Positions 1-64,000 of a stretch of DNA of 64,000 bases are shown one piece after another; position 1 is the stretch's first letter, and every line of letters begins with the position of its first letter. Source of the DNA: Prevotella sp. HUN102 (GTDB taxonomy: Bacteria; Bacteroidota; Bacteroidia; Bacteroidales; Bacteroidaceae); assembly GCF_000688375.1 (NCBI RefSeq), contig NZ_JIAF01000004.1, positions 620,001 to 684,000 of the forward strand. Direction: 5' to 3'. The translations under genes were made by a program, and so were the position numbers. The notes under the pieces are model-generated. The model was not told the origin of the DNA. It was given only the letters and a program-made list of their open reading frames with translations, and did not search any database.

Positions 1-1
1 G

Positions 2-853
2 GAATTGTATGTGCAGAAACTGACGAACAGAATTTTTTCGCTGCTCATTCCCTATATTCTTTGGAATCTGATATATCTCTTTATGCTCTCCATTGCCGAA
101 GGAATGAAACCCGGTTGGACGGCAATAGTGGATAAGCCGATAGAGGATTTCGGCTTCACGGATTGGTTGCTGGCGTTTTGGGACACGAGCCGGATAGGAA
201 ATCAGGGAGGACAGACGGCACCGATTGCCGTGCAGTTCTGGTTTATCCGCGACCTGATAGTGCTTTCCATCCTTTCGCCTGTCATTTACAGAGTGATTAA
301 TTGGCTGTCGACTGTCCGTAAGGAAGCTGTGCTTGTGCTTTTTATGGCGTTGCTCTACGCCACACGATGGTTCGACGGCGTTCCCGGCATCAGTGCGCAA
401 GGCTTGCTCTTCTTCTCGTTCGGTGCCTATTTCGGCGTTACTCGGCAGAAGTTTACCGATGTTATGCGCCCATTGAAGTGGGGAGGACTCTTCTTTGCCG
501 TCTTTTTCTTTCAGATGGAAAGCCCTAATCTGATGTATGCAGGGCTTATTGTGTTCGTGGTATCTGTGGTAACGCGCTTTATTGAGGAACGGCAGCGCAG
601 AAATGCCGCAACGATGATAATCCCTCCGTTCCTTTCCGATGCGGGTTTCTTCGTCTTTGCCTATCACACTCTTCCGTTAGGCGTTATCCTTTATCTCTTC
701 AAGGCAGACATAATCAATCCTGTCAATAGCCTTATGGGCTTCGTTTATTTCCTTCTCACTCCGATGCTGCTCCTCCTTCTCGGTGCAGGCATATTCCATC
801 TGCTGAACAGAATGTTCCCAAAGGTAATGAGTATATTGACTGGGGGACGATGA
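2..853 (+). CDS. Acyltransferase-3 family membrane protein (5' end outside window)
   Basis: The reading frame is open to the left edge, so the start is missing. The visible 283 residues form repeated hydrophobic helices. They include the pattern typical of acyltransferase-3 family integral membrane proteins: a long extracytoplasmic loop rich in W, G and R, then FWFIRDLIVLSILSP, and near the end FVFAYHTLPLGVIL. Such proteins move acetyl or other acyl groups onto cell-surface sugars, but the substrate cannot be read here. Two further family members lie in this window (from 16025 and from 32078), both with intact N-termini containing the expected histidine region, which this fragment lacks because of the cut. 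A purine-rich octamer array begins 15 bases after the stop. Family assignment is from pattern recognition. Confidence 0.75.
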   Translation, partial: ELYVQKLTNRIFSLLIPYILWNLIYLFMLSIAEGMKPGWTAIVDKPIEDFGFTDWLLAFWDTSRIGNQGGQTAPIAVQFWFIRDLIVLSILSPVIYRVINWLSTVRKEAVLVLFMALLYATRWFDGVPGISAQGLLFFSFGAYFGVTRQKFTDVMRPLKWGGLFFAVFFFQMESPNLMYAGLIVFVVSVVTRFIEERQRRNAATMIIPPFLSDAGFFVFAYHTLPLGVILYLFKADIINPVNSLMGFVYFLLTPMLLLLLGAGIFHLLNRMFPKVMSILTGGR

Positions 854-868
854 AAGATAATGGGAAAG

Positions 869-932
869 TTTACAAGTGAACGAGTTTGCAAGTGAACGAG
901 GAGAAAAGTTAATAAGGGAACAAGTTGATAAG
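869..932 (+). repeat. 8-bp periodic array, eight units of NNNACRAG type
   Basis: Exactly eight octamers in strict phase, such as TTTACAAG, TGAACGAG and GGAACAAG. It starts 15 bases after the stop of the partial acyltransferase, on its sense strand. It faces the inverted array at 1006-1093, so the two could pair. Confidence 0.85.
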
Positions 933-1005
933 TATTCTTTCTTCATTACGAAACGGTTTAGGGCTTGCCTTTCCATTATCATCTTGAATATACAAAGGTA
1001 GCTCA

Positions 1006-1093
1006 CTTGTAAACTCGTCTTCTTGTGAACTTGTTCACTTATCCCTTTGTCTCCTTATCAACTCGTTCCCTTGTCTCCTTGTCCCTTGTTTAC
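1006..1093 (-). repeat. 8-bp periodic array downstream of the DUF3332 gene
   Basis: On the plus strand this reads as octamers CTTGTAAA, CTCGTCTT, CTTGTGAA and so on. On the minus strand it is the NRRACRAG family. It lies directly after the stop of the leftward gene at 1097 and is inverted relative to the array at 869-932. Confidence 0.8.
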
Positions 1094-1096
1094 TTT

Positions 1097-1648
1097 TTAT
1101 CTGCTTGCCATATAATACGTGCCTTCCTGAACCTGACGGAGCTGATAAACGCCTACTGCATCAGGCGTAACATCTACGGTAAGACCGCTGTTGAGGAATG
1201 CCTTCACGCTGCCGTCGCCGTTGAAGTGAATCAGCTTCGTTTCCTTTCCGTCGGCACTCATATACCAGTTGTTCTCTTCCTTGTTGTAAGTGAAGTAGAA
1301 TACGTCGCCGGACGGCTTTGTAATCTCGTAGCCGTTTTCAAGATACTTCACGGCATAGTTCAGACCGTCGTCGCCCTTCACGTTCTTGGTCTTGCCTATG
1401 TTCTTTGCCATCGGGTTGTCGCCCGTCCAGAACTCGATGGAGTTGAGCACCAGGATGTCTGCCAATCCTGCAAAGGCGTATGCCGGAGAAATCACGATGA
1501 AGATTAATTCGTTGAGAAATTTAGAGTCAGTCGCATCCTTGTTCCAATCAGCCAGTTTGTTGAACATTGCAAAAGAACCCACGCAAGAGCTCATCAGCAC
1601 CGTACCGGCTACAAGACAGATTGCTGTCTGAATTTTCTTTCTTTTCAT
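1097..1648 (-). CDS. DUF3332 family lipoprotein
   Basis: A 183-residue protein that begins with a lipoprotein signal (MKRKKIQTAICLVAGTVLMS) followed by the lipobox cysteine at SSC. Next comes the segment SFAMFNKLADWN and a hydrophobic stretch near residues 45-70 (FIVISPAYAFAGLADILVLN), both recognisable from the DUF3332 family of Bacteroidetes and Proteobacteria. The C-terminal half is soluble and beta-rich. No function is established for the family. The gene faces the partial acyltransferase and is divergent from mutS, with a 22-bp repeat array in the space between. I see no clear TAnnTTTG promoter directly upstream. The start is supported by the signal peptide. Confidence 0.8.
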   Translation of the reverse strand: MKRKKIQTAICLVAGTVLMSSCVGSFAMFNKLADWNKDATDSKFLNELIFIVISPAYAFAGLADILVLNSIEFWTGDNPMAKNIGKTKNVKGDDGLNYAVKYLENGYEITKPSGDVFYFTYNKEENNWYMSADGKETKLIHFNGDGSVKAFLNSGLTVDVTPDAVGVYQLRQVQEGTYYMASR

Positions 1649-1876
1649 AATTAAATAAGTTTTATAGTTAATATCAAAACGTTGTAAATATACTCATTAT
1701 TTTCTTATCTGCTGTCTTTGTCGGCAGATTTATCTGCGGATTGCGGCTTTTATTATTCAGATAACGCCGTTGTCGGTCAGAAATTATATTCCGTGGCGAT
1801 AAAGATTGTATCTTGCTCGGACAAATCTGCTTCTTCTCCCGTTCCCTTGTTATCTTGTAAACTGTCGTAGGAAAAT

Positions 1877-2005
1877 TACCAACGGCTGGTAATCCGATTA
1901 CCACGGCTTGGTAATCCGATTACCACGGCTTGGTAAAACGATTACCATCGGTTGGTAAACAAATTACCATCGGTTGGTAAATGAATTACCATCGGTTGGT
2001 AATTT
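1877..2005. repeat. 22-bp tandem array, six units, core TTACCA-N5-TGGTAA
   Basis: The core begins every 22 bp, at 1877, 1899, 1921, 1943, 1965 and 1987. Each unit is an imperfect palindrome (TTACCATCGGTTGGTAA or a variant) plus a short variable linker. It lies in the 542-bp divergent spacer between the DUF3332 gene and mutS. The same core returns at 46921. Apart from the mutS promoter I see nothing else in this spacer except a weak octamer-like tract near 1846-1860. Confidence 0.9.
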
Positions 2006-2113
2006 CATTAACTACGCAGACAACCGTAGTCATTTCCCGAATTTCAGCTTCCATCCATTGTTCCGTCTTTTTGCGGTTCTGTGCGGTACGGATGCTAAAG
2101 TTTATTTAATCAT

Positions 2114-2144
2114 TTGTTGGTTCAGCCTTATTTTCGTATTTTTG
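2114..2144 (+). promoter_or_regulatory. Bacteroidetes-type promoter for mutS
   Basis: TATTTTTG at 2137-2144 matches the TAnnTTTG -7 consensus, and a TTG at 2114-2116 lies 20 bp upstream. Transcription would begin near 2150. That leaves too short a leader for the ATG at 2158 and favours the ATG at 2191. Confidence 0.6.
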
Positions 2145-2190
2145 CACTTCCAGTATAATGAAAATAAAGCAAGGAAAGGATACCGAATAT

Positions 2191-4854
2191 ATGGCAACGA
2201 ACGACAAGGGACTCACACCGATGATGCGACAGTTTTTCTCTATGAAGGCAAAACATCCCGACGCACTGATGCTGTTCCGATGCGGCGACTTCTACGAGAC
2301 CTACTGCGACGATGCCATCGAGGCGTCGAAGATTCTCGGCATCACGCTCACGCGCCGCAACAACGGTGCATCTTCGGGCGACGAGATGGCAGGTTTCCCG
2401 CATCACGCCCTCGACACGTTCCTTCCGAAGCTGATACGTGCCGGAAAGCGCGTGGCCATCTGCGACCAACTGGAAGACCCTAAGAAGAAACGCGAGGAGA
2501 TAAAGGGAAAGAAAGGACTGAGCGCGGAGGACAAGATGGTAAAGCGGGGCATTACGGAACTCGTAACGCCGGGTGTTGCAATGGGCGACAACGTGCTGAA
2601 CTACAAGGAAAACAACTTCCTTGCGGCCGTGCATTTCGGCAAGGGTTCCTGTGGTGTGAGCTTCCTCGACATATCCACCGGCGAGTTCCTGACGGGCGAA
2701 GGCACCTTCGACTACGTGGAAAAGCTCATCGGAAACTTCTCTCCGAAGGAAGTGCTCTACGACCGTGCAAGGAAGAACGACTTTGAAAAGCAGTTCGGAA
2801 CACGCCTCTGTACGTTTGAAATGGACGACTGGGTGTTCACGGACACGACTGCCCGGCAGAAGCTCCTCAAGCATTTCGGCACGCAGAACCTCAAGGGTTT
2901 CGGCGTGGACCATCTCAACAACGGCATCGTTGCAGCCGGAGCAATTATGCAGTATCTCGAGATTACGCAGCACACCAACATCAACCACATCACTTCGCTG
3001 GCACGGATAGAGGAGGAGAAATACGTCCGCCTGGACAGGTTCACTATCCGTTCGCTCGAACTCGTCGCACCGATGCAGGAAGACGGCTCGTCTCTGCTGA
3101 GCGTAATCGACCGTACCGTAACGCCGATGGGTGGGCGTATGCTGCGCCGGTGGCTCATCTTCCCGCTCAAGGAAGTGAAGCCCATCAACGAGCGACTGAA
3201 CATTGTGGACTATTATTTCCGTGAACCCGACTTCCGGAAGTGTCTGGACGACCAGTTCCACCGCATCGGCGACTTGGAACGAATCATATCCAAGGTGGCC
3301 GTAGGGCGTGTTTCGCCGCGCGAGGTTGTGCAGTTGAAGAATGCCCTGATGGCGATAAAGCCGATGAAGACAGCCTGTATGTCGGCAGACAACGATGCCT
3401 TGAAGCGCATCGGCGAGCAGTTGAACCTCTGCGAATCCATCCGTGAGCGCATTGAGAAGGAAATAACGGCCGACCCTCCGCAGTTACTCAACAAGGGTGG
3501 AGTGATAGCCGCGGGCTATAATGCCGAACTCGACGACCTCCGTTCCATACGCGACAACGGCAAGCAATACCTGCTTGAGATTCAGGAGAAGGAAGCCGAG
3601 CAGACGGGTATCAATTCCCTGAAGATTGGTTTCAACAATGTTTTCGGCTATTATCTCGAAGTGCGCAACACGTTCAAGGACCGTGTGCCCGAAGACTGGA
3701 TAAGAAAGCAGACGCTGGCACAGGCCGAACGCTACATAACGCCCGAACTGAAGGAATACGAAGCAAAGATTCTCGGAGCCGACGAGAAGATAATCCTGCT
3801 CGAGACAAAGCTGTTTACCGAGCTTATTCAGGATATGCAGGAGTATATTCCGCAGATACAGATCAACGCAAACCTCATTGCCCATCTGGACTGTCTGCAC
3901 GCTTTCGCCGCGGCGGCAGAGGAAAACAGATACGTCCGTCCGGTGGTCGATGACTCAAATATTATCGACATCAGGCAAGGCCGCCATCCTGTCATCGAAA
4001 TGCAGTTGCCGCTGGGCGAGCAATACGTGCCGAACGATGTGCTTCTGGACAACGAGCATCAGCAGATTATGATGATTACGGGACCCAATATGGCTGGTAA
4101 ATCGGCACTTCTGCGCCAGACTGCGCTGATAGTGCTGCTTGCACAGGTGGGATGTTTCGTGCCGGCAGACGGTGCCAGAGTGGGGTTGGTGGATAAAATC
4201 TTCACGCGAGTGGGTGCTTCCGACAATATTTCGCTCGGCGAATCCACCTTTATGGTAGAGATGACGGAGGCTTCCAACATCCTGAACAACGTAACGCCGC
4301 GCTCGCTTGTGCTCTTCGACGAACTCGGACGTGGCACAAGCACCTACGACGGTATCAGCATAGCGTGGGCGATTGTGGAGTATCTGCACGAGCATCCAAA
4401 GGCGGCTGCACGTACATTGTTTGCCACTCACTACCACGAACTCAATGAAATGGAAAAGAACTTCCGACGCATCAAGAACTTCAACGTGTCGGTAAAGGAG
4501 GTAGACGGCAAGGTTATCTTCCTCCGAAAGCTCGAGCGTGGTGGAAGCGAGCATTCGTTCGGTATCCACGTGGCAGACATTGCCGGTATGCCGCGCTCTA
4601 TCGTGAAACGTGCCAATGTGGTTTTGAAGCAGTTGGAGGCCGACAATTCAAAAGTCGGAGGCAAGGCTATGCCGTCGGCAGAGCAGCTTGAGCAGAGCAG
4701 GGAAGGGGTTCAGCTCAGTTTCTTCCAGTTGGACGACCCGGTTCTGATGCAGATCCGTGATGAGATTCTCGGTCTCGACATCAATAACCTCACGCCGATG
4801 GAGGCACTCAACAAGCTCAATGACATTAAGAAAATAGTGAGTCCGAACGCATAG
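2191..4854 (+). CDS. mutS: DNA mismatch repair protein MutS
   Basis: MutS recognises mismatches and small loops and recruits MutL in methyl-independent or methyl-directed repair. The N-terminal mismatch-binding motif is visible as GDFYETY, with the intercalating Phe and the Glu. The C-terminal ABC-type ATPase has Walker [14 protein letters not shown] and Walker [16 protein letters not shown]. The length of 887 residues is normal. An in-frame ATG at 2158 would add 11 residues ([11 protein letters not shown]). I prefer 2191 because homologues start just before the [10 protein letters not shown] segment, a purine-rich AAGGAAAGG lies about 12 bases upstream, and the promoter at 2114-2144 sits almost on top of the earlier ATG. 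The gene converges on the DUF2752 gene. Confidence 0.96.
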
Positions 4855-4904
4855 GTAGAAGAAAACGGATTGAGGATGGGGCAAGATACAGGTTAAGCAA
4901 TTTC

Positions 4905-4976
4905 CTTATCCACTTGTTCCCTCGTCTACTTGTTTCCTCGTTCCCTCGTCCTCTTGTCCCCTTGTTTCCTCGTCCC
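4905..4976 (-). repeat. 8-bp periodic array, nine units
   Basis: Nine plus-strand octamers in perfect phase (CTTATCCA, CTTGTTCC, CTCGTCTA and so on), which read NRRACRAG on the minus strand. It lies 12 bases beyond the stop of the leftward DUF2752 gene, on that gene's sense strand. No paired purine array is seen on the mutS side. Confidence 0.85.
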
Positions 4977-4987
4977 CTTTCCCCTTT

Positions 4988-5359
4988 TTATATTTTCAAT
5001 AGATTGCGGACAAAGAACCAGATAAAAAAAGTGATTACGTAAAACCATACGACATATCGGTTTTGCGCAATCCTTACAAGATTGGTCTTCAGTTTGCCTG
5101 TCGGCAGCAGCCATCCCGCCATTAATAAAAATGCGTATGGCAGACTGTAAGCCAGATAATAATTGTATTGAATGGCTTCCGATGGTCTTCCGTGCAGCAT
5201 TGCGTGCAGAAACCTTTGGATGCCGCAGCTCGGACAGTTGAGTCCCGTGAGAAGTTTGAACGGACATTTAGGAGCCAGTTCATACATCTTTGGGTCAAAG
5301 AAATACAAACCGGCTCCTATCGTAATGACTGCGAGTAGAAAAATCGTCAGTCTTTTCAC
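4988..5359 (-). CDS. DUF2752 family membrane protein
   Basis: A 123-residue protein with an N-terminal membrane helix, then the hallmark CPFKLLTGLNCPSCGIQRFL and two more hydrophobic helices. The two cysteine pairs and the GxxCPSCGxxR block define DUF2752, whose function is unknown. It follows the CD225 gene by only four bases, and the two families often travel together in Bacteroidetes (general knowledge). The pair is therefore probably one transcription unit and perhaps a membrane complex. The cysteine motif could bind metal or take part in thiol chemistry, but nothing here shows which. Confidence 0.85.
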   Translation of the reverse strand: MKRLTIFLLAVITIGAGLYFFDPKMYELAPKCPFKLLTGLNCPSCGIQRFLHAMLHGRPSEAIQYNYYLAYSLPYAFLLMAGWLLPTGKLKTNLVRIAQNRYVVWFYVITFFIWFFVRNLLKI

Positions 5360-5363
5360 TTGT

Positions 5364-5690
5364 TTAGCCTAACATATAGCTACCCAGACCAAGAACAAAC
5401 ATCAAGATAAAGTAGAGAGCTCCAACTGTCAGACCACCGATAATGCCCCAAGTGCTCCACTTCTTTGCTTCCTGAGCTGCAAGGAGAGCAGCTTCCTTCT
5501 GGCCGGAATAATAGAGCGATTTCACGCTGCTTGCCTTTACGATGGCAACGATACCCAATGGCAGACAGCAGAAGATGGTGGTAAGGATTGCCATAACCAA
5601 ATGGTTTTCAGGTGGTGTGCTTGTATCTGCGTTCATCTGATTGTTGTTGATGTTGTTTAAGTTTTCGTTTTGATTTTGATAATTGTCCAT
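5364..5690 (-). CDS. CD225/dispanin family membrane protein
   Basis: This 108-residue protein opens with a polar, Asn/Gln-rich tail of about 28 residues (many NN pairs). Two hydrophobic segments follow: VMAILTTIFCCLPLGIVAIV and the C-terminal IIGGLTVGALYFILMFVLGL. Between them is KASSVKSLYYSGQKEAALLAAQEAKKWS. This two-helix layout with CCLP followed by G-IVAIV and a basic loop is the CD225/dispanin fold, related to interferon-induced transmembrane proteins. The bacterial role is unknown. It is the first gene of the pair with DUF2752 and lies downstream of lgt on the same strand, with a 37-bp gap. Confidence 0.85.
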   Translation of the reverse strand: MDNYQNQNENLNNINNNQMNADTSTPPENHLVMAILTTIFCCLPLGIVAIVKASSVKSLYYSGQKEAALLAAQEAKKWSTWGIIGGLTVGALYFILMFVLGLGSYMLG

Positions 5691-5727
5691 AATAAATTTG
5701 TTTTTTGGGTTATATAATTTGTGATAA

Positions 5728-6588
5728 TTACTTTTCTGTGTATTCTTTTCCCTTAGACCTCATAATAGACCACACTCCGAGAGCCACAAAAGGAATGCTA
5801 AGGAGCTGCCCCATATTGAAGAGCATACCGTTTTCAAAGTCCACCTGATCTATCTTGATGTATTCGATGAAGAAGCGGAAAGTGAAAATGAGGGCGAGAC
5901 AAAGCCCGAAATAGAGTCCTGTTCCCACCTTCTTCGGATTCTTTCGGTAAATAAAGAAGATGAAAGCGAAGATGCAGAAGTAGGCTATTGCCTCATAGAG
6001 CTGCCCCGGATGGCGCGGACGGGTGTCTACGTCGTAGAAAATGAATGCCCAAGGCACGTCCGTTACCTTGCCGATAATCTCTGAATTCATCAGGTTTCCG
6101 ATACGAATGAAAGCCGCTGATATGGCAGAGCAGATGCCCATAAAGTCGAGCACCACCCAAGTGTTCATCTTAGACCGCTTGATGTAGAGATAAAGCCCGA
6201 TGAGCAGTCCGATGACTCCTCCGTGAGACGCCAGTCCCTGAAAGCCGACGAACTTCCAACCGCCGCCCGGCAGAAACTTTATCGGAATGAATATCTCGAC
6301 GAAATGCTGGAAGGAATCGAAAAACTCTCCCGGTTCGTAGAAGATGCAGTGTCCCAGTCGTGCGCCGATCAAGGCTCCGAGAAACACATAAAGGAACATA
6401 GGCTCGAACTGTTTGTCGGAATACCTGTGCTTCTTGAAGAGCCATTGCATCAGATAGAAACCCACGGCGAAGCACACAAGCCAGCAGATGCCGTACCATC
6501 GGATGCCGGCAGAACCGAAGCGAATGAGGTATTCGTCGGGTTGCCAAGGAATGTATAGTAGTAAGTTGTTCATAAAAAACTCATTCAT
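5728..6588 (-). CDS. lgt: Prolipoprotein diacylglyceryl transferase
   Basis: Lgt transfers diacylglycerol from phosphatidylglycerol to the lipobox cysteine of prolipoproteins, the first step of lipoprotein maturation. The protein is polytopic. It contains ARLGHCIFYEPGEFF, the SHGGVIGLLIG block, RIGNLMNSEIIGK (the catalytic Arg region) and HPGQLYEA, all classical Lgt signatures. The frame extends upstream to 6759, but that extension is basic, low in complexity and lies across the promoter, so I place the start at the ATG at 6588 (MNEFFMNN). The ATG at 6573 is also possible. Several lipoproteins in this window would be substrates. Confidence 0.95.
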   Translation of the reverse strand: MNEFFMNNLLLYIPWQPDEYLIRFGSAGIRWYGICWLVCFAVGFYLMQWLFKKHRYSDKQFEPMFLYVFLGALIGARLGHCIFYEPGEFFDSFQHFVEIFIPIKFLPGGGWKFVGFQGLASHGGVIGLLIGLYLYIKRSKMNTWVVLDFMGICSAISAAFIRIGNLMNSEIIGKVTDVPWAFIFYDVDTRPRHPGQLYEAIAYFCIFAFIFFIYRKNPKKVGTGLYFGLCLALIFTFRFFIEYIKIDQVDFENGMLFNMGQLLSIPFVALGVWSIMRSKGKEYTEK

Positions 6589-6600
6589 TATAGTATTGCG

Positions 6601-6608
6601 CAAAGGTA
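6601..6608 (-). promoter_or_regulatory. Promoter -7 motif for lgt
   Basis: On the minus strand the bases read TACCTTTG, an exact match to TAnnTTTG, 13 bases before the chosen lgt start. It supports starting lgt at 6588 rather than further upstream. Confidence 0.55.
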
Positions 6609-6679
6609 ATATAAAATTGGAATATCTGCAATTCTTACACGGATAAATCTGTTTTATTGACGTTTTGTGAGGATTTTGT

Positions 6680-6709
6680 TTGCTATATGGGGTAAAAAGT
6701 ATAAATTTG
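6680..6709 (+). promoter_or_regulatory. Near-perfect Bacteroidetes promoter
   Basis: TTG at 6680-6682, a spacer of exactly 19 bp, then TAAATTTG at 6702-6709. It would start a transcript near 6717 that reads into the small ORF at 6799. A different frame opening at 6730 is also downstream, so which product is made is uncertain. Confidence 0.6.
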
Positions 6710-6798
6710 CAGACGCAGAATAAGAAGAATGCCTGTGTTCGAGAAGAATCTGAATGCAAGTATTTCTGTTGTATTGGAACTGAAAAGGCGTTTTACAG

Positions 6799-6996
6799 AT
6801 GGAAATAAAGTTTATTGTCGGTGTTATCTTAAAGGCGATTTGGATATTGTTCAAGTCTGCTATTGTGCTGTATATCCTTAAAAGGGCTTGCCTCTATTAT
6901 ATGGGAAAACTCGGCGAACGCAACTGGAAGAGGAATATATGGTATGTGGCAATCTCTTTGACGGCATTTTGCCTATATTGCTTCATCGTGGGATGA
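6799..6996 (+). CDS. Small predicted two-helix membrane protein
   Basis: I do not recognise this 65-residue product. It has a long hydrophobic segment at residues 4-27 (IKFIVGVILKAIWILFKSAIVLYI), a short basic loop (KRACLYYMGKLGERNWKRN) and a second hydrophobic segment to the end. The well-formed promoter at 6680-6709 lies upstream and leaves a leader of about 80 bases. It stands alone between divergent lgt and the repeat-rich spacer before ychF. A competing short frame begins at 6730. Coding status rests on the promoter and the membrane-like composition only. Confidence 0.5.
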   Translation: MEIKFIVGVILKAIWILFKSAIVLYILKRACLYYMGKLGERNWKRNIWYVAISLTAFCLYCFIVG

Positions 6997-7142
6997 TGAT
7001 AAATTGTCTCGCAGAATGTGTCTGAGAAGTACTTGTTCTTGTAAAATTTGATTACCAAAAAACGCATAAAATTTTTCAGCAATCTGGAGAATAAGAGGAC
7101 TAATCTGTGAGATTGAAATTGAATTTTCGGAACATTAAAGAG

Positions 7143-7230
7143 CAATTATGCGAAGGAGGAATTTCATTTTTGCGAAGAATGCAAATCGTTCTTGCGAAGA
7201 TTGCAATGCGAATATGCGAAGAGTGGAAGG
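7143..7230. repeat. 22-bp array, four units, core GCGAAGAATGC
   Basis: Units begin at 7143, 7165, 7187 and 7209, each carrying TGCGAAG at the same offset. It is one of four such four-unit arrays in the window. A 68-residue ORF runs across it but looks fortuitous. Confidence 0.85.
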
Positions 7231-7359
7231 TGGTTTTCGGAAAACAAGAGCCGAAAACAGTTGAAATTGTCGGATTTATTGTCCCTTTCAGGAAGCATTC
7301 AGCGTTATTTTAATGCACAAAAATGCTGATAAAATAGATAAATAATTGAGAAACAGTAT

Positions 7360-7404
7360 TTTAACTTTGCACGCTCATAACTCGCGTATTTGAAAATAAA
7401 AAGT
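7360..7404 (+). repeat. About 44-bp element shared with 20107-20152
   Basis: The bases TTTTAACTTTGCACGCTCAT and GTATTTGAAAATAAAAA recur, with few changes, on the minus strand near 20107-20152. Both copies lie within 200 bp of a GCGAAGAATGC array. TAACTTTG at 7362-7369 fits the -7 promoter consensus, so a short RNA ending at the hairpin at 7487 is possible. Confidence 0.55.
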
Positions 7405-7486
7405 ATTTCATTCAAAATAATCGAATTACAGAGCGTGTTTTGTAAAGATAAAATACCCCATTCAGGTTGGAAAATAGGTAATCATT

Positions 7487-7536
7487 GATAATAAATACAC
7501 CGGACAATCCTGAGATTGCCCGGTGTATTTATTATC
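7487..7536. terminator. Long inverted-repeat terminator beyond ychF
   Basis: Arms of 23 bases (7487-7509 and 7514-7536) around a four-base loop, with one mismatch. AT-rich ends give U-runs on both strands. It lies 28 bases beyond the ychF stop and could also end any rightward transcript from the 7.3-kb spacer. Confidence 0.85.
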
Positions 7537-7564
7537 GGATGCTGCCGTATTGGCTGCAATGGTG

Positions 7565-8668
7565 CTATACGTTGAATCGGAAGTGCATTATGTCGCCGTC
7601 CTGAACTACGTATTCCTTGCCTTCAACGCCCAGTTTTCCGGCTTCTCGGATGGCAGCTTCCGACTTGTATTTCAGGTAATCCTCATACTTGATTACCTCT
7701 GCACGGATGAATCCTTTCTCGAAGTCGGTGTGGATGACACCGGCACATTGCGGTGCCTTCCAGCCCTTTTGGAAAGTCCACGCCTTTACTTCCATTTCGC
7801 CGGCAGTGATGAATGTCTGGAGATTGAGCAGGTGGTAAGCCTTGTTGATCAGTCGGTTCACGCCGCTTTCCTCCAGTCCCAGTTCGTCGAGAAACATCTT
7901 CTTGTCCTCATAACTTTCCAGCGATGCGATGTCCTCTTCGGTCTTTGCAGCTATAATCATCGTTTCGGCACCTTCCTCGGCTGCGATAGCCTCAATCTGT
8001 CTGCTGTATTCGTTGCCGTTCTTGGCACTTTCCTCGTCCACATTGCAGACGTAGAGTACGGGCTTTGTAGTGAGCAGAAACAGGTTGTGGGCAGCCTGCT
8101 GCTCTTCCTTGCTCTCGAAGGTTACGCTGCGGGCGTTCTTTCCCTGTTCCAAAACCTCCTTGAATGCTTGGAGCACCGTTACCAGAATCTTCGCATCCTT
8201 GTTGCCGGCAGCGGCCGTCTTTTGGTTCTTTGCCAGTTGCGACTCGATGGTTTCGAGGTCTTTCAACTGCAATTCGGTGTCTATAATCTCCTTGTCTTCA
8301 ATGGGATTTACTGCCATTCCTCCCTCGCGCACCACATTGTCGTCCTCGAAACAACGGATCACGTGGATGATAGCATCGCACTCACGGATGTTTCCCAAGA
8401 ACTTATTGCCGAGTCCTTCTCCCTTGCTTGCACCCTTTACGAGCCCGGCAATGTCCACGATTTCGCACGTAGCAGGTACGATTCGTCCCGGATTTACTAT
8501 TTCGGCGAGCTTGTTGAGGCGTTCGTCGGGAACGGTGATGACGCCGAGGTTAGGCTCGATTGTGCAGAAAGGAAAGTTTGCCGCCTGTGCCTTGGCACTG
8601 CTCAGACAGTTGAAAAGGGTAGACTTGCCCACGTTTGGCAATCCTACTATACCACATTTTAATGCCAT
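7565..8668 (-). CDS. ychF: GTP/ATP-binding protein YchF (Obg family)
   Basis: YchF is a universally conserved P-loop ATPase of the Obg family that associates with ribosomes and is linked to stress responses. The N-terminus carries the P-loop GLPNVGKST (residues 8-16), the switch segment with NFPFCTIEPN, and the DIAGLVKGAS motif. The base-recognition motif is NVDE instead of NKxD, which fits the family's preference for ATP. The C-terminal TGS-like domain ends in EYVVQDGDIMHFRFNV. The length of 367 residues is standard. A CAAAAGTA at 8700-8707 reads TACTTTTG on the gene strand, a good -7 motif. Confidence 0.96.
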   Translation of the reverse strand: MALKCGIVGLPNVGKSTLFNCLSSAKAQAANFPFCTIEPNLGVITVPDERLNKLAEIVNPGRIVPATCEIVDIAGLVKGASKGEGLGNKFLGNIRECDAIIHVIRCFEDDNVVREGGMAVNPIEDKEIIDTELQLKDLETIESQLAKNQKTAAAGNKDAKILVTVLQAFKEVLEQGKNARSVTFESKEEQQAAHNLFLLTTKPVLYVCNVDEESAKNGNEYSRQIEAIAAEEGAETMIIAAKTEEDIASLESYEDKKMFLDELGLEESGVNRLINKAYHLLNLQTFITAGEMEVKAWTFQKGWKAPQCAGVIHTDFEKGFIRAEVIKYEDYLKYKSEAAIREAGKLGVEGKEYVVQDGDIMHFRFNV

Positions 8669-8699
8669 ATCTTAAATAAACGTTTATTTTCTTTGCGTG

Positions 8700-8707
8700 C
8701 AAAAGTA
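8700..8707 (-). promoter_or_regulatory. Promoter -7 motif for ychF
   Basis: TACTTTTG on the minus strand, 32 bases upstream of the ychF start, matches the TAnnTTTG consensus. Confidence 0.5.
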
Positions 8708-8776
8708 CACAATAAATCTGAAATAGCCAACAGATGGCGGGAAAAGGAGCTGAAGGGCAAGGGGATTGCGGCTGGT

Positions 8777-9175
8777 TCAGAGGTTGAGCTGGAGGATATT
8801 GCTGAGCGGCGAGGGGATGGCTATTTCGTCGCACTTGATGGATGAGAGTTTGTCGTAGCCGGGCTTGGAGAGCGAAAAGTACATTTGCCGACGGTCTTCG
8901 TCGCCGTTGATGCGCTCTACGAGCTTCTTGTTTTCCACCGACTTTATTACCTTCGATGTGTTGGAGCAGGTAAGTCCCAGTGCCTCGGCAATTTCTCCAG
9001 ACGACATATATTTATTCTTTCGGAGCGTGCACAGGAGCATTGCCTCGTTGAGGCAGAGCTGATATTTTTTCTCCAGTTGTGTTTCAAAACTGATGATGGC
9101 GCGCTGGATATTCCTTATCTTGCATAAGGTGTCGGCCTGTTGTGGTTCCATTTCCTTTATGGTTCTGTATTTCAT
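8777..9175 (-). CDS. MarR family transcriptional regulator
   Basis: A winged-helix regulator of about 132 residues. The DNA-binding region reads KYMSSGEIAEALGLTCSNTSKVIKSVENKKLVERI, followed by the wing with GDEDRRQMYFSLSKPG, a clear MarR signature. The frame opens upstream at 9229. I chose the ATG at 9175 (MKYRTIKEM) because the extra residues are lysine-rich and overlap a likely leader. It lies about 290 bp behind the RND efflux operon on the same strand, with inverted octamer arrays between. MarR proteins often repress neighbouring efflux genes, so control of the pump is a reasonable inference. No operator could be identified. Confidence 0.85.
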   Translation of the reverse strand: MKYRTIKEMEPQQADTLCKIRNIQRAIISFETQLEKKYQLCLNEAMLLCTLRKNKYMSSGEIAEALGLTCSNTSKVIKSVENKKLVERINGDEDRRQMYFSLSKPGYDKLSSIKCDEIAIPSPLSNILQLNL

Positions 9176-9255
9176 CTTTCTTTTCGTTTTTTCTTCTACA
9201 AAAATATACTCTTTTGTGGAGATATACAATTATTTGGATGGGAAATTTTAGTAAG

Positions 9256-9335
9256 TGGATAAGGAGACGAGGGAACAAGTGGACAAGGAAACGAAGAGAC
9301 AAGGAAACAAGTGGACAAGGGAACGAGAGGACAAG
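9256..9335 (+). repeat. 8-bp periodic array, ten units
   Basis: Ten octamers in perfect phase (TGGATAAG, GAGACGAG, GGAACAAG and so on). It is antisense to both neighbouring leftward genes and inverted relative to 9406-9479, so the pair could fold into a large stem. Confidence 0.85.
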
Positions 9336-9405
9336 TAAGTTTCCTTGTGCTTGCACGAAAACTAATGGCAGGCTATGAATGAAAGAGCAGAAATGAAGAA
9401 ATCTC

Positions 9406-9479
9406 CTTGTTCTCTTGTCTCCTCGTTCCCTTATTCCGTTTCTTCGTCCCCTCGTTCCCTCGTCCTTTTATTTCCTTTT
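9406..9479 (-). repeat. 8-bp periodic array at the end of the RND pump gene
   Basis: Pyrimidine octamers on the plus strand (CTTGTTCT, CTTGTCTC, CTCGTTCC). It runs into the stop region of the leftward pump gene and is on that gene's sense strand as NRRACRAG. Confidence 0.75.
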
Positions 9480-12400
9480 CCCCTTGAGCTGCTTATAGTA
9501 GAGCAACGGCACTACTACGAGCGTAAGCACGGTGGAAGTGATGGTGCCGCCCATCAGCGAAATGGCGAGTCCTTGAAAGATAGGGTCGAATATCATTACG
9601 ATACCACTGAGCACAACGCTTCCAGCTGTGAGGATGATTGGCGTGGTGCGCACGGCTCCCGATTCTATTACGGCTTGCTTGAGCGGTATTCCCTGTTCGA
9701 TGCGCATATCAATGAAGTCGATGAGCAGAACGGAATTGCGCACCATAATGCCTGCCAGAGCTATGAAACCTATCATTGAGGTGGCGGTGAAATAGGCATC
9801 TGCCATCCAGTGACCAACGACAATGCCGATAAGCGAGAGAGGAATGGCGGCGAGCTGTACGAGGGGAGTGATGAAATTCTGGAACCATCCCACGATGAGC
9901 ATATAGATGATGATGAGCACGAAGAGGAAGGCAATTCCCAGATCGTGGAACACTTCGTAGGTAATTTTCCATTCTCCGTCCCATTTCAGCGTGAAGTCGG
10001 TTTCGGCATCGGGCTGCGCGCTGTATGCTTCTTCCAGTGAATAGCCCTCCGGGAGCTTGATGCTTGAGAGTTTTTCCGATATGTCGTTCATTGCGTAGAC
10101 GGGACTTTCGAGGTTTCCTGCTACTTCTGCCGTAACGTAGACCACTCGTTTCTGATTCTTCCGGTGGATGGTTTTCTCCTTTTCCTGTTCGTGAACCTTA
10201 ATCAGATCGCCCACAGGCTGCGCCGTTCCCTGTGCATTGAGTACCTTGAATCCCAGAAGCTGCTGCAAGTCGGAACGATCTTGCTGCGGGAATTGGAGCA
10301 CGATGGGGATTTGTTGCAGGCTCGCAGGCTGATGAAGAATGCCCACGGGCTGTCCGGAGAGTGCTCCGTGCATTGCCTGTACGAGCTGTCCGGCGGCAAT
10401 ACCGCGCTTCATAGCGTGATCCTTGTCGATGTCGAACTTCAGTTCCGTCTGTGGAGCTTCAACCATCCAGTCTATGTCTACCACGTTATCTGTCTTGCCG
10501 AAGATGCCCTTTATCTGTTCGGCTATCCGTATCTGCTGCTCGTAGTCGGGACCGTAGACTTCTGCAAGTACGGTAGACATTACGGGAGGACCCGGCGGCA
10601 TCTCCACTATTTTCACGTTTGCACCGTATTGTTTTCCGATGTTCTGCAAGGGTTCGCGCATTCTTTTGGCTATGTCGTGGCTCTGTTCGCTGCGTTCGTC
10701 CTTGTCGGTAAGGTTCACTTGTATGTCGGCAGCGTTTTCGCTGCGTCGCAGGTCGTAATGCCTTACAAGACCGTTGAAACTTATTGGCGAAGCCGTGCCT
10801 GCATAGGTCTGGAAGTTCTTCACTTCCTGCTGTCGGCTCAAGTAGCTTGCCAATGCCTGCGTAACGGCTGTTGTCCGTTCGAGCGTGGTGCCTTCAGGCA
10901 TATCCACAACTACCTGAAACTCGTTCTTGTTGTCGAAAGGCAGCATCTTTACCGATACCGACTTGGTGTAGAACATCGAGAGCGAGGCAAAGAGAACCAC
11001 GGTAAGCGTGAGCATAAATGCCCATCGTTTCCATCTGCTCTCGAGCAATGGAGCCGTTACGGCGTTGTAGTATCGGTATATACGGTTCTTTTCTATGCTT
11101 CCCCCTTCTTCCTGTGGGGCAGTATGTGCTGTCTCGTTTTCGTTTTCCTTCTTTTTTCCCTTGTATCTGAGGAAGAGGAAACCGAAATAGGGCGTGAGGG
11201 TCAGCGCAATGAGCAGCGAGAAGGTCATAGCGATGGATGCTCCGATAGGCATCGGACTCATATACGGCCCCATCATTCCCGAAACAAATGCCATCGGGAG
11301 CACAGCGGCGATTACCGTAAGTGTGGCGAGTATGGTGGGATTTCCCACTTCATTGATGGCGTGTATGGCAAGCTGATGAGGAGGCAGCTTCTTTGTCTGG
11401 AAGTGCCGGTACATATTTTCGGCGATGATGATGGAGTCGTCGGTAACGATACCTGTTACGAAGACGAGCGCAAAGAGCGTGATACGGTTGAGCGTGTAGC
11501 CGAGAAAGAAGTAGGCGAAGAGCGTGAGCGCAAACGTAATCGGTACGGAAAGGAACACGACCAGTCCTCCGCGCCAGCCCATCGCAGCCATAACGAAGAT
11601 GGTAACGATGATTATGGCGGTGATGAGGTGCCACAGGAGTTCGGAAACCTTGTGCGATGCAGTCTGTCCGTAGTTACGGGTAACGTCTGTCTGAACGTCT
11701 GAGGTAATGACGTCTTTCTTCATTTCCTCCACCTTCTTCAGTATGTTGTCTGCCAGTTTCATAGCGTCTGCGCCCTTCTTCTTGGCAATGGCAATGGTTA
11801 CGGCCTCGTGTGTTCCCGGATGTTTGCCCTGCTGTTCGGCAGATGCTGCTCCATAGCCGAAAGAAACGTAGTTGGTAGGGTCTTCGGCATCGTCTTCTAT
11901 GTTGGCAACCTGATAGAGATAGACGGGCTGTCCGTTGTCTGTTCCTACGATGGTGTGCTTTATTTCATCGGCATTGGCAAAGAAATTGCCGGTAGAAACG
12001 GTATATACCTTGTCGTTTTGCACCATATTTCCACTTTCAGCCTGTGCATTGTTGCCTTGCAGTGCCTGTGCGATGGAGCTGAAGTCTACGTTGCTTTCGT
12101 TCATTCTGTCTTTGTCCAGCACCACCTTTACCTGACGGTTCTGTCCACCAATGACGTTTATCTGCGCCACATCGGGTATTTTCTTCAGTTCGCTCGCCAC
12201 CACTTCTGCCATCTGCCGTATGGTGTGATTGCCTGTTTTATCGCTCCAGAGCGTGATGCCGAGAATGGGAACGTCGTCGATGGAGCGCGTTTTAATCATC
12301 GGCATAGTGGCACCTTGCGGCATACGGTCCATATTCTTAATAAGTTCGTTGTAGAGGTTTACAAGCGAGTTTTCCACGTTTTCCCCCACATAGAACTGAA

Positions 12401-12695
12401 CCGTGAGCATTGCCATACCGTTCATCGAAGTGGAATACACGTCTTCCACTCCTTTGATGTTCGATACGATTTTCTCTATCGGTTCAGAAATCGAATGTTC
12501 AACTTCTTTCGGTGATGCCCCGGGATAGCCTATCATAATGTCTGCCATCGGAACATCGATTTGTGGTTCTTCTTCTCTCGGAATCATATAAATGCTGAAC
12601 AATCCAAGGAGAAGGAACGAAATCATTAGCAGGATGCTGAGCTTTGAAGTTAGAAAAGCTCCGGCAATTTTTCCTGAAATTCCTTTTTCTGCCAT
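9468..12695 (-). CDS. RND efflux transporter, inner-membrane permease
   Basis: This 1075-residue protein has the full RND architecture: an N-terminal helix (LSILLMISFLLLGLFSIYMI), a large periplasmic porter domain, a helix bundle with the proton-relay pair in GIVTDDSIIIAENMYRH, a second porter domain and a C-terminal bundle with MIGFIALAGIMVRNSVLLIDF. The early motif PREEEPQIDVPMADIMIGYPGAS is typical of a Bacteroidetes branch of RND permeases, distinct from classical AcrB. It would pump drugs, metals or toxic metabolites by proton antiport. It follows the adaptor by nine bases and the TolC-like gene upstream, giving a complete tripartite system. The substrate is unknown. Confidence 0.93.
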   Translation of the reverse strand: MAEKGISGKIAGAFLTSKLSILLMISFLLLGLFSIYMIPREEEPQIDVPMADIMIGYPGASPKEVEHSISEPIEKIVSNIKGVEDVYSTSMNGMAMLTVQFYVGENVENSLVNLYNELIKNMDRMPQGATMPMIKTRSIDDVPILGITLWSDKTGNHTIRQMAEVVASELKKIPDVAQINVIGGQNRQVKVVLDKDRMNESNVDFSSIAQALQGNNAQAESGNMVQNDKVYTVSTGNFFANADEIKHTIVGTDNGQPVYLYQVANIEDDAEDPTNYVSFGYGAASAEQQGKHPGTHEAVTIAIAKKKGADAMKLADNILKKVEEMKKDVITSDVQTDVTRNYGQTASHKVSELLWHLITAIIIVTIFVMAAMGWRGGLVVFLSVPITFALTLFAYFFLGYTLNRITLFALVFVTGIVTDDSIIIAENMYRHFQTKKLPPHQLAIHAINEVGNPTILATLTVIAAVLPMAFVSGMMGPYMSPMPIGASIAMTFSLLIALTLTPYFGFLFLRYKGKKKENENETAHTAPQEEGGSIEKNRIYRYYNAVTAPLLESRWKRWAFMLTLTVVLFASLSMFYTKSVSVKMLPFDNKNEFQVVVDMPEGTTLERTTAVTQALASYLSRQQEVKNFQTYAGTASPISFNGLVRHYDLRRSENAADIQVNLTDKDERSEQSHDIAKRMREPLQNIGKQYGANVKIVEMPPGPPVMSTVLAEVYGPDYEQQIRIAEQIKGIFGKTDNVVDIDWMVEAPQTELKFDIDKDHAMKRGIAAGQLVQAMHGALSGQPVGILHQPASLQQIPIVLQFPQQDRSDLQQLLGFKVLNAQGTAQPVGDLIKVHEQEKEKTIHRKNQKRVVYVTAEVAGNLESPVYAMNDISEKLSSIKLPEGYSLEEAYSAQPDAETDFTLKWDGEWKITYEVFHDLGIAFLFVLIIIYMLIVGWFQNFITPLVQLAAIPLSLIGIVVGHWMADAYFTATSMIGFIALAGIMVRNSVLLIDFIDMRIEQGIPLKQAVIESGAVRTTPIILTAGSVVLSGIVMIFDPIFQGLAISLMGGTITSTVLTLVVVPLLYYKQLKGKRK

Positions 12696-12704
12696 AATGC
12701 TGTC

Positions 12705-13787
12705 TTATCTTGTAATCTTTACTTTCTTTCCGTTGTATAATTCTCCGTTGAGCTGGTCGATGATTTGCTCGCTTCCGTCAAGTCCTGATACTACTTCCAC
12801 CATATTTCCGAAACTCTTTCCGAGTTTGATCCAATGCAGGATGGCACGGTTTTCTTTGTTCACGACATAGACACCCGTGAGCTGTTCCTTTCTCACAATG
12901 GAAGAATTGCAGACCATCAATGCTGTTTTTTCCATCTTGGGTGTTTTGGCTGCGAGATGAATGGTGGCGTACATACCCGACTTCAATCCTTGTTTTCCCA
13001 AGGAATTAAGGGAAATCTTTACGGTGTATTGCCCATCCGTCATCGATGCCGAAGGGCTTATCTCGTAGACATAGCCCTGTAATTGCTGGTCGAGCGACTT
13101 TATTTCGACTTTCGCCGGAGTGCCTGTTTTCACATAGGGAATGTAGAGTTCAGGCACATTTGCAGTAACTACGAGGTCGCCCGACTGCTCTATGGCAAGC
13201 ATAGGGCTGCCTGGTGTTGCGATGCTTCCCGCATCAATCATCTTTTGCGATACTATGCCTGAGAACGGTGCTCGTATCTGTGTGTAGGCATTTGTGGAAC
13301 TTACCTCTCTCAAACTCTGTTGTGCCATCTGGAGTTTTGCCTTCATCGATGTACGGTTCAGCTCCATATTCTCTAATTCCTTGTCTGAAACGCTGTTCTG
13401 CTCGTGCAGCGTTTTGTAGCGTTGATAGTCTCTTTCGGCACTTTGATAGGCTGCATTGGCTTCGGCAACCATACTCCTTACTTGCTCGGTCTTGGCATTG
13501 AGGTCGGCACTGTTGATGGAAATGAGCAGTTGTCCTTTCTTAACTGCATCTCCTTGTCTCACATATATCCTTTCTATAAGCCCCATAACCCTTGTGCTGA
13601 CCATTGCTGTTTGTCGTGCAGCCACCGAACCGCTCACCGATATGCCTTCTGTCTGTTGCATAGATGGCGAATAGGTCTTTACTGCAAGAGCTGTTTCGTT
13701 TGTTTGCGGCTTGCCGTTGTCGTGCTTGCAAGACAATAGTGAGCCGATGATGGTAAGTGCATAGAATGCTTTTGTAAAAGTTTTCAT
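12705..13787 (-). CDS. RND efflux periplasmic adaptor (membrane fusion lipoprotein)
   Basis: The membrane fusion subunit of the tripartite pump, 360 residues. The signal peptide ends in a lipobox (IGSLLSC), so it is probably anchored to the inner membrane by a lipid. The order that follows is a barrel-sandwich half (LIERIYVRQGDAVKKGQLL), an alpha-helical hairpin (residues about 95-165), the second half (IRAPFSGIVSQKMIDAGSIATPG), then beta-barrel and membrane-proximal domains. It lies between the TolC-like gene (45-bp gap) and the permease (nine-bp gap) in one leftward operon. Confidence 0.93.
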   Translation of the reverse strand: MKTFTKAFYALTIIGSLLSCKHDNGKPQTNETALAVKTYSPSMQQTEGISVSGSVAARQTAMVSTRVMGLIERIYVRQGDAVKKGQLLISINSADLNAKTEQVRSMVAEANAAYQSAERDYQRYKTLHEQNSVSDKELENMELNRTSMKAKLQMAQQSLREVSSTNAYTQIRAPFSGIVSQKMIDAGSIATPGSPMLAIEQSGDLVVTANVPELYIPYVKTGTPAKVEIKSLDQQLQGYVYEISPSASMTDGQYTVKISLNSLGKQGLKSGMYATIHLAAKTPKMEKTALMVCNSSIVRKEQLTGVYVVNKENRAILHWIKLGKSFGNMVEVVSGLDGSEQIIDQLNGELYNGKKVKITR

Positions 13788-13831
13788 TGTCCGTAGAATT
13801 ATTTATGATGGAGAGTTTCTCGCTCCACGAA

Positions 13832-15163
13832 TTATTTGTTTGCTGTAATGAAATTCTGATAATGTATGGTTATGTTGTATTGCATAATCGTCTGTGCGTG
13901 CGAAAGACGCTCTTTGGAAAGTTGCGCCTGCGCTGCAAGCAAGTCGTTGGTGCTGATGAGGCCTTCCTTGTATCTGTTCTGTTGTATTCGGAGCACCTCT
14001 GTTGCGTGTCTGATACTTGCTTCTTGCTTCTTCATTTCCGTTTCCATTGCAATGAGATTCCGATGGGTTTGGTTCATTTCTGCCTGTTTTTCGGTAATGT
14101 ACCGGTCGAGATCTTCTTGCATTTTTACCGTCTGCAATTTGTTGGACGACAGTTTGTTCTTTCGGAGTTTTCCGTCGTAGATGGTCCAGTTGAGATTTAT
14201 CCCCACCATAAAGGCATCCTGTTTGAAGCCAATTACATTGTCGTTGTTGAATTGGAAATTGCCGAAGGCATTTATCTTTGGCAGAAATGCTTTCTCGGCA
14301 GACTTTACCATTGCTTGCGAAGCCTTGTTTGCCAACTGCATAGCCATTACGTCGCTCCGCAGAAGAGATAGCTGTGGCAATTCCGTTGAGGGCGTAATGA
14401 CAGCAAGAGAATCGGTAGTGAACACATTGTTATCCGAAATTTCCATTCCCATAAGCACTTTCAATCCTTCCGATGCGTTTTCAATTCCACTTCTTGCTTT
14501 GGCTATTGCGCTTTCAATGGTGCTTATCTGAACTTTCGCATTCAGTACATCTGCTTCCTGTGCAAGGCCTTGCCGTTTAAAGTTCTCAACCGTCTGGCAG
14601 ATGGTTTTCATATCTTCCAATGTCTCGAGGAGTATCTTTTCGCTGAGATATGAGAATTGAAGTTGAGTATAAGCCTTGTCCGTTTCATAGCCGATGTAGT
14701 TCCTTGTGTACTGCGTCTTGTGTTGATAAGACTCTGCTTTCAGTTTGGCGGCTTTGCGCGCATAGCGGGTTTCCTGATCGAAGAGCGACATACGGATGTC
14801 AGCTCCTATGCTGAAGTTTGCCTTTGGGTCGGGATTGTTCAGCTTTGCAGGGTCGAATGAGGCTTGCGTTACGCCTCCTTGCTGCAATAGGAATCCGAAG
14901 GCATTCAAGGGATGATTGGTTACTGCGATGCCGTATGATGCTGAAATCTGTGGCAGAAAGGCAGCAGCGGACTGCTCATATTCGTTTTGATGTATCTTGT
15001 GTTCAATATCCGAGAGACGGATATGGGCATTATTCTGCATTGCTTGATTCCTTGCCTGTTCTGCCGAAAGATAATTGCCAGTTTGAGCTTTCGTAGCTAC
15101 TGCACCCAAAAACAGCCAAACCAGACTTGACAAAACTCTTTTATAATGCTTTGTTTTTAACAT
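13832..15163 (-). CDS. TolC family outer-membrane efflux protein
   Basis: A 443-residue outer-membrane channel. A signal peptide (to about residue 26, ending VATKAQ) is followed by the LSAEQARNQAMQNNAHI opening common to TolC proteins, then two long helical hairpins with an internal duplication typical of the family. Examples are ILLETLEDMKTICQTVENFKRQGLAQEADVLNAK and the C-terminal RYKEGLISTNDLLAAQAQL. It is the first gene of the efflux operon, so the outer-membrane channel is co-expressed with its own pump. Its upstream region contains a four-unit 22-bp repeat array at 15376. I found no clear -7 motif close to the start. Confidence 0.93.
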   Translation of the reverse strand: MLKTKHYKRVLSSLVWLFLGAVATKAQTGNYLSAEQARNQAMQNNAHIRLSDIEHKIHQNEYEQSAAAFLPQISASYGIAVTNHPLNAFGFLLQQGGVTQASFDPAKLNNPDPKANFSIGADIRMSLFDQETRYARKAAKLKAESYQHKTQYTRNYIGYETDKAYTQLQFSYLSEKILLETLEDMKTICQTVENFKRQGLAQEADVLNAKVQISTIESAIAKARSGIENASEGLKVLMGMEISDNNVFTTDSLAVITPSTELPQLSLLRSDVMAMQLANKASQAMVKSAEKAFLPKINAFGNFQFNNDNVIGFKQDAFMVGINLNWTIYDGKLRKNKLSSNKLQTVKMQEDLDRYITEKQAEMNQTHRNLIAMETEMKKQEASIRHATEVLRIQQNRYKEGLISTNDLLAAQAQLSKERLSHAQTIMQYNITIHYQNFITANK

Positions 15164-15375
15164 ATCTAATCAGTTTACTTTTGTTTTTATGAATATTTTT
15201 TATTCCGATGGAAAATATTTATTTGTATTTTAAGCGAGAATGATGATGGTTATAGACAGAAAAGAATCTGTCTTGCCATTTGAGAATAAGAAGATTAAAC
15301 TATTGGGGAAATGAGAATAGGATTTTTGTAACTGTTTTAATGTTTGCGCACATACGTTTCATATCTGTCTATAAT

Positions 15376-15462
15376 TAGCTTTTATGTCTGCATATATAGC
15401 TTTTATGTCTGCATATATTAGGTTTTATAGTTGTGCATATTAGCTTTTATAGCAGCGTATCT
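15376..15462. repeat. 22-bp tandem array, four units, core TAGCTTTTATG
   Basis: Units begin at 15376, 15397, 15419 and 15441 (one step of 21, the rest 22). They read TAGCTTTTATGTCTGCATAT or a variant. The array lies in the 317-bp spacer upstream of the efflux operon and holds the only structure I see there. Confidence 0.8.
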
Positions 15463-15480
15463 GCGCTAACGGATTGCCGG

Positions 15481-15714
15481 TTATCGCTTACACCCTTTAT
15501 CGTCTCCATTGCAACGTCCACAACTTCCGTTCGACAAGAGTGCAATAATTCCTCCCATAGTGGCACCATATAGCGAACTGTAAAGTGGCGATGAAGTAAT
15601 GGGGCAGGTTCCACTGCTGCATCCTACGAATTTCCAGTACAGAAAGCCTGCAACGCCTCCTAAAACCACTCCAATGACAGGTTTGATAATTTTTTTCATC
15701 AGGTCTTTTTTCAT
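15481..15714 (-). CDS. DUF6132 family small membrane protein
   Basis: A 77-residue protein starting at MKKDLMKKIIKPVIG. It has a hydrophobic helix (VIGVVLGGVAGFLYWKFVG), the conserved CSSGTCPITSSPLYSSLYGATMGG block and a cysteine-rich tail (SCGRCNGDDKGC). The block is the mark of DUF6132, a family of unknown function found next to thiol or rhodanese-type proteins in other genomes. The frame runs upstream to 15885, but that extension is unlike the family. The cysteines suggest metal or sulfur handling, which is inference only. It stands alone between the efflux operon and a divergent acyltransferase. Confidence 0.75.
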   Translation of the reverse strand: MKKDLMKKIIKPVIGVVLGGVAGFLYWKFVGCSSGTCPITSSPLYSSLYGATMGGIIALLSNGSCGRCNGDDKGCKR

Positions 15715-15991
15715 TATATCGTTTTTATTTGTTTTTGAATCGAGCTTATATAATTTTCTTATGGAAAATAAATAGCTATGAAAATGCAATGCAAAAGTAG
15801 TTTTTGTTTGTTGTTTAACAAAATATATAGCACGATTATGATGTATATTTATAGAATATTTTGAATTTAAACTTATAATTTGCAAATATTAATTATTAAT
15901 CTGTTCCAATAGAATATATGCTGTGTTACAACTTATTTGATTTAAGATTGATTATTGAAAGCCGTTTTACGCTCAAATAGTTTTATTTTCG

Positions 15992-15999
15992 TAATTTTG
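15992..15999 (+). promoter_or_regulatory. Promoter -7 motif for the acyltransferase at 16025
   Basis: TAATTTTG matches TAnnTTTG, 25 bases before the ATG. Confidence 0.5.
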
Positions 16000-16024
16000 C
16001 CAATCAACTCAACTTCTATATAAA

Positions 16025-16966
16025 ATGAAACAATATCACGAGATAAATTTTGTGCGGACAATCCTCATTCTGTTGGTCATACTGGTTCATATCGTACACT
16101 TTGGCGCACTCTATCCGGCTGTGAAGGAAGGCATCCTTGGCTTTATGATGCCCTCGTTCCTTGTTGTTACGGGTTATCTTGTGAACGTTGAGAAGTCGGC
16201 AAAGGAGTTTCTAGTTTATCTTTTCCGTATCTTCGTTCCCTATCTCATAATGGTATTGGGCTTTTCGGTACTCTCTTTCTATCTTCCGGTGCGCGACGGG
16301 ATAACCGAAATATCGGCAGCCGTACTCTTGGAGAAAGTCTTTCTCACGTCCATCGGACCTTATTGGTTTCTGTATGTGATGATAGGGTGTGGCATCTGCT
16401 ACTATCTCAGCTTCAGGATATTGCCGATAGGGAAGAATACCTTCGTGCGTTTGCTCGTCTTTGCAGCCCTTCTGTATCTTGTTTCCCTTGTGTTGCCGCT
16501 GATGGCTGTGAAAATAGTGATGTATTATTTCTTCGGTACCGCCTTGCGGCAATTCAAATTTGCCTACAACAAGTTTGATAACAGTGGTTGGATTGAGGGT
16601 ATTTTCTTCCTTTTATTCTTGTTTTTCACTGATAATCGGGATTGGGGAAGCATCGTTATCGTATTGACAGTATCATCGTTTCTTGTTTTTTCCAACTGGC
16701 TGTACCGTTTTCTGCCTTCCCGATTCACTCGATTTACCGATTGGATGGGAATGAACACGCTGCCCATCTATCTTTTCCATCCCGTGTTTACGATGTTTGG
16801 CAAGTATTACCATCCTTTGTTTCTTTGGGATAAGACAGAGCTTCTCTACACCTTCGTAACGCTCGTTCTCAGTGTTGCCGGCTCGCTCGCCCTCGCTTAT
16901 TTCCTCGACAGGACGCATCTTACCACGCTTTTTGCTCGAAAGAAGTTCTTCAGGAAATTGGATTAG
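16025..16966 (+). CDS. Acyltransferase-3 family membrane protein
   Basis: A 313-residue integral membrane acyltransferase. The N-terminus (HEINFVRTILILLVILVHIVHFG) has the R-x(10)-H spacing seen in acyltransferase-3 enzymes. About ten hydrophobic helices follow, and the C-terminus contains MNTLPIYLFHPVFTMFGKYY, the usual late motif. The family O-acylates surface polysaccharides, lipids or peptidoglycan. The short, fucose/glucitol-type layout resembles enzymes in capsule loci, but no glycan genes are adjacent, so the acceptor is unknown. It has its own promoter motif at 15992 and no close downstream partner. Confidence 0.85.
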   Translation: MKQYHEINFVRTILILLVILVHIVHFGALYPAVKEGILGFMMPSFLVVTGYLVNVEKSAKEFLVYLFRIFVPYLIMVLGFSVLSFYLPVRDGITEISAAVLLEKVFLTSIGPYWFLYVMIGCGICYYLSFRILPIGKNTFVRLLVFAALLYLVSLVLPLMAVKIVMYYFFGTALRQFKFAYNKFDNSGWIEGIFFLLFLFFTDNRDWGSIVIVLTVSSFLVFSNWLYRFLPSRFTRFTDWMGMNTLPIYLFHPVFTMFGKYYHPLFLWDKTELLYTFVTLVLSVAGSLALAYFLDRTHLTTLFARKKFFRKLD

Positions 16967-17239
16967 AGCGGTAAATATGAAATGGAATCAATGCTTTGAA
17001 ATCGTAGAAAATATATTAATATAGGTTAATCGTAGGGCTTGTAAGTGTAAAAAAACTTTCTAAAATAAAATATTTGATGTTTTATTCGTAAATTAGCAAG
17101 CTTAAATGTATTGACGATGCGCACGGATGTGCAGCTTACAGACCGCAGATATCTGTGGAAATCTGCCTTTACATCATAGTTAAGCTCATATATTTATTAC
17201 AATGTATAAATTATTGTAAAACTTTAAATAACAACTACA

Positions 17240-19441
17240 ATGACAAAAGTAATCAAAAAACTATTATGTCTTGCTCTGTTGGCCGTATCTATCTCTGCAC
17301 AGGCACAGATGACCAACTACACAAAGAACTTCCTAAAGCAGCGCAAGGCACAGAAAACTACTGTTACACCCACCACTAATCAAAAAATCAGACGTTATGC
17401 CAAGGCGTACACCAATGCGAAGCAGACAGAAGTAATCGCTTGTTTTGTAACGGCACTCAACGTTCCCGACAATGAAATAACTGCCCGCGGTGGCGAAATA
17501 TCATCCGTTGTAGGCGACCAGATGATTGTTGTGATGCCAATCGACAGCATAGAATCCCTGTCGAAGGTGGAAGGCATACAGAAAATAGACGTTTCCCGTC
17601 CGTTGCGCAAGAAAACAGATAAGGCACGCACGCTGACACAAGTGGAAGACGTCTACAATCTTTCGGATGCAGCCAAGGCAGCCGGGCTGAAAACCAAATA
17701 CGACGGAACGGGCGTTGTAGTGGGAATCATCGATACCGGTATAGAATTTAACCACGTAACCTTTCAGGATGCGCAGGGAAAATCCAGAGTTAAAGCCGTA
17801 TATATGCCAAATGCTAAGATTGCTAAAGGTGGAACGAAGAAGGTCATCGACGGAACTACCTTGATGGGCTACGAATACACCACCGAAGAGCAGATTAAGA
17901 AGCTCACGACAGACGACAATAATGGGTCTCACGGCACGCATACAGCGAGCACGGCAGCCGGCAGCCGCTTCACCACTACCGGTTTGTCTGAAAACACCAC
18001 ATACAGTGGTATGGCACCGGGTGCTGACATCATCCTCTGTGGACTGGGAGCAGACCTTACCAACACCTCAGTGGCAGCAGCAGCGCAATACATTGCCAAC
18101 TATGCCAAAGAGCATAATCAGCCTTGTGTAATCAGCGTCAGCCTTGGAGAGAGTATGGGACCACACGACGGTACGTCATCAACAACGAAATTCTACGACA
18201 AGATAGCCGAAGATTATGGCGCAGTGATACTTTTGGCGGCCGGCAACGAAGCTGGGGAAAAGATATTTCTTTCCAAAGAAATGGAGAAAGATGGCGACTA
18301 TCTGGGCACGATACTCGGCGTAGGTCCGAATATGGACGTAAATTATACGGAAGCTGCTGCCCTTGCCGGCGTGGATGTATGGAACAGCAACAGCGATTCC
18401 CTGTCTGTATCATTCGTTGTGTTCGACGGCGATTTGAAACCAGTCTACACCAGTCCTCGTATCTACAACGGAGAAGTGGACGCTACCGAACTGGCAAAAT
18501 ATTTCAGTGCCAGCGCGCTTAAAAGTCTCGACAGCAGCCTGAAGCAAGGTATCAACGTTCAGGGAGAAATAAACAAGGAAAACAACCGATACAATCTCTA
18601 CGTGGATGCCACCCTCGGCGGCAGCGATGAGGGCTACGAACTCGGAATGCTCGTTTATGGAAAGAACGGAAACAAGATAACGATGTGGAACGACGGCCAT
18701 ACAACCGTGTTCAACGGATATGCCGATGACGACACGGATTATATCTTCCAGACCGGTGACGGCACGTGTTCTATCTGCGACGACGTTACAGGACGCAATA
18801 CAATCAGCGTGGGTGCTTACGCATCGCGTCAGGTTGTGCCGATAAGTTACGGAAAGGACACCGAATTTTTGGAAAACGGAACCTTAACTGCACAGGACAT
18901 TGCCTACTTCTCAAGCTACGGTACCGACTTCAACGGCACCGCCCATCCTTTCGTTGCTGCACCCGGACACGCTATCGTGGCAGCCATCAACCGTCATAAT
19001 AGAGACGCTTGGAGTGCATCGGGAGGTGTATCGCCTGCTGCATATCGTTATAAAATCTCAAAAAGCAACTACGATTACTGGGCTTTTATGAGCGGCACAT
19101 CAATGGCAACACCTTTGGCTGCCGGCATCGTAGCACTCTATTTGCAGGCCGACAAGACGCTGAAGGTAAACGATATCAAGGACGTGATGCGCAACAGTGC
19201 CGACAAAGATGAGTTCACTTCCTCTGCAACAACAGGCTATCGCTTCGGTGTAGGCAAGGTAAACGCACTCAAGGGTATTCAGTACATCCTGAGCAAAGCG
19301 AACACCGATGGCATTGAAGAAATCAATCAGAGCGAAAACAGCCGTCAGGACGACAGAATATACAATCTCCAAGGACAGCAATTACAGCAATTGCAGCGTG
19401 GTATCAACATCGTGAACGGCAAGAAAATCATCAAACTGTAA
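17240..19441 (+). CDS. Secreted subtilisin-like serine protease (S8 family)
   Basis: A 733-residue protease with a signal peptide (cleavage near AQAQ, residue 23) and an N-terminal prodomain-like region. The catalytic triad is Asp165 in VGIIDTGIEF, His231 in NNGSHGTHTAS and Ser621 in SGTSMATPLAAGI. The wide gap between His and Ser holds a large insertion (residues about 330-520), as in bacterial cell-surface subtilases. The last residues, IYNLQGQQLQ then GINIVNGKKIIKL, form a short tail also seen on the leucine-rich-repeat protein at 45192. Such tails in Prevotella are thought to be secretion signals, possibly for type IX export (inference). It is monocistronic, with a strong terminator at 19467. 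The roughly 270-bp region upstream shows no feature I can name. Confidence 0.92.
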   Translation: MTKVIKKLLCLALLAVSISAQAQMTNYTKNFLKQRKAQKTTVTPTTNQKIRRYAKAYTNAKQTEVIACFVTALNVPDNEITARGGEISSVVGDQMIVVMPIDSIESLSKVEGIQKIDVSRPLRKKTDKARTLTQVEDVYNLSDAAKAAGLKTKYDGTGVVVGIIDTGIEFNHVTFQDAQGKSRVKAVYMPNAKIAKGGTKKVIDGTTLMGYEYTTEEQIKKLTTDDNNGSHGTHTASTAAGSRFTTTGLSENTTYSGMAPGADIILCGLGADLTNTSVAAAAQYIANYAKEHNQPCVISVSLGESMGPHDGTSSTTKFYDKIAEDYGAVILLAAGNEAGEKIFLSKEMEKDGDYLGTILGVGPNMDVNYTEAAALAGVDVWNSNSDSLSVSFVVFDGDLKPVYTSPRIYNGEVDATELAKYFSASALKSLDSSLKQGINVQGEINKENNRYNLYVDATLGGSDEGYELGMLVYGKNGNKITMWNDGHTTVFNGYADDDTDYIFQTGDGTCSICDDVTGRNTISVGAYASRQVVPISYGKDTEFLENGTLTAQDIAYFSSYGTDFNGTAHPFVAAPGHAIVAAINRHNRDAWSASGGVSPAAYRYKISKSNYDYWAFMSGTSMATPLAAGIVALYLQADKTLKVNDIKDVMRNSADKDEFTSSATTGYRFGVGKVNALKGIQYILSKANTDGIEEINQSENSRQDDRIYNLQGQQLQQLQRGINIVNGKKIIKL

Positions 19442-19466
19442 GGCACAATGCCAGCACAGCTTCATT

Positions 19467-19505
19467 AAAAAGGCTGCATCCTCGTAATGAGGGTGCAGCC
19501 TTTTT
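19467..19505 (+). terminator. Rho-independent terminator of the subtilase gene
   Basis: A 17-bp stem (AAAAAGGCTGCATCCTC pairing with GAGGGTGCAGCCTTTTT) with a five-base loop, 25 bases after the stop. Confidence 0.9.
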
Positions 19506-19507
19506 AG

Positions 19508-19580
19508 GAGACGAAGAGGCAAATAAAGGAGAAAACAAGGGGACAAGGAGACAAGAGGACAAGGAAATTAGTTGGCAAGG
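19508..19580 (+). repeat. 8-bp periodic array after the subtilase terminator
   Basis: Purine octamers such as GGGACAAG, GAGACAAG and AGGACAAG on the sense strand of the subtilase. Phase is partly degraded. It is inverted relative to 19619-19730. Confidence 0.75.
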
Positions 19581-19618
19581 AGATATTCTGCAATACACCT
19601 TCACACAAAGAAACCTAC

Positions 19619-19730
19619 TTGTCCTTTCGTCCCCTTGTTTCCTCGTTCCCTTGCCGCTTGTATCCTTGTCCTCTCGTTCCCTCGTCTCCTCGTTCCCTTG
19701 TTTCCTTACCCCTCGTCCCTTTACTTCCTC
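19619..19730 (-). repeat. 8-bp periodic array, inverted partner
   Basis: About 13 pyrimidine octamers on the plus strand (CTTGTCCT, CTTGTTTC, CTCGTTCC and so on), some units 7 bp. With 19508-19580 it forms a long imperfect inverted repeat. Confidence 0.75.
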
Positions 19731-19836
19731 TTCTGTAAAGAAAAATACCTATTTTTAACATTTCTGAAACATCGATTTTAGAGAAATAAAGAGGCAATTT
19801 CATCGACTTTCATTCCTATTCTGCAACCAGTATTTT

Positions 19837-19924
19837 CATTCTTGCGAAGAATGCTATTCCTTCTTGCGAAGAACGTCTTTCATTTGTGCGAAGAATGCCA
19901 TCCGTTCTTCGCACAAATGCACGC
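19837..19924. repeat. 22-bp array, four units, core GCGAAGAATGC
   Basis: Units start at 19837, 19859, 19881 and 19903. The first three read TGCGAAGAA on the plus strand; the fourth is flipped (TTCTTCGCACA) but keeps the 22-bp phase. Confidence 0.88.
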
Positions 19925-20106
19925 CCACTCCCCGACTATTATCCTGTAAATCTTCCGAAAACCTCTCCCAAACGTCGTTTTTATGCGTCATAATTTCGCC
20001 CTCTCCGTGCTGGATTCTTGCGAGAATCTCCTCTCGAAATCATAATTCTTTGATTCTCAACACTTTGCTATCGACGCTCAAAAATCGCATATTTGCAAAC
20101 AAAAAA

Positions 20107-20152
20107 TTTTTATTTTCAAATACGGGAAATATGAGAGTGCAATTGTAAAATA
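20107..20152 (-). repeat. About 44-bp element shared with 7360-7404
   Basis: Read on the minus strand it begins TTTTACAATTGCACTCTCAT and continues into GTATTTGAAAATAAAAA, close to the copy near 7360. Confidence 0.5.
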
Positions 20153-20333
20153 TTATTATCCATTTTAACATATAGGATAACTGGACAATCCCTGCACCAT
20201 CATTCGGAAATATCTGCAAAATCTGCGCAATCAGCAAGAGGATAAACTGCTCGCCTTGTTTCGCACCTCTGTTTTTATCCTGCTCCAATGTAAATCAGCA
20301 ATCATTCGTGATCCTTTTCTCAATAAAAATCAT

Positions 20334-20341
20334 TATCTTTG
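20334..20341 (+). promoter_or_regulatory. Promoter -7 motif before a truncated gene start
   Basis: TATCTTTG matches TAnnTTTG about 70 bases before the short frame at 20410. Confidence 0.4.
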
Positions 20342-20409
20342 AAGGCAGATAGGAAAATCTGTCATTATGCAGCATTCTCTGATAGTAATTCACTATAACC
20401 CATCACTCA

Positions 20410-20472
20410 ATGGCAAAGAAACAACAACTGACGTATAGAGAAATAGAGAAAGACTGTGTGGAAAGAACTTAG
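20410..20472 (+). pseudogene. 20-codon remnant of a gene start
   Basis: ATG GCA AAG AAA begins a polar, helical frame (MAKKQQLTYREIEK) that stops at TAG after only 20 residues. A -7 promoter motif lies upstream. It reads like the first residues of a longer cytoplasmic protein cut short at the left edge of the AT-rich ATPase module. I do not recognise the parent. A genuine micropeptide cannot be excluded. Confidence 0.35.
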
Positions 20473-20580
20473 TATGTATAAATGTATCTCGCGCCGATTA
20501 TAAGCAATAATCGATATACAGGTGCAACAAGGAAGATGGATTTAATGCGTCTCTCTTTCTCTTTTTGAGAAAAGATTATG

Positions 20581-20588
20581 TAAATTTG
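20581..20588 (+). promoter_or_regulatory. Promoter -7 motif for the ATPase module
   Basis: TAAATTTG lies 19 bases before the ATPase ATG, so the leader would be very short. Confidence 0.5.
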
Positions 20589-20607
20589 CAAAATAAGAGT
20601 AATCATT

Positions 20608-21876
20608 ATGAATAATAATACTGAAATCAAAATAAAAGACTTTCGTGCAGTCCATAAAGCCGATATTGTTCTGAATGGTATCACGGTGATTGCTGGAGTA
20701 AATGGGAGTGGGAAAAGTTCTTTGTCCAAGATGCTTTATTACGCTTTTGATAAAGCAAACTCTATGGATTCTATTTATTTATCTAAACTTGTTGGTGGAT
20801 TACGCCCTATTACAGAAATTTATCAGCAACTTACAAGTATCTATTCTGATTTAGGCAATATACATTCTTTTCTTATTACACTTTATAAAGACATAGAAAA
20901 AGCAAGAAATATTTTGGAAAAAGCATTGATAGGGTTTAAGAAGAAATTAATATCTTCGCCTGATAATGCAGAGATTGTAAGACTTTTGAATATTATCAAG
21001 TATAATATAGGGCGGGATATTGATGCAGAGAGTTTAGAAGAAACAGCATTAAATGTATTTGACGAACAGGTTGAGAACTATCATTATAGGATGGAACAGA
21101 GACCTGTTACGACTATGGATGCTGCTTTGTCTTTGGAATTTGATGAAAAAAGTTTATTGGATAAAGTTTATATATCAGAATATGGTGTACCGTTTTTTGG
21201 AAAGGATATATCAAAGATTCCAATTCTTCATTATATAAAAAATACTACATATATAGAGTCTCCGTTATCTGTTAAGTTTGATGAGATGTGGGGTGTAGAA
21301 GCCGACAATGCTGTTTCTAAATTGTATTTCAAATTATTCAATTCTGACGTTAAGGAAGAAAATATAGAAATTGCGAAATACATTGAAGAGCACATAATAG
21401 ATGGCAATGTAGCTTTGAACAATGAATCTGAGGAAATTGTTTACCAACGAAATGATGGAGAAAATTTCTCCCTGCAGGATTGTGCAACAGGCATAAAAGC
21501 TTTTGCCATTTTACAGCTTTTATTGCGAAATGGATACATCAATGACCGTTCATTGATTATCATTGACGAGCCGGAGGCGCATCTGCATCCACAGTGGATA
21601 GTGGAATATGCCAAAGTGATAGTTGAATTGAATAAGCAAGTAGGTGCAAAGTTCTTTATTGCTACTCATAGTACCGATATGGTCAGTGCATTGAGATATA
21701 TTTCCGAAAAGGAGGAAACGCTTGAAAGACTGGCTTTCTACAATGCTGTTCCTGCAAAAGAAAATCCTTATAAATTCAACTATGAAGTATTAGGTGCAGA
21801 TATAGAACCTATTTTTGCCTCCTTCAATAAATCATTTGACCTAATAGAACGATATGGAGCAGACAATGGTGTATGA
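20608..21876 (+). CDS. ABC-type AAA ATPase (OLD/SMC-like head) of a putative two-gene defence module
   Basis: A 422-residue cytoplasmic ATPase. Walker A is GVNGSGKS at residues 30-37, a signature-like CATGIKAF lies near 292-299, Walker B is LIIIDEPEAHLHP at 316-328 and the His loop is ATHS at 352-355. About 240 residues of mainly helical insert separate the two halves, as in RecF/SMC/OLD-type ATPases. It ends soon after the ATPase core and has no TOPRIM domain, so it is not a complete OLD nuclease. It overlaps the next gene by 23 bases, and both are clearly more AT-rich than leuS or the subtilase, with many AAA, GAA, ATT and TTA codons. The pair ends in its own terminator. Such ATPases often act as sensors in phage-defence modules; that role is inferred. 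Confidence 0.85.
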   Translation: MNNNTEIKIKDFRAVHKADIVLNGITVIAGVNGSGKSSLSKMLYYAFDKANSMDSIYLSKLVGGLRPITEIYQQLTSIYSDLGNIHSFLITLYKDIEKARNILEKALIGFKKKLISSPDNAEIVRLLNIIKYNIGRDIDAESLEETALNVFDEQVENYHYRMEQRPVTTMDAALSLEFDEKSLLDKVYISEYGVPFFGKDISKIPILHYIKNTTYIESPLSVKFDEMWGVEADNAVSKLYFKLFNSDVKEENIEIAKYIEEHIIDGNVALNNESEEIVYQRNDGENFSLQDCATGIKAFAILQLLLRNGYINDRSLIIIDEPEAHLHPQWIVEYAKVIVELNKQVGAKFFIATHSTDMVSALRYISEKEETLERLAFYNAVPAKENPYKFNYEVLGADIEPIFASFNKSFDLIERYGADNGV

Positions 21877-22354
21877 GTTGAGATCTCCCAAAGGCATTCG
21901 AATTAAGCATATACAAGAAACAGATATCATACCTGTAAGTGATGGTTTCAGAAAGGAAGGCTGTCCGATATTTGAAAATCGTTTTTTGCCGGAAGACTTG
22001 TGTATAGATTTAGATGCAATACAAAAACGTGCTGCTCAAAGAAACCATACTGCTCCCAGGGCTTCGGCAGACTTTTTATTTTGTGTGGACAAGTGCAGAG
22101 TTCTGTTTGCAGATGCCAAATTTAAATGCGAAAAAGTAAAAAATATAGATAAGAAAGAAATCGCAGATAAGAAAAATGAATCAAGGTCTTTGATAAATGA
22201 TGATGAATATTATGTGTTAAATGACTTTTATTTGCTGTTTAAAAAATCTGTTTTAAATAATCAGGCAAAGGGCTATCTTAAGCGAATGTTCAAGGGATCT
22301 CCTAAATTCCACTTTCTGAATGGTATGGAATTTTCTGAATTGTTTGGAAGATAG
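21854..22354 (+). CDS. Small PD-(D/E)XK-like protein partnered with the ATPase
   Basis: I do not recognise the family of this 166-residue protein. Residues 71-91 read SADFLFCVDKCRVLFADAKFK. This places Asp73, a beta hairpin and then Asp87-Ala-Lys89 in the arrangement of a PD-(D/E)XK nuclease core (acidic residue, hairpin, hydrophobic strand, D/E-x-K). No HNH, TOPRIM or HEPN motif is visible. The C-terminal part is lysine-rich and helical. The start at 21854 overlaps the ATPase by 23 bases; an in-frame ATG at 21866 is equally possible. Tight translational coupling suggests an effector working with the ATPase. The nuclease assignment is an inference from a short motif. Confidence 0.7.
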   Translation: MEQTMVYELRSPKGIRIKHIQETDIIPVSDGFRKEGCPIFENRFLPEDLCIDLDAIQKRAAQRNHTAPRASADFLFCVDKCRVLFADAKFKCEKVKNIDKKEIADKKNESRSLINDDEYYVLNDFYLLFKKSVLNNQAKGYLKRMFKGSPKFHFLNGMEFSELFGR

Positions 22355-22445
22355 GTATAATATCTTAGTTCGGGTCAATACTTGAAAAAACGGATTTCTC
22401 ATTGGCTGAATTGATTTTTGCCTGAGAATACTCCCTCGTATAGGA

Positions 22446-22490
22446 AGCGATTGCAAAATATGTTTAATAAGATTTGCAATCGCTTTTTTA
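22446..22490 (+). terminator. Terminator of the ATPase module
   Basis: Stem AGCGATTGCAAA (22446-22457) pairs with TTTGCAATCGCT (22473-22484), followed by a T-run. It separates the module from leuS. Confidence 0.85.
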
Positions 22491-22627
22491 TTTTTGTAAA
22501 TTTGCAAGTTGGATAGTAGTATATAATGATGTGGTATTTTTATCGGTCTTTAACGTTATCCACCTTTTTAATATATTAAAAGAGATTTGCTTTAGTTTTG
22601 TTGAAATAAAGAATAAACAATATAAGA

Positions 22628-25543
22628 ATGGAATACAACTTCACTGACATTGAGAAGAAATGGCAACAGAGATGGGTTGAGCAGAAGACCTACAAGGTTG
22701 TTGAGGACGGGAACAGAAAGAAGTTCTATGTGCTCAATATGTTTCCTTACCCGTCGGGTGCAGGCTTGCACGTCGGTCATCCACTCGGCTATATTGCCAG
22801 CGACATCTATGCACGTTACAAGCGTCTGCAAGGCTTCAACGTACTGAATCCTATGGGTTATGATGCCTATGGACTGCCTGCCGAGCAATATGCCATACAG
22901 ACCGGTCAGCATCCGGCGATTACAACGGAGCAGAACATTGCCCGTTATCGCGAGCAGCTGGATAAGATTGGTTTTTGCTTTGATTGGGACCGTGAAGTGC
23001 GCACTTGCGATCCGAAATATTATCACTGGACGCAATGGGCATTCCAGAAGATGTTCAACTCATACTATGACTTCAATCTCCAGAAAACGCAGCCGATAGA
23101 AAACCTTGTGCGCCACTTTGAGGAACAGGGCACGTTGGAGCTGAACGTGGCACAGGGCGAAGAGAAGATGTTCTCTGCACGCGACTGGATGAGTATGAAC
23201 GAGAAAGAGCAACAGCAGGTGCTGATGAACTACCGTATTGCCTATCTCGGCGAAACGATGGTAAACTGGTGTCCGGGCTTGGGAACGGTATTGGCAAACG
23301 ATGAAGTGGTCGATGGTGTGAGCGAGCGAGGCGGCTATCCTGTTATTCAGCAGAAGATGAAGCAGTGGTGTCTGCGCGTATCTGCCTATGCACAGCGTAT
23401 GCTCGACGGCTTGGAAACGGTGGACTGGTCCGACTCTATCAAGGAAACACAGCGCAATTGGATTGGCCGTTCAGAGGGTACTGAAGTCGAGTTTAAAAGT
23501 CTTACCCCGAATCCGTCATCGGAAGGGAAAGGCGACGCAGAATATACCGAAGGACATTTCACTATCTTCACAACGAGAGCAGACACGATGTTCGGCGTAA
23601 CGTTTATGGTGCTGGCTCCTGAAAGCGAGTTGGTGGAAACGCTTACGAGTGCCGCACAGAAAGCTGAAGTGGAAGAATACTTGGCTTACGTGAAGAAACG
23701 CACCGAACTGGACCGTATGAGCGACCGAAAGGTAACGGGCGTGTTCTCGGGTTCTTATGCCGTGAATCCGTTCACGGGCGCACAAATACCGGTTTGGATT
23801 TCAGAGTATGTGCTTTCAGGTTATGGTACCGGCGCTATTATGGCAGTTCCCGCACACGACAGCCGCGACTATGCTTTCGCAAAACACTTCAATCTCCCTA
23901 TCATTCCGTTGATAGAGGGTGCCGATGTGTCGGAAGAGAGCTTCGATGCTAAGGAGGGAATCGTAATCAACAGTCCGGTAAATCCGGTTGAAGGTGGTTT
24001 CTCTCTGAACGGACTGACCGTGAAGGAAGCCATCGCTGCTACGAAGAAATATGTTACGGAGCAGGGGCTCGGCCGTGTGAAAGTAAACTATCGTTTGCGT
24101 GATGCCATCTTCTCCCGTCAGCGTTATTGGGGCGAACCGTTCCCTGTTTACTACAAGGATGGTATGCCTTATATGGTGCCTGAAGAGTGCTTGCCGCTGG
24201 AATTGCCAGAGATAGACAAGTATGAACCTACCGAAACAGGCGAGCCTCCATTGGGGCGTGCTAAGGTTTGGGCTTGGGATGAGGCAAACAGGAAGCTCGT
24301 AGACAAGAGTCTTGTAGACAATGAGACGATTTTCCCCGTCGAACTCAACACGATGCCGGGCTTTGCCGGCAGTTCGGCTTACTATCTCCGCTATATGGAT
24401 CCGCGGAATGAGGAAACGTTGGTGGGTAAGGAAGCAAACGAATACTGGCAGAACGTGGACCTTTATGTGGGAGGAACGGAGCACGCAACGGGTCATTTGA
24501 TTTACAGCCGCTTCTGGAACAAGTTCCTGCACGACTATAATGTCTCCTGCAAGGAAGAACCATACGGGAAGTTGGTAAATCAGGGAATGATTCAGGGTCG
24601 TTCAAACTTCGTGTATCGTGTGAACAGCGACGACCATTCCGAGGCTCCGGTGTTCGTAAGTCTCGGGCAGAAGGACAAGTATGCAACAACTCCGATACAC
24701 GTGGATGTGAACATAGTGCACGCCGACGTGCTGGATATAGACGCTTTCAAGGCGTGGCGTCCTGAATACAACAACGCTGAATTTATCTTTGAAGACGGAA
24801 CGAAATCAACGGATTCAGCCAATGCCAGTCAGCCGGCAGCTAATATTTATAAGTGTGGTTGGGCTGTGGAGAAGATGTCGAAGTCAATGTTCAACGTCGT
24901 TAATCCAGATGTTATCGTAGAGCAGTATGGTGCTGACACCCTTCGCTTGTACGAAATGTTCCTCGGTCCTGTCGAGGCAAGCAAGCCTTGGGACACGAAC
25001 GGCATTGACGGCTGTTTCCGTTTCCTGAAGAAGTTCTGGAAACTTTATCAGCAGGAACTGAACGATGATGAGCCGTCGAAGGAATCTCTGAAGAGCGTTC
25101 ACAAGCTCATCAAGAAGGTTTCGGGCGACATTGAGCAATTCTCATACAATACTTCCATATCGGCGTTTATGATCTGTGTGAACGAACTCGGTCAGCAGAA
25201 ATGCAGCAACCGTGCTCTCCTGAAGGATATGCTCGTTCTCATTGCGCCATTTGCGCCCCATATTGCCGAAGAGCTATGGGAGGCTATGGGCGAGACAACT
25301 TCTGTTTGCGATGCGCAGTGGCCTTCGTGGAACGAGGCTTACCTGACGGAAAGCGAGGTTCAGCTCACGGTTTCGTTCAACGGCAAGGCGCGTTTCCAGA
25401 TGACTTTCCCGGCAGATGCCACAAGCGAGGAGATAGAAAAGGCAGCTTTGGCAGACGAACGGAGTGTGAAGTATGTTGAGGGAAAGACCATCGTGAAGGT
25501 GATTGTCGTTCCGAAGAAAATCATCAACATCGTTTGCAAGTAA
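22628..25543 (+). CDS. leuS: Leucyl-tRNA synthetase
   Basis: A class I aminoacyl-tRNA synthetase that charges tRNA-Leu. The HIGH-type motif is HVGH at residues 48-51 inside [17 protein letters not shown], and KMSKS is at 749-753. The editing (CP1) domain is recognisable by the threonine-rich [18 protein letters not shown] and [17 protein letters not shown]. The protein is 971 residues, longer than the E. coli enzyme, mainly through insertions near residues 290-305 and around the leucine-specific region (570-740), as is usual in Bacteroidetes. It lies alone after the ATPase-module terminator and before a hairpin at 25562. Confidence 0.97.
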
Positions 25544-25561
25544 AAATACAATTACACCATA

Positions 25562-25596
25562 GGGTTTCCGAGGCTTTACAAGAAGCCCGGAAACCC
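25562..25596 (+). terminator. Hairpin after leuS
   Basis: GGGTTTCCGAGGCTT pairs with AAGCCCGGAAACCC around a six-base loop. No U-run follows, so it may slow or process the transcript rather than end it; the YitT gene starts 20 bases later. Confidence 0.6.
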
Positions 25597-25615
25597 ATAA
25601 CAATTCTTTAAACCT

Positions 25616-26596
25616 ATGACTTTCAACAAACAGTTAATCCGTTCTGAGGCCAGCGACTACATTTTCCTGACGCTCGGTCTCCTGTTGTATGCGTCGGCAT
25701 TCACGGTGTTTCTGCTCCCTTACGAGATTGTAACGGGCGGCGTAACGGGTATGTCGGCAATCGTTTATTATGCTACCGGCTTCAAAATCGAGAACACGTA
25801 TATGATCATCAACATATCGTTGCTGGTCGTTGCCTTGAAGATACTCGGTTTCAAGTTTATGATGAAGACCATCTATGCCATCTTCGCACTGTATTTCCTG
25901 CTGAAATACGCTCAGGAGCTGATGCCGGTGGACGAGAACGGCGAGTTCGTGAAGATACTTGGCGACGGACAGGAATTTATGTCGCTTGTAGTGGGATGCT
26001 GTCTTACGGGTACGGCTCTGGCAATCGTCTTTCTCAACAACAGCAGTACCGGTGGAACGGACATCATTGCAGCCTGTGTGAACAAGTACAAGGACGTTTC
26101 GCTCGGTCAGGTGCTGATGATGGTCGATGTCTGTATCATCGGCAGTTGTATGCTTTTCCCTCAGTTCGGCGACTATGTGGAGCGTTTCCATAAGGTGGTG
26201 TTCGGTCTCTGTACGATGTTTATCGAGTGCTTTATGCTCGACCACGTGATGAACCTCCGCCGCCAGTCGGTTCAGTTCTTCATATTCTCGCGAAAGCACG
26301 AGGAGATTGCCGATGCCATTATGGAGGAATGCGACCACGGAATCACGCTCCTTGACGGACACGGATGGTACACCGGCAAGGAAATGAAGGTAATCTGCCT
26401 GTTGGCTAAGCGCAATGAAAGTCAGGTAATCTTCCGTCTCATCAAGACCATCGACCCTAATGCCTTCGTAAGCCAGAGTTCGGTAATAGGTGTTTATGGC
26501 GAGGGTTTCGATCAGATCAAGGTGAATGCCAAGAAGAAAGCCGCTGCCGTGTTGCAGAAGAGCGGCGAGACGGAAGTGTATATGGGCGAGGATTAG
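25616..26596 (+). CDS. YitT family membrane protein (DUF161 + DUF2179)
   Basis: A 326-residue protein with five or six N-terminal hydrophobic helices, including FLLPYEIVTGGVTGMSAIVYY and the conserved FLNNSSTGGTDIIAACVNKY. A soluble C-terminal domain follows (residues about 225-310, with ECDHGITLLDGHGWYTGKEMKVI). This is the YitT/DUF2179 layout. The transport substrate is unknown for the family. It is followed 17 bases later by rdgB on the same strand, and the two are probably co-transcribed. Confidence 0.88.
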   Translation: MTFNKQLIRSEASDYIFLTLGLLLYASAFTVFLLPYEIVTGGVTGMSAIVYYATGFKIENTYMIINISLLVVALKILGFKFMMKTIYAIFALYFLLKYAQELMPVDENGEFVKILGDGQEFMSLVVGCCLTGTALAIVFLNNSSTGGTDIIAACVNKYKDVSLGQVLMMVDVCIIGSCMLFPQFGDYVERFHKVVFGLCTMFIECFMLDHVMNLRRQSVQFFIFSRKHEEIADAIMEECDHGITLLDGHGWYTGKEMKVICLLAKRNESQVIFRLIKTIDPNAFVSQSSVIGVYGEGFDQIKVNAKKKAAAVLQKSGETEVYMGED

Positions 26597-26613
26597 TTTG
26601 TTGAGGCAGTTCG

Positions 26614-27189
26614 ATGAAAATAGTTTTTGCAACAAACAACGGCCATAAGCTGACCGAGATAAAGGAAATACTGGGCGGCGATTTCGAGATTGTATCGCTG
26701 AAGGATATCGGCTGTGATGTGGATATTCCCGAAACGGCTGATACGCTGGAAGGAAATGCACGTATCAAGTCGAGATATATCTATGATAACTACGGACTTA
26801 ATTGCTTTGCCGACGATACTGGGCTTGAGGTTGAGGCTCTGAATGGCGAGCCGGGCGTGCATTCGGCACGCTACGACGAGACCACCGATCACGACAGCGA
26901 GGCGAATATGGCGAAACTGCTGCGCAAGTTAGCCGGCAATCCGAACCGGAAAGCGTGTTTCCGCACCGTTGTTTCCCTGATAATTGACGGCACGGAGCAT
27001 CAGTTTGAGGGTAGGGTAGACGGCAGTATCGCGATGGAGAAGTCGGGTTCTGAAGGTTTCGGCTATGATCCTGTCTTTGTTCCGGAGGGCTATGATAAAA
27101 GTTTTGCCGAGCTTGGAGAGGAAATCAAGAACCGGATTTCGCACAGGGCAAGGGCCGTGAAGCAGCTTGCAGCCTTTTTGAATCAGTAG
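26614..27189 (+). CDS. rdgB: Non-canonical purine NTP pyrophosphatase (RdgB/HAM1)
   Basis: This 191-residue enzyme hydrolyses dITP, ITP and XTP to monophosphates and so keeps damaged purines out of DNA and RNA. Signatures are [12 protein letters not shown] at the N-terminus, [24 protein letters not shown] and [22 protein letters not shown] near the C-terminus. The length is typical. It lies behind the YitT-family gene with a 17-base gap and ends before a long-loop terminator and the large 22-bp repeat array. Confidence 0.95.
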
Positions 27190-27193
27190 CCGG

Positions 27194-27274
27194 CGAGTGA
27201 ATGAGGGGATAAGTTCAGGCGTAAATTCGATATTTCGTGATTCGCTTGTTCTCTCATTCACTCGTTTTTCTTTT
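27194..27274 (+). terminator. Long-loop terminator after rdgB
   Basis: CGAGTGAATGAG (27194-27205) pairs with CTCATTCACTCG (27253-27264), followed by TTTTTCTTTT. The 47-base loop contains a second, weaker pairing. Confidence 0.65.
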
Positions 27275-27330
27275 CCATTTTCAGAGCGACGGCTTGCCTG
27301 TTGGAATGATGCCTTGCAGAAAGTGGAAAT

Positions 27331-27792
27331 CAAATATCACGTAATATCTCGGCAAATATCACGTAATATCTCGGCAAATATCACGTAATATTTCAGCAAA
27401 TATCACGTAATATCTCGGCAAATATCACGTAATATTTCAGCAAATATCACGTAATATTTCAGCAAATATCACGTAATATTTCAGCAAATATCACGTAATA
27501 TTTCAGCAAATATCACGTAATATTTCAGCAAATATCACGTAATATTTCAGCAAATATCACGTAATATTTCAGCAAATATCACGTAATATTTCAGCAAATA
27601 TCACGTAATATTTCAGCAAATATCACGTAATATTTCAGCAAATATCACGTAATATCTCGGCAAATATCACGTAATATCTCGGCAAATATCACGTAATATC
27701 TCAGCAAATATCACGTAATATTTCGTCAAATATCACGTAATATTTCGTCAAATATCACGTAATATTTCGTCAAATATCACGTAATAGAGATA
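27331..27792. repeat. 22-bp tandem array, 21 units, core ATATCACGTAATAT
   Basis: Twenty-one units without a gap or phase change, from 27331 to a partly degenerate last unit at 27771. The first 16 bases (CAAATATCACGTAATA) are almost invariant. Only the last six vary, in blocks: TCTCGG, then mostly TTTCAG, then TCTCGG and TTTCGT. The core is nearly palindromic around ACGT. There are no spacers, so it is not CRISPR. It fills most of the 700-bp gap between rdgB and the PorZ operon. Confidence 0.97.
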
Positions 27793-27891
27793 TAATTTGC
27801 AGAAATGCAAGGATTTTAAAGCCCTTTCACTCGTGTGTGGCAGCCTCATCGAGAGGCTTAAATAAATTATTCGAATCCACTTTGAAAAAAT

Positions 27892-28782
27892 ATGAAGTCA
27901 ATATCTGTTCTTTTACCCACCTATAATTGTGATTGCGTTGCCTTGGTTACGGAATTGCAGCGTCAATGTGTGGCAGAAGGGATAGATTTTGAGATAATAG
28001 TGGCTGACGACGCTTCGCCAGTCAAAGCGTATATCAAGCAGAATGAATGTATTGAAAGGCTTGAAGGAGTGCGATACATACGGCGAACGAAGAATGTAGG
28101 GCGTTCGGCCATCCGTAATTTCCTGATTTCCCAAGGCTCAAAGGAATGGCTGCTCTTTATCGACGGCGATCTTGCGCTGGATAAACGGGACTTTATCAAG
28201 TCTTATCTGGAGGCGGAAGGAGAAGTGATTGTGGGGGGAATTACCATCACGGACGATGATGAGGAGTGGGGAAGAAACCTCCGTTATCGCTATGAAAAGC
28301 GTTACGAGCAAAGCCATAATGCAGCGTTGAGGCAGCGGAAAGCCACGCAAAACTTCCGAACCACCAATTTTTTGGCGCATAGGGACGTGATGGCGAAATG
28401 CCCCTTCGACGAATCTTTCACAGAATATGGCTACGAGGATGTGCTGCTTGGCAAGTCTTTCGCCCGGCAGAGAGTTCGTCTTAGCCATACGGACAACCCC
28501 ATCTTGCTGGCCAGTTTTGAGCCGAACGATGAGTTTCTGGACAAGACGGAGGAGAGTCTGCGCACATTGAGCAAGTTCAAAAGAGAATTGGAAGGCTATT
28601 CAAACCTGCTTAATGTGGTTCAGAAAATCCGGAGATACCATTGTATCAGACTGCTGAACCTGTTCTATTCTTTATTTAATAAATCTATAAAGCAACGGTT
28701 GAAAAGCAATAAACCGAGCGTTTTCCTGTTTAATACGTATAAACTTATGTACTTTGTGCATTACGATTCACAGAAATTATGA
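27892..28782 (+). CDS. Glycosyltransferase family 2
   Basis: A 296-residue GT-A fold enzyme that transfers a sugar from a nucleotide donor. The N-terminus reads SVLLPTYNCDCVALV, the nucleotide-binding acid pair is in EIIVADDASP, and the DxD-type metal motif is LLFIDGDLAL near residue 90. A later ED-like region is TEYGYEDVLLGKSF. It has no membrane helix except a weak hydrophobic stretch near the C-terminus. Its stop overlaps the start of the PorZ gene by four bases (ATGA), so it is the first gene of the operon. Donor and acceptor are unknown. Given the neighbours, a role in the surface lipopolysaccharide used by the type IX system is an inference. Confidence 0.9.
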   Translation: MKSISVLLPTYNCDCVALVTELQRQCVAEGIDFEIIVADDASPVKAYIKQNECIERLEGVRYIRRTKNVGRSAIRNFLISQGSKEWLLFIDGDLALDKRDFIKSYLEAEGEVIVGGITITDDDEEWGRNLRYRYEKRYEQSHNAALRQRKATQNFRTTNFLAHRDVMAKCPFDESFTEYGYEDVLLGKSFARQRVRLSHTDNPILLASFEPNDEFLDKTEESLRTLSKFKRELEGYSNLLNVVQKIRRYHCIRLLNLFYSLFNKSIKQRLKSNKPSVFLFNTYKLMYFVHYDSQKL

Positions 28783-30806
28783 CCAAAAGAATATTCCTTT
28801 TCGTACTGGCTTGTCTGCTGAACGTGGCAGCTTCGCAGACATTTGCTGCAGGCGTGGGCACGTGGAAAGTCTATATGGCTTACAGCGACATCACTTGGGT
28901 GGAGAAAGGAGGCGACAGGATTTATGTGCTTGCATCCGATAATCTCTATGCCTATAACGAGAATGACAACAGTATTCAGACTTTCGACAAGCTGACGGGA
29001 CTCAACGGCAGCGATATCGACTTCATAGCTTGGAACAACACAGCGAAGAAGCTCGTGATAGTTTATGCCGACTACAATATCGACTTGCTTGACGAGAAGG
29101 GCAATGTAACGAATATCTCGGACTATTACAGCAAGTCTATGACCGGCAGTAAGACGGTAAACGACTTGTATATGCACGGCAATTTCTGCTATATATCTAC
29201 TGGTTTCGGCATAATGAAACTGAATGTATCGAGGGCTGAAATAAGCGATACCTATAATCTTGGATTCAACGTGAACTATGCGTATGTCGAGGGAAACAGC
29301 ATCTTTGCATCGAGCAGCACGAACGGACTTTACAAAGGTGTTCAGACCGACAATCTTTTGGACAGGAATAACTGGACGAGGGTAGGAGAATATACGGCGA
29401 GGAACAAGACGATGGACGCTGAATTGCTCGCCAAGGCAAAGGCACTGAATCCCGGCGGGCCGAAATACAATCGCTTCTTCAATATGACTTTCAGGAACGA
29501 ACGGCTTTATTCTGTCGGTGGATTGTTCGAATCGGGCAGTATGGCTTTGAATCATCCGGGAACCGTTCAGGTGTTGAAAGATAATGAATGGACTGTCTAT
29601 GAGGACAATCTCGCGCCTAAGACGGGAGTACAGTACGTCGATGTGAACTGCGTTGCCGTGGATCCGAAGAATCCGAACCACGTATTCGTGGGTGGAAGAT
29701 CGGGGCTTTACGAATTTCTTGACGGCAATTTCCAAAAACTGTATAACAGCAGCAACAGCCTGCTTCGCCCGGCAATGGACAAGGGGAAAGAACTGGACGA
29801 CAACTATGTTCTGATAAACAGTATGGTTTTCGACGACAGTGGTAATCTCTGGATACTCAACAGTCAGAGTAAATCGCAGACAATATTGGAATTGTCTCGC
29901 GACGGTAAGATGACTTCGCACCACCAGTCTGCTCTGATGAAGAGCGGCGTAGGTCCCGACCTTATGAAGGGTGCAATGTTCGACAGCCGCAAACTCCTTT
30001 GGTTTGTCAATGGCGATTCAAAGTTTCCGGGTCTGTTCTGCTTCCAACCGTCCACCGGCGGCTTCAATTCCTTCTCACGCCTTGTGAATCAGGATGGCAG
30101 CACCGTAGCCGCAACATCGGTAAAATGTGTTGCAGAAGATTTGGAAAACAATATCTGGATAGGCACGAACGTAGGTCCTCTGGTATTGGAAACCTCTCAG
30201 ATGAACAATCCTTCTGAAGCCGTCTATACGCAGGTTAAAGTGCCGAGAAACGACGGAACTAATCTTGCCGACTATCTGCTGGCAGGCGTTGATATCTCCT
30301 GTATGGCGATAGATGGCGGCGGTCGCAAGTGGTTCGGCACGGGCAGCAACGGCGTTTATCTGATCAGCGAGGACAATATGACGCAGATTCATCATTTCCT
30401 CACATCGAACAGTAAGCTGCTTTCCAACAATATTGAGAGCATTGCTATCAACGACAAGACGGGCGAAGTGTTCTTCGGTACCGACAAAGGACTGTGCTCT
30501 TATATGAGCGATGCCACAAAAGGGGTGGACAAGATGGATACAGACGTAACCTATGCTTATCCGAATCCTGTGCGTCCGGGCTATACCGGCCCGATTACCA
30601 TCGTAGGATTGACCTACAATGCAGACGTGAAAATCGTAACTACGAACGGCATTCTCGTGAATCAAGGCACAAGCAACGGAGGAAGTTATGTGTGGGATGG
30701 AACCGATATGGACGGCAAACGGGTTGCATCCGGGGTTTATATGGTAGAAACTGCCGACCAATACGGCAAAAACGGAACGGTATGCAAGGTAGCTATTGTA
30801 AGATAA
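28779..30806 (+). CDS. porZ: PorZ-like type IX secretion surface protein
   Basis: A 675-residue exported protein with a signal peptide (to about residue 23). It starts with GVGTWKVYMAYSDITWVEKGGDRIYVLASDNLYAYN, the opening of the PorZ beta-propeller family. Repeated blades follow (for example VGGRSGLYEFLDGNF, IWIGTNVGPLVLE and KWFGTGSNGVYLI), as in two-component-regulator propellers. The C-terminus (YAYPNPVRPGYTGPITI, then GVYMVETADQYGKNGTVCKVAIVR) is a type IX sorting-like domain. In Porphyromonas PorZ presents anionic lipopolysaccharide to the PorU sortase. It is slightly shorter than the Porphyromonas protein. It overlaps the GT2 gene upstream by four bases and the GT-C gene downstream by 25. 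Confidence 0.82.
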   Translation: MTKRIFLFVLACLLNVAASQTFAAGVGTWKVYMAYSDITWVEKGGDRIYVLASDNLYAYNENDNSIQTFDKLTGLNGSDIDFIAWNNTAKKLVIVYADYNIDLLDEKGNVTNISDYYSKSMTGSKTVNDLYMHGNFCYISTGFGIMKLNVSRAEISDTYNLGFNVNYAYVEGNSIFASSSTNGLYKGVQTDNLLDRNNWTRVGEYTARNKTMDAELLAKAKALNPGGPKYNRFFNMTFRNERLYSVGGLFESGSMALNHPGTVQVLKDNEWTVYEDNLAPKTGVQYVDVNCVAVDPKNPNHVFVGGRSGLYEFLDGNFQKLYNSSNSLLRPAMDKGKELDDNYVLINSMVFDDSGNLWILNSQSKSQTILELSRDGKMTSHHQSALMKSGVGPDLMKGAMFDSRKLLWFVNGDSKFPGLFCFQPSTGGFNSFSRLVNQDGSTVAATSVKCVAEDLENNIWIGTNVGPLVLETSQMNNPSEAVYTQVKVPRNDGTNLADYLLAGVDISCMAIDGGGRKWFGTGSNGVYLISEDNMTQIHHFLTSNSKLLSNNIESIAINDKTGEVFFGTDKGLCSYMSDATKGVDKMDTDVTYAYPNPVRPGYTGPITIVGLTYNADVKIVTTNGILVNQGTSNGGSYVWDGTDMDGKRVASGVYMVETADQYGKNGTVCKVAIVR

Positions 30807-32068
30807 GTATTGCCTATCTGCTTTTTCTCATAGGCGTGTTGTGCATCTTCGGTTATACGCCTACGAATGATGGCGAGGGATATATCGAATATGCGCAGAC
30901 TTGCATTGCCTATGGCGAACCCTATCCCTGCTATCCCACCATTATGGGGAAGCCGTTTATATGGAACATCGGACAGATAAATCTCGTGGCACTTTCGCTT
31001 TGGGCTTTCAAATCGCTCGTGCCGTTGCTGATGCTGATGTGTGTGTTGAAAGCACTTTCGGCTTATCTCATTGCACGAATAGCCGAAACGCTTTTCACTC
31101 ATAAGGTAGGACTGACAGCCCTTCTGCTTTATGTTTTCTATCCGAACAACTGGGGACAGAGCACGACAATTCTTTCAGAGATACCCGCAATAACGATGTT
31201 GCTGGGTTCTGTTCTGCTCGTGCTCCGTCAGCATAAGGTTTCGTTGCTCATCGTTGCAGGGCTGTTGATGGGACTTGCGAATTGGTTCCGACCGGTGGGA
31301 TTGGCTTTCCTCGGTTCCGTTTTCCTCTATTATCTCTTCTTCGATCGCAGCGTTCTCGCAAAGAAGTTCGGTTCTTTGCTCGGAGGATACGTTGCCTTTA
31401 TCCTGATAGTGGGCACAAGCTGCTACCTGCGCACGGGCTATTTCATCTATCAGAGCGACACGCTATGGTTCAATATGGCAGAAGCAACCTACGAAACGAG
31501 CGTGGAACCGCATTACAATTCAGAGATGTATCCCAAGGGAACCATCCGATATATCGAGAACAGAGAGCAGAAAACGGCTCTTGAATGTTCCGACATTTGG
31601 AAGGAGCGAAGCATTGAGTGGCTGAAGGAGAACAAGATGAACTATCTGAAGAAAGTTCCCGGCCGTCTCGTTTATATGTATATGAACGATATGGACAACA
31701 TACCTGCCTTCCTTTCCGATAAGTCGAAGTCGGAGAACAACTACATCACGCTGCCATACCGAAGCCTCCTGTCCAATATCGGCACATTGACAGGAATGCA
31801 GTGGTTCGGACTCCTGAATATGATCTACTATGTTCTGTTGCTGACAGGCTTTGCCGTTGCCACCGTCCGGCTGCTGCTGAAGCGGGAGATACGCGGAATG
31901 TTCCTACCGGTATTCATTACCGTGGGCGGCTCATTGGCACTTGTGCTCGCCGTACACGGAGAGACGAGGTTCAAGTCGCCCTTTATGCCTTTCATCTTTA
32001 TGATGGCAGCCGTGTGCATCAGCCAGTTCTTGGCTGACAGAAGGAAGAGAAAACTGACAGAACGATAA
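30782..32068 (+). CDS. GT-C type membrane glycosyltransferase
   Basis: A 428-residue polytopic membrane protein. The first helix (ISIAYLLFLIGVLCIFGY) leads into the loop TPTNDGEGYIEYAQ, which has the acidic residues expected in the first extracytoplasmic loop of GT-C (PMT/ArnT-like) transferases. At least nine more helices follow, with a soluble segment near residues 240-310. Such enzymes use polyprenyl-phosphate sugars outside the inner membrane. The frame is open upstream to 30494, but that part lies inside porZ. I start at ATG 30782, which overlaps porZ by 25 bases. It is the third gene of the operon. Confidence 0.8.
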   Translation: MQGSYCKISIAYLLFLIGVLCIFGYTPTNDGEGYIEYAQTCIAYGEPYPCYPTIMGKPFIWNIGQINLVALSLWAFKSLVPLLMLMCVLKALSAYLIARIAETLFTHKVGLTALLLYVFYPNNWGQSTTILSEIPAITMLLGSVLLVLRQHKVSLLIVAGLLMGLANWFRPVGLAFLGSVFLYYLFFDRSVLAKKFGSLLGGYVAFILIVGTSCYLRTGYFIYQSDTLWFNMAEATYETSVEPHYNSEMYPKGTIRYIENREQKTALECSDIWKERSIEWLKENKMNYLKKVPGRLVYMYMNDMDNIPAFLSDKSKSENNYITLPYRSLLSNIGTLTGMQWFGLLNMIYYVLLLTGFAVATVRLLLKREIRGMFLPVFITVGGSLALVLAVHGETRFKSPFMPFIFMMAAVCISQFLADRRKRKLTER

Positions 32069-32077
32069 GCGCACAGA

Positions 32078-33055
32078 GTGGATATGCCTGAAAGAAAGAC
32101 TTGGATAGACCTTCTCCGTGGTTTCTGTATGCTGGCAATATTGCTTGATCATACTGAAATCTATTATACTGGCGACAATCTCATCGACTATGATTTCTAT
32201 GTGGTCAATGTGCTTGTCGTCTTTTTCTTTCTCTCGGGCTATCTTTTCTACAAGGAAAAAGGCTTTCGGTTGCGTTCCAAGCTCGTTTCCGTTGCACGTG
32301 GAATCGTTATGCCCTATTTCATCTTTACGACCCTTATAGCCGTTCCGAAGGCGTTGGTACACGGCAGAGACATCCCCGATGCGTTCTTCGGCATCATATC
32401 CGGACAGGCATCTTGGTTCATTGCCGCACTTATATTGGCCGAAATATGTTTTGCACTTCTTCTGTGGATAAGTCGTGGCAAAACTATTGTATTATCCGCA
32501 GCATCCGTCCTCTCGTTCATAACCTGCATCTTGTTATCGGATTATCCCGAACTTTATTGGCAGTTGGAGAATGCCTGTATGGCGTTGCCAATCCTTTATC
32601 TGGGCTATCTCTACCATCGACACGAGAAAGTTTTCCACCGTTTCAACACCCCATCATACTCATCCTTTTTCTTAATACTTCTAATTGTTTTAAAGATATA
32701 TGAGCATAGGAACGGCGTGAACCTGATGATAGAGCCGGTTCAGGTTAATAACTGGCTTCTTTTCGTCATCGACAGCCTCCTCTCTCTGCTCTTTCTCCTC
32801 ACGCTTGCCAAGCAGTTGTCGCGTATGCGATGGTTGGAATGGATAGGAGCGCGCAGCATCGTCTATTATTTCTGCGCCGGTGGAGTGCCGCTTTTGGTGT
32901 CGAAAGGCCTTCAGAAAGCAAATATGGGCTTTTCGGGGGAATATTATCAGGTAATGATAGCCTTTCTTTTGGTCTGTGTCTTCACTACCATTATTACTTG
33001 GTTCGTTTATCGCTACGTGCCGTTTATCACGGGGAGAAAACAGAGAAAGGGATAA
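32078..33055 (+). CDS. Acyltransferase-3 family membrane protein (PorZ operon)
   Basis: A 325-residue integral membrane acyltransferase. The N-terminus TWIDLLRGFCMLAILLDHTEIYY contains the Arg-x(n)-His pair used for catalysis in the family, followed by VFFFLSGYLFYKEKG. About ten helices are visible. It starts nine bases after the GT-C gene, making it the fourth gene of the GT2-porZ-GT-C-acyltransferase unit. It would O-acylate the sugar built or moved by its neighbours (inference). An in-frame Met two codons later (32084) is an alternative start. The stop codon itself lies inside the first octamer of the repeat array that follows. Confidence 0.86.
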   Translation: MDMPERKTWIDLLRGFCMLAILLDHTEIYYTGDNLIDYDFYVVNVLVVFFFLSGYLFYKEKGFRLRSKLVSVARGIVMPYFIFTTLIAVPKALVHGRDIPDAFFGIISGQASWFIAALILAEICFALLLWISRGKTIVLSAASVLSFITCILLSDYPELYWQLENACMALPILYLGYLYHRHEKVFHRFNTPSYSSFFLILLIVLKIYEHRNGVNLMIEPVQVNNWLLFVIDSLLSLLFLLTLAKQLSRMRWLEWIGARSIVYYFCAGGVPLLVSKGLQKANMGFSGEYYQVMIAFLLVCVFTTIITWFVYRYVPFITGRKQRKG

Positions 33056-33088
33056 GGGGACAAGTTTACGAGTGGACAAGGAGACGAG
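33049..33088 (+). repeat. 8-bp periodic array, five units, starting at a stop codon
   Basis: GGGATAAG, GGGACAAG, TTTACGAG, TGGACAAG, GAGACGAG. The TAA stop of the acyltransferase is inside the first unit. A short inverted partner (CTCGTCCC CTTG) is at 33190-33201. Confidence 0.8.
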
Positions 33089-33092
33089 TAGA

Positions 33093-33188
33093 GTTCTCAC
33101 AGAAAGCACAGATTCACAGATTTTCATCCTGATTTCCCGCTCACAGAGAAGGCAATATCTGTGCTTCCGTGAGATCTGTGAGAGGTCT
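33093..33188. repeat. CACAGA/TCTGTG dispersed inverted-repeat element, short copy
   Basis: Repeated CTCACAGA, CACAGATTCACAGA and ATCTGTGAGAG. The inner segment CTCACAGAGAAGGCAA matches the larger copy at 40250-40530. It is flanked on both sides by octamer-array pieces. Confidence 0.6.
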
Positions 33189-33205
33189 CCTCGTCCCCTT
33201 GAAAA

Positions 33206-33249
33206 AAAAGGTATATACTTTTCATCCAAAAGGTATATACCTTTTTTCT
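33206..33249. repeat. 22-bp pair with palindromic core AAAAGGTATATACCTTTT
   Basis: Two units, 33206-33227 and 33228-33249, in exact 22-bp register between convergent genes. The T-run on the second unit may let it act as a terminator for either side. Confidence 0.7.
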
Positions 33250-33328
33250 ATATCCAAAATAGGATTTGCAATAAACTGATAATCAGTGCATTGTGCGAAT
33301 GCTGAAAATGCGTGGAATTTTCTTTTTG

Positions 33329-33877
33329 TTATCCTTTATCGAGAAACAGCTTTCTGGCAAATTCCCACATCACGATTCCTGCCGTAACGCTCACGTTGAG
33401 CGAATGCTTCGTGCCGAACTGTGGTATTTCCAGACAGCCGTCGCACCTGTCCACTACGCTCTGCTTCACGCCTTTTACCTCGTTGCCGAACACTACGGCG
33501 AAGCGGGCAGAGGGCGACGGATGGTGGACGTTCAGGCTCTGCAACTTCGTAGACCCTTCCACCTGCTCCACGCTATACACGAAATATCCCTTGTCGTGAA
33601 GTTCCTGTACGGCATCTTCCGTATTCTCGAAATACTTCCAGTCCACGGAATCCTCGCCACCGAGTGCCGTCTTGTGGATTTCGGCATTTGGAGGCGTCGC
33701 CGTGATGCCACAGAGATACACGGCCTCTATGCGGAAAGCGTCACCGGAACGGAATACGCTCCCCACGTTGTGCAGCGAGCGCACGTCGTCCAAAACCACG
33801 ATGAGTGGCAACTTGCTTGCCTCCTTGAACTCTTCCAAGGACAAGCGATTCATTTCTATGGTGCGTAGTTTTCTCAT
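33329..33877 (-). CDS. TrmH/SpoU family RNA 2'-O-methyltransferase
   Basis: A 182-residue SPOUT methyltransferase. Motif 1 is LIVVLDDVRSLHNVGSVFRSGDAF, motif 2 is FAVVFGNEVKGVKQSVVDRCDGCLEIPQFG and motif 3 is HSLNVSVTAGIVMWEFAR. These form the knotted S-adenosylmethionine site of the TrmH/SpoU class. The RNA target (tRNA or rRNA) cannot be read from the sequence. There is no N-terminal RNA-binding extension, so it is a minimal form. A 142-bp inverted-repeat element separates it from sufE upstream on the same strand. Starts at 33877 (MRKLRTIEM) or 33853 (MNRLSLEEF) are possible; I kept the longer one. Confidence 0.92.
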   Translation of the reverse strand: MRKLRTIEMNRLSLEEFKEASKLPLIVVLDDVRSLHNVGSVFRSGDAFRIEAVYLCGITATPPNAEIHKTALGGEDSVDWKYFENTEDAVQELHDKGYFVYSVEQVEGSTKLQSLNVHHPSPSARFAVVFGNEVKGVKQSVVDRCDGCLEIPQFGTKHSLNVSVTAGIVMWEFARKLFLDKG

Positions 33878-33891
33878 TGATAAAGCCTAAA

Positions 33892-34033
33892 AGCCTCCCC
33901 AAGCCCCTCCAAAGGAGGGGATGTTTTCTTTTATGGATGGCATTGATAGTTTTGTATAGAATCCTCTTTTAATGTTTCCTGTGCCGTTGTAGTGCAACGA
34001 ACATCCCCTCCTTTGGAGGGGCTTGGGGAGGCT
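33892..34033. mobile_element. MITE-like element with 34-bp perfect terminal inverted repeats
   Basis: Arms 33892-33925 and 34000-34033 are perfect reverse complements. They begin AGCCTCCCCAAGCCCCTCC, and each contains its own small hairpin (CCCCTCC-AAA-GGAGGGG). The 74-bp interior is AT-rich and non-coding. The right end supplies the first two bases of the CTA that is the sufE stop codon. No transposase is encoded. Confidence 0.75.
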
Positions 34034-34445
34034 ACACGCTGAACGCAATGGCGTATGCCTTGATTTTCTTTACCATCGAGAGCAGACCGTTGCTGCGAGT
34101 AGGACTCAAGTGCTGGCGCAGACCGATTTTGTCGATGAAATAGAGGTCGGCATCGATGATTTCCTTTGGCGTATGCCCGCTCATCACGCGAATGAGCAGG
34201 GCAATGATACCCTTCGTGATCAGCGCATCCGAATCGGCAGTAAACACGAGACGGCCGTCCTCCATATCGCATTGCAGCCATACACGGCTCTGACAGCCGT
34301 CTATGAGGTTCTGCTCGTTCTTGTATTGTGCATCCAGTGCTTCCAAATCATTTCCCAGATCAATGAGCATCTGGTACTTGTCCATCCAGTCCTCAAAGTC
34401 AGAGAACTCTTCTATAACCTGATCTTGTGCTTCGTTTATCGTCAT
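34032..34445 (-). CDS. sufE: SufE family cysteine desulfurase-associated sulfur acceptor
   Basis: SufE takes the persulfide sulfur from the SufS desulfurase and passes it to the Fe-S scaffold. The 137-residue length matches the family. The acceptor cysteine is Cys51 in LIDGCQSRVWLQC, the same position as in E. coli. Other landmarks are WMDKYQMLIDLG near the N-terminus and HLSPTRSNGLLSMVKKIKAYA at the end. No other suf genes are in the window, so it is an isolated copy. Its stop codon is partly formed by the end of the inverted-repeat element at 33892-34033, so the element may have trimmed or altered the last residues. Confidence 0.93.
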   Translation of the reverse strand: MTINEAQDQVIEEFSDFEDWMDKYQMLIDLGNDLEALDAQYKNEQNLIDGCQSRVWLQCDMEDGRLVFTADSDALITKGIIALLIRVMSGHTPKEIIDADLYFIDKIGLRQHLSPTRSNGLLSMVKKIKAYAIAFSV

Positions 34446-34482
34446 TGTATTTGTTTTTTATATACAGTAAATAGGAAATCTC

Positions 34483-34554
34483 CTCGTAAACTGGTATTCT
34501 TGTAAACTCGTTCCCTTGTTTACTTGTCCACTCGTCCACTTGTCCCCTCGTAAA
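34483..34554 (-). repeat. 8-bp periodic array, nine units
   Basis: Nine plus-strand octamers (CTCGTAAA, CTGGTATT, CTTGTAAA, CTCGTTCC and so on) in exact phase. It ends 10 bases before the stop of the leftward U32 gene, on that gene's sense strand. Confidence 0.85.
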
Positions 34555-34564
34555 CTTCCCCTCT

Positions 34565-35815
34565 TCAATCCTTAAACTCCACCTTATCCAGTCGGTACAC
34601 CTTGTCGTTGGGTCGCACCTTTTCGGGAACGGGAATAGAAACACGCCATCCCTTTTCGGCCTTTTCCACCGGTTCAAGCTCGTAACGGATTTCGTCGAGC
34701 GTGAATTTCTGTACGCCCGTGGTCGTCCCTGTAATGAGAATATCGTTCTTGACTGCGATTTCAGACGCCTCCACAGCCACCTCTGCCACGCCCAATTTGG
34801 CGAAATACTTGATTACCTTGCCCACGAGCACCTTCTTCTCCGTAGCCTTGTTGCCGTAGTTCTTCGTCCATTCGCCCATCTTCTGTCCCTGATAGTATCC
34901 GTCCCAGAAACCACGGTTGAACACAGTTGAGAGCCGTTCGTCCCACGCATCCTTCTTTTCTTCCGTGAACGTGCCGTCCAGAACGCTTTGGATGGCCTCC
35001 TTGTAGCACGTTACCACCTCGTGAACATACTCCGGACCACGGGCACGTCCCTCAATCTTGAACACGCGCACGCCGGCTTTCATCATCTTGTCTATGAAGC
35101 GCACGCTCTTCAAGTCCTTCGGGCTCATAATGTACTTGTTGTCTATCTCGAGCTGATTGCCCGTTTCATTGTCCGTAACGGTATAGGAGCGACGGCAGAT
35201 CTGTGTGCATTGTCCCCGGTTGGCAGAACGGTTTGAGTCGTGCAGGCTCATATAGCATTTTCCTGAAATCGCCATACAGAAAGCTCCGTGGCAGAACATT
35301 TCTATGCGCACCAGCTCTCCGTGTGGTCCGCGCACATCCTGTTCCTCTATCTGTCTGTAAATCTCTGCCACCTGCTCCATATTCAGCTCGCGCGCCAGCA
35401 CGGCAACGTCGGCAAACTGAGCATAGAACTTCAATGCCTCGATATTGGAGATGTTGAGCTGCGTGGAGAGATGCACTTCCATACCCACCTGACGGCAATA
35501 CACCATCACGGCAACGTCGCTCACGATGGCAGCCGTGATGTTTGCCTCCTTCGCCGCATCTATAATCTCGTGCATCGTGCTGATGTCCTCGCCGTAGATC
35601 ACGGTGTTTACGGTAAGGTAAGTCTTTATTCCCCGTTCGTTGCAGGTTTCGGCAATCTCCTTCAGGTCGTCTATCGTGAAGTGGTTGGCCGAATGCGACC
35701 TCATATTGAGCTGTCCGATGCCGAAGTAGATGGAGCCGGCTCCTGCCTGTATGGCTGCCGCGAGACTTTCCCGAGAGCCGACAGGTGCCATTATTTCAAA
35801 TTCTTGTATATCCAT
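34565..35815 (-). CDS. U32 peptidase family protein (TrhP/YegQ-like)
   Basis: A 416-residue protein with the U32 signature IEMFCHGAFCMAISGKCYMS, followed by a cysteine cluster (RGQCTQICRRSY) that could hold an iron-sulfur cluster. The N-terminus EIMAPVGSRESLAAAIQAGAGSIYFG is typical of the TIM-barrel U32 family. Members of this length are now linked to prephenate-dependent tRNA uridine hydroxylation (TrhP) rather than proteolysis. I treat that as the likely role. The start is set at 35815 (MDIQEFEIM); the frame to 35836 adds seven residues closer to the promoter. Confidence 0.9.
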   Translation of the reverse strand: MDIQEFEIMAPVGSRESLAAAIQAGAGSIYFGIGQLNMRSHSANHFTIDDLKEIAETCNERGIKTYLTVNTVIYGEDISTMHEIIDAAKEANITAAIVSDVAVMVYCRQVGMEVHLSTQLNISNIEALKFYAQFADVAVLARELNMEQVAEIYRQIEEQDVRGPHGELVRIEMFCHGAFCMAISGKCYMSLHDSNRSANRGQCTQICRRSYTVTDNETGNQLEIDNKYIMSPKDLKSVRFIDKMMKAGVRVFKIEGRARGPEYVHEVVTCYKEAIQSVLDGTFTEEKKDAWDERLSTVFNRGFWDGYYQGQKMGEWTKNYGNKATEKKVLVGKVIKYFAKLGVAEVAVEASEIAVKNDILITGTTTGVQKFTLDEIRYELEPVEKAEKGWRVSIPVPEKVRPNDKVYRLDKVEFKD

Positions 35816-35833
35816 TGTTGTTTCTTTTCGCTG

Positions 35834-35841
35834 CAAAGGTA
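35834..35841 (-). promoter_or_regulatory. Promoter -7 motif for the U32 gene
   Basis: TACCTTTG on the minus strand, an exact TAnnTTTG, 18 bases before the chosen start. Confidence 0.55.
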
Positions 35842-36033
35842 CGCAAAATAATTGATACCTTCCGTCTGAAACTTGGGCTAATCTCCCGAAGTCTGTAATT
35901 TTTACTGATTTCTTTTCTCTCGTTTCCTATATGGATAACTTGTAATTTTCTATTTCCTGTTCGAGATTAAACAGCAATCGTAGGCAGTATTGTAGTGTTT
36001 TCGCGGTAAGCACGGCATCACAGAAAAACAAAA

Positions 36034-36060
36034 CTGAGTTCGGGATAAGCCCGAACTCAG
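36034..36060 (-). terminator. Terminator of the outer-membrane protein gene at 36131
   Basis: CTGAGTTCGGG and CCCGAACTCAG pair around a five-base loop. On the minus strand the stem is followed by a T-rich run. Otherwise the 35.84-36.13 kb spacer shows nothing I can name. Confidence 0.85.
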
Positions 36061-36130
36061 ATATTCATACTATAAATAGCGTTTTAATGTTCTTTATTTT
36101 AATCAATTTTGAGTTGATTCCGTCGGAAGA

Positions 36131-36655
36131 TTAGAACCTTATACCTATGGAACCATAAAAATGGTTTACGTTTCCGATACCTTGTGTGCGTGAGTTTTTA
36201 TGAGAGAATCCCAATGCGAATGTTGGCGAAAGTTTGCTCTGGAGCTTAATAGCCACTTCTACTGTGTATTCGGTTTTCTTCCAGTCCACCGAACCTACGG
36301 ACGAAGCACAGAACGCACGTGCATCAACCTGTTCGCCATTGTCCATTGTGAATAGCTTGTACCCGATACCACCACCGATTGCATTGGACGATAAAGCTTT
36401 CTTGCCATTTTCCATTTCGATAATGCCGTATGACCCAGTAAGGCTGAGCAAGACTTGAAAACGAGGTAAAAACTCGTAACCTACACGACCATTAAAACCA
36501 ATTTCTTTTATGTTGTGCTGTTCGGGAGCTCCGATTGCATTTACTTCGATAGAGAGTTTGTCTAAAAACGATTGTTTTGTCTCTGATTGAGCAAACAGGC
36601 TCAGCGAAGAACACAACATTGCCAATGATAAGATGAATGTTTTTTTCGTAACCAT
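36131..36655 (-). CDS. Small outer-membrane beta-barrel-like protein
   Basis: A 174-residue protein with a clear signal peptide (KKTFILSLAMLCSSLSLFAQ). Alternating hydrophobic strands follow, such as GFNGRVGYEFLPRFQVLLSLTGSYG and SNAIGGGIGYKLF, and it ends in YGSIGIRF, with the terminal Phe typical of outer-membrane barrels. Its start codon sits exactly where an IS30 transposase fragment runs in from upstream: the ATG is inside the transposase frame GWLRKK read in another frame. Its original promoter has therefore probably been replaced. It is followed by a good terminator. No specific function is recognised. Confidence 0.75.
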   Translation of the reverse strand: MVTKKTFILSLAMLCSSLSLFAQSETKQSFLDKLSIEVNAIGAPEQHNIKEIGFNGRVGYEFLPRFQVLLSLTGSYGIIEMENGKKALSSNAIGGGIGYKLFTMDNGEQVDARAFCASSVGSVDWKKTEYTVEVAIKLQSKLSPTFALGFSHKNSRTQGIGNVNHFYGSIGIRF

Positions 36656-36888
36656 CCCAAATTAGCCGTGAACCATCGAGGGTGTTGTCTCCATTGAATA
36701 CGCTCTCTAGCGAGCATATGGGCATATGCAGCACGATAAGTGTACTTGCTCTTATTTCGTTTGATTTCACGACTAACAGTACCAACGGAAACTTCAATCG
36801 TACGAGCTATTTCTCGTAGGCTTGCTCCGCGCTTGAGTAATTGAGCAATTGTGTATCTTTGCTCTTGATTCAGTTGCTTGTATCCTTT
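36656..36888 (-). pseudogene. IS30-family transposase, N-terminal fragment
   Basis: The minus strand from 36888 translates to KGYKQLNQEQRYTIAQLLKR then GASLREIARTIEVSVGTVSR and EIKRNKSKYTYRAAYAH. This is the helix-turn-helix region of IS30 transposases (EQRY, GxSxREIA, TVSREIKRN). About 77 residues remain. There is no start codon (a TGA precedes the frame), and the catalytic DDE part is gone because the frame runs into the outer-membrane protein gene. It marks a deletion or recombination scar. Confidence 0.85.
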
Positions 36889-36923
36889 CAGATATATTCA
36901 AATATAAGTAGGCTGAGTCTTTT

Positions 36924-36958
36924 AGCCAGAGGTAATGTCCTGCCTCTGGCTTATTTTT
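36924..36958 (+). terminator. Terminator-like hairpin between two IS remnants
   Basis: AGCCAGAGG pairs with CCTCTGGCT, followed by TATTTTT on the plus strand. It may belong to a gene lost in the rearrangement. Confidence 0.5.
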
Positions 36959-36973
36959 ACCCTAGTGTTGTAC

Positions 36974-37123
36974 TTAACGGTGGAATGTGCACATTGTAGA
37001 ATTTCGATGATATTTCCTTTTTCCTGTAGGTTTTAGCGTATATTTTGCTGTCATTGCATCAAAAAACTTGCAGAAGTCATCTGCCATACAAAATATTTTA
37101 GTAACTTTGTCCTCGGTGATCAT
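36974..37123 (-). pseudogene. IS982-family transposase, N-terminal fragment
   Basis: A 49-codon frame from the ATG at 37123 begins MITEDKVTKIFCMADDFCKF and continues FDAMTAKYTLKPTGKRKYHR, the start of Bacteroidetes IS982 transposases. It leaves the family sequence just after RNSTM and stops at TAA. The rest of the transposase is absent. The 126 bp upstream, up to the gene at 37250, look like the retained left end of the element. Confidence 0.8.
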
Positions 37124-37249
37124 AGCGATTTGTTTGTAATTATTTGTATTTCAATACCTTGAAATTACAACAAATTTCGCTAATCACCAAATTTATAGAC
37201 ACTTATAATTCGTCGAACTCACGTTAACATATTAAAAACAACAATAAAA

Positions 37250-37855
37250 ATGAAGATTACTAAAACGATTCTGATCCTGCTTTTAAGCACAGTGATGTTT
37301 GCCGCTTATGCAGACAAACCGAAGAAGCAAGACCCGCTACTTACTGGTCCATTCTTCATACACCCCTACTTCAATGCTTTCGGTATGCGGGTGGAAGAAG
37401 TAGATACAACGGAAGCTCGTCGAGGCTGTGTGGATTTTTGGGAACATCAGAGTGCGCGAGCATACTACTTTGTCTCAAAAAAGAATGCCGAAACCTCAAT
37501 GGAGTACACAACGGGAGAATCAGGTTTTCGGATCGATAATATCAAATTTCATGTGTACAGAGAATATCCTACTGTTGAAGAAACAGTAGGGTTCATGTGG
37601 AATGAAATTCCTAAAGACTGGCAAGAAATTTCAGAAGAAGAGTATATCGAACATACCAAGGAGAAATGTCGCCGCATGGTAGGCATATGTTCCGAAATCT
37701 ATCGTTCAGATGTGAAATGCTATCGCTTGCCCAAGATAGAAGGTCGCCCAACCATCTATGCCGGAGTATGTGTTTCTGCCTTCCCTGCAAAAAAGAAAGT
37801 GGCGGTAAGTGCCAATATCTACTACTGGGAAGATGGTGGCGCAGTGAATAAATAA
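37250..37855 (+). CDS. Secreted protein of unknown function
   Basis: I do not recognise this 201-residue protein. It has a signal peptide (MKITKTILILLLSTVMFAAYA) and a soluble, aromatic-rich mature part with three cysteines (in RRGCVDFW, KEKCRRMVGICSE and VKCYRLP), and it ends in a beta-rich segment (AVSANIYYWEDGG). It begins immediately after the retained end of an IS982 remnant, so it may rely on an IS-derived promoter. It is followed by a perfect terminator and then an intact IS4-family element. Its position among three IS sequences suggests an accessory gene. Confidence 0.7.
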   Translation: MKITKTILILLLSTVMFAAYADKPKKQDPLLTGPFFIHPYFNAFGMRVEEVDTTEARRGCVDFWEHQSARAYYFVSKKNAETSMEYTTGESGFRIDNIKFHVYREYPTVEETVGFMWNEIPKDWQEISEEEYIEHTKEKCRRMVGICSEIYRSDVKCYRLPKIEGRPTIYAGVCVSAFPAKKKVAVSANIYYWEDGGAVNK

Positions 37856-37920
37856 AGCACGGCAAAGCTGTTCCTTTATTGATTCTCTGCATCCCCTCCA
37901 GAAAACATTGCAAAAAAAAA

Positions 37921-37960
37921 TTAGAAGCTTCACCAAAACTTTATTTGGTGAAGCTTCTAA
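37921..37960. terminator. Bidirectional terminator before the IS4 element
   Basis: Perfect 17-bp arms (TTAGAAGCTTCACCAAA and its complement) with a six-base loop. Confidence 0.85.
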
Positions 37961-37981
37961 ACAATTAAGCCAAGATTTTAT

Positions 37982-39406
37982 ATTATTGCTGTCCGGTAAA
38001 ACTTAAATAGCCTATAAATCCTTGCGGAATTGCCTTTATATAGGTAATTCCGCATTCTTTTTTGAAATCCAAGCCCCCTAATCAAATAAATCAAGTTCTT
38101 TTGGTGGTGCATTTGCCTTTTCTGCCATTATGATGAGTTCATCATTCTGTGGATTTTCCATAAATGAGATGAAATCAGTGTAATACATCAGTGTGAGCCT
38201 TAGCATGGTTACCAGCTGCGAGAAGGATACGTGTCTTTTTATCATTCTGGAGATAACGGTACAGAGCAGATTGGCAATGAGTACCACCCATGTCTGTATC
38301 TGTATGGCATTTACACTGTCACCATAGAAGAAATGCAGTGGGAAGTTCTGCTTGAGCTGCTTGTAAAGGGACTCAATAGCCCACCTGCGCTTGTAAATCT
38401 CCTCAAGGTCCTTTACATCAAGCTCAAGGTTATTGGTCAACAGGACAACTGACTTATGTGAGTTATTACTCCATAGTTCCACTCGTCTTGCCTGGTGTCT
38501 TATCTCCCCCTTCTCAAAGACAATCTTCTTGTCTGTATGTGTAACCAACCCATCAGGGCTTACATAGGTTACTGAGGACAACTCCGTATAGGTGAGATTC
38601 TTCTTCATCTTGGTCACATAGCATACCCCTTCCTCTGTAAGTCGCTGGAACTGTGCATAATCAACGTATGCCCTGTCCATGGTAAGGGTAGCATCCTTAG
38701 GAAGATGCACTTCTTTAAGTAGATAATGGTCATGCGTGGCGGCAGAGGTAAGCTGTACGACCATGGGAACGCCAACATGGTACTTCATGACCGTATGAAC
38801 CTTCATACCGCCTTTCTTCTTACCACTCTTGGGGTGTCTGCCTACACCCTTGAGTATGTTGTCAAAAAGGATAATCGTAGTTGAATCCATCATATACAGA
38901 AGCTTTTCCCATGTCTTCTGTTCACCTTTAGGGCGGCTGTCCGATAAAAAAGAACCATAACGATCTAAGAGGTACGCATAAACGCTTGCAAAGAACTCTT
39001 GTGGGCGACGCTTGTTGGCATCAGCAAGCGTACTACGACGAACGACATAGTCGATGCCAAGATGATGCAGTTTGTTTACTTCAGCCTTCATGCCTATCTC
39101 CACTTCCCGAAGAGAATCAAAGTGTTTGAGAACACCAAAGAGCATTATGACAAGGTGAGTCCACCCGTCAAGACGCTTTACATAAGCTTCACTTCGGGGT
39201 GTTTCAAGGCTAATTTGCTTGATTTGTTGCTTATCGAGTAATTTTATTACCTGATGATAGACCGGCTGTCCGATAAAATATGTACTTTTGCCCATGTTAT
39301 TGAAGTTTTTTCGCAGAAACAAAAGTAACAAAAAGGGCTGAAATCCAAATACGGATTTTAGCCCTTAACTTTTATATGTGGAAAAGGTTTACCGGACAGC
39401 AATAAT
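37982..39406. mobile_element. Intact IS4-family insertion sequence
   Basis: An element of about 1.42 kb. Its ends are inverted repeats reading ATTATTGCTGTCCGGTAAA on the left, with the complement on the right (GGTTTACCGGACAGCAATAA). It contains one full transposase gene on the minus strand. I could not fix a target-site duplication with certainty because the ends are AT-rich. Confidence 0.85.
38078..39331 (-). CDS. IS4-family transposase
   Basis: A full-length DDE transposase of up to 417 residues. The N-terminal DUF4372-like domain includes LDGWTHLVIMLFGVLKHFDSLREVE. The catalytic residues are Asp in YMMDSTTI, Asp in LTMDRAYVDYAQF and Glu in YKRRWAIESLYKQLKQ, the IS4 Y-x2-R-x3-E-x6-K signature. 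The frame's first ATG at 39331 precedes MGKSTYFIGQ by 12 residues; starting at that second Met (39295) is also plausible and closer to family lengths. No frameshift or stop is seen, so the copy may be active. It occupies nearly the whole element between its inverted repeats. Confidence 0.93.
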   Translation of the reverse strand: MLLLFLRKNFNNMGKSTYFIGQPVYHQVIKLLDKQQIKQISLETPRSEAYVKRLDGWTHLVIMLFGVLKHFDSLREVEIGMKAEVNKLHHLGIDYVVRRSTLADANKRRPQEFFASVYAYLLDRYGSFLSDSRPKGEQKTWEKLLYMMDSTTIILFDNILKGVGRHPKSGKKKGGMKVHTVMKYHVGVPMVVQLTSAATHDHYLLKEVHLPKDATLTMDRAYVDYAQFQRLTEEGVCYVTKMKKNLTYTELSSVTYVSPDGLVTHTDKKIVFEKGEIRHQARRVELWSNNSHKSVVLLTNNLELDVKDLEEIYKRRWAIESLYKQLKQNFPLHFFYGDSVNAIQIQTWVVLIANLLCTVISRMIKRHVSFSQLVTMLRLTLMYYTDFISFMENPQNDELIIMAEKANAPPKELDLFD

Positions 39407-39759
39407 TTTTAAATTAATGTAAGCTATACTATTTATAGTTCATATTTTTTTCTTTTCATAGATTTAGATGATAGTTTCTATTTGCTTGCAAAAGTAATAT
39501 GTTTCTTATTATAGCCTTTCAAAATGACTGTTAAATAATTTCATATTTACGATTTTGTAACTTTTTTGTGAACGAGGTTGAATATTTGTTTTCGTTTTAT
39601 ATTTTTTAATCCCTTAGCTAAATTTTGTTGATGGAATGCTCATAACGGGAGGTTTTGCGCATCGGTGTTTTCCCTCTGGCTGTCTTTTCAAAGAAGATAA
39701 TGTGTTATTGGTTAGTGGTTTGTAAGTAGTTGAAGATCAGTATGTAAATGGTTGATTTT

Positions 39760-39847
39760 CATTTGTGCGAAGAATACAGTCCATTCTTCGCAAAAACGCA
39801 TTGTAATTGTGCGAAGATTGTTTTGCATTCTTCGCACAATTACAAAA
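39760..39847. repeat. 22-bp array, four units of alternating orientation, core GCGAAGAATG
   Basis: Units at 39760, 39782, 39804 and 39826. The first and third read TGTGCGAAGA, the second and fourth read TTCTTCGCA, so orientation alternates while the 22-bp register is kept. The rest of 39407-39940 shows nothing I can name. Confidence 0.88.
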
Positions 39848-39940
39848 CGCATTTCCAACTGCCTGTCTTGAGTTCAGGATAAAGTGGAAAATGGACGAGC
39901 GAAAAGTAAAGAAATTTTTGACGTGGATGCTCTCGTTTAC

Positions 39941-40129
39941 TTATATTTCCAATCCTTTCGAGCGCATAAGGTATTCCGCTTTTTTGAGCGCATTGTATTC
40001 CTCTATGGGCATTATCACTACGCTCTCGTTGTTGGGTCGGTGGATAATCAGCGATTCGCCGTTCTGTGCAACGCTGTCAAGATACTCTTCCAAGTTGTTT
40101 CCGAAATCAATATAGTTGGTAGTTCTCAT
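39941..40129 (-). CDS. Orphan Phd/YefM-type antitoxin
   Basis: A 62-residue protein beginning MRTTNYIDFGNNLEEYLDSV, continuing with GESLIIHRPNNESVVIMPIEEYNALK. This is the DNA-binding N-terminal part of a Phd/YefM antitoxin. Family members are usually about 80-90 residues; the C-terminal toxin-binding tail seems short here (ends MRSKGLEI). No YoeB-, Txe- or Doc-like toxin follows on the minus strand: the next sequence has no open frame of toxin type and runs into a 22-bp array. It is therefore an orphan or a remnant of a toxin-antitoxin pair next to IS elements. Confidence 0.75.
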   Translation of the reverse strand: MRTTNYIDFGNNLEEYLDSVAQNGESLIIHRPNNESVVIMPIEEYNALKKAEYLMRSKGLEI

Positions 40130-40202
40130 TGCTTTAATCGTTTATAATGCAAATAATAGGTACATATTTCTGTACCTGCAAGTGATGATGAAAATAAATA
40201 AA

Positions 40203-40530
40203 ATTGAGTTCGGGGTGTGAATCAGCAAGAGGAGCAAGTAAGCAGGTCGTGAATCTGTGAGAGCCGATGCTGTGGCGCAACTGGATAATTCGGTATAAGC
40301 CACTGCAATATTGCCTCTCACAGATTTCACAGACCCACAGAATCTTCTCTCTGTCTCTGCCCACAGAGAAGGCAAAGCCTTCAAGGATAGCACAGATAAT
40401 TGATGAGCAACGACGGGGCATTTATTCAATACATTCATTGTCGCAAGGAATCTGTGCAATCCTTGAATGCCCTGCATTCTCTGTGTGGGAAATGAAATCT
40501 GTGAATCTGCGAAATCTGTGAGAGCCAAAC
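40203..40530. repeat. Large CACAGA/TCTGTG inverted-repeat element
   Basis: The outer left arm, CTCTCACAGATTTCACAGA near 40316, pairs with the right arm TCTGCGAAATCTGTGAGAG near 40507. Inside, CCCACAGAGAAGGCA and CCTTCAAGGAT pair with ATCCTTGAATGCC and TTCTCTGTGTGGG. A shorter relative is at 33093. No gene is visible in 40130-40599. Confidence 0.65.
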
Positions 40531-40561
40531 TTGTTTTCTTCTCAAATGGTTCGCTTGCTTG

Positions 40562-40600
40562 CTCGTCCACTCGCCCCTTGTATCCTCGTCCCCTTACTTC
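40562..40600 (-). repeat. 8-bp periodic array at the end of polA
   Basis: CTCGTCCA, CTCGCCC, CTTGTATC, CTCGTCCC, CTTACTTC on the plus strand, ending at the polA stop codon and on its sense strand. Confidence 0.7.
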
Positions 40601-43362
40601 TAATGCGCCTCGAGCCAGTTGTCTCCCCATCCGGCATCGGCCACGAGGGGCACGTTGAGAGGGTAGGCATTCTGCATTTCTTCTATCACGATGCGCTCAA
40701 CGCGTTCCTGTTCTTCAGGATATACCGAGAAGTTGAGTTCGTCGTGTACCTGAAGAATCATCTTTGAGCGGATGTTCTCCCGCTTGAAACGCTCCCAAAT
40801 CCGAATCATTGCCACCTTGATGATGTCAGCTTCAGAGCCTTGGATGGGCGCATTGATGGCGTTTCGCTCGGCAAAACCACGCACGGTGCCGTTCTTGCTG
40901 TTGATAGCGGCCAGATAGCGGCGACGGTGGAAGATGGTTTCGGCGTAGCCCTTCTGCCGTGCATCCTCCTTTGCCTTCTCCATATAGGCCTGAACCTTCG
41001 GGAAAGTCTTGAAATAGCCGTCTATGAGTTCCTTTGCTTCGGCGTTGGGAATGTCCATACGCTGCGCCAGACCGTAGGTAGTGATGCCGTAGATGATGCC
41101 GAAGTTGGCCTGTTTTGCCTTCTTTCGCTGTGCATCGGTAACGTCGTCGATGTTCTCGTGCCATATCTGCGCAGCCGTTGCACGGTGGATGTCGTGGCCG
41201 CTGCGGAACGATTCCATCATATTCTCGTCTTCCGAGAGATGCGCCATAATGCGCAGTTCTATCTGACTGTAATCTGCTGAAAAGAATTTACAGTTTTCTT
41301 CCGGAATGAAGCACTTGCGAATCTCCTTTCCGTCGTCGGTGCGCACGGGAATATTCTGCAGGTTCGGATCGCTCGACGACAGGCGGCCGGTGGCTGTAAG
41401 AGCCTGATTGAACGACGTGTGGATGTGTCCCGTACTCCTCTTGATCAGTTTTGGGAGCGCATCTATATAGGTGCTGAGCAGTTTCTTTATTCCTCTGTAA
41501 CTCAGTATCTTTTCAACGATGGGGTGCTTTGCCTGAAGACTGACGAGAACTTCCTCGCTCGTAACGTATTGTCCTGTCTTTGTCTTCTTCGGTTTCTCCA
41601 TTATCTGCAACTTGCCGAAGAGAATATCGCCCACCTGTCTGGGGCTTGATATGTTGAACTGTTCGCCTGCCAATTCGTAAATTTCCCTCTCGCAGCCATT
41701 CATACGTTCGGTAAATATTCTTGAAGTTTCTTCCAATGCTTCGGTGTCGAGGCGCACTCCGTGGAGTTCCATATCGGCAAGCACCGGAATGAGTGGCATC
41801 TCGATGTTCCAGAACAGTTCTTCGGCATTTACTTCTTTGAGTTTAGGCTCCAGAACATTCTTCAGACGCAGCGTGATGTCGGCATCCTCGCACGCATATT
41901 CATAAACATCCGTGGGCGGGAGGTCGCGCATATTTTTCTGATTCTTTCCCTTCGGACCTATCAGCTCGTCAATATGAACCGTTTTGTAGTTGAGAAGCGT
42001 CTCTGCCATAAAGTCCATATTGTGGTGAAGCTCGGGTTGGATGAGATAATGCGCAATCATTGTGTCGAACATTTTACCCTGCACAGTAACTCCGTATTTG
42101 TGCAACACCTCGTAATCGTACTTTATGTTCTGGCCGATTTTGAGAATTTCAGGATTTTCGTACAGTGGTTTGAAGATGTTTACAAGTTTTAAGGCTTCTT
42201 CACGTTCGCTCGGTATTGCCACATAAAAAGCCTTTTTCTCTTCCACCGAAAAGCTCAAACCCACCAATTCTGCATCAATCGCATCCGTTGAAGTGGTTTC
42301 TGTGTCCAGACTGACAAATTGTTTTGTCAAGAAATAATCACAAATGCGCTTTGCTTCTTCCTCATTATCAATGAGTTTATAGTCTGTCTGCGTGGTTTTA
42401 AGGCTCTCAAAACTCTCGTTTTTTGGAGTTTCCTGACCGATGGACGAATTTACGGCAAATAAATCGAGCTGTAAATCATCGTTTTTTTGCGTTTGTTGAG
42501 GTTCATTAACAAACTTCTTCAAGAGCGTTCTGAACTCCAATTCGGTAAAGATTTCGCGCAGTTTCTCCTCATCGGGCTGTTCCATCTTCAGCTCGTCCCA
42601 CTTTATATCGATGGGAACATCGGTACGGATGGTGGCAAGGAACTTTGAAATCTTTATGTCCTCAACGGCAGCTTCCACCTTTTCGCGCAGCTTGCCCTTG
42701 ATTTCGTCCGTGTGTTGGAGCATATTGTCGATAGAACCAAACTGATTGATGAGTTTGGCGGCTGTCTTTTCGCCCACGCCGGGGCATCCGGGAAAGTTGT
42801 CTGCTGTGTCGCCCATCAGAGCCAGCAGGTCGATAACCTGTTGCGGGGTGGGGATGCCGTATTTCTCCTGCACCTCCTTTTCGCCAATCTGTTCATATCC
42901 GCCACCGTGTCGGGGACGATACATATATACATTCGGGCGAATGAGCTGCCCGTAGTCTTTATCCGGCGTGAGCATAAAAGTCTCGATTCCATCGGCACCG
43001 GCACGCAGAGCCACCGTTCCGATGATGTCGTCGGCCTCGAATCCGTCCACCTGCATTATCGGGATGCGCATAGCCTTGAGAATGCTCTTGATGAGAGGAA
43101 CGGCTAGCTTTATGTCTTCGGGTGTTTCCTCGCGTTGCGCCTTGTATTCGGGATAGGCTTCGTGCCGGAAGGTGAGTCCGTGGTCGAAAGCCACACCGAT
43201 ATGCGTGGGTTGTTCCTTCGTTATGACTTCGTTCAACGTGTTGCAGAAGCCCAAAACGGCCGATGTATTCAGCCCTTTTGAATTGATTCTTGGGTTTTTG
43301 ATGAATGCATAGTACGAACGATAGATGAGCGCATAGGCATCGATGAGAAACAATTTATCCAT
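40600..43362 (-). CDS. polA: DNA polymerase I
   Basis: A 920-residue repair and replication polymerase with all three domains. The 5'-3' nuclease is at the N-terminus (LFLIDAYALIYRSYYAF, QVDGFEADDIIGT). The 3'-5' proofreading domain keeps its acidic motif in FVSLDTETTSTDAIDAE. The polymerase domain has motif A FSADYSQIELRIMAHLS, the O-helix RKKAKQANFGIIYGITTYGLA and motif C LQVHDELNFSV. The length matches the family. It is divergent from the polyprenyl synthase gene, whose true start lies 88 bp away. An octamer array is at its 3' end. Confidence 0.97.
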   Translation of the reverse strand: MDKLFLIDAYALIYRSYYAFIKNPRINSKGLNTSAVLGFCNTLNEVITKEQPTHIGVAFDHGLTFRHEAYPEYKAQREETPEDIKLAVPLIKSILKAMRIPIMQVDGFEADDIIGTVALRAGADGIETFMLTPDKDYGQLIRPNVYMYRPRHGGGYEQIGEKEVQEKYGIPTPQQVIDLLALMGDTADNFPGCPGVGEKTAAKLINQFGSIDNMLQHTDEIKGKLREKVEAAVEDIKISKFLATIRTDVPIDIKWDELKMEQPDEEKLREIFTELEFRTLLKKFVNEPQQTQKNDDLQLDLFAVNSSIGQETPKNESFESLKTTQTDYKLIDNEEEAKRICDYFLTKQFVSLDTETTSTDAIDAELVGLSFSVEEKKAFYVAIPSEREEALKLVNIFKPLYENPEILKIGQNIKYDYEVLHKYGVTVQGKMFDTMIAHYLIQPELHHNMDFMAETLLNYKTVHIDELIGPKGKNQKNMRDLPPTDVYEYACEDADITLRLKNVLEPKLKEVNAEELFWNIEMPLIPVLADMELHGVRLDTEALEETSRIFTERMNGCEREIYELAGEQFNISSPRQVGDILFGKLQIMEKPKKTKTGQYVTSEEVLVSLQAKHPIVEKILSYRGIKKLLSTYIDALPKLIKRSTGHIHTSFNQALTATGRLSSSDPNLQNIPVRTDDGKEIRKCFIPEENCKFFSADYSQIELRIMAHLSEDENMMESFRSGHDIHRATAAQIWHENIDDVTDAQRKKAKQANFGIIYGITTYGLAQRMDIPNAEAKELIDGYFKTFPKVQAYMEKAKEDARQKGYAETIFHRRRYLAAINSKNGTVRGFAERNAINAPIQGSEADIIKVAMIRIWERFKRENIRSKMILQVHDELNFSVYPEEQERVERIVIEEMQNAYPLNVPLVADAGWGDNWLEAH

Positions 43363-43425
43363 ATTAAATCTTATTTTTAAGGGTAAAATTACTAAAAAAA
43401 TGCCACATATACCGATTATATTCAG

Positions 43426-43433
43426 TAATTTTG
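43426..43433 (+). promoter_or_regulatory. Promoter -7 motif for the polyprenyl synthase
   Basis: TAATTTTG, 17 bases upstream of the ATG at 43451. It supports that start over the ORF start at 43343, which would overlap polA. Confidence 0.55.
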
Positions 43434-43450
43434 TGTCAAAATTATCTCGT

Positions 43451-44428
43451 ATGGATTATCTCTCGATCATAAAACAACCGATTAATCAGGAACTGGATGA
43501 ATTTATCTCACTCTTCAACCAATCCTTAACCCACGAGGAAGGGCTGCTTGCGAAAGCCTTGGAGCACATTCGGAACCGTGGCGGAAAGCGAATGCGTCCG
43601 ATTCTGATGCTGCTCATTGCCAAGAATTTCGGCAAGGTTACGCACGTGGCTCAGAACGCTGCAATCGGTCTGGAACTGCTCCATACGGCGAGTTTGGTTC
43701 ACGACGACGTTGTGGACGAGAGTGGGGAACGCCGGGGACAGGCTTCGGTAAATGCCACCTACAACAACAAGGTTGCAGTCCTCGTTGGCGACTATATCCT
43801 TTCCACGGCTCTTCTGAAAGTTGCGCTGACGGGGTCGGACGCCATCGTGAAAGACTTGGCAGAGTTGGGAAGGACGCTTTCAAACGGAGAGATTCTCCAA
43901 CTGACGAATATCTCGAATCAGAAAATATCGGAGGAGGTTTATTATCAGGTAATCAGGCAGAAAACGGCTGCGCTGTTCGAGTCTTGCGCTGTCATTGGTG
44001 CGAAGGCGGGAAATGCCGACGAAGATGCCATAGAAGCAGTGCGATTGTTTGGCCGGAACATCGGTATCATCTTCCAGATTCGCGACGATATATTTGATTA
44101 TTACGATTCAAAGGAGATAGGGAAGCCCACGGGCAACGATATGGCTGAAGGAAAGCTGACACTTCCGGTTATCCACGCCTTGAACTCTACGGGCAACGAG
44201 GAGATGATTGCGCTGGCAATGAAGGTAAAGGAGGGCGATGTGAATGCCGATGAAATCGACCGTTTAGTGGCATTTACCAAGGAAAACGGAGGCATTGAAT
44301 ATGCCGAAAAGCGAATGTCGGACTTCCATCAGGAGGCATTATCCTTCATTTCAACGTATGTGAAAGATGCGGAAATCGCTGCTTCGCTGAACGCTTATCT
44401 CGATTTTGTGATTCAAAGGAGGAATTAG
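43451..44428 (+). CDS. Polyprenyl diphosphate synthase (trans, IspB-like)
   Basis: A trans-prenyltransferase that lengthens isoprenoid diphosphates, probably for the menaquinone side chain. The protein is 325 residues. Motifs are GGKRMRPILMLL, the first aspartate-rich motif LVHDDVVDESGERRG, GDYILSTAL and the second aspartate-rich motif QIRDDIFDYY followed by KPTGNDMAEGKLTLPVI. The start is taken at 43451 (MDYLSIIKQPINQELDEF), because the longer frame overlaps divergent polA and carries no family sequence. Chain length cannot be read with confidence. A decayed copy of its last ~35 codons lies 0.55 kb downstream. Confidence 0.93.
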   Translation: MDYLSIIKQPINQELDEFISLFNQSLTHEEGLLAKALEHIRNRGGKRMRPILMLLIAKNFGKVTHVAQNAAIGLELLHTASLVHDDVVDESGERRGQASVNATYNNKVAVLVGDYILSTALLKVALTGSDAIVKDLAELGRTLSNGEILQLTNISNQKISEEVYYQVIRQKTAALFESCAVIGAKAGNADEDAIEAVRLFGRNIGIIFQIRDDIFDYYDSKEIGKPTGNDMAEGKLTLPVIHALNSTGNEEMIALAMKVKEGDVNADEIDRLVAFTKENGGIEYAEKRMSDFHQEALSFISTYVKDAEIAASLNAYLDFVIQRRN

Positions 44429-44442
44429 AGCGGCTTAAATAT

Positions 44443-44496
44443 AAAAAAACATCTGCGGAATGGCCTGTTAAAGGATTATTCCGCAGATGTTTTTTT
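44443..44496. terminator. Terminator after the polyprenyl synthase
   Basis: AAACATCTGCGGAAT pairs with ATTCCGCAGATGTTT. U-runs exist on both strands, so it can also end the convergent lipoprotein gene. Confidence 0.9.
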
Positions 44497-44506
44497 AAAA
44501 GCACTT

Positions 44507-44836
44507 TCACTCATTTATATTCGCCTCGTAAGTCTTTTTGATGATTTTGTCATTTCCAGCATTTACCAACATATACAAACATTGTCCTAAAACGAATTGG
44601 TCTTCATTGCAAATTTGGCTTTCTTTAGTTGCATTATCGAAAACAAGGTAAACCGGTTCGGAATCAGCTTGTTCAATTGCGGAAATGAAAGCATTGGTAA
44701 ATTCAGAAGATTGCTTTTGTGCAGTTTCTGTTTTAGGCTCGGTTTGTATATCTTCCTTTTCATTGTTTGAGCAACTTACAAATGAAATTAAGGATATGGC
44801 AAACATACAAACTAATAATAAATTCTTGGTTTTCAT
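44507..44836 (-). CDS. Small putative lipoprotein
   Basis: A 109-residue protein starting at MKTKNLLLVCMFAISLISFV with a lipobox cysteine at VSCSNN. The mature part is short, polar and acidic (KEDIQTEPKTETAQKQ) and then contains EFTNAFISAIEQADSEPVYLVFDNATKESQICNEDQFV. I do not recognise a family. The frame opens upstream at 44917, but the added residues are hydrophobic and do not fit a signal peptide. It lies between the polyprenyl synthase terminator and the decayed copy of that gene's 3' end, so it was probably caught between the two by the rearrangement. Confidence 0.65.
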   Translation of the reverse strand: MKTKNLLLVCMFAISLISFVSCSNNEKEDIQTEPKTETAQKQSSEFTNAFISAIEQADSEPVYLVFDNATKESQICNEDQFVLGQCLYMLVNAGNDKIIKKTYEANINE

Positions 44837-44954
44837 AAGCTCATTATTTTGGTTCTTAGTTATTGCAAAGATAATGGTAATAAATAATAACAAGGTGCTT
44901 TTGGTGTAAAATAACAAATGTTTAACGTTTTTTATTTTTTGTGTGATGCCGATA

Positions 44955-45084
44955 ATATGTTGAAGCGCAGATATTGGAGTTTCACGATGTGGCTTTGAGC
45001 TTTATATCGGAATATATGAAAGATGCGGCTATTGCCAATTAGCTGAAGGCTTATACCGACTTCGTGATTCAAAGGAAGAGTTAA
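44955..45084 (+). pseudogene. Decayed copy of the 3' end of the polyprenyl synthase gene
   Basis: From 44980 the frame reads FHDVALSFISEYMKDAAIAN, a stop (TAG at 45040), then LKAYTDFVIQRKS and TAA. The intact gene ends FHQEALSFISTYVKDAEIAA, SLNAYLDFVIQRRN. The match continues upstream to about 44955 with small indels. Nothing upstream of that point resembles the rest of the gene. Confidence 0.85.
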
Positions 45085-45125
45085 AGTATTCTTGGTTTCG
45101 TTGGAGCAGAAGAGTACGATAAGTA

Positions 45126-45182
45126 AAAACTGGCTGCAAGGTGGTTCAAGACCCGATTCTTGACAGACTTGCAGCCAGTTTT
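45126..45182 (-). terminator. Terminator of the LRR gene
   Basis: AAAACTGGCTGCAAG pairs with CTTGCAGCCAGTTTT across a 27-base loop, 10 bases beyond the leftward stop. Confidence 0.75.
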
Positions 45183-45191
45183 CGTTTTGTT

Positions 45192-46769
45192 TTATTTTAT
45201 TATTTTTTTCCCATTGATGATGTAAATTCCGTTTGGCAATTCATCAAATGGCTTGTTGAGTTTCGTGCCGTTGATTGTGTAGACAGTTTTCTTTTCCATC
45301 GATGATGCCTGTTTGATATTATCAATCAAGGTACTTGGTTCTTCGAGTTCCGTAGCGTTTCCTCCGTTGAAATCATAGGGAATCCACAGTTTCTTTTTTA
45401 TATTCACTATATTCTTTGCCTCATAGCTGTTTTCTTCCATAGCAGCCTTTGAATCCATCAAATAGAGTGCCCCCTTTTCTCCATATCCTTTGGCAGGTGT
45501 GTAGTTAGGTAGCGAATTGACAAGCACCGTCATTTGCTCTCCTTTTATCTTATTGCCCATACAAGCCAGTTCTTTGAGCATCGTGTTGTTGCTCATATTT
45601 AGGGCTGTCAGCATATTATATCCACAGAGAAGTTTTGTAAGCCGCGTGCAGTTTGCCGTGTTGAGTTCTGGCAATCTGTTGCTGCTGCAATCCAATTCCA
45701 TCAGCATCGGATTCTTGCTAATGTCCAAGACGGTGAAAGCATTGTTGTTGCAATGGAAATACATCAGGCGGAGCTGATTGTTCACGTTGATTTCCGAGAG
45801 GTTATTTTCGTTGCAATACAGGAACATTATGGATTTGTTTTCTTTTATATCCAAGGCTGAAAGTCTGTTCTTATTGCAGTTCAAGATTGAAAGCGAGGGA
45901 TTTTCTGTCAGATTCAGTTCGCTGATTTCATTATCATTGCAGTCCAGATATCTCAGCTCTTTGTTGGTGCTCACGTCCAGTATTGCTATCTTGTTGTTGT
46001 AGCAGTCCAGTCGTTGCAGCAATGGATTGTTTGTTATGTCAAGTTCTGTAAGATTATTTTGGTGGCAATAAAGAGCATTCAGCTTTTTGTTTTTACTTAT
46101 ATCAAGGGTGTTAAGTGGGTTCTTGTAGCATTTCAGGGACTGCAATTCCGTAAGAGATTCAAGTTTCAAAGATGTCAGTTCGTTGCCATAGCAATAGATA
46201 TGCTTTAGTTTTGGAAGATTGTCGAGTGTCAGCAGCGAAATCTTGTTCTCACTGCAGTCTATGCTTTCAAGCTCGGTTTTGTCTTTTAGGACTAATGAAG
46301 TGAGACCGTTCTCGGCACAACTTATTTTAGACAACTTCGGGTTCGCGCTTAAATCAAGTTCTTTTATCGAATTTTTCGCACAATACAAGTGTTTCAGGTT
46401 CGGATTGTTGCTTAGGTTTAGTTCCTTAATCTCGTTGAGCTGGCAAATCAAATTCTTCAGTAAGGGGTTTTTGCTGACATCAATTGCAGTTATTCCCGAT
46501 TTTGTACAGTCGAGTTCTGTAAGATTACCGGTCAGCGTAATGGTTGGTTTGGTTATTTTAAACGTGTTGCGGTCGAAGCTGCTTGAGCTTGGAGTGCCCT
46601 CCAGACCGTCTACGGTCAATGCGCCGTTATAGACCAGAATAAGTTTTATTTCTTCTCCAATCTTCTTGTTTGTGGTCAGCGTGATGGTGTTCTGAGCAAA
46701 TAGATTTAAAGGGAAGAGCATAAGAATCAAGGCTAATGAGCCGATGGGATTGTGAATAAGCTTTTTCAT
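45192..46769 (-). CDS. Secreted leucine-rich-repeat protein
   Basis: A 525-residue exported protein with a signal peptide (LALILMLFPLNLFAQ). From about residue 80 to 410 it has some fifteen 20-22-residue leucine-rich repeats of the form L-x-x-L-x-C-x-x-N-x-L-x-x-L-D-x-S-x-N-P. Many carry cysteine at the same position (LKNLICQLNEI, LKHLYCAKNSI, LQRLDCYNNKI). The C-terminus, VYTINGTKLNKPFDELPNGI followed by YIINGKKIIK, resembles the tail of the subtilase at 17240. Proteins of this type are surface or secreted adhesins, or immune-interaction proteins, in oral and gut Bacteroidales (general knowledge). Its upstream spacer holds a seven-unit 22-bp array. Confidence 0.9.
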   Translation of the reverse strand: MKKLIHNPIGSLALILMLFPLNLFAQNTITLTTNKKIGEEIKLILVYNGALTVDGLEGTPSSSSFDRNTFKITKPTITLTGNLTELDCTKSGITAIDVSKNPLLKNLICQLNEIKELNLSNNPNLKHLYCAKNSIKELDLSANPKLSKISCAENGLTSLVLKDKTELESIDCSENKISLLTLDNLPKLKHIYCYGNELTSLKLESLTELQSLKCYKNPLNTLDISKNKKLNALYCHQNNLTELDITNNPLLQRLDCYNNKIAILDVSTNKELRYLDCNDNEISELNLTENPSLSILNCNKNRLSALDIKENKSIMFLYCNENNLSEINVNNQLRLMYFHCNNNAFTVLDISKNPMLMELDCSSNRLPELNTANCTRLTKLLCGYNMLTALNMSNNTMLKELACMGNKIKGEQMTVLVNSLPNYTPAKGYGEKGALYLMDSKAAMEENSYEAKNIVNIKKKLWIPYDFNGGNATELEEPSTLIDNIKQASSMEKKTVYTINGTKLNKPFDELPNGIYIINGKKIIK

Positions 46770-46920
46770 TTAATTGGGTTTTAATAGTTGATTATATGGA
46801 TTGCAAAGCCCAATAACGGGCTTTCAGGTGCAAAAGTATATAATGGTTAATGTTTGCACAATAACCATTTATTGGTATTTTCGTGGGAAATGAAAAAGAT
46901 TTTGCTGTTTTAAATAAGAA

Positions 46921-47074
46921 TACCAACCGATGGTAATCATTTTACCATCGGTTGGTAATCGGTTTACCATCGGTTGGTAATTGGTTTACCATCGGTTGGT
47001 AATTGGTTTACCATCGGCTGGTAATCGGTTTACCATCGGTTGGTAATTATTTTACCATCAGTTGGTAATTTTTT
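46921..47074. repeat. 22-bp tandem array, seven units, core TTACCA-N5-TGGTAA
   Basis: The core TACCA begins at 46921, 46943, 46965, 46987, 47009, 47031 and 47053, exactly 22 bp apart. The first unit is inverted (TACCAACCGATGGTAA), the others read TACCATCGGTTGGTAA. It is the same family as 1877-2005. It lies between the start of the LRR gene and the end of the WG-repeat gene. Confidence 0.95.
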
Positions 47075-47090
47075 GTTTTACGGTACAATG

Positions 47091-48458
47091 TTATTTTTTT
47101 GCCTCTTGAATAACGTTCAAATCTGCATCCAATCGGGTGTTTTCTTTCATAGAATCGTAGATGTCGAAGAAGTCATTGTAGGCTACAATGATATGGTTTA
47201 TCATACCGTAGAGCAGCTCGTTCTTCAGATTGATGATGCCGTATTTGCCGTCTTTCTTTATTACAATCTTGTCGCCACAGGTTATCCAGAGGCGATCTTC
47301 ATACATAATGGGGATGATTATTTTGTCGTTGGCATCCACAAGTCCGTACAGATTGTTGAGCTTTACGCAGAAATAAGGATGATGAAATTGACTGAAGACG
47401 TCCTGATATTTATAGGGAAACATCATTTTCTTCGTGTCGTTGCTGATCAGTGTGGTTTTGCCGTCTTTTTTGATGGCGGTGTATAAATCGCTGGTATGGT
47501 ATTCGTCGAAGGTGTAATCATTGATGAATTTCTTTGTTTCGTAGTCGTAGAACCGTTTTCCGGTTTCGGTTTCTACTGCCAGACAGCCAACAATGGAGGT
47601 TGCCCGAATGGATTTATACTGGAAAGGCAGAATCACGTTGTTGTAAATATCGATGGTTCCGTAGTTATTTCCCTTGCAGGCAATGAGCCAAGGGGTTGTT
47701 CCAAAGCGATAACCAATGTCCCGACATACAAGTTTTGTGTATTGGGGCTTCATAAACACCTTTCCTTCTTCGTCGAGCAATCCGCAGAGCGTGTCTTTCC
47801 TGAAGATGTAAAAATCCTTGGAACGGATGCCGTCGGTTTCCAGTACAAATTTATGAAGGATGGTTATGCCGTCCGAAACGAAATGCTTGAAGGACAGCAG
47901 ATAGTCTGTGCCGTCGTCTTTTACGAGTTCCAACTTATAGAAATTTCCTTTTATTTCGTTGTATATGGGTTGGGCGAGGTATTCTCCACGTTCGTTGCAG
48001 AGACCGTATTTGCCGTTTTTGCGAACGTACAGGCGTGCCTTGTCCGACCATTCGTAGCCTTTATTCTCGATTTCATCGAAGATTGTATCGAGGATTTTCC
48101 TGCCATCCGTGTTGAAAACGCCTTTCTTACCATCCTTTTCAATGAGGAAGAGATAGCCGGAGAGTTGTTCGATACGGTCGTATTCAATCGGAATGACGAC
48201 TTTACCGTCTCTGTCGTAGAGTCCTTGCCTGCCGTCTTTCCGGATGTAATACCATTCTCTATTCTTGAACACAATGCTGTCTGCATTGTCTATCAGGAGC
48301 GAATCGGGATGTTTCCAGAGCTGATATTTGCCGTTCGGGGCTTTTTTGATGGTGTTGTCTATCCTCGCAACGGCTATTGCCACTCTGTATTCCTGTGCGC
48401 AGAGAGGACTGATGGGAGCCGAAATGAGGCAGAATAAGAGGAAAAGATACTTGTGCAT
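47091..48458 (-). CDS. WG-repeat exported protein
   Basis: A 455-residue protein starting at MHKYLFLLFCLISAPISPLC with a signal peptide ending near CAQ. The mature part is built from repeats such as YYIRKDGRQGLYDRDGKVVIPIEYDRIE, LFLIEKDGKKGVFNTDGRKI and KIVIKKDGKYGIINLKNELLY, the WG repeat (KDGKxGxxNxxGxxIIPxxYD). Such proteins form beta-structured arrays outside the cytoplasm; their roles are largely unknown. The frame extends to 48551, but that region overlaps the deoC terminator and is not signal-like. It lies downstream of deoC on the same strand, separated by a terminator. Confidence 0.88.
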   Translation of the reverse strand: MHKYLFLLFCLISAPISPLCAQEYRVAIAVARIDNTIKKAPNGKYQLWKHPDSLLIDNADSIVFKNREWYYIRKDGRQGLYDRDGKVVIPIEYDRIEQLSGYLFLIEKDGKKGVFNTDGRKILDTIFDEIENKGYEWSDKARLYVRKNGKYGLCNERGEYLAQPIYNEIKGNFYKLELVKDDGTDYLLSFKHFVSDGITILHKFVLETDGIRSKDFYIFRKDTLCGLLDEEGKVFMKPQYTKLVCRDIGYRFGTTPWLIACKGNNYGTIDIYNNVILPFQYKSIRATSIVGCLAVETETGKRFYDYETKKFINDYTFDEYHTSDLYTAIKKDGKTTLISNDTKKMMFPYKYQDVFSQFHHPYFCVKLNNLYGLVDANDKIIIPIMYEDRLWITCGDKIVIKKDGKYGIINLKNELLYGMINHIIVAYNDFFDIYDSMKENTRLDADLNVIQEAKK

Positions 48459-48512
48459 AGCGTGTGAAATAATGTTTCTTGTAAGTGGAATCAACTGTTT
48501 GCTCGAAAAGAT

Positions 48513-48547
48513 AAAATCCCCTCTATGCGGAAAGATAGAGGGGATTT
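48513..48547 (-). terminator. Terminator of deoC
   Basis: AAAATCCCCTCTAT pairs with ATAGAGGGGATTT around an eight-base loop, 12 bases beyond the deoC stop on the minus strand. Confidence 0.9.
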
Positions 48548-48558
48548 GCATTATTGGT

Positions 48559-49470
48559 TTAGAAGAACTTTGTTTCCTTGCCGAGAATGTCTGTGAGGAG
48601 AAGGTTTGTCAGACGGCTTGTGCCGAGACGGAACCAGTAGTTGTCGAGCCACTTTTCGCCGAGGATTTCCTTGTAGATGGTGTAGAAAATCACTGCGTCC
48701 ATCACGGTGTTGATGCCGCCGGCAGGCTTCAGGCCGACCTGAATGCCGGTCTTGTCGTAAAATTCCTTGATGGCCTGACACATTACGTAGACAGATTCGG
48801 GCGTTGCGCTTACCTTTTCCTTGCCGGTGCTGGTCTTGATGTATTCCGCGCCTGCAAACATAGAGAGGAGGGCAGCCGTCTTGATGTTCTTAGCGTTCTT
48901 CAAGTCGCCGGTTTCGAGGATAACCTTCATCGGGATTTCGCCACAGGTCTGCTTCAGTTCGCTGATGGTGTCGCACACTTCTTCGTAGTCGCCTGAGAGG
49001 AACTTGCCTACCGGCAGCACGATATCAATCTGTGTGGCACCGTCCTTGATTGCCAGAGCTGTCTCAATAGTCTTTACTTCGAGGAATGTCTGCGAAGAAG
49101 GGAATGCACCCGTAACGTTTGTAATGTCCACGCCGTCTACTTCGAGGCTGTCGGCAACGAGCTTTGTGAAGCAAGGATATACGCAGATTGCGCCCACGTG
49201 AGGGAGGTTGGGGTATTCGTGTGCAAACTTGTTTACCTTCTCTGTCATTGCCAATACCTCTTCCTCTGTGTCGGTGGTCTGCAAAGTGGTAAGCTCAACG
49301 CTGCCGAGGAGGAATTGCTTCACTTCCATAGTGTCGTTCTCTGCCACCTTTTCAGCGATGATTTTCTTGACAGCTTCCTTTACTTCCTCGTCTGTAATCT
49401 CGAGGTTGTAGTTCTTCAGCATTTCGTCGTACTTGCTGTTGTTTACGATTTTACCATTGTTTGTTTCCAT
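48559..49470 (-). CDS. deoC: Deoxyribose-phosphate aldolase
   Basis: Cleaves 2-deoxyribose 5-phosphate to glyceraldehyde 3-phosphate and acetaldehyde, the last step in deoxynucleoside breakdown. The 303-residue protein has the Schiff-base lysine in GAEYIKTSTGKEKVSATPE, the early catalytic region QIDIVLPVGKFLSGDYE and MKVILETGDL, and the phosphate-binding VGLKPAGGINTV. The first ~45 residues are an N-terminal extension compared with short DeoC enzymes. It heads a leftward stretch with CPBP, MazG-like and dtd genes lying upstream on the same strand. Confidence 0.95.
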   Translation of the reverse strand: METNNGKIVNNSKYDEMLKNYNLEITDEEVKEAVKKIIAEKVAENDTMEVKQFLLGSVELTTLQTTDTEEEVLAMTEKVNKFAHEYPNLPHVGAICVYPCFTKLVADSLEVDGVDITNVTGAFPSSQTFLEVKTIETALAIKDGATQIDIVLPVGKFLSGDYEEVCDTISELKQTCGEIPMKVILETGDLKNAKNIKTAALLSMFAGAEYIKTSTGKEKVSATPESVYVMCQAIKEFYDKTGIQVGLKPAGGINTVMDAVIFYTIYKEILGEKWLDNYWFRLGTSRLTNLLLTDILGKETKFF

Positions 49471-49492
49471 AACTTAATTTATTATTAGTGAT

Positions 49493-50332
49493 TTAAATGT
49501 TTGTGTTCTCTTTAATTAGTTCCCCTTTTCGTATCATCTGGAGGAAGAATAGGGTAAAGGCAATACCGATGATTACCGATATTACCGATGCTTCTGCACC
49601 GAAACTGCCACCGGTGATGAGTTCGTGACCCGTGATTTCGGGCGTTATTATGCTGCTGCCGCTGTCTGTTCCCGATACCTCGAAACCGAAAACGTTGCCC
49701 TGCAAATAGTTCCAAGCCCAGTGAATGCCGATGGGCATCCATAGATTGTTGCACCATTTGTAGATCGTTCCGAATAAAAGGCCTGCCTCGATGGATATGG
49801 CAAATGCCGACCAGAGCGTTGCATTGTCGTTCGTGATGTGTACGAATCCGAACAGAAGGGCTGAGATAATCAGGGCTTTGACAAATCCCCATTTCCTATC
49901 CATCATTCGGAACAGGATGCCGCGAAACATAATCTCTTCGCAAACGGCGACGCCAAAGAAGAAAACGAAGTTCTTGAGTTGTTCGCCTGCGTTGAAATCG
50001 GTTGTTTTTATGCTGTAAGCACCGAGCAGCATCATAATTCCTACGACTGTTATGAAGTATATGCTGCCTGTTGCGAGCCCTTGAATCGTGTCCGGCAATA
50101 GCTTGCGCAGGCTCAGTTCGCTGCATTTACGCTTCTCTGTGAGCTTTATCCAGCCCACATAGGCGAGTGTAACGAGGATTATGAATACAAGCATGAAGGC
50201 GGCACTTACGGCAGCATCGATTTCAAGCAGGGATGGCGAGAGTGCAATTCCATAGAGAAAGCCGAACAGAAGAAATCCTCCTATCAGCTTGAAGAGCCAT
50301 ATCCATTGGTCGTCGGAGATTTTAATTCTCAT
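49493..50332 (-). CDS. CPBP family intramembrane metalloprotease
   Basis: A 279-residue polytopic membrane protein of the CAAX protease/bacteriocin-processing (Abi) family. The active-site motifs are present: EEIMFRGILFRMM (EExxxR), then ALLFGFVHITN (FxxxH) and GIHWAWNYLQGN (HxxxN/B). Members can process prenylated or bacteriocin-like peptides, but many have no known substrate. The frame runs upstream to 50608, but that extension lies across the MazG-like gene. The true start is at 50332 (MRIKISDDQWIWL). It lies 22 bases from deoC and 32 from the MazG-like gene, on the same strand. Confidence 0.88.
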   Translation of the reverse strand: MRIKISDDQWIWLFKLIGGFLLFGFLYGIALSPSLLEIDAAVSAAFMLVFIILVTLAYVGWIKLTEKRKCSELSLRKLLPDTIQGLATGSIYFITVVGIMMLLGAYSIKTTDFNAGEQLKNFVFFFGVAVCEEIMFRGILFRMMDRKWGFVKALIISALLFGFVHITNDNATLWSAFAISIEAGLLFGTIYKWCNNLWMPIGIHWAWNYLQGNVFGFEVSGTDSGSSIITPEITGHELITGGSFGAEASVISVIIGIAFTLFFLQMIRKGELIKENTNI

Positions 50333-50364
50333 AATCGTTAATTTAAATTCCAATAACAGGTCAT

Positions 50365-50694
50365 TTATTTTGCCGTCAGCTTGTCGTTGTTTCTGTGCCT
50401 GTCCTTGTCTCTGCTCGTCTTCTTTTCGAAGCTCTTGCGCAATTCTTCGGTCAAATCTACGCCGGTTTGGTTGGCAAGACACATCAGTACCCATAAAACA
50501 TCGGCCATTTCTTCGCCGATATTGGGCTTTTCCCCCTTCTTGAAGCTCTGGTCGCCGTAGGTTCGGGCCATCACTCTTGCCAGTTCGCCCACTTCTTCCG
50601 TAAGGCAAGCCATATTGGTAAGCTCGCTGAAGTAGCGGACGCCGTATTGATGAATCCAGTCGTCCACCATCTTTTGTGCTTCCTGTATTGTCAT
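50365..50694 (-). CDS. MazG-like nucleotide pyrophosphohydrolase
   Basis: A 109-residue all-alpha NTP pyrophosphohydrolase. The metal-binding signature is CLTEEVGELARVMARTYGDQ followed by IGEEMADVLWVLMCLANQTG, the EExxE plus ExxD pattern of MazG/iMazG proteins. Such enzymes clear unusual or excess nucleotides. The last 20 residues are highly charged (EKKTSRDKDRHRNNDKLTAK). It lies in a leftward series between a small membrane protein and the CPBP protease gene. Confidence 0.88.
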   Translation of the reverse strand: MTIQEAQKMVDDWIHQYGVRYFSELTNMACLTEEVGELARVMARTYGDQSFKKGEKPNIGEEMADVLWVLMCLANQTGVDLTEELRKSFEKKTSRDKDRHRNNDKLTAK

Positions 50695-50708
50695 AGTCTT
50701 ACAACATT

Positions 50709-50990
50709 TTAGGATTTAAAGATTGCGAAAGCGAATCCGGTTAATATCAGCAGCATATATAGAACGTATGTTATGTTTTCTGTCTTTGTATTTCCCTTCC
50801 AGTTGATTATATTTGCCACTAAGGCAATTATAATGACGGCTATAAATACAATGGCTGTCGCCTGAATCAGATGTTCATATCCTTCTGTATGTCTTGAAAT
50901 GATATTCAGAATAATGAACGAAAGGACAGATATGTGCTGTGCATTCTGTATATTTTTCTTGTGCTTGGATATAAGTTGTTTCAGTTTCAT
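50709..50990 (-). CDS. Small three-helix membrane protein of unknown function
   Basis: I do not recognise this 93-residue protein. A basic N-terminus (MKLKQLISKHKKNIQNAQH) is followed by three hydrophobic segments: ISVLSFIILNIIS, LIQATAIVFIAVIIIALVANII and ITYVLYMLLILTGFAFAIF. It lies 14 bases upstream of the MazG-like gene and about 50 bases from dtd, on the same strand, so it is probably part of one transcription unit. The gene is somewhat more AT-rich than its neighbours. Confidence 0.65.
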   Translation of the reverse strand: MKLKQLISKHKKNIQNAQHISVLSFIILNIISRHTEGYEHLIQATAIVFIAVIIIALVANIINWKGNTKTENITYVLYMLLILTGFAFAIFKS

Positions 50991-51041
50991 ATTATGCTCT
51001 TGATGTTTGAAGGTTTTCAGTTCGCTGTATTCGATGGGGTA

Positions 51042-51494
51042 TCACTCTTTATTCTTCGTGTCCATACAGATGGTTACAGGACCGTCGTTGAGCAGTTCCA
51101 CCTTCATATCAGCACCAAATTCGCCTTCCCCCACGGTTTTTCCCAATGCTTGGCTTAGTTCCTTGCAGAACTTGTTGTATAGTGGGATGGAGATTTCGTG
51201 CCTTGCAGCGCGAAGATAGCTTGGACGGTTGCCTTTCTTGTAGCTTGCCATCAGCGTGAACTGGGAAACAACGAGTATCTCTCCGTCCACTTCCATTATG
51301 CTCTTGTTCATCACTCCCTGTTCGTCATCGAATACACGTAGGCCGATGACTTTATTAACAAGCCAAGAAATATCCTCTTCATTGTCGTCTTCGCCGATGC
51401 CTAAGAGGATAAGATAACCCTGTTGGATGGCAGATTTCACGTTGCCATTGATGGTTACGGATGCGTGCTTCACACGCTGGATAACGATTCTCAT
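51042..51494 (-). CDS. dtd: D-aminoacyl-tRNA deacylase
   Basis: Removes D-amino acids (and glycine) mischarged on tRNAs. The 150-residue protein opens MRIVIQRVKHASVTINGNVK and carries both family signatures: VVSQFTLMASYKKGNRPS and the cross-subunit LNDGPVTICMD (the GP motif that blocks L-amino acids). The length is standard. It follows uvrC by 27 bases on the same strand. Confidence 0.95.
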   Translation of the reverse strand: MRIVIQRVKHASVTINGNVKSAIQQGYLILLGIGEDDNEEDISWLVNKVIGLRVFDDEQGVMNKSIMEVDGEILVVSQFTLMASYKKGNRPSYLRAARHEISIPLYNKFCKELSQALGKTVGEGEFGADMKVELLNDGPVTICMDTKNKE

Positions 51495-51521
51495 ATCGCA
51501 AATATACTATTTTTATTTCAT

Positions 51522-53360
51522 TTAACCCTCCGTAGAGTGGAAATAATTGAAGAGTAAAGTAGCTTTCGCATTGCCTAATACTTCTGTAAGCGATTGAATA
51601 TCAGCTTCTTTTATCTTTTTTACGCTCTTAAATTGCTTCAACAATGCTTCCCTGCTTTTCGTTCCAATACCTTTAATATCGTCTAATTCGCTGTGTAACT
51701 GATGTTTAGAGCGTTTGTTGCGATGGAAGGATATAGCATATCTATGTACTTCGTCCTGTATATTGGTAAGGATTTTGAAGAGTTCGGAGTTGGTTTTTAT
51801 GCCGATTGTCTGGGGAGGAAAGCCGTAGAGCAGCTCGTTTGTCCTGTGACGGTTGTCCTTTGCAAGTCCGGCGATGGGTATATTCAGGTGGAGTTCGTCC
51901 TCGATAACCTCTCTTACCACTTCCATCTGCCCTTTACCACCGTCGGTAATAATGAGGTCGGGTAGCGATTCCTTTTCCTCTATCATCCGAGAGTAGCGAC
52001 GGCGCACCACTTCCTGCATAGAAGTGTAGTCGTCTGGTCCGACAACTGTCTTGATATTGTACTTTCTGTAATCCTTCTTAGAGGGTTTCATTGCTTTGTA
52101 GACCACGCATCCTGCAACGGCATCGGTACCGGAAATGTTTGAATTATCGAAGCATTCGATTTGATAGGGTAGCTTAGGCAGTTTCAGAGCTTCCTGAAGT
52201 TCTTTCATCAGTCTCGTTTGTTTCTGCTCGGGATTCAGCTTTTCGGCTTGTTTTAATCGGTCGAATTTGTATTGCTTGGCGTTCATTTCCGAAAGCTCCA
52301 GCAAATGTTTCTTGTCTCCTCGCTGTGGAATGAAGAACTCGGCATCCTTTATTTTAAAGTCCAATTCAAAGGGAACGATAATCTCTTTTGCCTTGCTGTT
52401 GAATCGTTGGCGTATATCTGGAATGGCTTCGTTGAGAAGTTCTGCGTCGCTTTCATCGAGTTTTCGCTTGTATTCAAAGGTAAAACTCTGGTTGATGGCA
52501 CCATTTGTAACGTGGATATAATTGATGAATGCGTTTTTTCTGAACTCATCATTCACGATAGTAAACACATCAACGTCGTTGATCGTATAGCTCACTATCT
52601 CGCTTTTGGCTGCAAAATTCTCCAGAGCAATGTATCTTTGCTTGTAGGCTTCAGCCTCTTCAAAACGTAATTCTTCTGCGCATTTTTCCATTTGTGCCCG
52701 AAGAATCCTTTGCACCTCACGTGTGTTGCCCTTTAGAATCTGCTTTGCCTGATTGATGTTTTGCTGATAATCTTCATAGCTTTGCTTTCCAATGCAGGGT
52801 GCTCCACAATTCTTCAGGTGATATTCAAGACAAGGTTTGTACTTATTTTGCTCAATACCTTCTTTTGTTATCGGGAATCTACACGTGCGAGGCTTGTACA
52901 CTTTCTTTATAATATCAAGAATAGCGTACATACTGCTTATGTGGCTATAAGGGCCGAAAAATGTTCCGTAGCGTTTGTTTATGTTGCGTGTGTTGAATAT
53001 TCGTGGGAAATATTCGTTCGTAACACAGATACTCGGGTACGTTTTTCCGTCTTTCAGCAGCACATTGTATTTCGGCTGATATTGCTTTATCAGTTGATTC
53101 TCTATCAGCAATGCGTCTTCTTCCGAATTGACCACGGTATAAGTGATATCGTGAATTTTGGAAACGAGTACCTTTGTCTTGAATCTGTCCACCTCTTTGT
53201 GGAAATAAGAAGAAACACGATTCTTTAGATTCTTTGCCTTTCCCACATAAATGATGGTATGCTCTTCGTCATAGTACTGGTACGTTCCCGGTTTCTCAGG
53301 AAGTGTCTGTACTATGCCTTTAAGATACTCTAAGCGTTTAAAGTTTTCTTCTTTGTTCAT
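51522..53360 (-). CDS. uvrC: Excinuclease ABC subunit C
   Basis: UvrC makes both incisions in nucleotide excision repair. The 612-residue protein has the GIY-YIG nuclease at its N-terminus (KPGTYQYYDEEHTIIYVGKA and KNLKNRVSSYF), a cysteine cluster with NCGAPCIGKQSYEDY, a UVR segment (AEELRFEEAEAYKQRYIALE) that binds UvrB, the RNase H-like nuclease (IECFDNSNISGTDAVAGCVV and PDLIITDGGKGQME) and a C-terminal helix-hairpin-helix (LDDIKGIGTKSREALLKQF). The length is normal. It lies between dtd and apt; one of the parS-like sites is just upstream of its start. Confidence 0.97.
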   Translation of the reverse strand: MNKEENFKRLEYLKGIVQTLPEKPGTYQYYDEEHTIIYVGKAKNLKNRVSSYFHKEVDRFKTKVLVSKIHDITYTVVNSEEDALLIENQLIKQYQPKYNVLLKDGKTYPSICVTNEYFPRIFNTRNINKRYGTFFGPYSHISSMYAILDIIKKVYKPRTCRFPITKEGIEQNKYKPCLEYHLKNCGAPCIGKQSYEDYQQNINQAKQILKGNTREVQRILRAQMEKCAEELRFEEAEAYKQRYIALENFAAKSEIVSYTINDVDVFTIVNDEFRKNAFINYIHVTNGAINQSFTFEYKRKLDESDAELLNEAIPDIRQRFNSKAKEIIVPFELDFKIKDAEFFIPQRGDKKHLLELSEMNAKQYKFDRLKQAEKLNPEQKQTRLMKELQEALKLPKLPYQIECFDNSNISGTDAVAGCVVYKAMKPSKKDYRKYNIKTVVGPDDYTSMQEVVRRRYSRMIEEKESLPDLIITDGGKGQMEVVREVIEDELHLNIPIAGLAKDNRHRTNELLYGFPPQTIGIKTNSELFKILTNIQDEVHRYAISFHRNKRSKHQLHSELDDIKGIGTKSREALLKQFKSVKKIKEADIQSLTEVLGNAKATLLFNYFHSTEG

Positions 53361-53400
53361 TTTCTGTAACTCCTTTGTTTAAAGAGGTTTTGAAACGTTT

Positions 53401-53416
53401 TGTTTCACGTGGAACG
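53401..53416. promoter_or_regulatory. parS-like site (ParB binding), variant
   Basis: TGTTTCACGTGGAACG differs from the parS consensus TGTTTCACGTGAAACA at two positions. It lies 41 bases upstream of uvrC, exactly 840 bp from a better match at 54241. Confidence 0.6.
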
Positions 53417-53556
53417 TTAATGCTTTTGTTGTTCCTGTTTCACAATGTTGTATTCCAAGACAGACTTGATTGTGGACAAAAGAGATGTTTGTTGCAATCT
53501 TGTCAGATCCTTTTCGGAAGATAGACGGGTGGAGAATGAAATCTGCTTTTGCAACT

Positions 53557-53595
53557 AAAAACCGAAAGACGGGCGTTGTGTGTCTTTCGGTTTTT
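53557..53595. terminator. Terminator between apt and uvrC
   Basis: AAAAACCGAAAGAC pairs perfectly with GTCTTTCGGTTTTT. It lies beyond the apt stop on the minus strand; U-runs occur on both strands. Confidence 0.9.
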
Positions 53596-53676
53596 GTTGG
53601 TTCATTCTTTATTGTGCTCACGTTTCTTTTTTAATAAATGATAAGCACTTTTCATTTCTGACAGAGTGGGAGCGTA

Positions 53677-54207
53677 TTAGAACTCCAAAAGAGATGAAAT
53701 TTCAACGTCCTTGTCGAAACTGTCTCGGCAGTTCGGAAACTCGCTGCGCAATTCTATGATGAAATTGCAGTAGACTTTCTTAGGATTGAACTTTTTAACG
53801 AGGCTGCAAGCAGCTTTCATCGTACCACCGGTAGCAAGCAAATCGTCGTGAAGGAGGATAATATCGTCTTCCGTAATTGCGTCCTTGTGGATTTCAATCG
53901 TGTCGATGCCGTATTCCTTTGCGTAGCTTTCTTGAACTGTTTCGCAAGGGAGCTTTCCCGGTTTGCGACAGAGAACGATGCCTGCACCTAATTTTAAAGC
54001 CAAGGCAGACGACATTACGAAGCCGCGGCTTTCGATTCCCACAATCTTTGTAATTCCTTTGTCCTTGTAAAGTTCATACATTTCGTCTGTAATCTCTTGC
54101 AATGCTTCCGGAGATTTGAAGAGAGTGGTTACGTCTCGGAAATTAACGCCCGGGATTGGCCAATCAGGAATACACCTAAGATTGTCAAGTAGAATTTTAC
54201 TGTTCAT
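53677..54207 (-). CDS. apt: Adenine phosphoribosyltransferase
   Basis: Salvages adenine to AMP using phosphoribosyl pyrophosphate. The 176-residue protein starts DNLRCIPDWPIPGVNFRDVT, has the central GIESRGFVMSSALALKLGAG loop, and the PRPP-binding motif IILLHDDLLATGGTMKAAC. The length is typical. It lies between mnmG and uvrC on the same strand, flanked on both sides by parS-like sites and ended by a strong terminator. Confidence 0.96.
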   Translation of the reverse strand: MNSKILLDNLRCIPDWPIPGVNFRDVTTLFKSPEALQEITDEMYELYKDKGITKIVGIESRGFVMSSALALKLGAGIVLCRKPGKLPCETVQESYAKEYGIDTIEIHKDAITEDDIILLHDDLLATGGTMKAACSLVKKFNPKKVYCNFIIELRSEFPNCRDSFDKDVEISSLLEF

Positions 54208-54240
54208 ATTCAGGTAGTTATATTTTATTGTTTTATTATT

Positions 54241-54256
54241 TGTTTCACGTGAAACG
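54241..54256. promoter_or_regulatory. parS-like site (ParB binding), near-perfect
   Basis: TGTTTCACGTGAAACG matches 15 of 16 bases of the parS consensus TGTTTCACGTGAAACA and contains the full palindromic centre. It lies in the spacer between mnmG and apt. mnmG is commonly close to the replication origin in bacteria, where parS sites cluster. Confidence 0.75.
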
Positions 54257-54383
54257 GAGGGTGTTTTAATGTGAGATGGGAAACGTTAGATATGAAATGG
54301 GAGATGTGGGGTGGGAAATGTGATAATGTTTGTTTGCGAAAAGAAATCTTGTTTTCGGAGAAATTAAGACTGCTTTCATTTCT

Positions 54384-56255
54384 TTATCTTCCCATCAATA
54401 CCAAAAGCACATTAATGTCGCTCGGACTTACGCCCGGAATGCGGCTTGCCTGAGCGAGCGTTTCGGGTTGAATGCGCTCGAGTTTCTGCCGACATTCGGT
54501 GGAGAGGTCGTGGATTTCGCTGTAATTGAAGTGTCCTTTTATTTTAATATCTTCAAGACGGCGCATCTTTTCTGCGAAAACCCGTTCCCGCTCAATATAT
54601 CCCTTGTATTTCATCTTGGTCTCGGCAGCTTCTGAAATCTCTTCCTTGCGGTTCGGAGACTGTTCTATTATTTCCTTTAAATTGGGCAGATGCTCTGCCA
54701 AACCATCGAAGCCTACTCCCGGACGTGCTATCAAATCTGCTATCTTGACGGTTCCTTGAAGTGGAGAACTGCCGATGGAATCCAGATAACCGTTTATTTC
54801 GTTTGGTTTCACAGCCGTTTCTTCACAATAGGAAATGATTCTGTTGATGTGTTCTTTCTTCTGAATCCACCAATCATATCGGTCGCGTTTGGCAATTCCC
54901 AACTCGTATGCCTTCTCCGTAAGTCGGGCATCGGCATCGTCCTGACGCAGAAGAATGCGGTATTCGGCACGAGAAGTAAACATACGATAGGGTTCATCGA
55001 CTCCCTTTGTAGTGAGATCGTCGATGAGAACGCCGATATAGCTTTCGTCGCGCTTCATTACGAACGGCTCATTTCCCGCACAGAGCAGAGCTGCATTGAC
55101 GCCGGCTACCAAGCCTTGACCACCTGCTTCCTCGTAGCCGGTAGTGCCATTTACCTGTCCTGCAAAGAACAAACCCTCGATAATCTTTGATTCCAACGAG
55201 GGTTTTAGCTGCGTTGGGTCGAAGTAATCGTATTCGATGGCATATCCGGGACGATAGATTTTCGCATCACGGAGTGCCGGAACCCGATGGATAGCCTCCA
55301 ACTGAATCTCCCAAGGCATACTCGATGAAAAGCCGTTGAGATACATTTCGTTTGTATCCACGCCTTCAGGCTCAAGGAAGAGTGGGTGGGAGTTCTTGTC
55401 GGGAAAGGTTACGAGCTTTGTCTCTATCGAAGGACAATAGCGTGGCCCTGTGCTTTGAATCTGTCCATTGAACAGAGGAGACTCAGCAACGCCGGCACGG
55501 AGTATCTCGTGTGCCTCTTCGTTGGTGCTGCAAGTCCAGCACGGAAGTTGCGGAAGTTCCCTGTGCCGGTCGAGATAAGAGAACTGATGATAGTCCGTTT
55601 CGCCCGGTTGTGCTTCCATATCCTCAAAGTGTACAGAACGCTTGTCGATGCGTACCGGTGTACCCGTCTTCATTCTGGAACTCGTTATGCCCCAGTGGGT
55701 TATGCTTTCTGTGAAGTTCTTTACGGCAGGTTCCGAACATCGGCCACCCTCCACTTGTCTGCGCCCGATGTGCATCAGTCCGTTGAGGAATGTTCCGGCA
55801 GTTACAACCACCGTCCTTGCATATATTTCAATACCCCATATCGTTCTGACACCCAGTGCTTTATTGTCTTTTACGAGCAATTCGTCGGCTTGATCCTGAA
55901 AGATGTCAAGGTTGTCGGTATGGTCGAGCGTGCGTTTCCATTCGCTGATGAACTTTTCACGGTCGCATTGCGCACGCGGACTCCATACGGCAGGACCTTT
56001 TGAACGGTTGAGCATACGGAACTGGATAGCCGTGGCGTCGGTAATCAGTCCCATCTGACCACCGAGCGCATCTATTTCACGAACAATCTGCCCTTTGGCA
56101 ATGCCTCCCACGGCAGGGTTGCAGCTCATTTGTGCAATCTTGTTCATATCCATTGTTACCAAACAGGTTTTCGCACCCATATTGGCTGCTGCCGTTGCTG
56201 CTTCGCAACCTGCGTGTCCGCCGCCTATGACAAGTACGTCATACTTGAATTTCAT
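54384..56255 (-). CDS. mnmG: tRNA uridine 5-carboxymethylaminomethyl modification enzyme MnmG
   Basis: With MnmE, MnmG (GidA) modifies the wobble uridine of several tRNAs. The 623-residue protein begins with the FAD Rossmann motif DVLVIGGGHAGCEAATAAAN. It contains GGRCSEPAVKNFT, the conserved TGPRYCPSIETKLVTFPDK with the catalytic cysteine, and NGTTGYEEAGGQGLVAGVNAA. The C-terminal helical domain binds tRNA and MnmE. The frame starts at 56312, but I place the start at 56255 (MKFKYDV). It is the first of a leftward mnmG-apt-uvrC-dtd gene order. Confidence 0.96.
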   Translation of the reverse strand: MKFKYDVLVIGGGHAGCEAATAAANMGAKTCLVTMDMNKIAQMSCNPAVGGIAKGQIVREIDALGGQMGLITDATAIQFRMLNRSKGPAVWSPRAQCDREKFISEWKRTLDHTDNLDIFQDQADELLVKDNKALGVRTIWGIEIYARTVVVTAGTFLNGLMHIGRRQVEGGRCSEPAVKNFTESITHWGITSSRMKTGTPVRIDKRSVHFEDMEAQPGETDYHQFSYLDRHRELPQLPCWTCSTNEEAHEILRAGVAESPLFNGQIQSTGPRYCPSIETKLVTFPDKNSHPLFLEPEGVDTNEMYLNGFSSSMPWEIQLEAIHRVPALRDAKIYRPGYAIEYDYFDPTQLKPSLESKIIEGLFFAGQVNGTTGYEEAGGQGLVAGVNAALLCAGNEPFVMKRDESYIGVLIDDLTTKGVDEPYRMFTSRAEYRILLRQDDADARLTEKAYELGIAKRDRYDWWIQKKEHINRIISYCEETAVKPNEINGYLDSIGSSPLQGTVKIADLIARPGVGFDGLAEHLPNLKEIIEQSPNRKEEISEAAETKMKYKGYIERERVFAEKMRRLEDIKIKGHFNYSEIHDLSTECRQKLERIQPETLAQASRIPGVSPSDINVLLVLMGR

Positions 56256-56418
56256 TCTCTTGCTTCCTATTTTTTGGCAAAAGTAAGAAATAAAATTGAA
56301 TAATTGAAGCACATTGCCATATTAAGTAGGTGTTATGTTGTGAATTGGTGCAATATTCGGTGCATCCCCGTAAAGGATTTGCCTTATCCGTGTTCAGAGA
56401 TATTGGGTTGCTGTATTC

Positions 56419-56484
56419 GTTTCATAGCTTTGAGACAACAGTTTCATAATTATGAGACAACTTTCTCAAAGCTATGAAACTAAT
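56419..56484. repeat. 22-bp array, three units, core GTTTCATA-N4-TGAGACAA
   Basis: Units at 56419, 56441 and 56463. The first two are direct; the third is inverted (TTCTCAAAGCTATGAAAC) in the same register, so units one and three form a perfect 17-bp inverted repeat. Confidence 0.8.
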
Positions 56485-56573
56485 ACGGTGCTATAATAAA
56501 AGCAATGGAATGTCCAGTGAAATTCAAATAAATGATAGGATTTGAGGATAACAATGAACTGACGGGGACAAAA

Positions 56574-56662
56574 GGAATGAGGGATGGTAGAGGATGGAAC
56601 GAAGGATTGTAGAGAGTGGAATGAGAGGTGGAGAGAGGACGGAATGAGGGGAAGGGAAACGG
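56574..56662. repeat. Degenerate ~22-bp purine-rich array
   Basis: GGAATGAG or GGAACGAA begins at 56574, 56596, 56618 and 56641 (steps of 22, 22 and 23). It is purine-rich on the plus strand, between mnmG and the regulator gene. Its lack of a palindromic core sets it apart from the other arrays. Confidence 0.6.
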
Positions 56663-56686
56663 AAGGGGCGAGCGGGACAGGGCGTT

Positions 56687-57775
56687 CTACTGGTTTCTGA
56701 TGTTGAGAATGTAGCCTTTCTTGTAGATAACGTCGATGGAGAGTTTCTCATCCGACTTTAGGGCGCGCCGCAGATGGGTTATCTGAACGTTCAGAGCGAG
56801 GGAATTGGCGTAGGAATCGTCGCCCCACGCAGCAAGAAGAATGTCTTCGCGCGGTACAATCCTGTTGGGCGAATCGCTCAGGAGCTTCAGTATCTCGGCT
56901 TGTCGTGAGGTCAGAATCACGCGTTCCTCCCTATACTGCAATTCGTTGAGTCCGTAACGGAATTCCGTATCGCCTATGCGCAGGCACTCTCCGTCGGCAC
57001 CGGTCTCTTCGGGCTGCTTCATCTCGAATATCATATTCTTCATAAATTCACGACGGATGCCGTCGATGCGCTTCTGGATGATGATGGTTTTAATCTGATA
57101 GAGAGTGCAGATGGTAAGGACGATGAGGAGGAGTGTGCTCGCAATGAGCTGCCACATCATCGACTTTATTACGTTGGAGACAGGAATCGGGATGGAGAAT
57201 GCAATGCCTTCGCCGAAGAGAGGATTGCTCCAGTACGCCACTTTCAGTTTTGTTTCCCATCCGATTTCCGTGCTGAACCGTGGTTCAAGGTTGTTTGCCT
57301 TCATCTTGACGTGCTTGAAATCCTGTATCTTCTGGCTTCCCTTTGCCGTGAGGAGCGAGTCGATTACCTTTGTCTGGAAAGATTTGAAGCTCGCAGCTTT
57401 GTATTTGTTGTAGATTTCGCCGGCAGCCGATGATGTCAGTCCGTTGCAGTTGAAGACCACCTTACCTTTCTCCGGCAGAAGATAAGTGAAGGTAGACGTG
57501 GAGGTGGGCTTGCGCTTCGAGCTGTAATCGTAGGATATGGTAGTGGTTACGTTCAGCGTGTCCTTTATCTTTTGTTCTCCGAGGTATTCGTAAACTTCCT
57601 TTATGCGCATTTCCTCTTCCGTTGCAAGACCTTTGGCGCAGATGTTCTTCAGTTCGTCTGCCATCGCATTGCTCGTGTAGAGATACTGGTTGTAGAGCCA
57701 GTAGGCTTGTCCTGCGAGCGTCAGGAGAATAGTGGCGATGGAAAGGAGGAATACCAGCTTTATTCGTTTGTCCAT
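56687..57775 (-). CDS. Membrane-tethered winged-helix regulator with sensor but no kinase
   Basis: A 362-residue protein with an odd domain order. Helix 1 (residues 6-25, KLVFLLSIATILLTLAGQAY) and helix 2 (207-227) enclose a periplasmic domain of about 180 residues, exactly as in a Bacteroidetes histidine kinase. After helix 2 comes REFMKNMIFEMKQPEE (242-257), which mirrors the kinase H-box (xFxxNMTHELKTP) but has Phe250 where the phosphorylated His should be. No ATPase domain follows. Instead residues 265-360 are an OmpR/PhoB-type winged helix (RQAEILKLLSDSPNRIVPRE and LNVQITHLRRALKSDEKL, ending YKKGYIL). It would carry signals from the periplasm directly to DNA. It is divergent from the GLPGLI gene with a -7 motif at 57799. 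Confidence 0.85.
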   Translation of the reverse strand: MDKRIKLVFLLSIATILLTLAGQAYWLYNQYLYTSNAMADELKNICAKGLATEEEMRIKEVYEYLGEQKIKDTLNVTTTISYDYSSKRKPTSTSTFTYLLPEKGKVVFNCNGLTSSAAGEIYNKYKAASFKSFQTKVIDSLLTAKGSQKIQDFKHVKMKANNLEPRFSTEIGWETKLKVAYWSNPLFGEGIAFSIPIPVSNVIKSMMWQLIASTLLLIVLTICTLYQIKTIIIQKRIDGIRREFMKNMIFEMKQPEETGADGECLRIGDTEFRYGLNELQYREERVILTSRQAEILKLLSDSPNRIVPREDILLAAWGDDSYANSLALNVQITHLRRALKSDEKLSIDVIYKKGYILNIRNQ

Positions 57776-57798
57776 AGGTATATCTTTGGTTTACAATA

Positions 57799-57806
57799 CA
57801 AAGATA
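57799..57806 (-). promoter_or_regulatory. Promoter -7 motif for the tethered regulator
   Basis: TATCTTTG on the minus strand, 23 bases before the start. The divergent gene has an identical octamer on the other strand at 57915. Confidence 0.55.
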
Positions 57807-57914
57807 ATAAAATCTCCCGACGTGGTGCGTTGAATAATAAATGAATAATAAAAATCGCGACGGAAAAGAATATTTCTGTAATAAAAATCAGCGTTTTCAT
57901 CGGGAATATACGGC

Positions 57915-57922
57915 TATCTTTG
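57915..57922 (+). promoter_or_regulatory. Promoter -7 motif for the GLPGLI gene
   Basis: TATCTTTG matches TAnnTTTG, 30 bases before the ATG at 57953. Confidence 0.55.
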
Positions 57923-57952
57923 CCAGAGAAAACAATTTAATGACAAAGAGCT

Positions 57953-58807
57953 ATGAAAAGAAATCTATTTGTATGGGTGCTTGCAATGACGGCAATGTTT
58001 GCAGAGGCACAGGGTGTAACTCTCATTACGGACGACGACAGGAAGCAGGGCGAGTTCATTGACCGTGTGAAGTACGAGATAGTCTATGATATGAACTCGG
58101 TTGTCAATCCGAATGCCGAGGCACGGGCTTCGTTCAACGAGCAGATGCTGCTGCAGATCGGCGATAAGTGCTCGGCCTTTTACAGCTATGCGAGCTATCA
58201 GGTGGACTCGCTGATAGCCGAACAGATGCGGAAAGGCGAAGACATCAATATTAATACCAGTTCGCAAGTGAGCTGGAAGGTGTATAGGAACTATCCCGCA
58301 ATGGGCAGATCTGCCTATCTGGACAGGATAGCAAACGACCGTTACGTCGTGGAGGAGGAACTGGACGTGCCCCGATGGGAGATTGTTGCCGACAGCACGA
58401 GGCAGATACTCGGATATACGGCACACTTGGCCACGGCAAAGTATCGCGGACGGGTGTGGAACGCGTGGTATGCAGCCGACATTCCGCTCGACAACGGCCC
58501 GTGGAAGCTCCACGGATTGCCCGGATTGATACTCTCTGCCTATGATTCCAACCGCGAATTTACGTTCAATGCCGTGGGAATCAGGAATGTCAGGGAGGAA
58601 AAGATGATGGAGTACAAGGGCAGGGACTATGAGCCGATAGCACGGAAGTCGCTCAACAAGATATACAAACGTTACTATTTCGATGCCATCGGCTATACGC
58701 TGATGAGCTTTCCCTCCTCGTCGAATCGGACGATAACTATCAAGGACGAAAACGGAAACGAACTGAAACACTCTGCTCCACAGGACTACAACCTGATAGA
58801 ATGGTAG
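57953..58807 (+). CDS. GLPGLI family exported protein
   Basis: A 284-residue exported protein with a signal peptide (to about residue 20, ending FAEAQ). The family motif GLPGLI is at 188-193 in WKLHGLPGLILSAYDSNREF. Before it are the usual segments RWEIVADSTRQILGYTAHLATAKYRGRVWNAWYA and IPLDNGPW. The family is restricted largely to Bacteroidetes and often sits next to outer-membrane receptors; its function is unknown. Here it is followed by a beta-barrel receptor gene and is divergent from the tethered regulator. Confidence 0.92.
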   Translation: MKRNLFVWVLAMTAMFAEAQGVTLITDDDRKQGEFIDRVKYEIVYDMNSVVNPNAEARASFNEQMLLQIGDKCSAFYSYASYQVDSLIAEQMRKGEDININTSSQVSWKVYRNYPAMGRSAYLDRIANDRYVVEEELDVPRWEIVADSTRQILGYTAHLATAKYRGRVWNAWYAADIPLDNGPWKLHGLPGLILSAYDSNREFTFNAVGIRNVREEKMMEYKGRDYEPIARKSLNKIYKRYYFDAIGYTLMSFPSSSNRTITIKDENGNELKHSAPQDYNLIEW

Positions 58808-58841
58808 GTGGGGGGAGAGCTTTCGCAGAGCATTCCCCCGA

Positions 58842-58995
58842 AAGGTTTAAGCCTGATGCAGAAAAGGCTTTAAACCTGTTCGGAAAAAGTTCGCCAGCTT
58901 TTTATCAAAAGCTCTTAATCTTTTCCAAGAAAGCTCTTAATCTTTTTCAAGAAAGCTCCTAAGCTTTTTCAAGAAAGCTCTTAAGCTTTTCGGAA
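58842..58995. repeat. 22-bp array, about seven units, core AAAGCTCTTAATCTTTTTC
   Basis: The last four units (58908, 58930, 58952, 58974) are close copies of AAAGCTCTTAATCTTTTTC. Three more diverged units (58842, 58864, 58886) keep the register. The first two, AGGTTTAAGCC and GGCTTTAAACC, can pair as a hairpin. It fills the gap between the GLPGLI gene and the receptor. Confidence 0.8.
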
Positions 58996-59026
58996 AAAGG
59001 AATTTATCCTATAAAATCATTGCTCT

Positions 59027-61498
59027 ATGAAACGATACATTATGCTGCTGCTTTCCTTTTGGACGTGCCTTGCAGTTCAGGCACAGACTTCCGTTTACGG
59101 AACGGTGGAGGACGGTACCGGAAAATCCGTTCCGGGTGCATCGGTAACGCTTCTCCGAGCCGGCAAGCCGCTGAAGTTTACGAAGACAGACGCCCGGGGA
59201 GCCTTCCGAATGAATATCGGGGAATTGCAAAAGGCCGATTCCTTGCAGATAGGCTGTATAGGATTTGCCAAGACGGTCGTGAAGCCGGCAGAGAAGGGAG
59301 CAACGAACGTGAAACTGGCGGCAAAGCCTTTCGAGCTGAACGAGGTAACGGTGCGTGGCGGAAGAATATTCGGAAGACAGGACACCACGGTTTACGACCT
59401 GACGCGGTTCGCCAACGAGCGCGACAATTCGCTGAAGGACGTGCTGAAGAAACTGCCCGGCGTAGAAGTGGCGTCGAACGGCGAGCTGACTGTGAACGGA
59501 AAATCGCTCAGCCGATTCACCGTGGAAGGATTGGACTTGACAGGCGGTCGATACAATCAGCTTGAGGAAAACATCAAGGCAAAGGATGTGAAGAATGCCG
59601 AAATCATCCATCACGATCAACCGGTAAAGGCTCTGGAGGGAAAGGTGCTCACGGACAACGTGGCGATGAACATCGTGCTGAAGGACGACGCACGCGACAA
59701 ACTGCTGCCCACCGTCAGGCCGCATCTGCTCATCGGCAAGCCGGTCAGCGTGGGGGGTGCTGCCAATATCCTGCAAATAGGCAAGAATAGGCAATGGATG
59801 TACACCCTTGCCTACGACCGGACGGGGAAAGACCTGATGCAGGAAACGCACGCACTGGCGCATTATGGCGGAGGATTGCCCGCGGCAGGGCTGCCGTCGT
59901 GGCACGCCGCTCCCTCCGTCTATGCCCCGATAGCTGCCGAACGGCTCCGGTTCAACACCTCACAACGCTACGGAGCAAGCAGAATACAGAAGCTGCCGAA
60001 CGACGGCGAACTGCGCTTCACGGCAAACTATCTGCGGACGGTGGAACGGCAGACAACAAAGAACGAATCAGTCTACGACCTCGGAGGTTCAACTCCCGTA
60101 ATAACCACTCAGAATCAGCACCTCACCTTGCTGCACGACGATTTCTCAGCCGAGCTTGAGCACAAGATAAACACGGCTTCAACGTATGGGAAAGACCTGC
60201 TGAGCATCTCGGCAAGGCAGACCGACGCCCTGTCCGACCTTGGCGACACGCTCGCCCAACGCATCAGAACTCCCGAGCTGAACATCTCCGGGAGCCTGTA
60301 CCGCCTTTACACGCTCGGCAAGGGACAGCTCTCCGTTCAGTCCGTAATGGATTACCACCATTCCGTTTCCGACCTTTATATTAACAACTTCAGGACACGT
60401 CTGCGCACAAACCTGTGGCATTCTGCCGTGTCCGTGGGATGGTTGCGCAAGCGGTTGTATCTTACGAGGCGATATTCCGGTGGGTTCGACCTCCGAAACC
60501 TGAACCTGTCGGGCAGCAGCGTGAAGCTCTCCGCCCATCTTTCCCCTTATTTCCAGTACGAACGGGGGAAGTTTCAGGCATCGCTCACGCCCCGTTTGGT
60601 GTGGGAACGATTCGTCCGCCAACGCTGTTCGTTCCTCCTTCCGCAGCCTTCCCTCTATCTGAAATGGAAGTCCGGACGGAGAAGCGAGTGGACGCTGGCA
60701 GCCAATTACGCCGAAGGGACAGGACAGATGGGCGAGTTTATCCTTGACAGCTATCGGCAGAACTACCGTACTTATTATACGGGCGACGGACTGATTCGCC
60801 GGACGCGCAACCTCTTTTCCACCTTGGAGTATGTCTACAAGCGTCCCGTGAGCGAGTTCTTCTTCAATGCCGGTGCGACGGTGGGGCGCAGTTGGCAGAA
60901 CATTATGATCGATTTACGGATTGCCGACGGCAGGTATTACCTTTCGCAGAGGGAGTGCAATGCGGAAAGCGACTATTGGCAGGCCGAGGCTTCGGTGTCG
61001 AAAGGACTTTCCGACCTGCACCTCAAGGCTCGTCTTAACGGCAGTTTCACGTATGGTAAAGGGCAGCAGATGTCCGACGGCAATCTGCTGCAATACACTT
61101 CGCGCCTCTGCAATCTGATGCCCAACATAGAGTTTGCCCCCACTTGTGGAGCACTCAGCTATGAAGGCCGTTTCAGTTGGAGCAGTTCATCTGTAATGGA
61201 AACGCTTTTCGGATGGGAACAGAGCCTTTCGCTCACTTCCACTTTCGGTCCGATAGACCTCACTTGCTCTATGACGCATCATCGCAACGAGCTGCAACAG
61301 GGCAACGTGCTCAGCATCTTGCTTGCCGATGCCAAAGCCGTGTGGCGGATGAAGAAGCTCCGTCTCTCCCTCAATCTCTCCAACCTGTTCGACAAGAAGG
61401 AATACATCGTAAGGCAGAACACCGGAATAAGCATCTCTACGGACTGTTATACATTGCGGGGATGCGAACTGCTGTTGGCGTTGCAATATTCTTTATAG
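59027..61498 (+). CDS. Outer-membrane beta-barrel receptor with carboxypeptidase-regulatory-like domain
   Basis: An 823-residue outer-membrane protein. A signal peptide (to about residue 19, AVQAQ) is followed by a carboxypeptidase-regulatory-like domain (TSVYGTVEDGTGKSVPGASV and LKFTKTDARGAFRMNI, residues 20-105). A plug-like domain comes next (DNSLKDVLKKLPGVEVASNG, KNAEIIHHDQPVKALEGKVL, residues about 125-215), then a long beta-barrel with many aromatic-ended strands. There is no obvious TonB box. It resembles TonB-dependent-type receptors paired with GLPGLI proteins. It is probably co-regulated with the GLPGLI gene, although a 220-bp repeat-filled gap separates them. The substrate is unknown. 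Confidence 0.88.
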   Translation: MKRYIMLLLSFWTCLAVQAQTSVYGTVEDGTGKSVPGASVTLLRAGKPLKFTKTDARGAFRMNIGELQKADSLQIGCIGFAKTVVKPAEKGATNVKLAAKPFELNEVTVRGGRIFGRQDTTVYDLTRFANERDNSLKDVLKKLPGVEVASNGELTVNGKSLSRFTVEGLDLTGGRYNQLEENIKAKDVKNAEIIHHDQPVKALEGKVLTDNVAMNIVLKDDARDKLLPTVRPHLLIGKPVSVGGAANILQIGKNRQWMYTLAYDRTGKDLMQETHALAHYGGGLPAAGLPSWHAAPSVYAPIAAERLRFNTSQRYGASRIQKLPNDGELRFTANYLRTVERQTTKNESVYDLGGSTPVITTQNQHLTLLHDDFSAELEHKINTASTYGKDLLSISARQTDALSDLGDTLAQRIRTPELNISGSLYRLYTLGKGQLSVQSVMDYHHSVSDLYINNFRTRLRTNLWHSAVSVGWLRKRLYLTRRYSGGFDLRNLNLSGSSVKLSAHLSPYFQYERGKFQASLTPRLVWERFVRQRCSFLLPQPSLYLKWKSGRRSEWTLAANYAEGTGQMGEFILDSYRQNYRTYYTGDGLIRRTRNLFSTLEYVYKRPVSEFFFNAGATVGRSWQNIMIDLRIADGRYYLSQRECNAESDYWQAEASVSKGLSDLHLKARLNGSFTYGKGQQMSDGNLLQYTSRLCNLMPNIEFAPTCGALSYEGRFSWSSSSVMETLFGWEQSLSLTSTFGPIDLTCSMTHHRNELQQGNVLSILLADAKAVWRMKKLRLSLNLSNLFDKKEYIVRQNTGISISTDCYTLRGCELLLALQYSL

Positions 61499-61563
61499 CC
61501 TTTTGGGCTTAATTTCCTTACCTTTTTAAGTGTTTGATAATCAATGGGTAAAAGATGAGTTTC

Positions 61564-61651
61564 CATTCTTGCGAAGATTGCGTTCCATTTTTGCGAAGAA
61601 TGCAGCGCAAATGACCGAAGATTGCAGCGCATTCTTCGCAAGATTGGAAAA
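61564..61651. repeat. 22-bp array, four units, core GCGAAGAATGC
   Basis: Units at 61564, 61586, 61608 and 61630. The first two are direct, the third is degenerate (GACCGAAGATTGC) and the fourth is flipped (TTCTTCGCAAG). It lies in a 665-bp non-coding gap whose only other recognisable feature is the promoter at 61999. Confidence 0.88.
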
Positions 61652-61998
61652 CGGGCGTCTCGCAGTTGGAAACGACGGTCGTCCTGATGAGCCGCTGCTG
61701 CTGTTCCTTTCCCTGATTTCTGACTTATTCCGAACTCGGAAAGGAGCGATAACGGACAGGCTGATCGGCAAGTTTGCCACCCTTGTTATCGCAGCGTGCG
61801 ATGATGTTTTTGGGTCTGCATATTGTCGTTTTATCCCTGTAAATAAGTGTAAAAATGTAAATATGTCCGTGGTTTCTTATGTGTTAGTGTAACAGGTATT
61901 ACTTATTGGTTTAACTGATAGAATGATACGGCTTGTTTAGAAAGTGTCAAGATAAGCGTTTTTGGGCTTAAAAGCGTTCCGATTTTTGCTAAATATTT

Positions 61999-62028
61999 TT
62001 GAACTATCATTAAATTATAGTATTTTTG
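61999..62028 (+). promoter_or_regulatory. Perfect Bacteroidetes promoter for the succinate dehydrogenase operon
   Basis: TTG at 61999-62001, a spacer of exactly 19 bp, then TATTTTTG at 62021-62028. Transcription from near 62035 gives a leader of about 130 bases, longer than for other genes here. Confidence 0.75.
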
Positions 62029-62163
62029 CATCGCATAAAGACTGCCTGAATACCAATATATGAGTATTGGAAGACGTGGGTGGTCGGTTGTTGATGCCCA
62101 GAAGCATTATGCCGAAGTGGAAATAATTCTAACAGTTTAAATATTTTAAAAATCAAAACATTT

Positions 62164-62853
62164 ATGTGGTTAATCAATTCTTCTATTGGTAGAAAAGTTG
62201 TGATGTCTGTAACGGGTATCGCGCTTATTCTATTCCTGACATTCCACATGTCGATGAATCTTGTTGCGTTGTTCTCCGGCGAGGCATACAACATGATTTG
62301 TGAATTCTTGGGTGCCAACTGGTATGCGGTTGTTGCAACTGTGGGACTCGGTGCTCTGACCGTGGCTCATATTGTGTACGCATTCATCCTCACGGCGCAG
62401 AACCGTCGTGCCCGCGGTAGCGAACGCTATGCCGTAATCGGTTCAAGCCCTAAGGTGGAATGGGCATCAAAGAACATGTTGGTATTGGGTATCATCATCC
62501 TCTTGGGTATGGTACTGCACTTGTTCAACTTCTGGTACAATATGATGTTTGCCGAAATTTTCCACATCGCAGACCCGTTGGGAAATCCTGCTGATGGTTT
62601 CGGTTACATCAAATTGACATTCTCAAATCCTGTTTATGTAGTACTCTACGTAATCTGGATTGCGGCAATCTGGTTCCACCTTTCACACGGTTTCTGGTCG
62701 GCTATGCAGACTGTGGGTGTGAACGGTAAGGTATGGTTCAGTCGTTGGAAGATGATTGGCTTGGTTTACACCACTCTTCTTATGCTCGGCTTCTTGGTAG
62801 TTGTGCTTGCATTCGCATTCGGTTGCGCTCCAAGCCTCTGCTGTGCTGCTTAA
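62164..62853 (+). CDS. sdhC: Succinate dehydrogenase/fumarate reductase cytochrome b subunit
   Basis: The membrane anchor of the succinate:quinone oxidoreductase, 229 residues with five hydrophobic helices. The N-terminus WLINSSIGRKVVMSVTGIALILFLTFHMSMN matches Bacteroidetes and Wolinella-type diheme cytochromes. Several histidines expected to ligate haem b are seen (TFHMSMN, TVAHIVYAF, LHLFNFWYN, IWFHLSHGF). In anaerobic Bacteroidales this complex runs as fumarate reductase with menaquinol as donor. It is followed 30 bases later by the flavoprotein gene and has a perfect promoter about 135 bases upstream. Confidence 0.95.
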   Translation: MWLINSSIGRKVVMSVTGIALILFLTFHMSMNLVALFSGEAYNMICEFLGANWYAVVATVGLGALTVAHIVYAFILTAQNRRARGSERYAVIGSSPKVEWASKNMLVLGIIILLGMVLHLFNFWYNMMFAEIFHIADPLGNPADGFGYIKLTFSNPVYVVLYVIWIAAIWFHLSHGFWSAMQTVGVNGKVWFSRWKMIGLVYTTLLMLGFLVVVLAFAFGCAPSLCCAA

Positions 62854-62883
62854 TTCATAATACTATAAAGAATATATAAGGTT

Positions 62884-64000
62884 ATGGCTAAAATATTAGA
62901 TTCAAGAATTCCAGAAGGACCAGTAGCTGAGAAGTGGAGCAATTACAAGGCTCACCAGCGTTTGGTTAATCCTAAAAATAAATTGAAGCTCGACGTTATC
63001 GTGGTAGGTACAGGTCTGGCAGGTGCCAGTGCCGCTGCCTCACTCGGCGAAATGGGCTTTACCGTATATAACTTCTGCATACAGGACTCTCCCCGTCGTG
63101 CGCACTCTATCGCCGCACAGGGTGGTATCAATGCTGCAAAGAACTATCAGAACGACGGCGACTCTGTATACCGCCTGTTCTACGATACCGTGAAGGGCGG
63201 CGACTACCGTGCTCGTGAGGCCAACGTGTATCGTCTGGCAGAGGTTTCAAATGCCATCATCGACCAGTGTGTGGCTCAGGGCGTTCCTTTCGCACGCGAA
63301 TACGGCGGTATGTTGGCAAACCGTTCCTTCGGTGGTGCGCAGGTTTCCCGTACTTTCTATGCAAAGGGACAGACCGGTCAGCAGCTTCTGCTCGGTGCTT
63401 ACTCTGCACTCAGCAAGCAGGTACACGACGGTCGTGTGAAACTCTACACACGCTATGAGATGGAAGATGTGGTTATCGTGGACGACCGTGCCCGCGGTAT
63501 CATCGCAAAGAACCTTGTAACCGGTAAGCTCGAGCGTTTCTCTGCCAATGCTGTGGTTATCGCTACGGGTGGTTACGGCAATGCCTACTTCCTTTCCACC
63601 AACGCTATGGGCTGCAACTGTACGGCGGCTATCCAGTGCTATCGCAAGGGTGCTTACTTTGCTAACCCTGCCTACGTTCAGATTCACCCAACCTGTATTC
63701 CGGTACACGGCGACAAGCAGTCTAAGCTCACATTGATGTCAGAGTCGTTGCGTAACGACGGCCGTATCTGGGTGCCTAAGAAGATTGAAGACGCAAAGGC
63801 ATTGCAGGCGGGAACAAAGAAGGGTTCTGACATTCCCGAGGAAGACCGCGACTACTACTTGGAGCGTCGCTATCCGGCGTTCGGTAACTTGGTGCCCCGT
63901 GACGTTGCTTCGCGTGCCGCTAAGGAGCGTTGCGACCACGGTTTCGGCGTGAACAACACCGGTCTGGCCGTGTTCCTCGACTTCTCTGAAAGTATCAACC
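62884..64000 (+). CDS. sdhA: Succinate dehydrogenase/fumarate reductase flavoprotein subunit (3' end outside window)
   Basis: The catalytic FAD subunit that interconverts fumarate and succinate. It is open to the right edge, with 372 codons visible and no stop. The dinucleotide motif is [21 protein letters not shown] (residues 38-58). The covalent-flavin histidine is His74 in [19 protein letters not shown]. Further family blocks are [42 protein letters not shown] and [13 protein letters not shown]. It starts at ATG 62884, 30 bases after the cytochrome b gene. The iron-sulfur subunit is expected beyond the window (inference). Confidence 0.95.

Follow-up and report, generated by a model that had tools for sequence, protein, structure and literature searches.

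Introduction

Plasmid iterons of the 22-bp type are sites of about 22 bp that lie two turns apart in short arrays, and eukaryotic satellite and centromere DNA combines a constant monomer length with species-private sequence. BvgA is a response regulator of the NarL/FixJ type. Excerpts of a study of Bordetella promoters describe arrays of BvgA dimers bound head to head with their centers 22 bp apart, one monomer per helical turn and all on one face, and report dimers at sites lacking strong-binding features as well (PMC7250471). REP, BIME, and REPIN sequences are characterized, in extracts of two papers, as dispersed extragenic palindromes, often in inverted pairs and in many copies per genome (PMC3116915, PMC3733652). 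The BrickBuilt element of Porphyromonas gingivalis is, in the sections of its description drawn on here, an intergenic minisatellite with leader and tail, found at 19 loci and carrying 1 to 22.8 tandem copies per element of a 23-nt repeat of one sequence family; the same sections mention an unrelated 41-nt repeat element and an earlier note of 22-, 23-, and 41-nt repeats in strain W83, given there without exact locations (PMC4596501). Among the top matches in openly licensed literature, none describes phased 22-bp arrays from Prevotella.

The window analyzed here, 64,000 nucleotides of Prevotella sp. HUN102, contains repeats with a 22-bp step at twelve positions (table 1). One of its families, F3, shares the half-site geometry of BvgA at the sequence level, with dyads every 22 bp and half-sites every 11 bp (53 of 53 matches). 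Unlike the BvgA arrays, which are promoters, the present arrays sit between genes of every relative orientation, comprise several sequence families, and, by extrapolation, amount to tens to hundreds per genome. The dominant family, F1, resembles REP and REPIN sequences in forming inverted palindrome pairs in extragenic DNA (28 inverted versus 10 direct pairs among neighboring cores at step 22), but a strict 22-bp phase, a modal number of four units, and several families in the same phase set the arrays apart, and the REP/REPIN partner RAYT (Y1_Tnp) is absent from the HUN102 genome. By description they also differ from BrickBuilt, the period being 22 rather than 23 and F1 having an end motif but alternating units. 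Judged on the repeats alone, they lack the long repeats and unique spacers of CRISPR loci, as F3 linkers are 5 bp and units contiguous. They differ from plasmid iterons in their many dispersed copies and from satellite and centromere DNA, to which the likeness is an analogy only, in being dispersed and short.

Results and Discussion

Period 22 in the Genome and the Genus

Tandem arrays were called with TRF (score ≥50 for the period histogram, ≥30 for the window arrays) in 40 stretches of 20 kb (24% of the genome) and the window, together 864 kb. Period 22 was the commonest, with 45 of 118 arrays, followed by periods 16 (11 arrays), 21 (10), and 24 (9), and the shuffled first 464 kb returned a single array, of period 15. 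A lag count independent of TRF stood out at lags 22 (20 runs) and 44 (26 runs), with at most eight runs at each remaining lag from 8 to 60 and none in a shuffled copy. Thirteen of 14 other sampled genomes of the genus have 22-bp arrays of their own, and period 22 makes up 43 of their 79 arrays of period 15–60; in an order-level control of 11 genomes from other families of the order, it makes up one of eight. The 22-bp pattern is therefore confirmed as real and as reaching beyond the window. The preliminary description had named a genome-wide period histogram, in this and related genomes, as the test of a chance origin, and this histogram refutes the reading as ordinary minisatellites that happen to share a period. 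We give that reading practically no credence: periods 16, 21, and 24 are also present, but 22 dominates the genus samples, is scarce in the order-level control, and dominates the lag counts together with its double.

As the preliminary description proposed, the arrays are intergenic. According to a simple purpose-made gene caller, none of 88 period-22 TRF arrays in the genus is coding (84 are intergenic and four lie at stretch edges), compared with 17 of the 66 arrays whose period is not 22. The 84 arrays lie between tandem (53), convergent (18), and divergent (13) genes, or 63, 21, and 15%, near the background of 58, 18, and 24% expected by intergenic length, with no clear preference for gene orientation. 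Terminators were rejected as an explanation because the arrays also occur between divergent genes (13 of 84).

Arrays of the Window

A 22-bp register is visible at all twelve positions, as first described, and TRF calls period 22 at eight of these. The array at 15376 is called with period 21 or 22, and at 7143, 33206, and 39760, where TRF makes no call at the 22-bp period, the 22-bp steps were followed by eye. The sequences had been described as unrelated, which holds to the extent that they fall into about eight groups; the arrays at 7143, 19837, 39760, and 61564, though, form one family (F1), a dispersed element one end of which is conserved, and those at 1877 and 46921 form another (F3). 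The repeat at 56574 had been listed with the others. It is purine-rich and has no dyad, its palindrome score of 2 being the second lowest of 88, and it probably falls outside the class of dyad arrays. No common function is evident among the scanned genes flanking the window arrays. A dedicated protein for each of several families in one genome would be a heavy demand, which weighs against a reading by bound proteins.

Table 1. Repeat features at the twelve array positions (window coordinates).
Feature	Coordinates	Strand	Evidence	Neighboring genes
F3 array, 6 clear units TTACCA-N5-TGGTAA-N5	1875..2002		TRF, eye, F3 pattern search	gene 1097-1648(-); mutS 2158(+)
F1-type block, 4 to 6 in-register units (TGCGAAGAATGC), End A not recognized	7126..7242		eye, F1 core scan, HMM	
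F6 array, some 3.5 copies of TAGCTTTTATGTCTGCATATA at steps of 21-22	15376..15450		TRF, eye	
Four-unit F1 block, no End A recognized	19828..19921		TRF, F1 core scan, HMM	
F2 array, 20.7 units of CAAATATCACGTAATATTTCAG	27331..27786		TRF, eye	Ham1-family gene; glycosyltransferase gene
F7, two units, second unit with 18-bp perfect palindrome AAAAGGTATATACCTTTT	33206..33245		eye	
F1 element, four 22-bp units after End A motif (39721-39739)	39721..39848	+	core scan, alignment, HMM	
F3 array, 7 units	46919..47072		TRF, eye, F3 pattern search	
F4 element, 3 units, inverted outer arms GTTTCATAGCTTTGAGA / TCTCAAAGCTATGAAAC	56419..56480		eye, F4 pattern search	
Purine-rich repeat, steps 22-23, no dyad	56574..56647		TRF, palindrome score	
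F5 array, roughly 7-8 units of AAAGCT-CTTA-AGCTTT, those at the start diverged	58842..58999		TRF	
F1 element, four 22-bp units after End A motif (61525-61543)	61525..61652	+	core scan, alignment, HMM	

The Dispersed Element F1

F1 is the dominant family and is private to the species among the genomes searched: an HMM finds 73 loci in the 864 kb, 59 of them at E below 1e-10, and none in 79 other genomes of the genus (1/80 including HUN102). Its usual form is four 22-bp units preceded, where recognized, by a 19-bp end motif (End A). A looser core scan gave 66 blocks, of which 47 have four units, 31 of these in the order GCGC. When End A was searched from −75 to −15 bp ahead of the first core, it was recognized in 42 of the 66 blocks, starting at −44 bp in 41 of these, and the other 24 blocks (about a third) have no recognized End A. 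Conversely, 51 of 72 matches to its PWM in HUN102 DNA have F1 units downstream. End A was rejected as a genus-wide motif, a single convincing array-linked match (G112, L155) being found outside the HUN102 genome. In a check for terminal inverted repeats, this left end was strong, while the right side was weakly conserved and partly mirrored. Six of the 66 blocks in the loose scan lie in predicted genes, all with two or three cores and no HMM support, and none of the 47 four-unit blocks or the 73 HMM loci is mostly coding.

The spacing of F1 survives the loss of its sequence. Counted in both orientations in the 864 kb, 38 pairs of cores stand at step 22 and one other within 15–30 bp, and when any gap from 2 to 32 was allowed, 41 of 44 TTCGCAA pairs in the whole genome were at step 22 (reversed-pattern control, seven matches). 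Thirty-seven elements, the starting copies of which, and hence of the HMM, were picked in register, align over 128 columns with no gaps at a mean pairwise identity of 0.70 and a nearest-neighbor identity of 0.71–0.82, and the spacer that separates the units from End A has an identity of 0.41 versus 0.28 from composition. Indels are very few at this high divergence: 73 of 81 long matches to a gap-allowing HMM have none, with a mean of 31 substitutions each.

Other Families, Unit Number, and Site Anatomy

With any linker from 0 to 25 bp allowed, the F3 linker is exactly 5 bp in all 53 matches at five loci (control, none), which places half-sites in alternating orientation every 11 bp (both strands, offset 11); F4 pairs are at step 22 in nine of nine cases at six loci (control, one). 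These pattern searches escape the partial circularity of the TRF-based step counts, which arises because arrays were chosen by period, and together with the F1 pairs they strongly support the earlier suggestion that spacing rather than sequence is kept. Arms are better conserved than linkers: across 24 arrays outside F1 that have a strong dyad, the identity between units is 0.69–0.80 at 1–8 bp from the dyad and falls to 0.53 at 9 bp and 0.43 at 10 bp. Palindromicity exceeds the 95% point of shuffles in only 28% of 88 period-22 consensus units. The number of units per locus has a mode of four (31 of 87 loci) and lies between three and five in 72 of 87. At 20.7 units, F2 is unlike a fixed complex and counts against a reading as phased complexes.

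What the Spacing Reflects

With moderate confidence, we interpret the arrays as intergenic DNA elements whose dyads, two helical turns apart, would be bound side by side by dimeric proteins. Each dyad is predicted to accept a helix-turn-helix-like protein as a homodimer, and adjacent dimers, mostly on three to five sites, would be in contact along one helix face; because of this contact, the complex would tolerate another linker sequence but break with another linker length. BvgA, with dimers at 22-bp centers and one monomer per turn on the same face, is a precedent in the excerpts cited (PMC7250471). A coating protein, as the preliminary description envisaged, or one that binds side by side fits the phased dyads best, although no such protein was found. 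F1, extrapolated to 280 copies and with its end motif, would have spread by copying of the whole element of at least 128 bp. Candidate roles may be chromosome organization, insulation between genes, or mobility.

The letters differ from species to species at an unchanged 22-letter spacing, as if proteins lined up on one face of the DNA, and the specificity of each putative binding protein may have drifted together with its arrays. Negatively supercoiled DNA has about 11 bp per turn. Tentatively, and as less likely than side-by-side binding itself, we suggest an undescribed class of bacterial element, “phased dyad quartets,” with a genus-wide fixed architecture (some four dyads at 22-bp steps with half-sites at 11-bp steps, located between genes in either orientation) and letters replaced between species as in satellites, on which fast-evolving dimeric proteins might polymerize in register with negatively supercoiled DNA and organize or insulate the chromosome. 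A helix-phased protein complex is expected to leave conserved spacing and replaced sequence as its signature. If confirmed, this would be a genus-wide DNA-binding system invisible to sequence-motif searches, since every species uses different letters, which suggests scanning genomes by spacing and not by sequence.

A less probable but still serious explanation is that the arrays are selfish, nonautonomous MITE- or REP-like elements with no host function, whose dyads are recombinase or transposase sites and whose spacing persists because poorly phased copies are not mobilized. The abundance of F1 and its conserved end favor such mobility, as do its indifference to gene direction (no clear link; 15, 9, 9, and 6 of 39), its restriction to one genome, as within-species spread predicts, and the dispersal of the three-unit F4 at six loci. 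BrickBuilt, in the sections cited, likewise has its 23-nt minisatellite within a MITE (PMC4596501), and 14 of 24 genomes of the genus have a match, some of them weak, to the Y1 transposase. However, the best pair among the 37 F1 copies is 82% identical, so with no near-identical copies the insertions look old, yet indels are scarce. Nor is there a target-site duplication signal: for lengths 3–10, the 37 elements, whose exact borders are uncertain, gave best counts of 5, 2, 1, 1, 1, 0, 0, and 0, against averages of 5.6, 2.7, 1.55, 1.1, and 0.55 in shuffled pairings for lengths 3, 4, 5, 6, and 8, and a transposon footprint was rejected on this basis. Y1_Tnp (PF01797, RAYT-type) has no match in the HUN102 genome, where the search control was positive in five of 14 named genomes, and a RAYT/REPIN origin was rejected accordingly. 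The ten genomes of the 24 with no match (HUN102, G003, G005, G008, G012, G017, G019, G020, G021, and G023) include two, G003 and G017, that carry 22-bp arrays. F3 and F2 arrays show no common ends by eye.

Replication slippage or another fixed-length copying process, raised in the preliminary description, could produce 22-bp duplications from any palindrome with no selection on spacing, and the nearly identical units of F2 and the two F1 HMM matches (L010 and L111) with one indel each of exactly 22 bp are what it predicts. We nevertheless judge it improbable. Units that occupy one slot in different F1 elements are 0.74 alike, more than like-oriented units within an element (0.68 for slots 1/3, 0.60 for slots 2/4), so the units are not recent local duplicates, and spacing outlives strongly diverged linkers; plain slippage fails on the mostly alternating orientation of F1 neighbors, the modal four units, and the rarity of length changes between highly diverged copies. 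Ladders of RNA hairpins with a role in transcripts, also considered at the outset, are more improbable still. Many units are quasi-palindromic, the outer arms of F1 units 1:2 pair in 232 of 333 cells against a shuffle mean of 209 (0/2000 shuffles; for units 3:4, 183 against 172, 150/2000), and the F1 covariation score is 0.123 against 0.112 shuffled (19/500). Because these arms pair above shuffles and the hairpin register beats slid registers, F1 may form a hairpin in DNA. Against a role in RNA, G-U cells (59) show no preference over A-C cells (53), as in shuffles, the RNAalifold covariation term is negligible (−0.17), and arm changes outside F1 comprise 148 single-sided, 10 compensatory, and 23 double nonpairing cases. 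The arrays have no clear bias toward gene direction, no Rfam family matches the window at gathering thresholds, and separate hairpins need no fixed linker length.

Position across Species

We make no general claim that arrays hold their position across species as one sequence replaces another, because 16 other Ham1 loci of the genus have no period-22 array and the rate at polA is near baseline. The glycosyltransferase gene still adjoins Ham1 in four of these 16 (G003, G004, G006, and G017), across gaps of about 60–250 bp. A 22-bp array lies within 400 bp of the polA 3′ flank at six of 32 loci in the genus, close to the HUN102 baseline of 72 among 431 intergenic gaps of at least 60 bp. The one clear case is the Ham1–glycosyltransferase gap of G447, which holds a 22-bp array (L170:1311-1379) unrelated to the F2 array in the matching gap of the window.

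Arrays in the Window and Their Period

TRF and inspection of the window located all twelve arrays of the preliminary description, each with the 22-bp register described there. Its claim that their sequences are unrelated does not hold for the sequence families F1 and F3, each of which has several arrays, so that there are about eight groups and not twelve (see table).

Positions of the repeat features
Feature	Position	Reference	Remark
F1	7143, 19837, 39760, 61564	window	
F2	27331	window	
F3	1877, 46921	window	
F4	56419	window	
F5	58842	window	
F6	15376	window	
F7	33206	window	
Purine-rich stretch without dyad	56574	window	palindrome score 2
F1 paired W positions	columns 54/64 and 98/108, plus unit 2-3 junction	alignment A1	
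8-bp CTYGTNNN ladder	1047-1089, 4901-4985, 9253-9465, 19535-19707, 34482-34557	window	TRF

The window is C4:620001-684000 of a genome (3.32 Mb, four contigs) taken to be Prevotella-like, since the closest named matches to its PorZ protein come from uncultured Prevotella sp. (57% and 49% identity). This own genome was sampled over 864 kb, made up of the window and 40 stretches of 20 kb, and the constant period noted earlier is borne out by the TRF histogram, in which 22 is over-represented with 45 of 118 separate arrays, the runners-up being 16 (11 arrays), 21 (10) and 24 (9). In a TRF-independent count of lagged self-matches, lag 22 has 20 runs and lag 44 has 26, every other lag from 8 to 60 has at most eight, lag 11 has none, and a shuffled copy of the sample yields none at all.

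In the rest of the genus (14 genomes, 820 kb sampled), 79 arrays have a period of 15-60, and in 43 of them it is 22; 13 of the 14 genomes have at least one such array (none in the 40 kb sampled from G143). Among other genera of the family it was found in g29 (2/4), g28 (1/2) and g37 (1/2) and not in g26 (0/2), g33 (0/1) or g35 (0/5), samples so small that zero counts do not prove absence from a genus; in other families of the order it made up one of eight arrays (11 genomes, 380 kb).

Units of other species have their own sequences, for example TTTGAGTTAACTCAAATCATGA, TTGGCAGCGGCCGCTGCCATCA and ACTTAGGGTACCTAAGTATCAT. Mean palindromicity of the period-22 consensus units is 5.05 versus 3.78 when shuffled (n = 88), with 28% above the 95% point of the shuffles, compared with 3.61 versus 3.43 for periods 21/23 (n = 18) and 3.00 versus 2.80 for period 24 (n = 11), both barely over shuffles, and a partial excess for periods 25-60 (3.89 versus 3.34, n = 23; 17% above the 95% point). 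Many period-22 arrays, not all, are thus clearly dyadic. With arrays extended in register and one edge array left out (n = 87), the modal unit number is four (31 arrays), and 72 have three to five units.

The Dispersed F1 Element

A register-aware scan of the 864 kb found 66 F1 blocks of two or more cores. Of these, 47 have exactly four cores, which alternate in orientation (GCGC) in 31 of the 47. Six blocks lie inside genes predicted by a simple script; these contain two or three cores each, lack HMM support and are probably chance matches. A 19-bp end motif, End A (TGTAAGTNNTTGAAAATCA), was recognised next to 42 of the 66 blocks; within a search range of -75 to -15 relative to the first core, its start lies at -44 for 41 of these blocks and at -43 for the other.

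An alignment of 37 elements that carry both End A and four units, picked in register, spans 128 columns and has no gaps. A gap-allowing HMM built from them gave 162 matches, many loci being counted on both strands, and 81 matches cover at least 100 columns; only 8 of these 81 contain an indel, against a mean of 31 substitutions relative to the consensus. The matches represent 73 distinct loci in the 864 kb (59 with E below 1e-10), none mostly coding, which extrapolates to ∼280 copies per genome. The copies do not look recent, since their mean pairwise identity is 0.70, the best neighbour of each is 0.71-0.82 identical, and the spacer that separates End A from the units has an identity of 0.41 (0.28 expected by composition). 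The F1 sequence model has at least 43 matches in the own genome and none at E 1e-5 among 79 other genomes of the genus, which were searched with stricter filters, 43 candidates per genome and varying genome completeness.

In the F1 linkers, the two W positions 10 bp apart are far more often identical (A..A or T..T) than complementary (at the unit 2-3 junction, identical in 38 of 47 and complementary in 7). This would fit avoidance of perfect inverted repeats or a need for both half-site types, one of each. In G112, an array of four units, unrelated in sequence, is followed by an End-A-like motif on the other strand (TTGATTATCAGTCACTTACA; L155:15709-15841), and at L106:13821-14089 an F2-type array immediately adjoins an F1 remnant that has an End-A-like motif. 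Near an F1 element of the window lies a gene for a DDE transposase (DUF4372 + DDE_Tnp_1; 38078-39295), with no evident tie to the arrays.

Conservation of Spacing

Across the whole genome, 41 of 44 TTCGCAA pairs are spaced at 22 bp with gaps of 2 to 32 permitted (reversed-pattern control, 7). The 22-bp spacing also holds for 9 of 9 F4 pairs, from six loci (control, 1). In F3 the linker is 5 bp in 53 of 53 matches with 0 to 25 permitted (control, 0), these being 26 forward and 27 reverse overlapping matches from five loci. The reverse matches are offset by 11 bp: every 11 bp there is a TTACCA or its complement, and both five-base gaps vary. In 24 non-F1 arrays, chosen for a strong dyad and including several loci of one family, identity falls from 0.80 at a distance of 3 bp from the dyad to 0.43 at 10 bp, the arms being conserved and the linker not. 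Neutral DNA that has diverged so far is expected to contain indels, so length is probably under selection. A 68-bp tandem repeat (∼3 x 22.7) lies 78 bp downstream of polA in G016 (L037:4338-4641).

Possible Function and Origin

A role at the DNA rather than the RNA level is favoured by arm changes, base-pair counts, folding and gene context. The non-F1 arms show 148 one-sided, 10 compensatory and 23 double non-pairing changes (541 cells, 107 variable consensus pairs), with pairing slightly over shuffles (370 versus 356.5; 3/1000 shuffles). When F1 is folded into a pair of hairpins, one from units 1:2 and one from units 3:4, 77.8% of cells pair versus 77.2% shuffled, with a covariation score of 0.123 versus 0.112 (19/500) that is far lower in slid registers. 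In F1, G-U (59) and A-C (53) cells are on par with shuffled columns (63.6 and 58.2) and so give no hint of wobble pairing in RNA; the RNAalifold result is -5.1 kcal/mol, its covariation term being -0.17, and the gene context of arrays is close to background. The outer arms of F1 units 1:2 do covary (232 of 333 cells pair, shuffled mean 209; 0/2000 shuffles), whereas the inner arms pair below shuffles, leaving room for hairpin formation in DNA or for linkage between half-site types.

In the proposed mechanism, dimeric proteins would sit side by side on the dyads. The nearest established geometry found is that of BvgA, described in PMC7250471 as binding, also on weak sites, in dimers arranged head to head whose centres are 22 bp apart, with one monomer to each helical turn and all on one face of the helix; F3 has the same half-site pattern in its sequence. 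The repeat families would have spread through copying, as independent origin of a 128-bp element at dozens of sites is implausible.

Among known repeat classes, REP/REPIN was rejected because the own genome has no RAYT, MITE because no signal of a target duplication was found, and BrickBuilt because its period differs (PMC4596501). Y1 is missing in 10 of 24 genomes of the genus. The BrickBuilt paper mentions earlier-noted 22-, 23- and 41-nt repeats in P. gingivalis W83, exact locations not given, so short repeats of period 22 had already been seen in the wider group; no description of a constant phase across different repeat families was found in the literature searched.

Array Position and a Second Repeat Type

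Same-position conservation of arrays between species is anecdotal, with one supporting case and other rates near baseline. In G447 an unrelated 22-bp array (L170:1311-1379) occupies the same gap between a Ham1 gene and a glycosyltransferase gene as the F2 array of the window. The window also has another kind of repeat, an 8-bp ladder with the pattern CTYGTNNN (TRF periods 8, 16, 24 and 32), which seems to be the source of part of the non-22 arrays; a similar ladder is present in G028 (L081:3397-3449).
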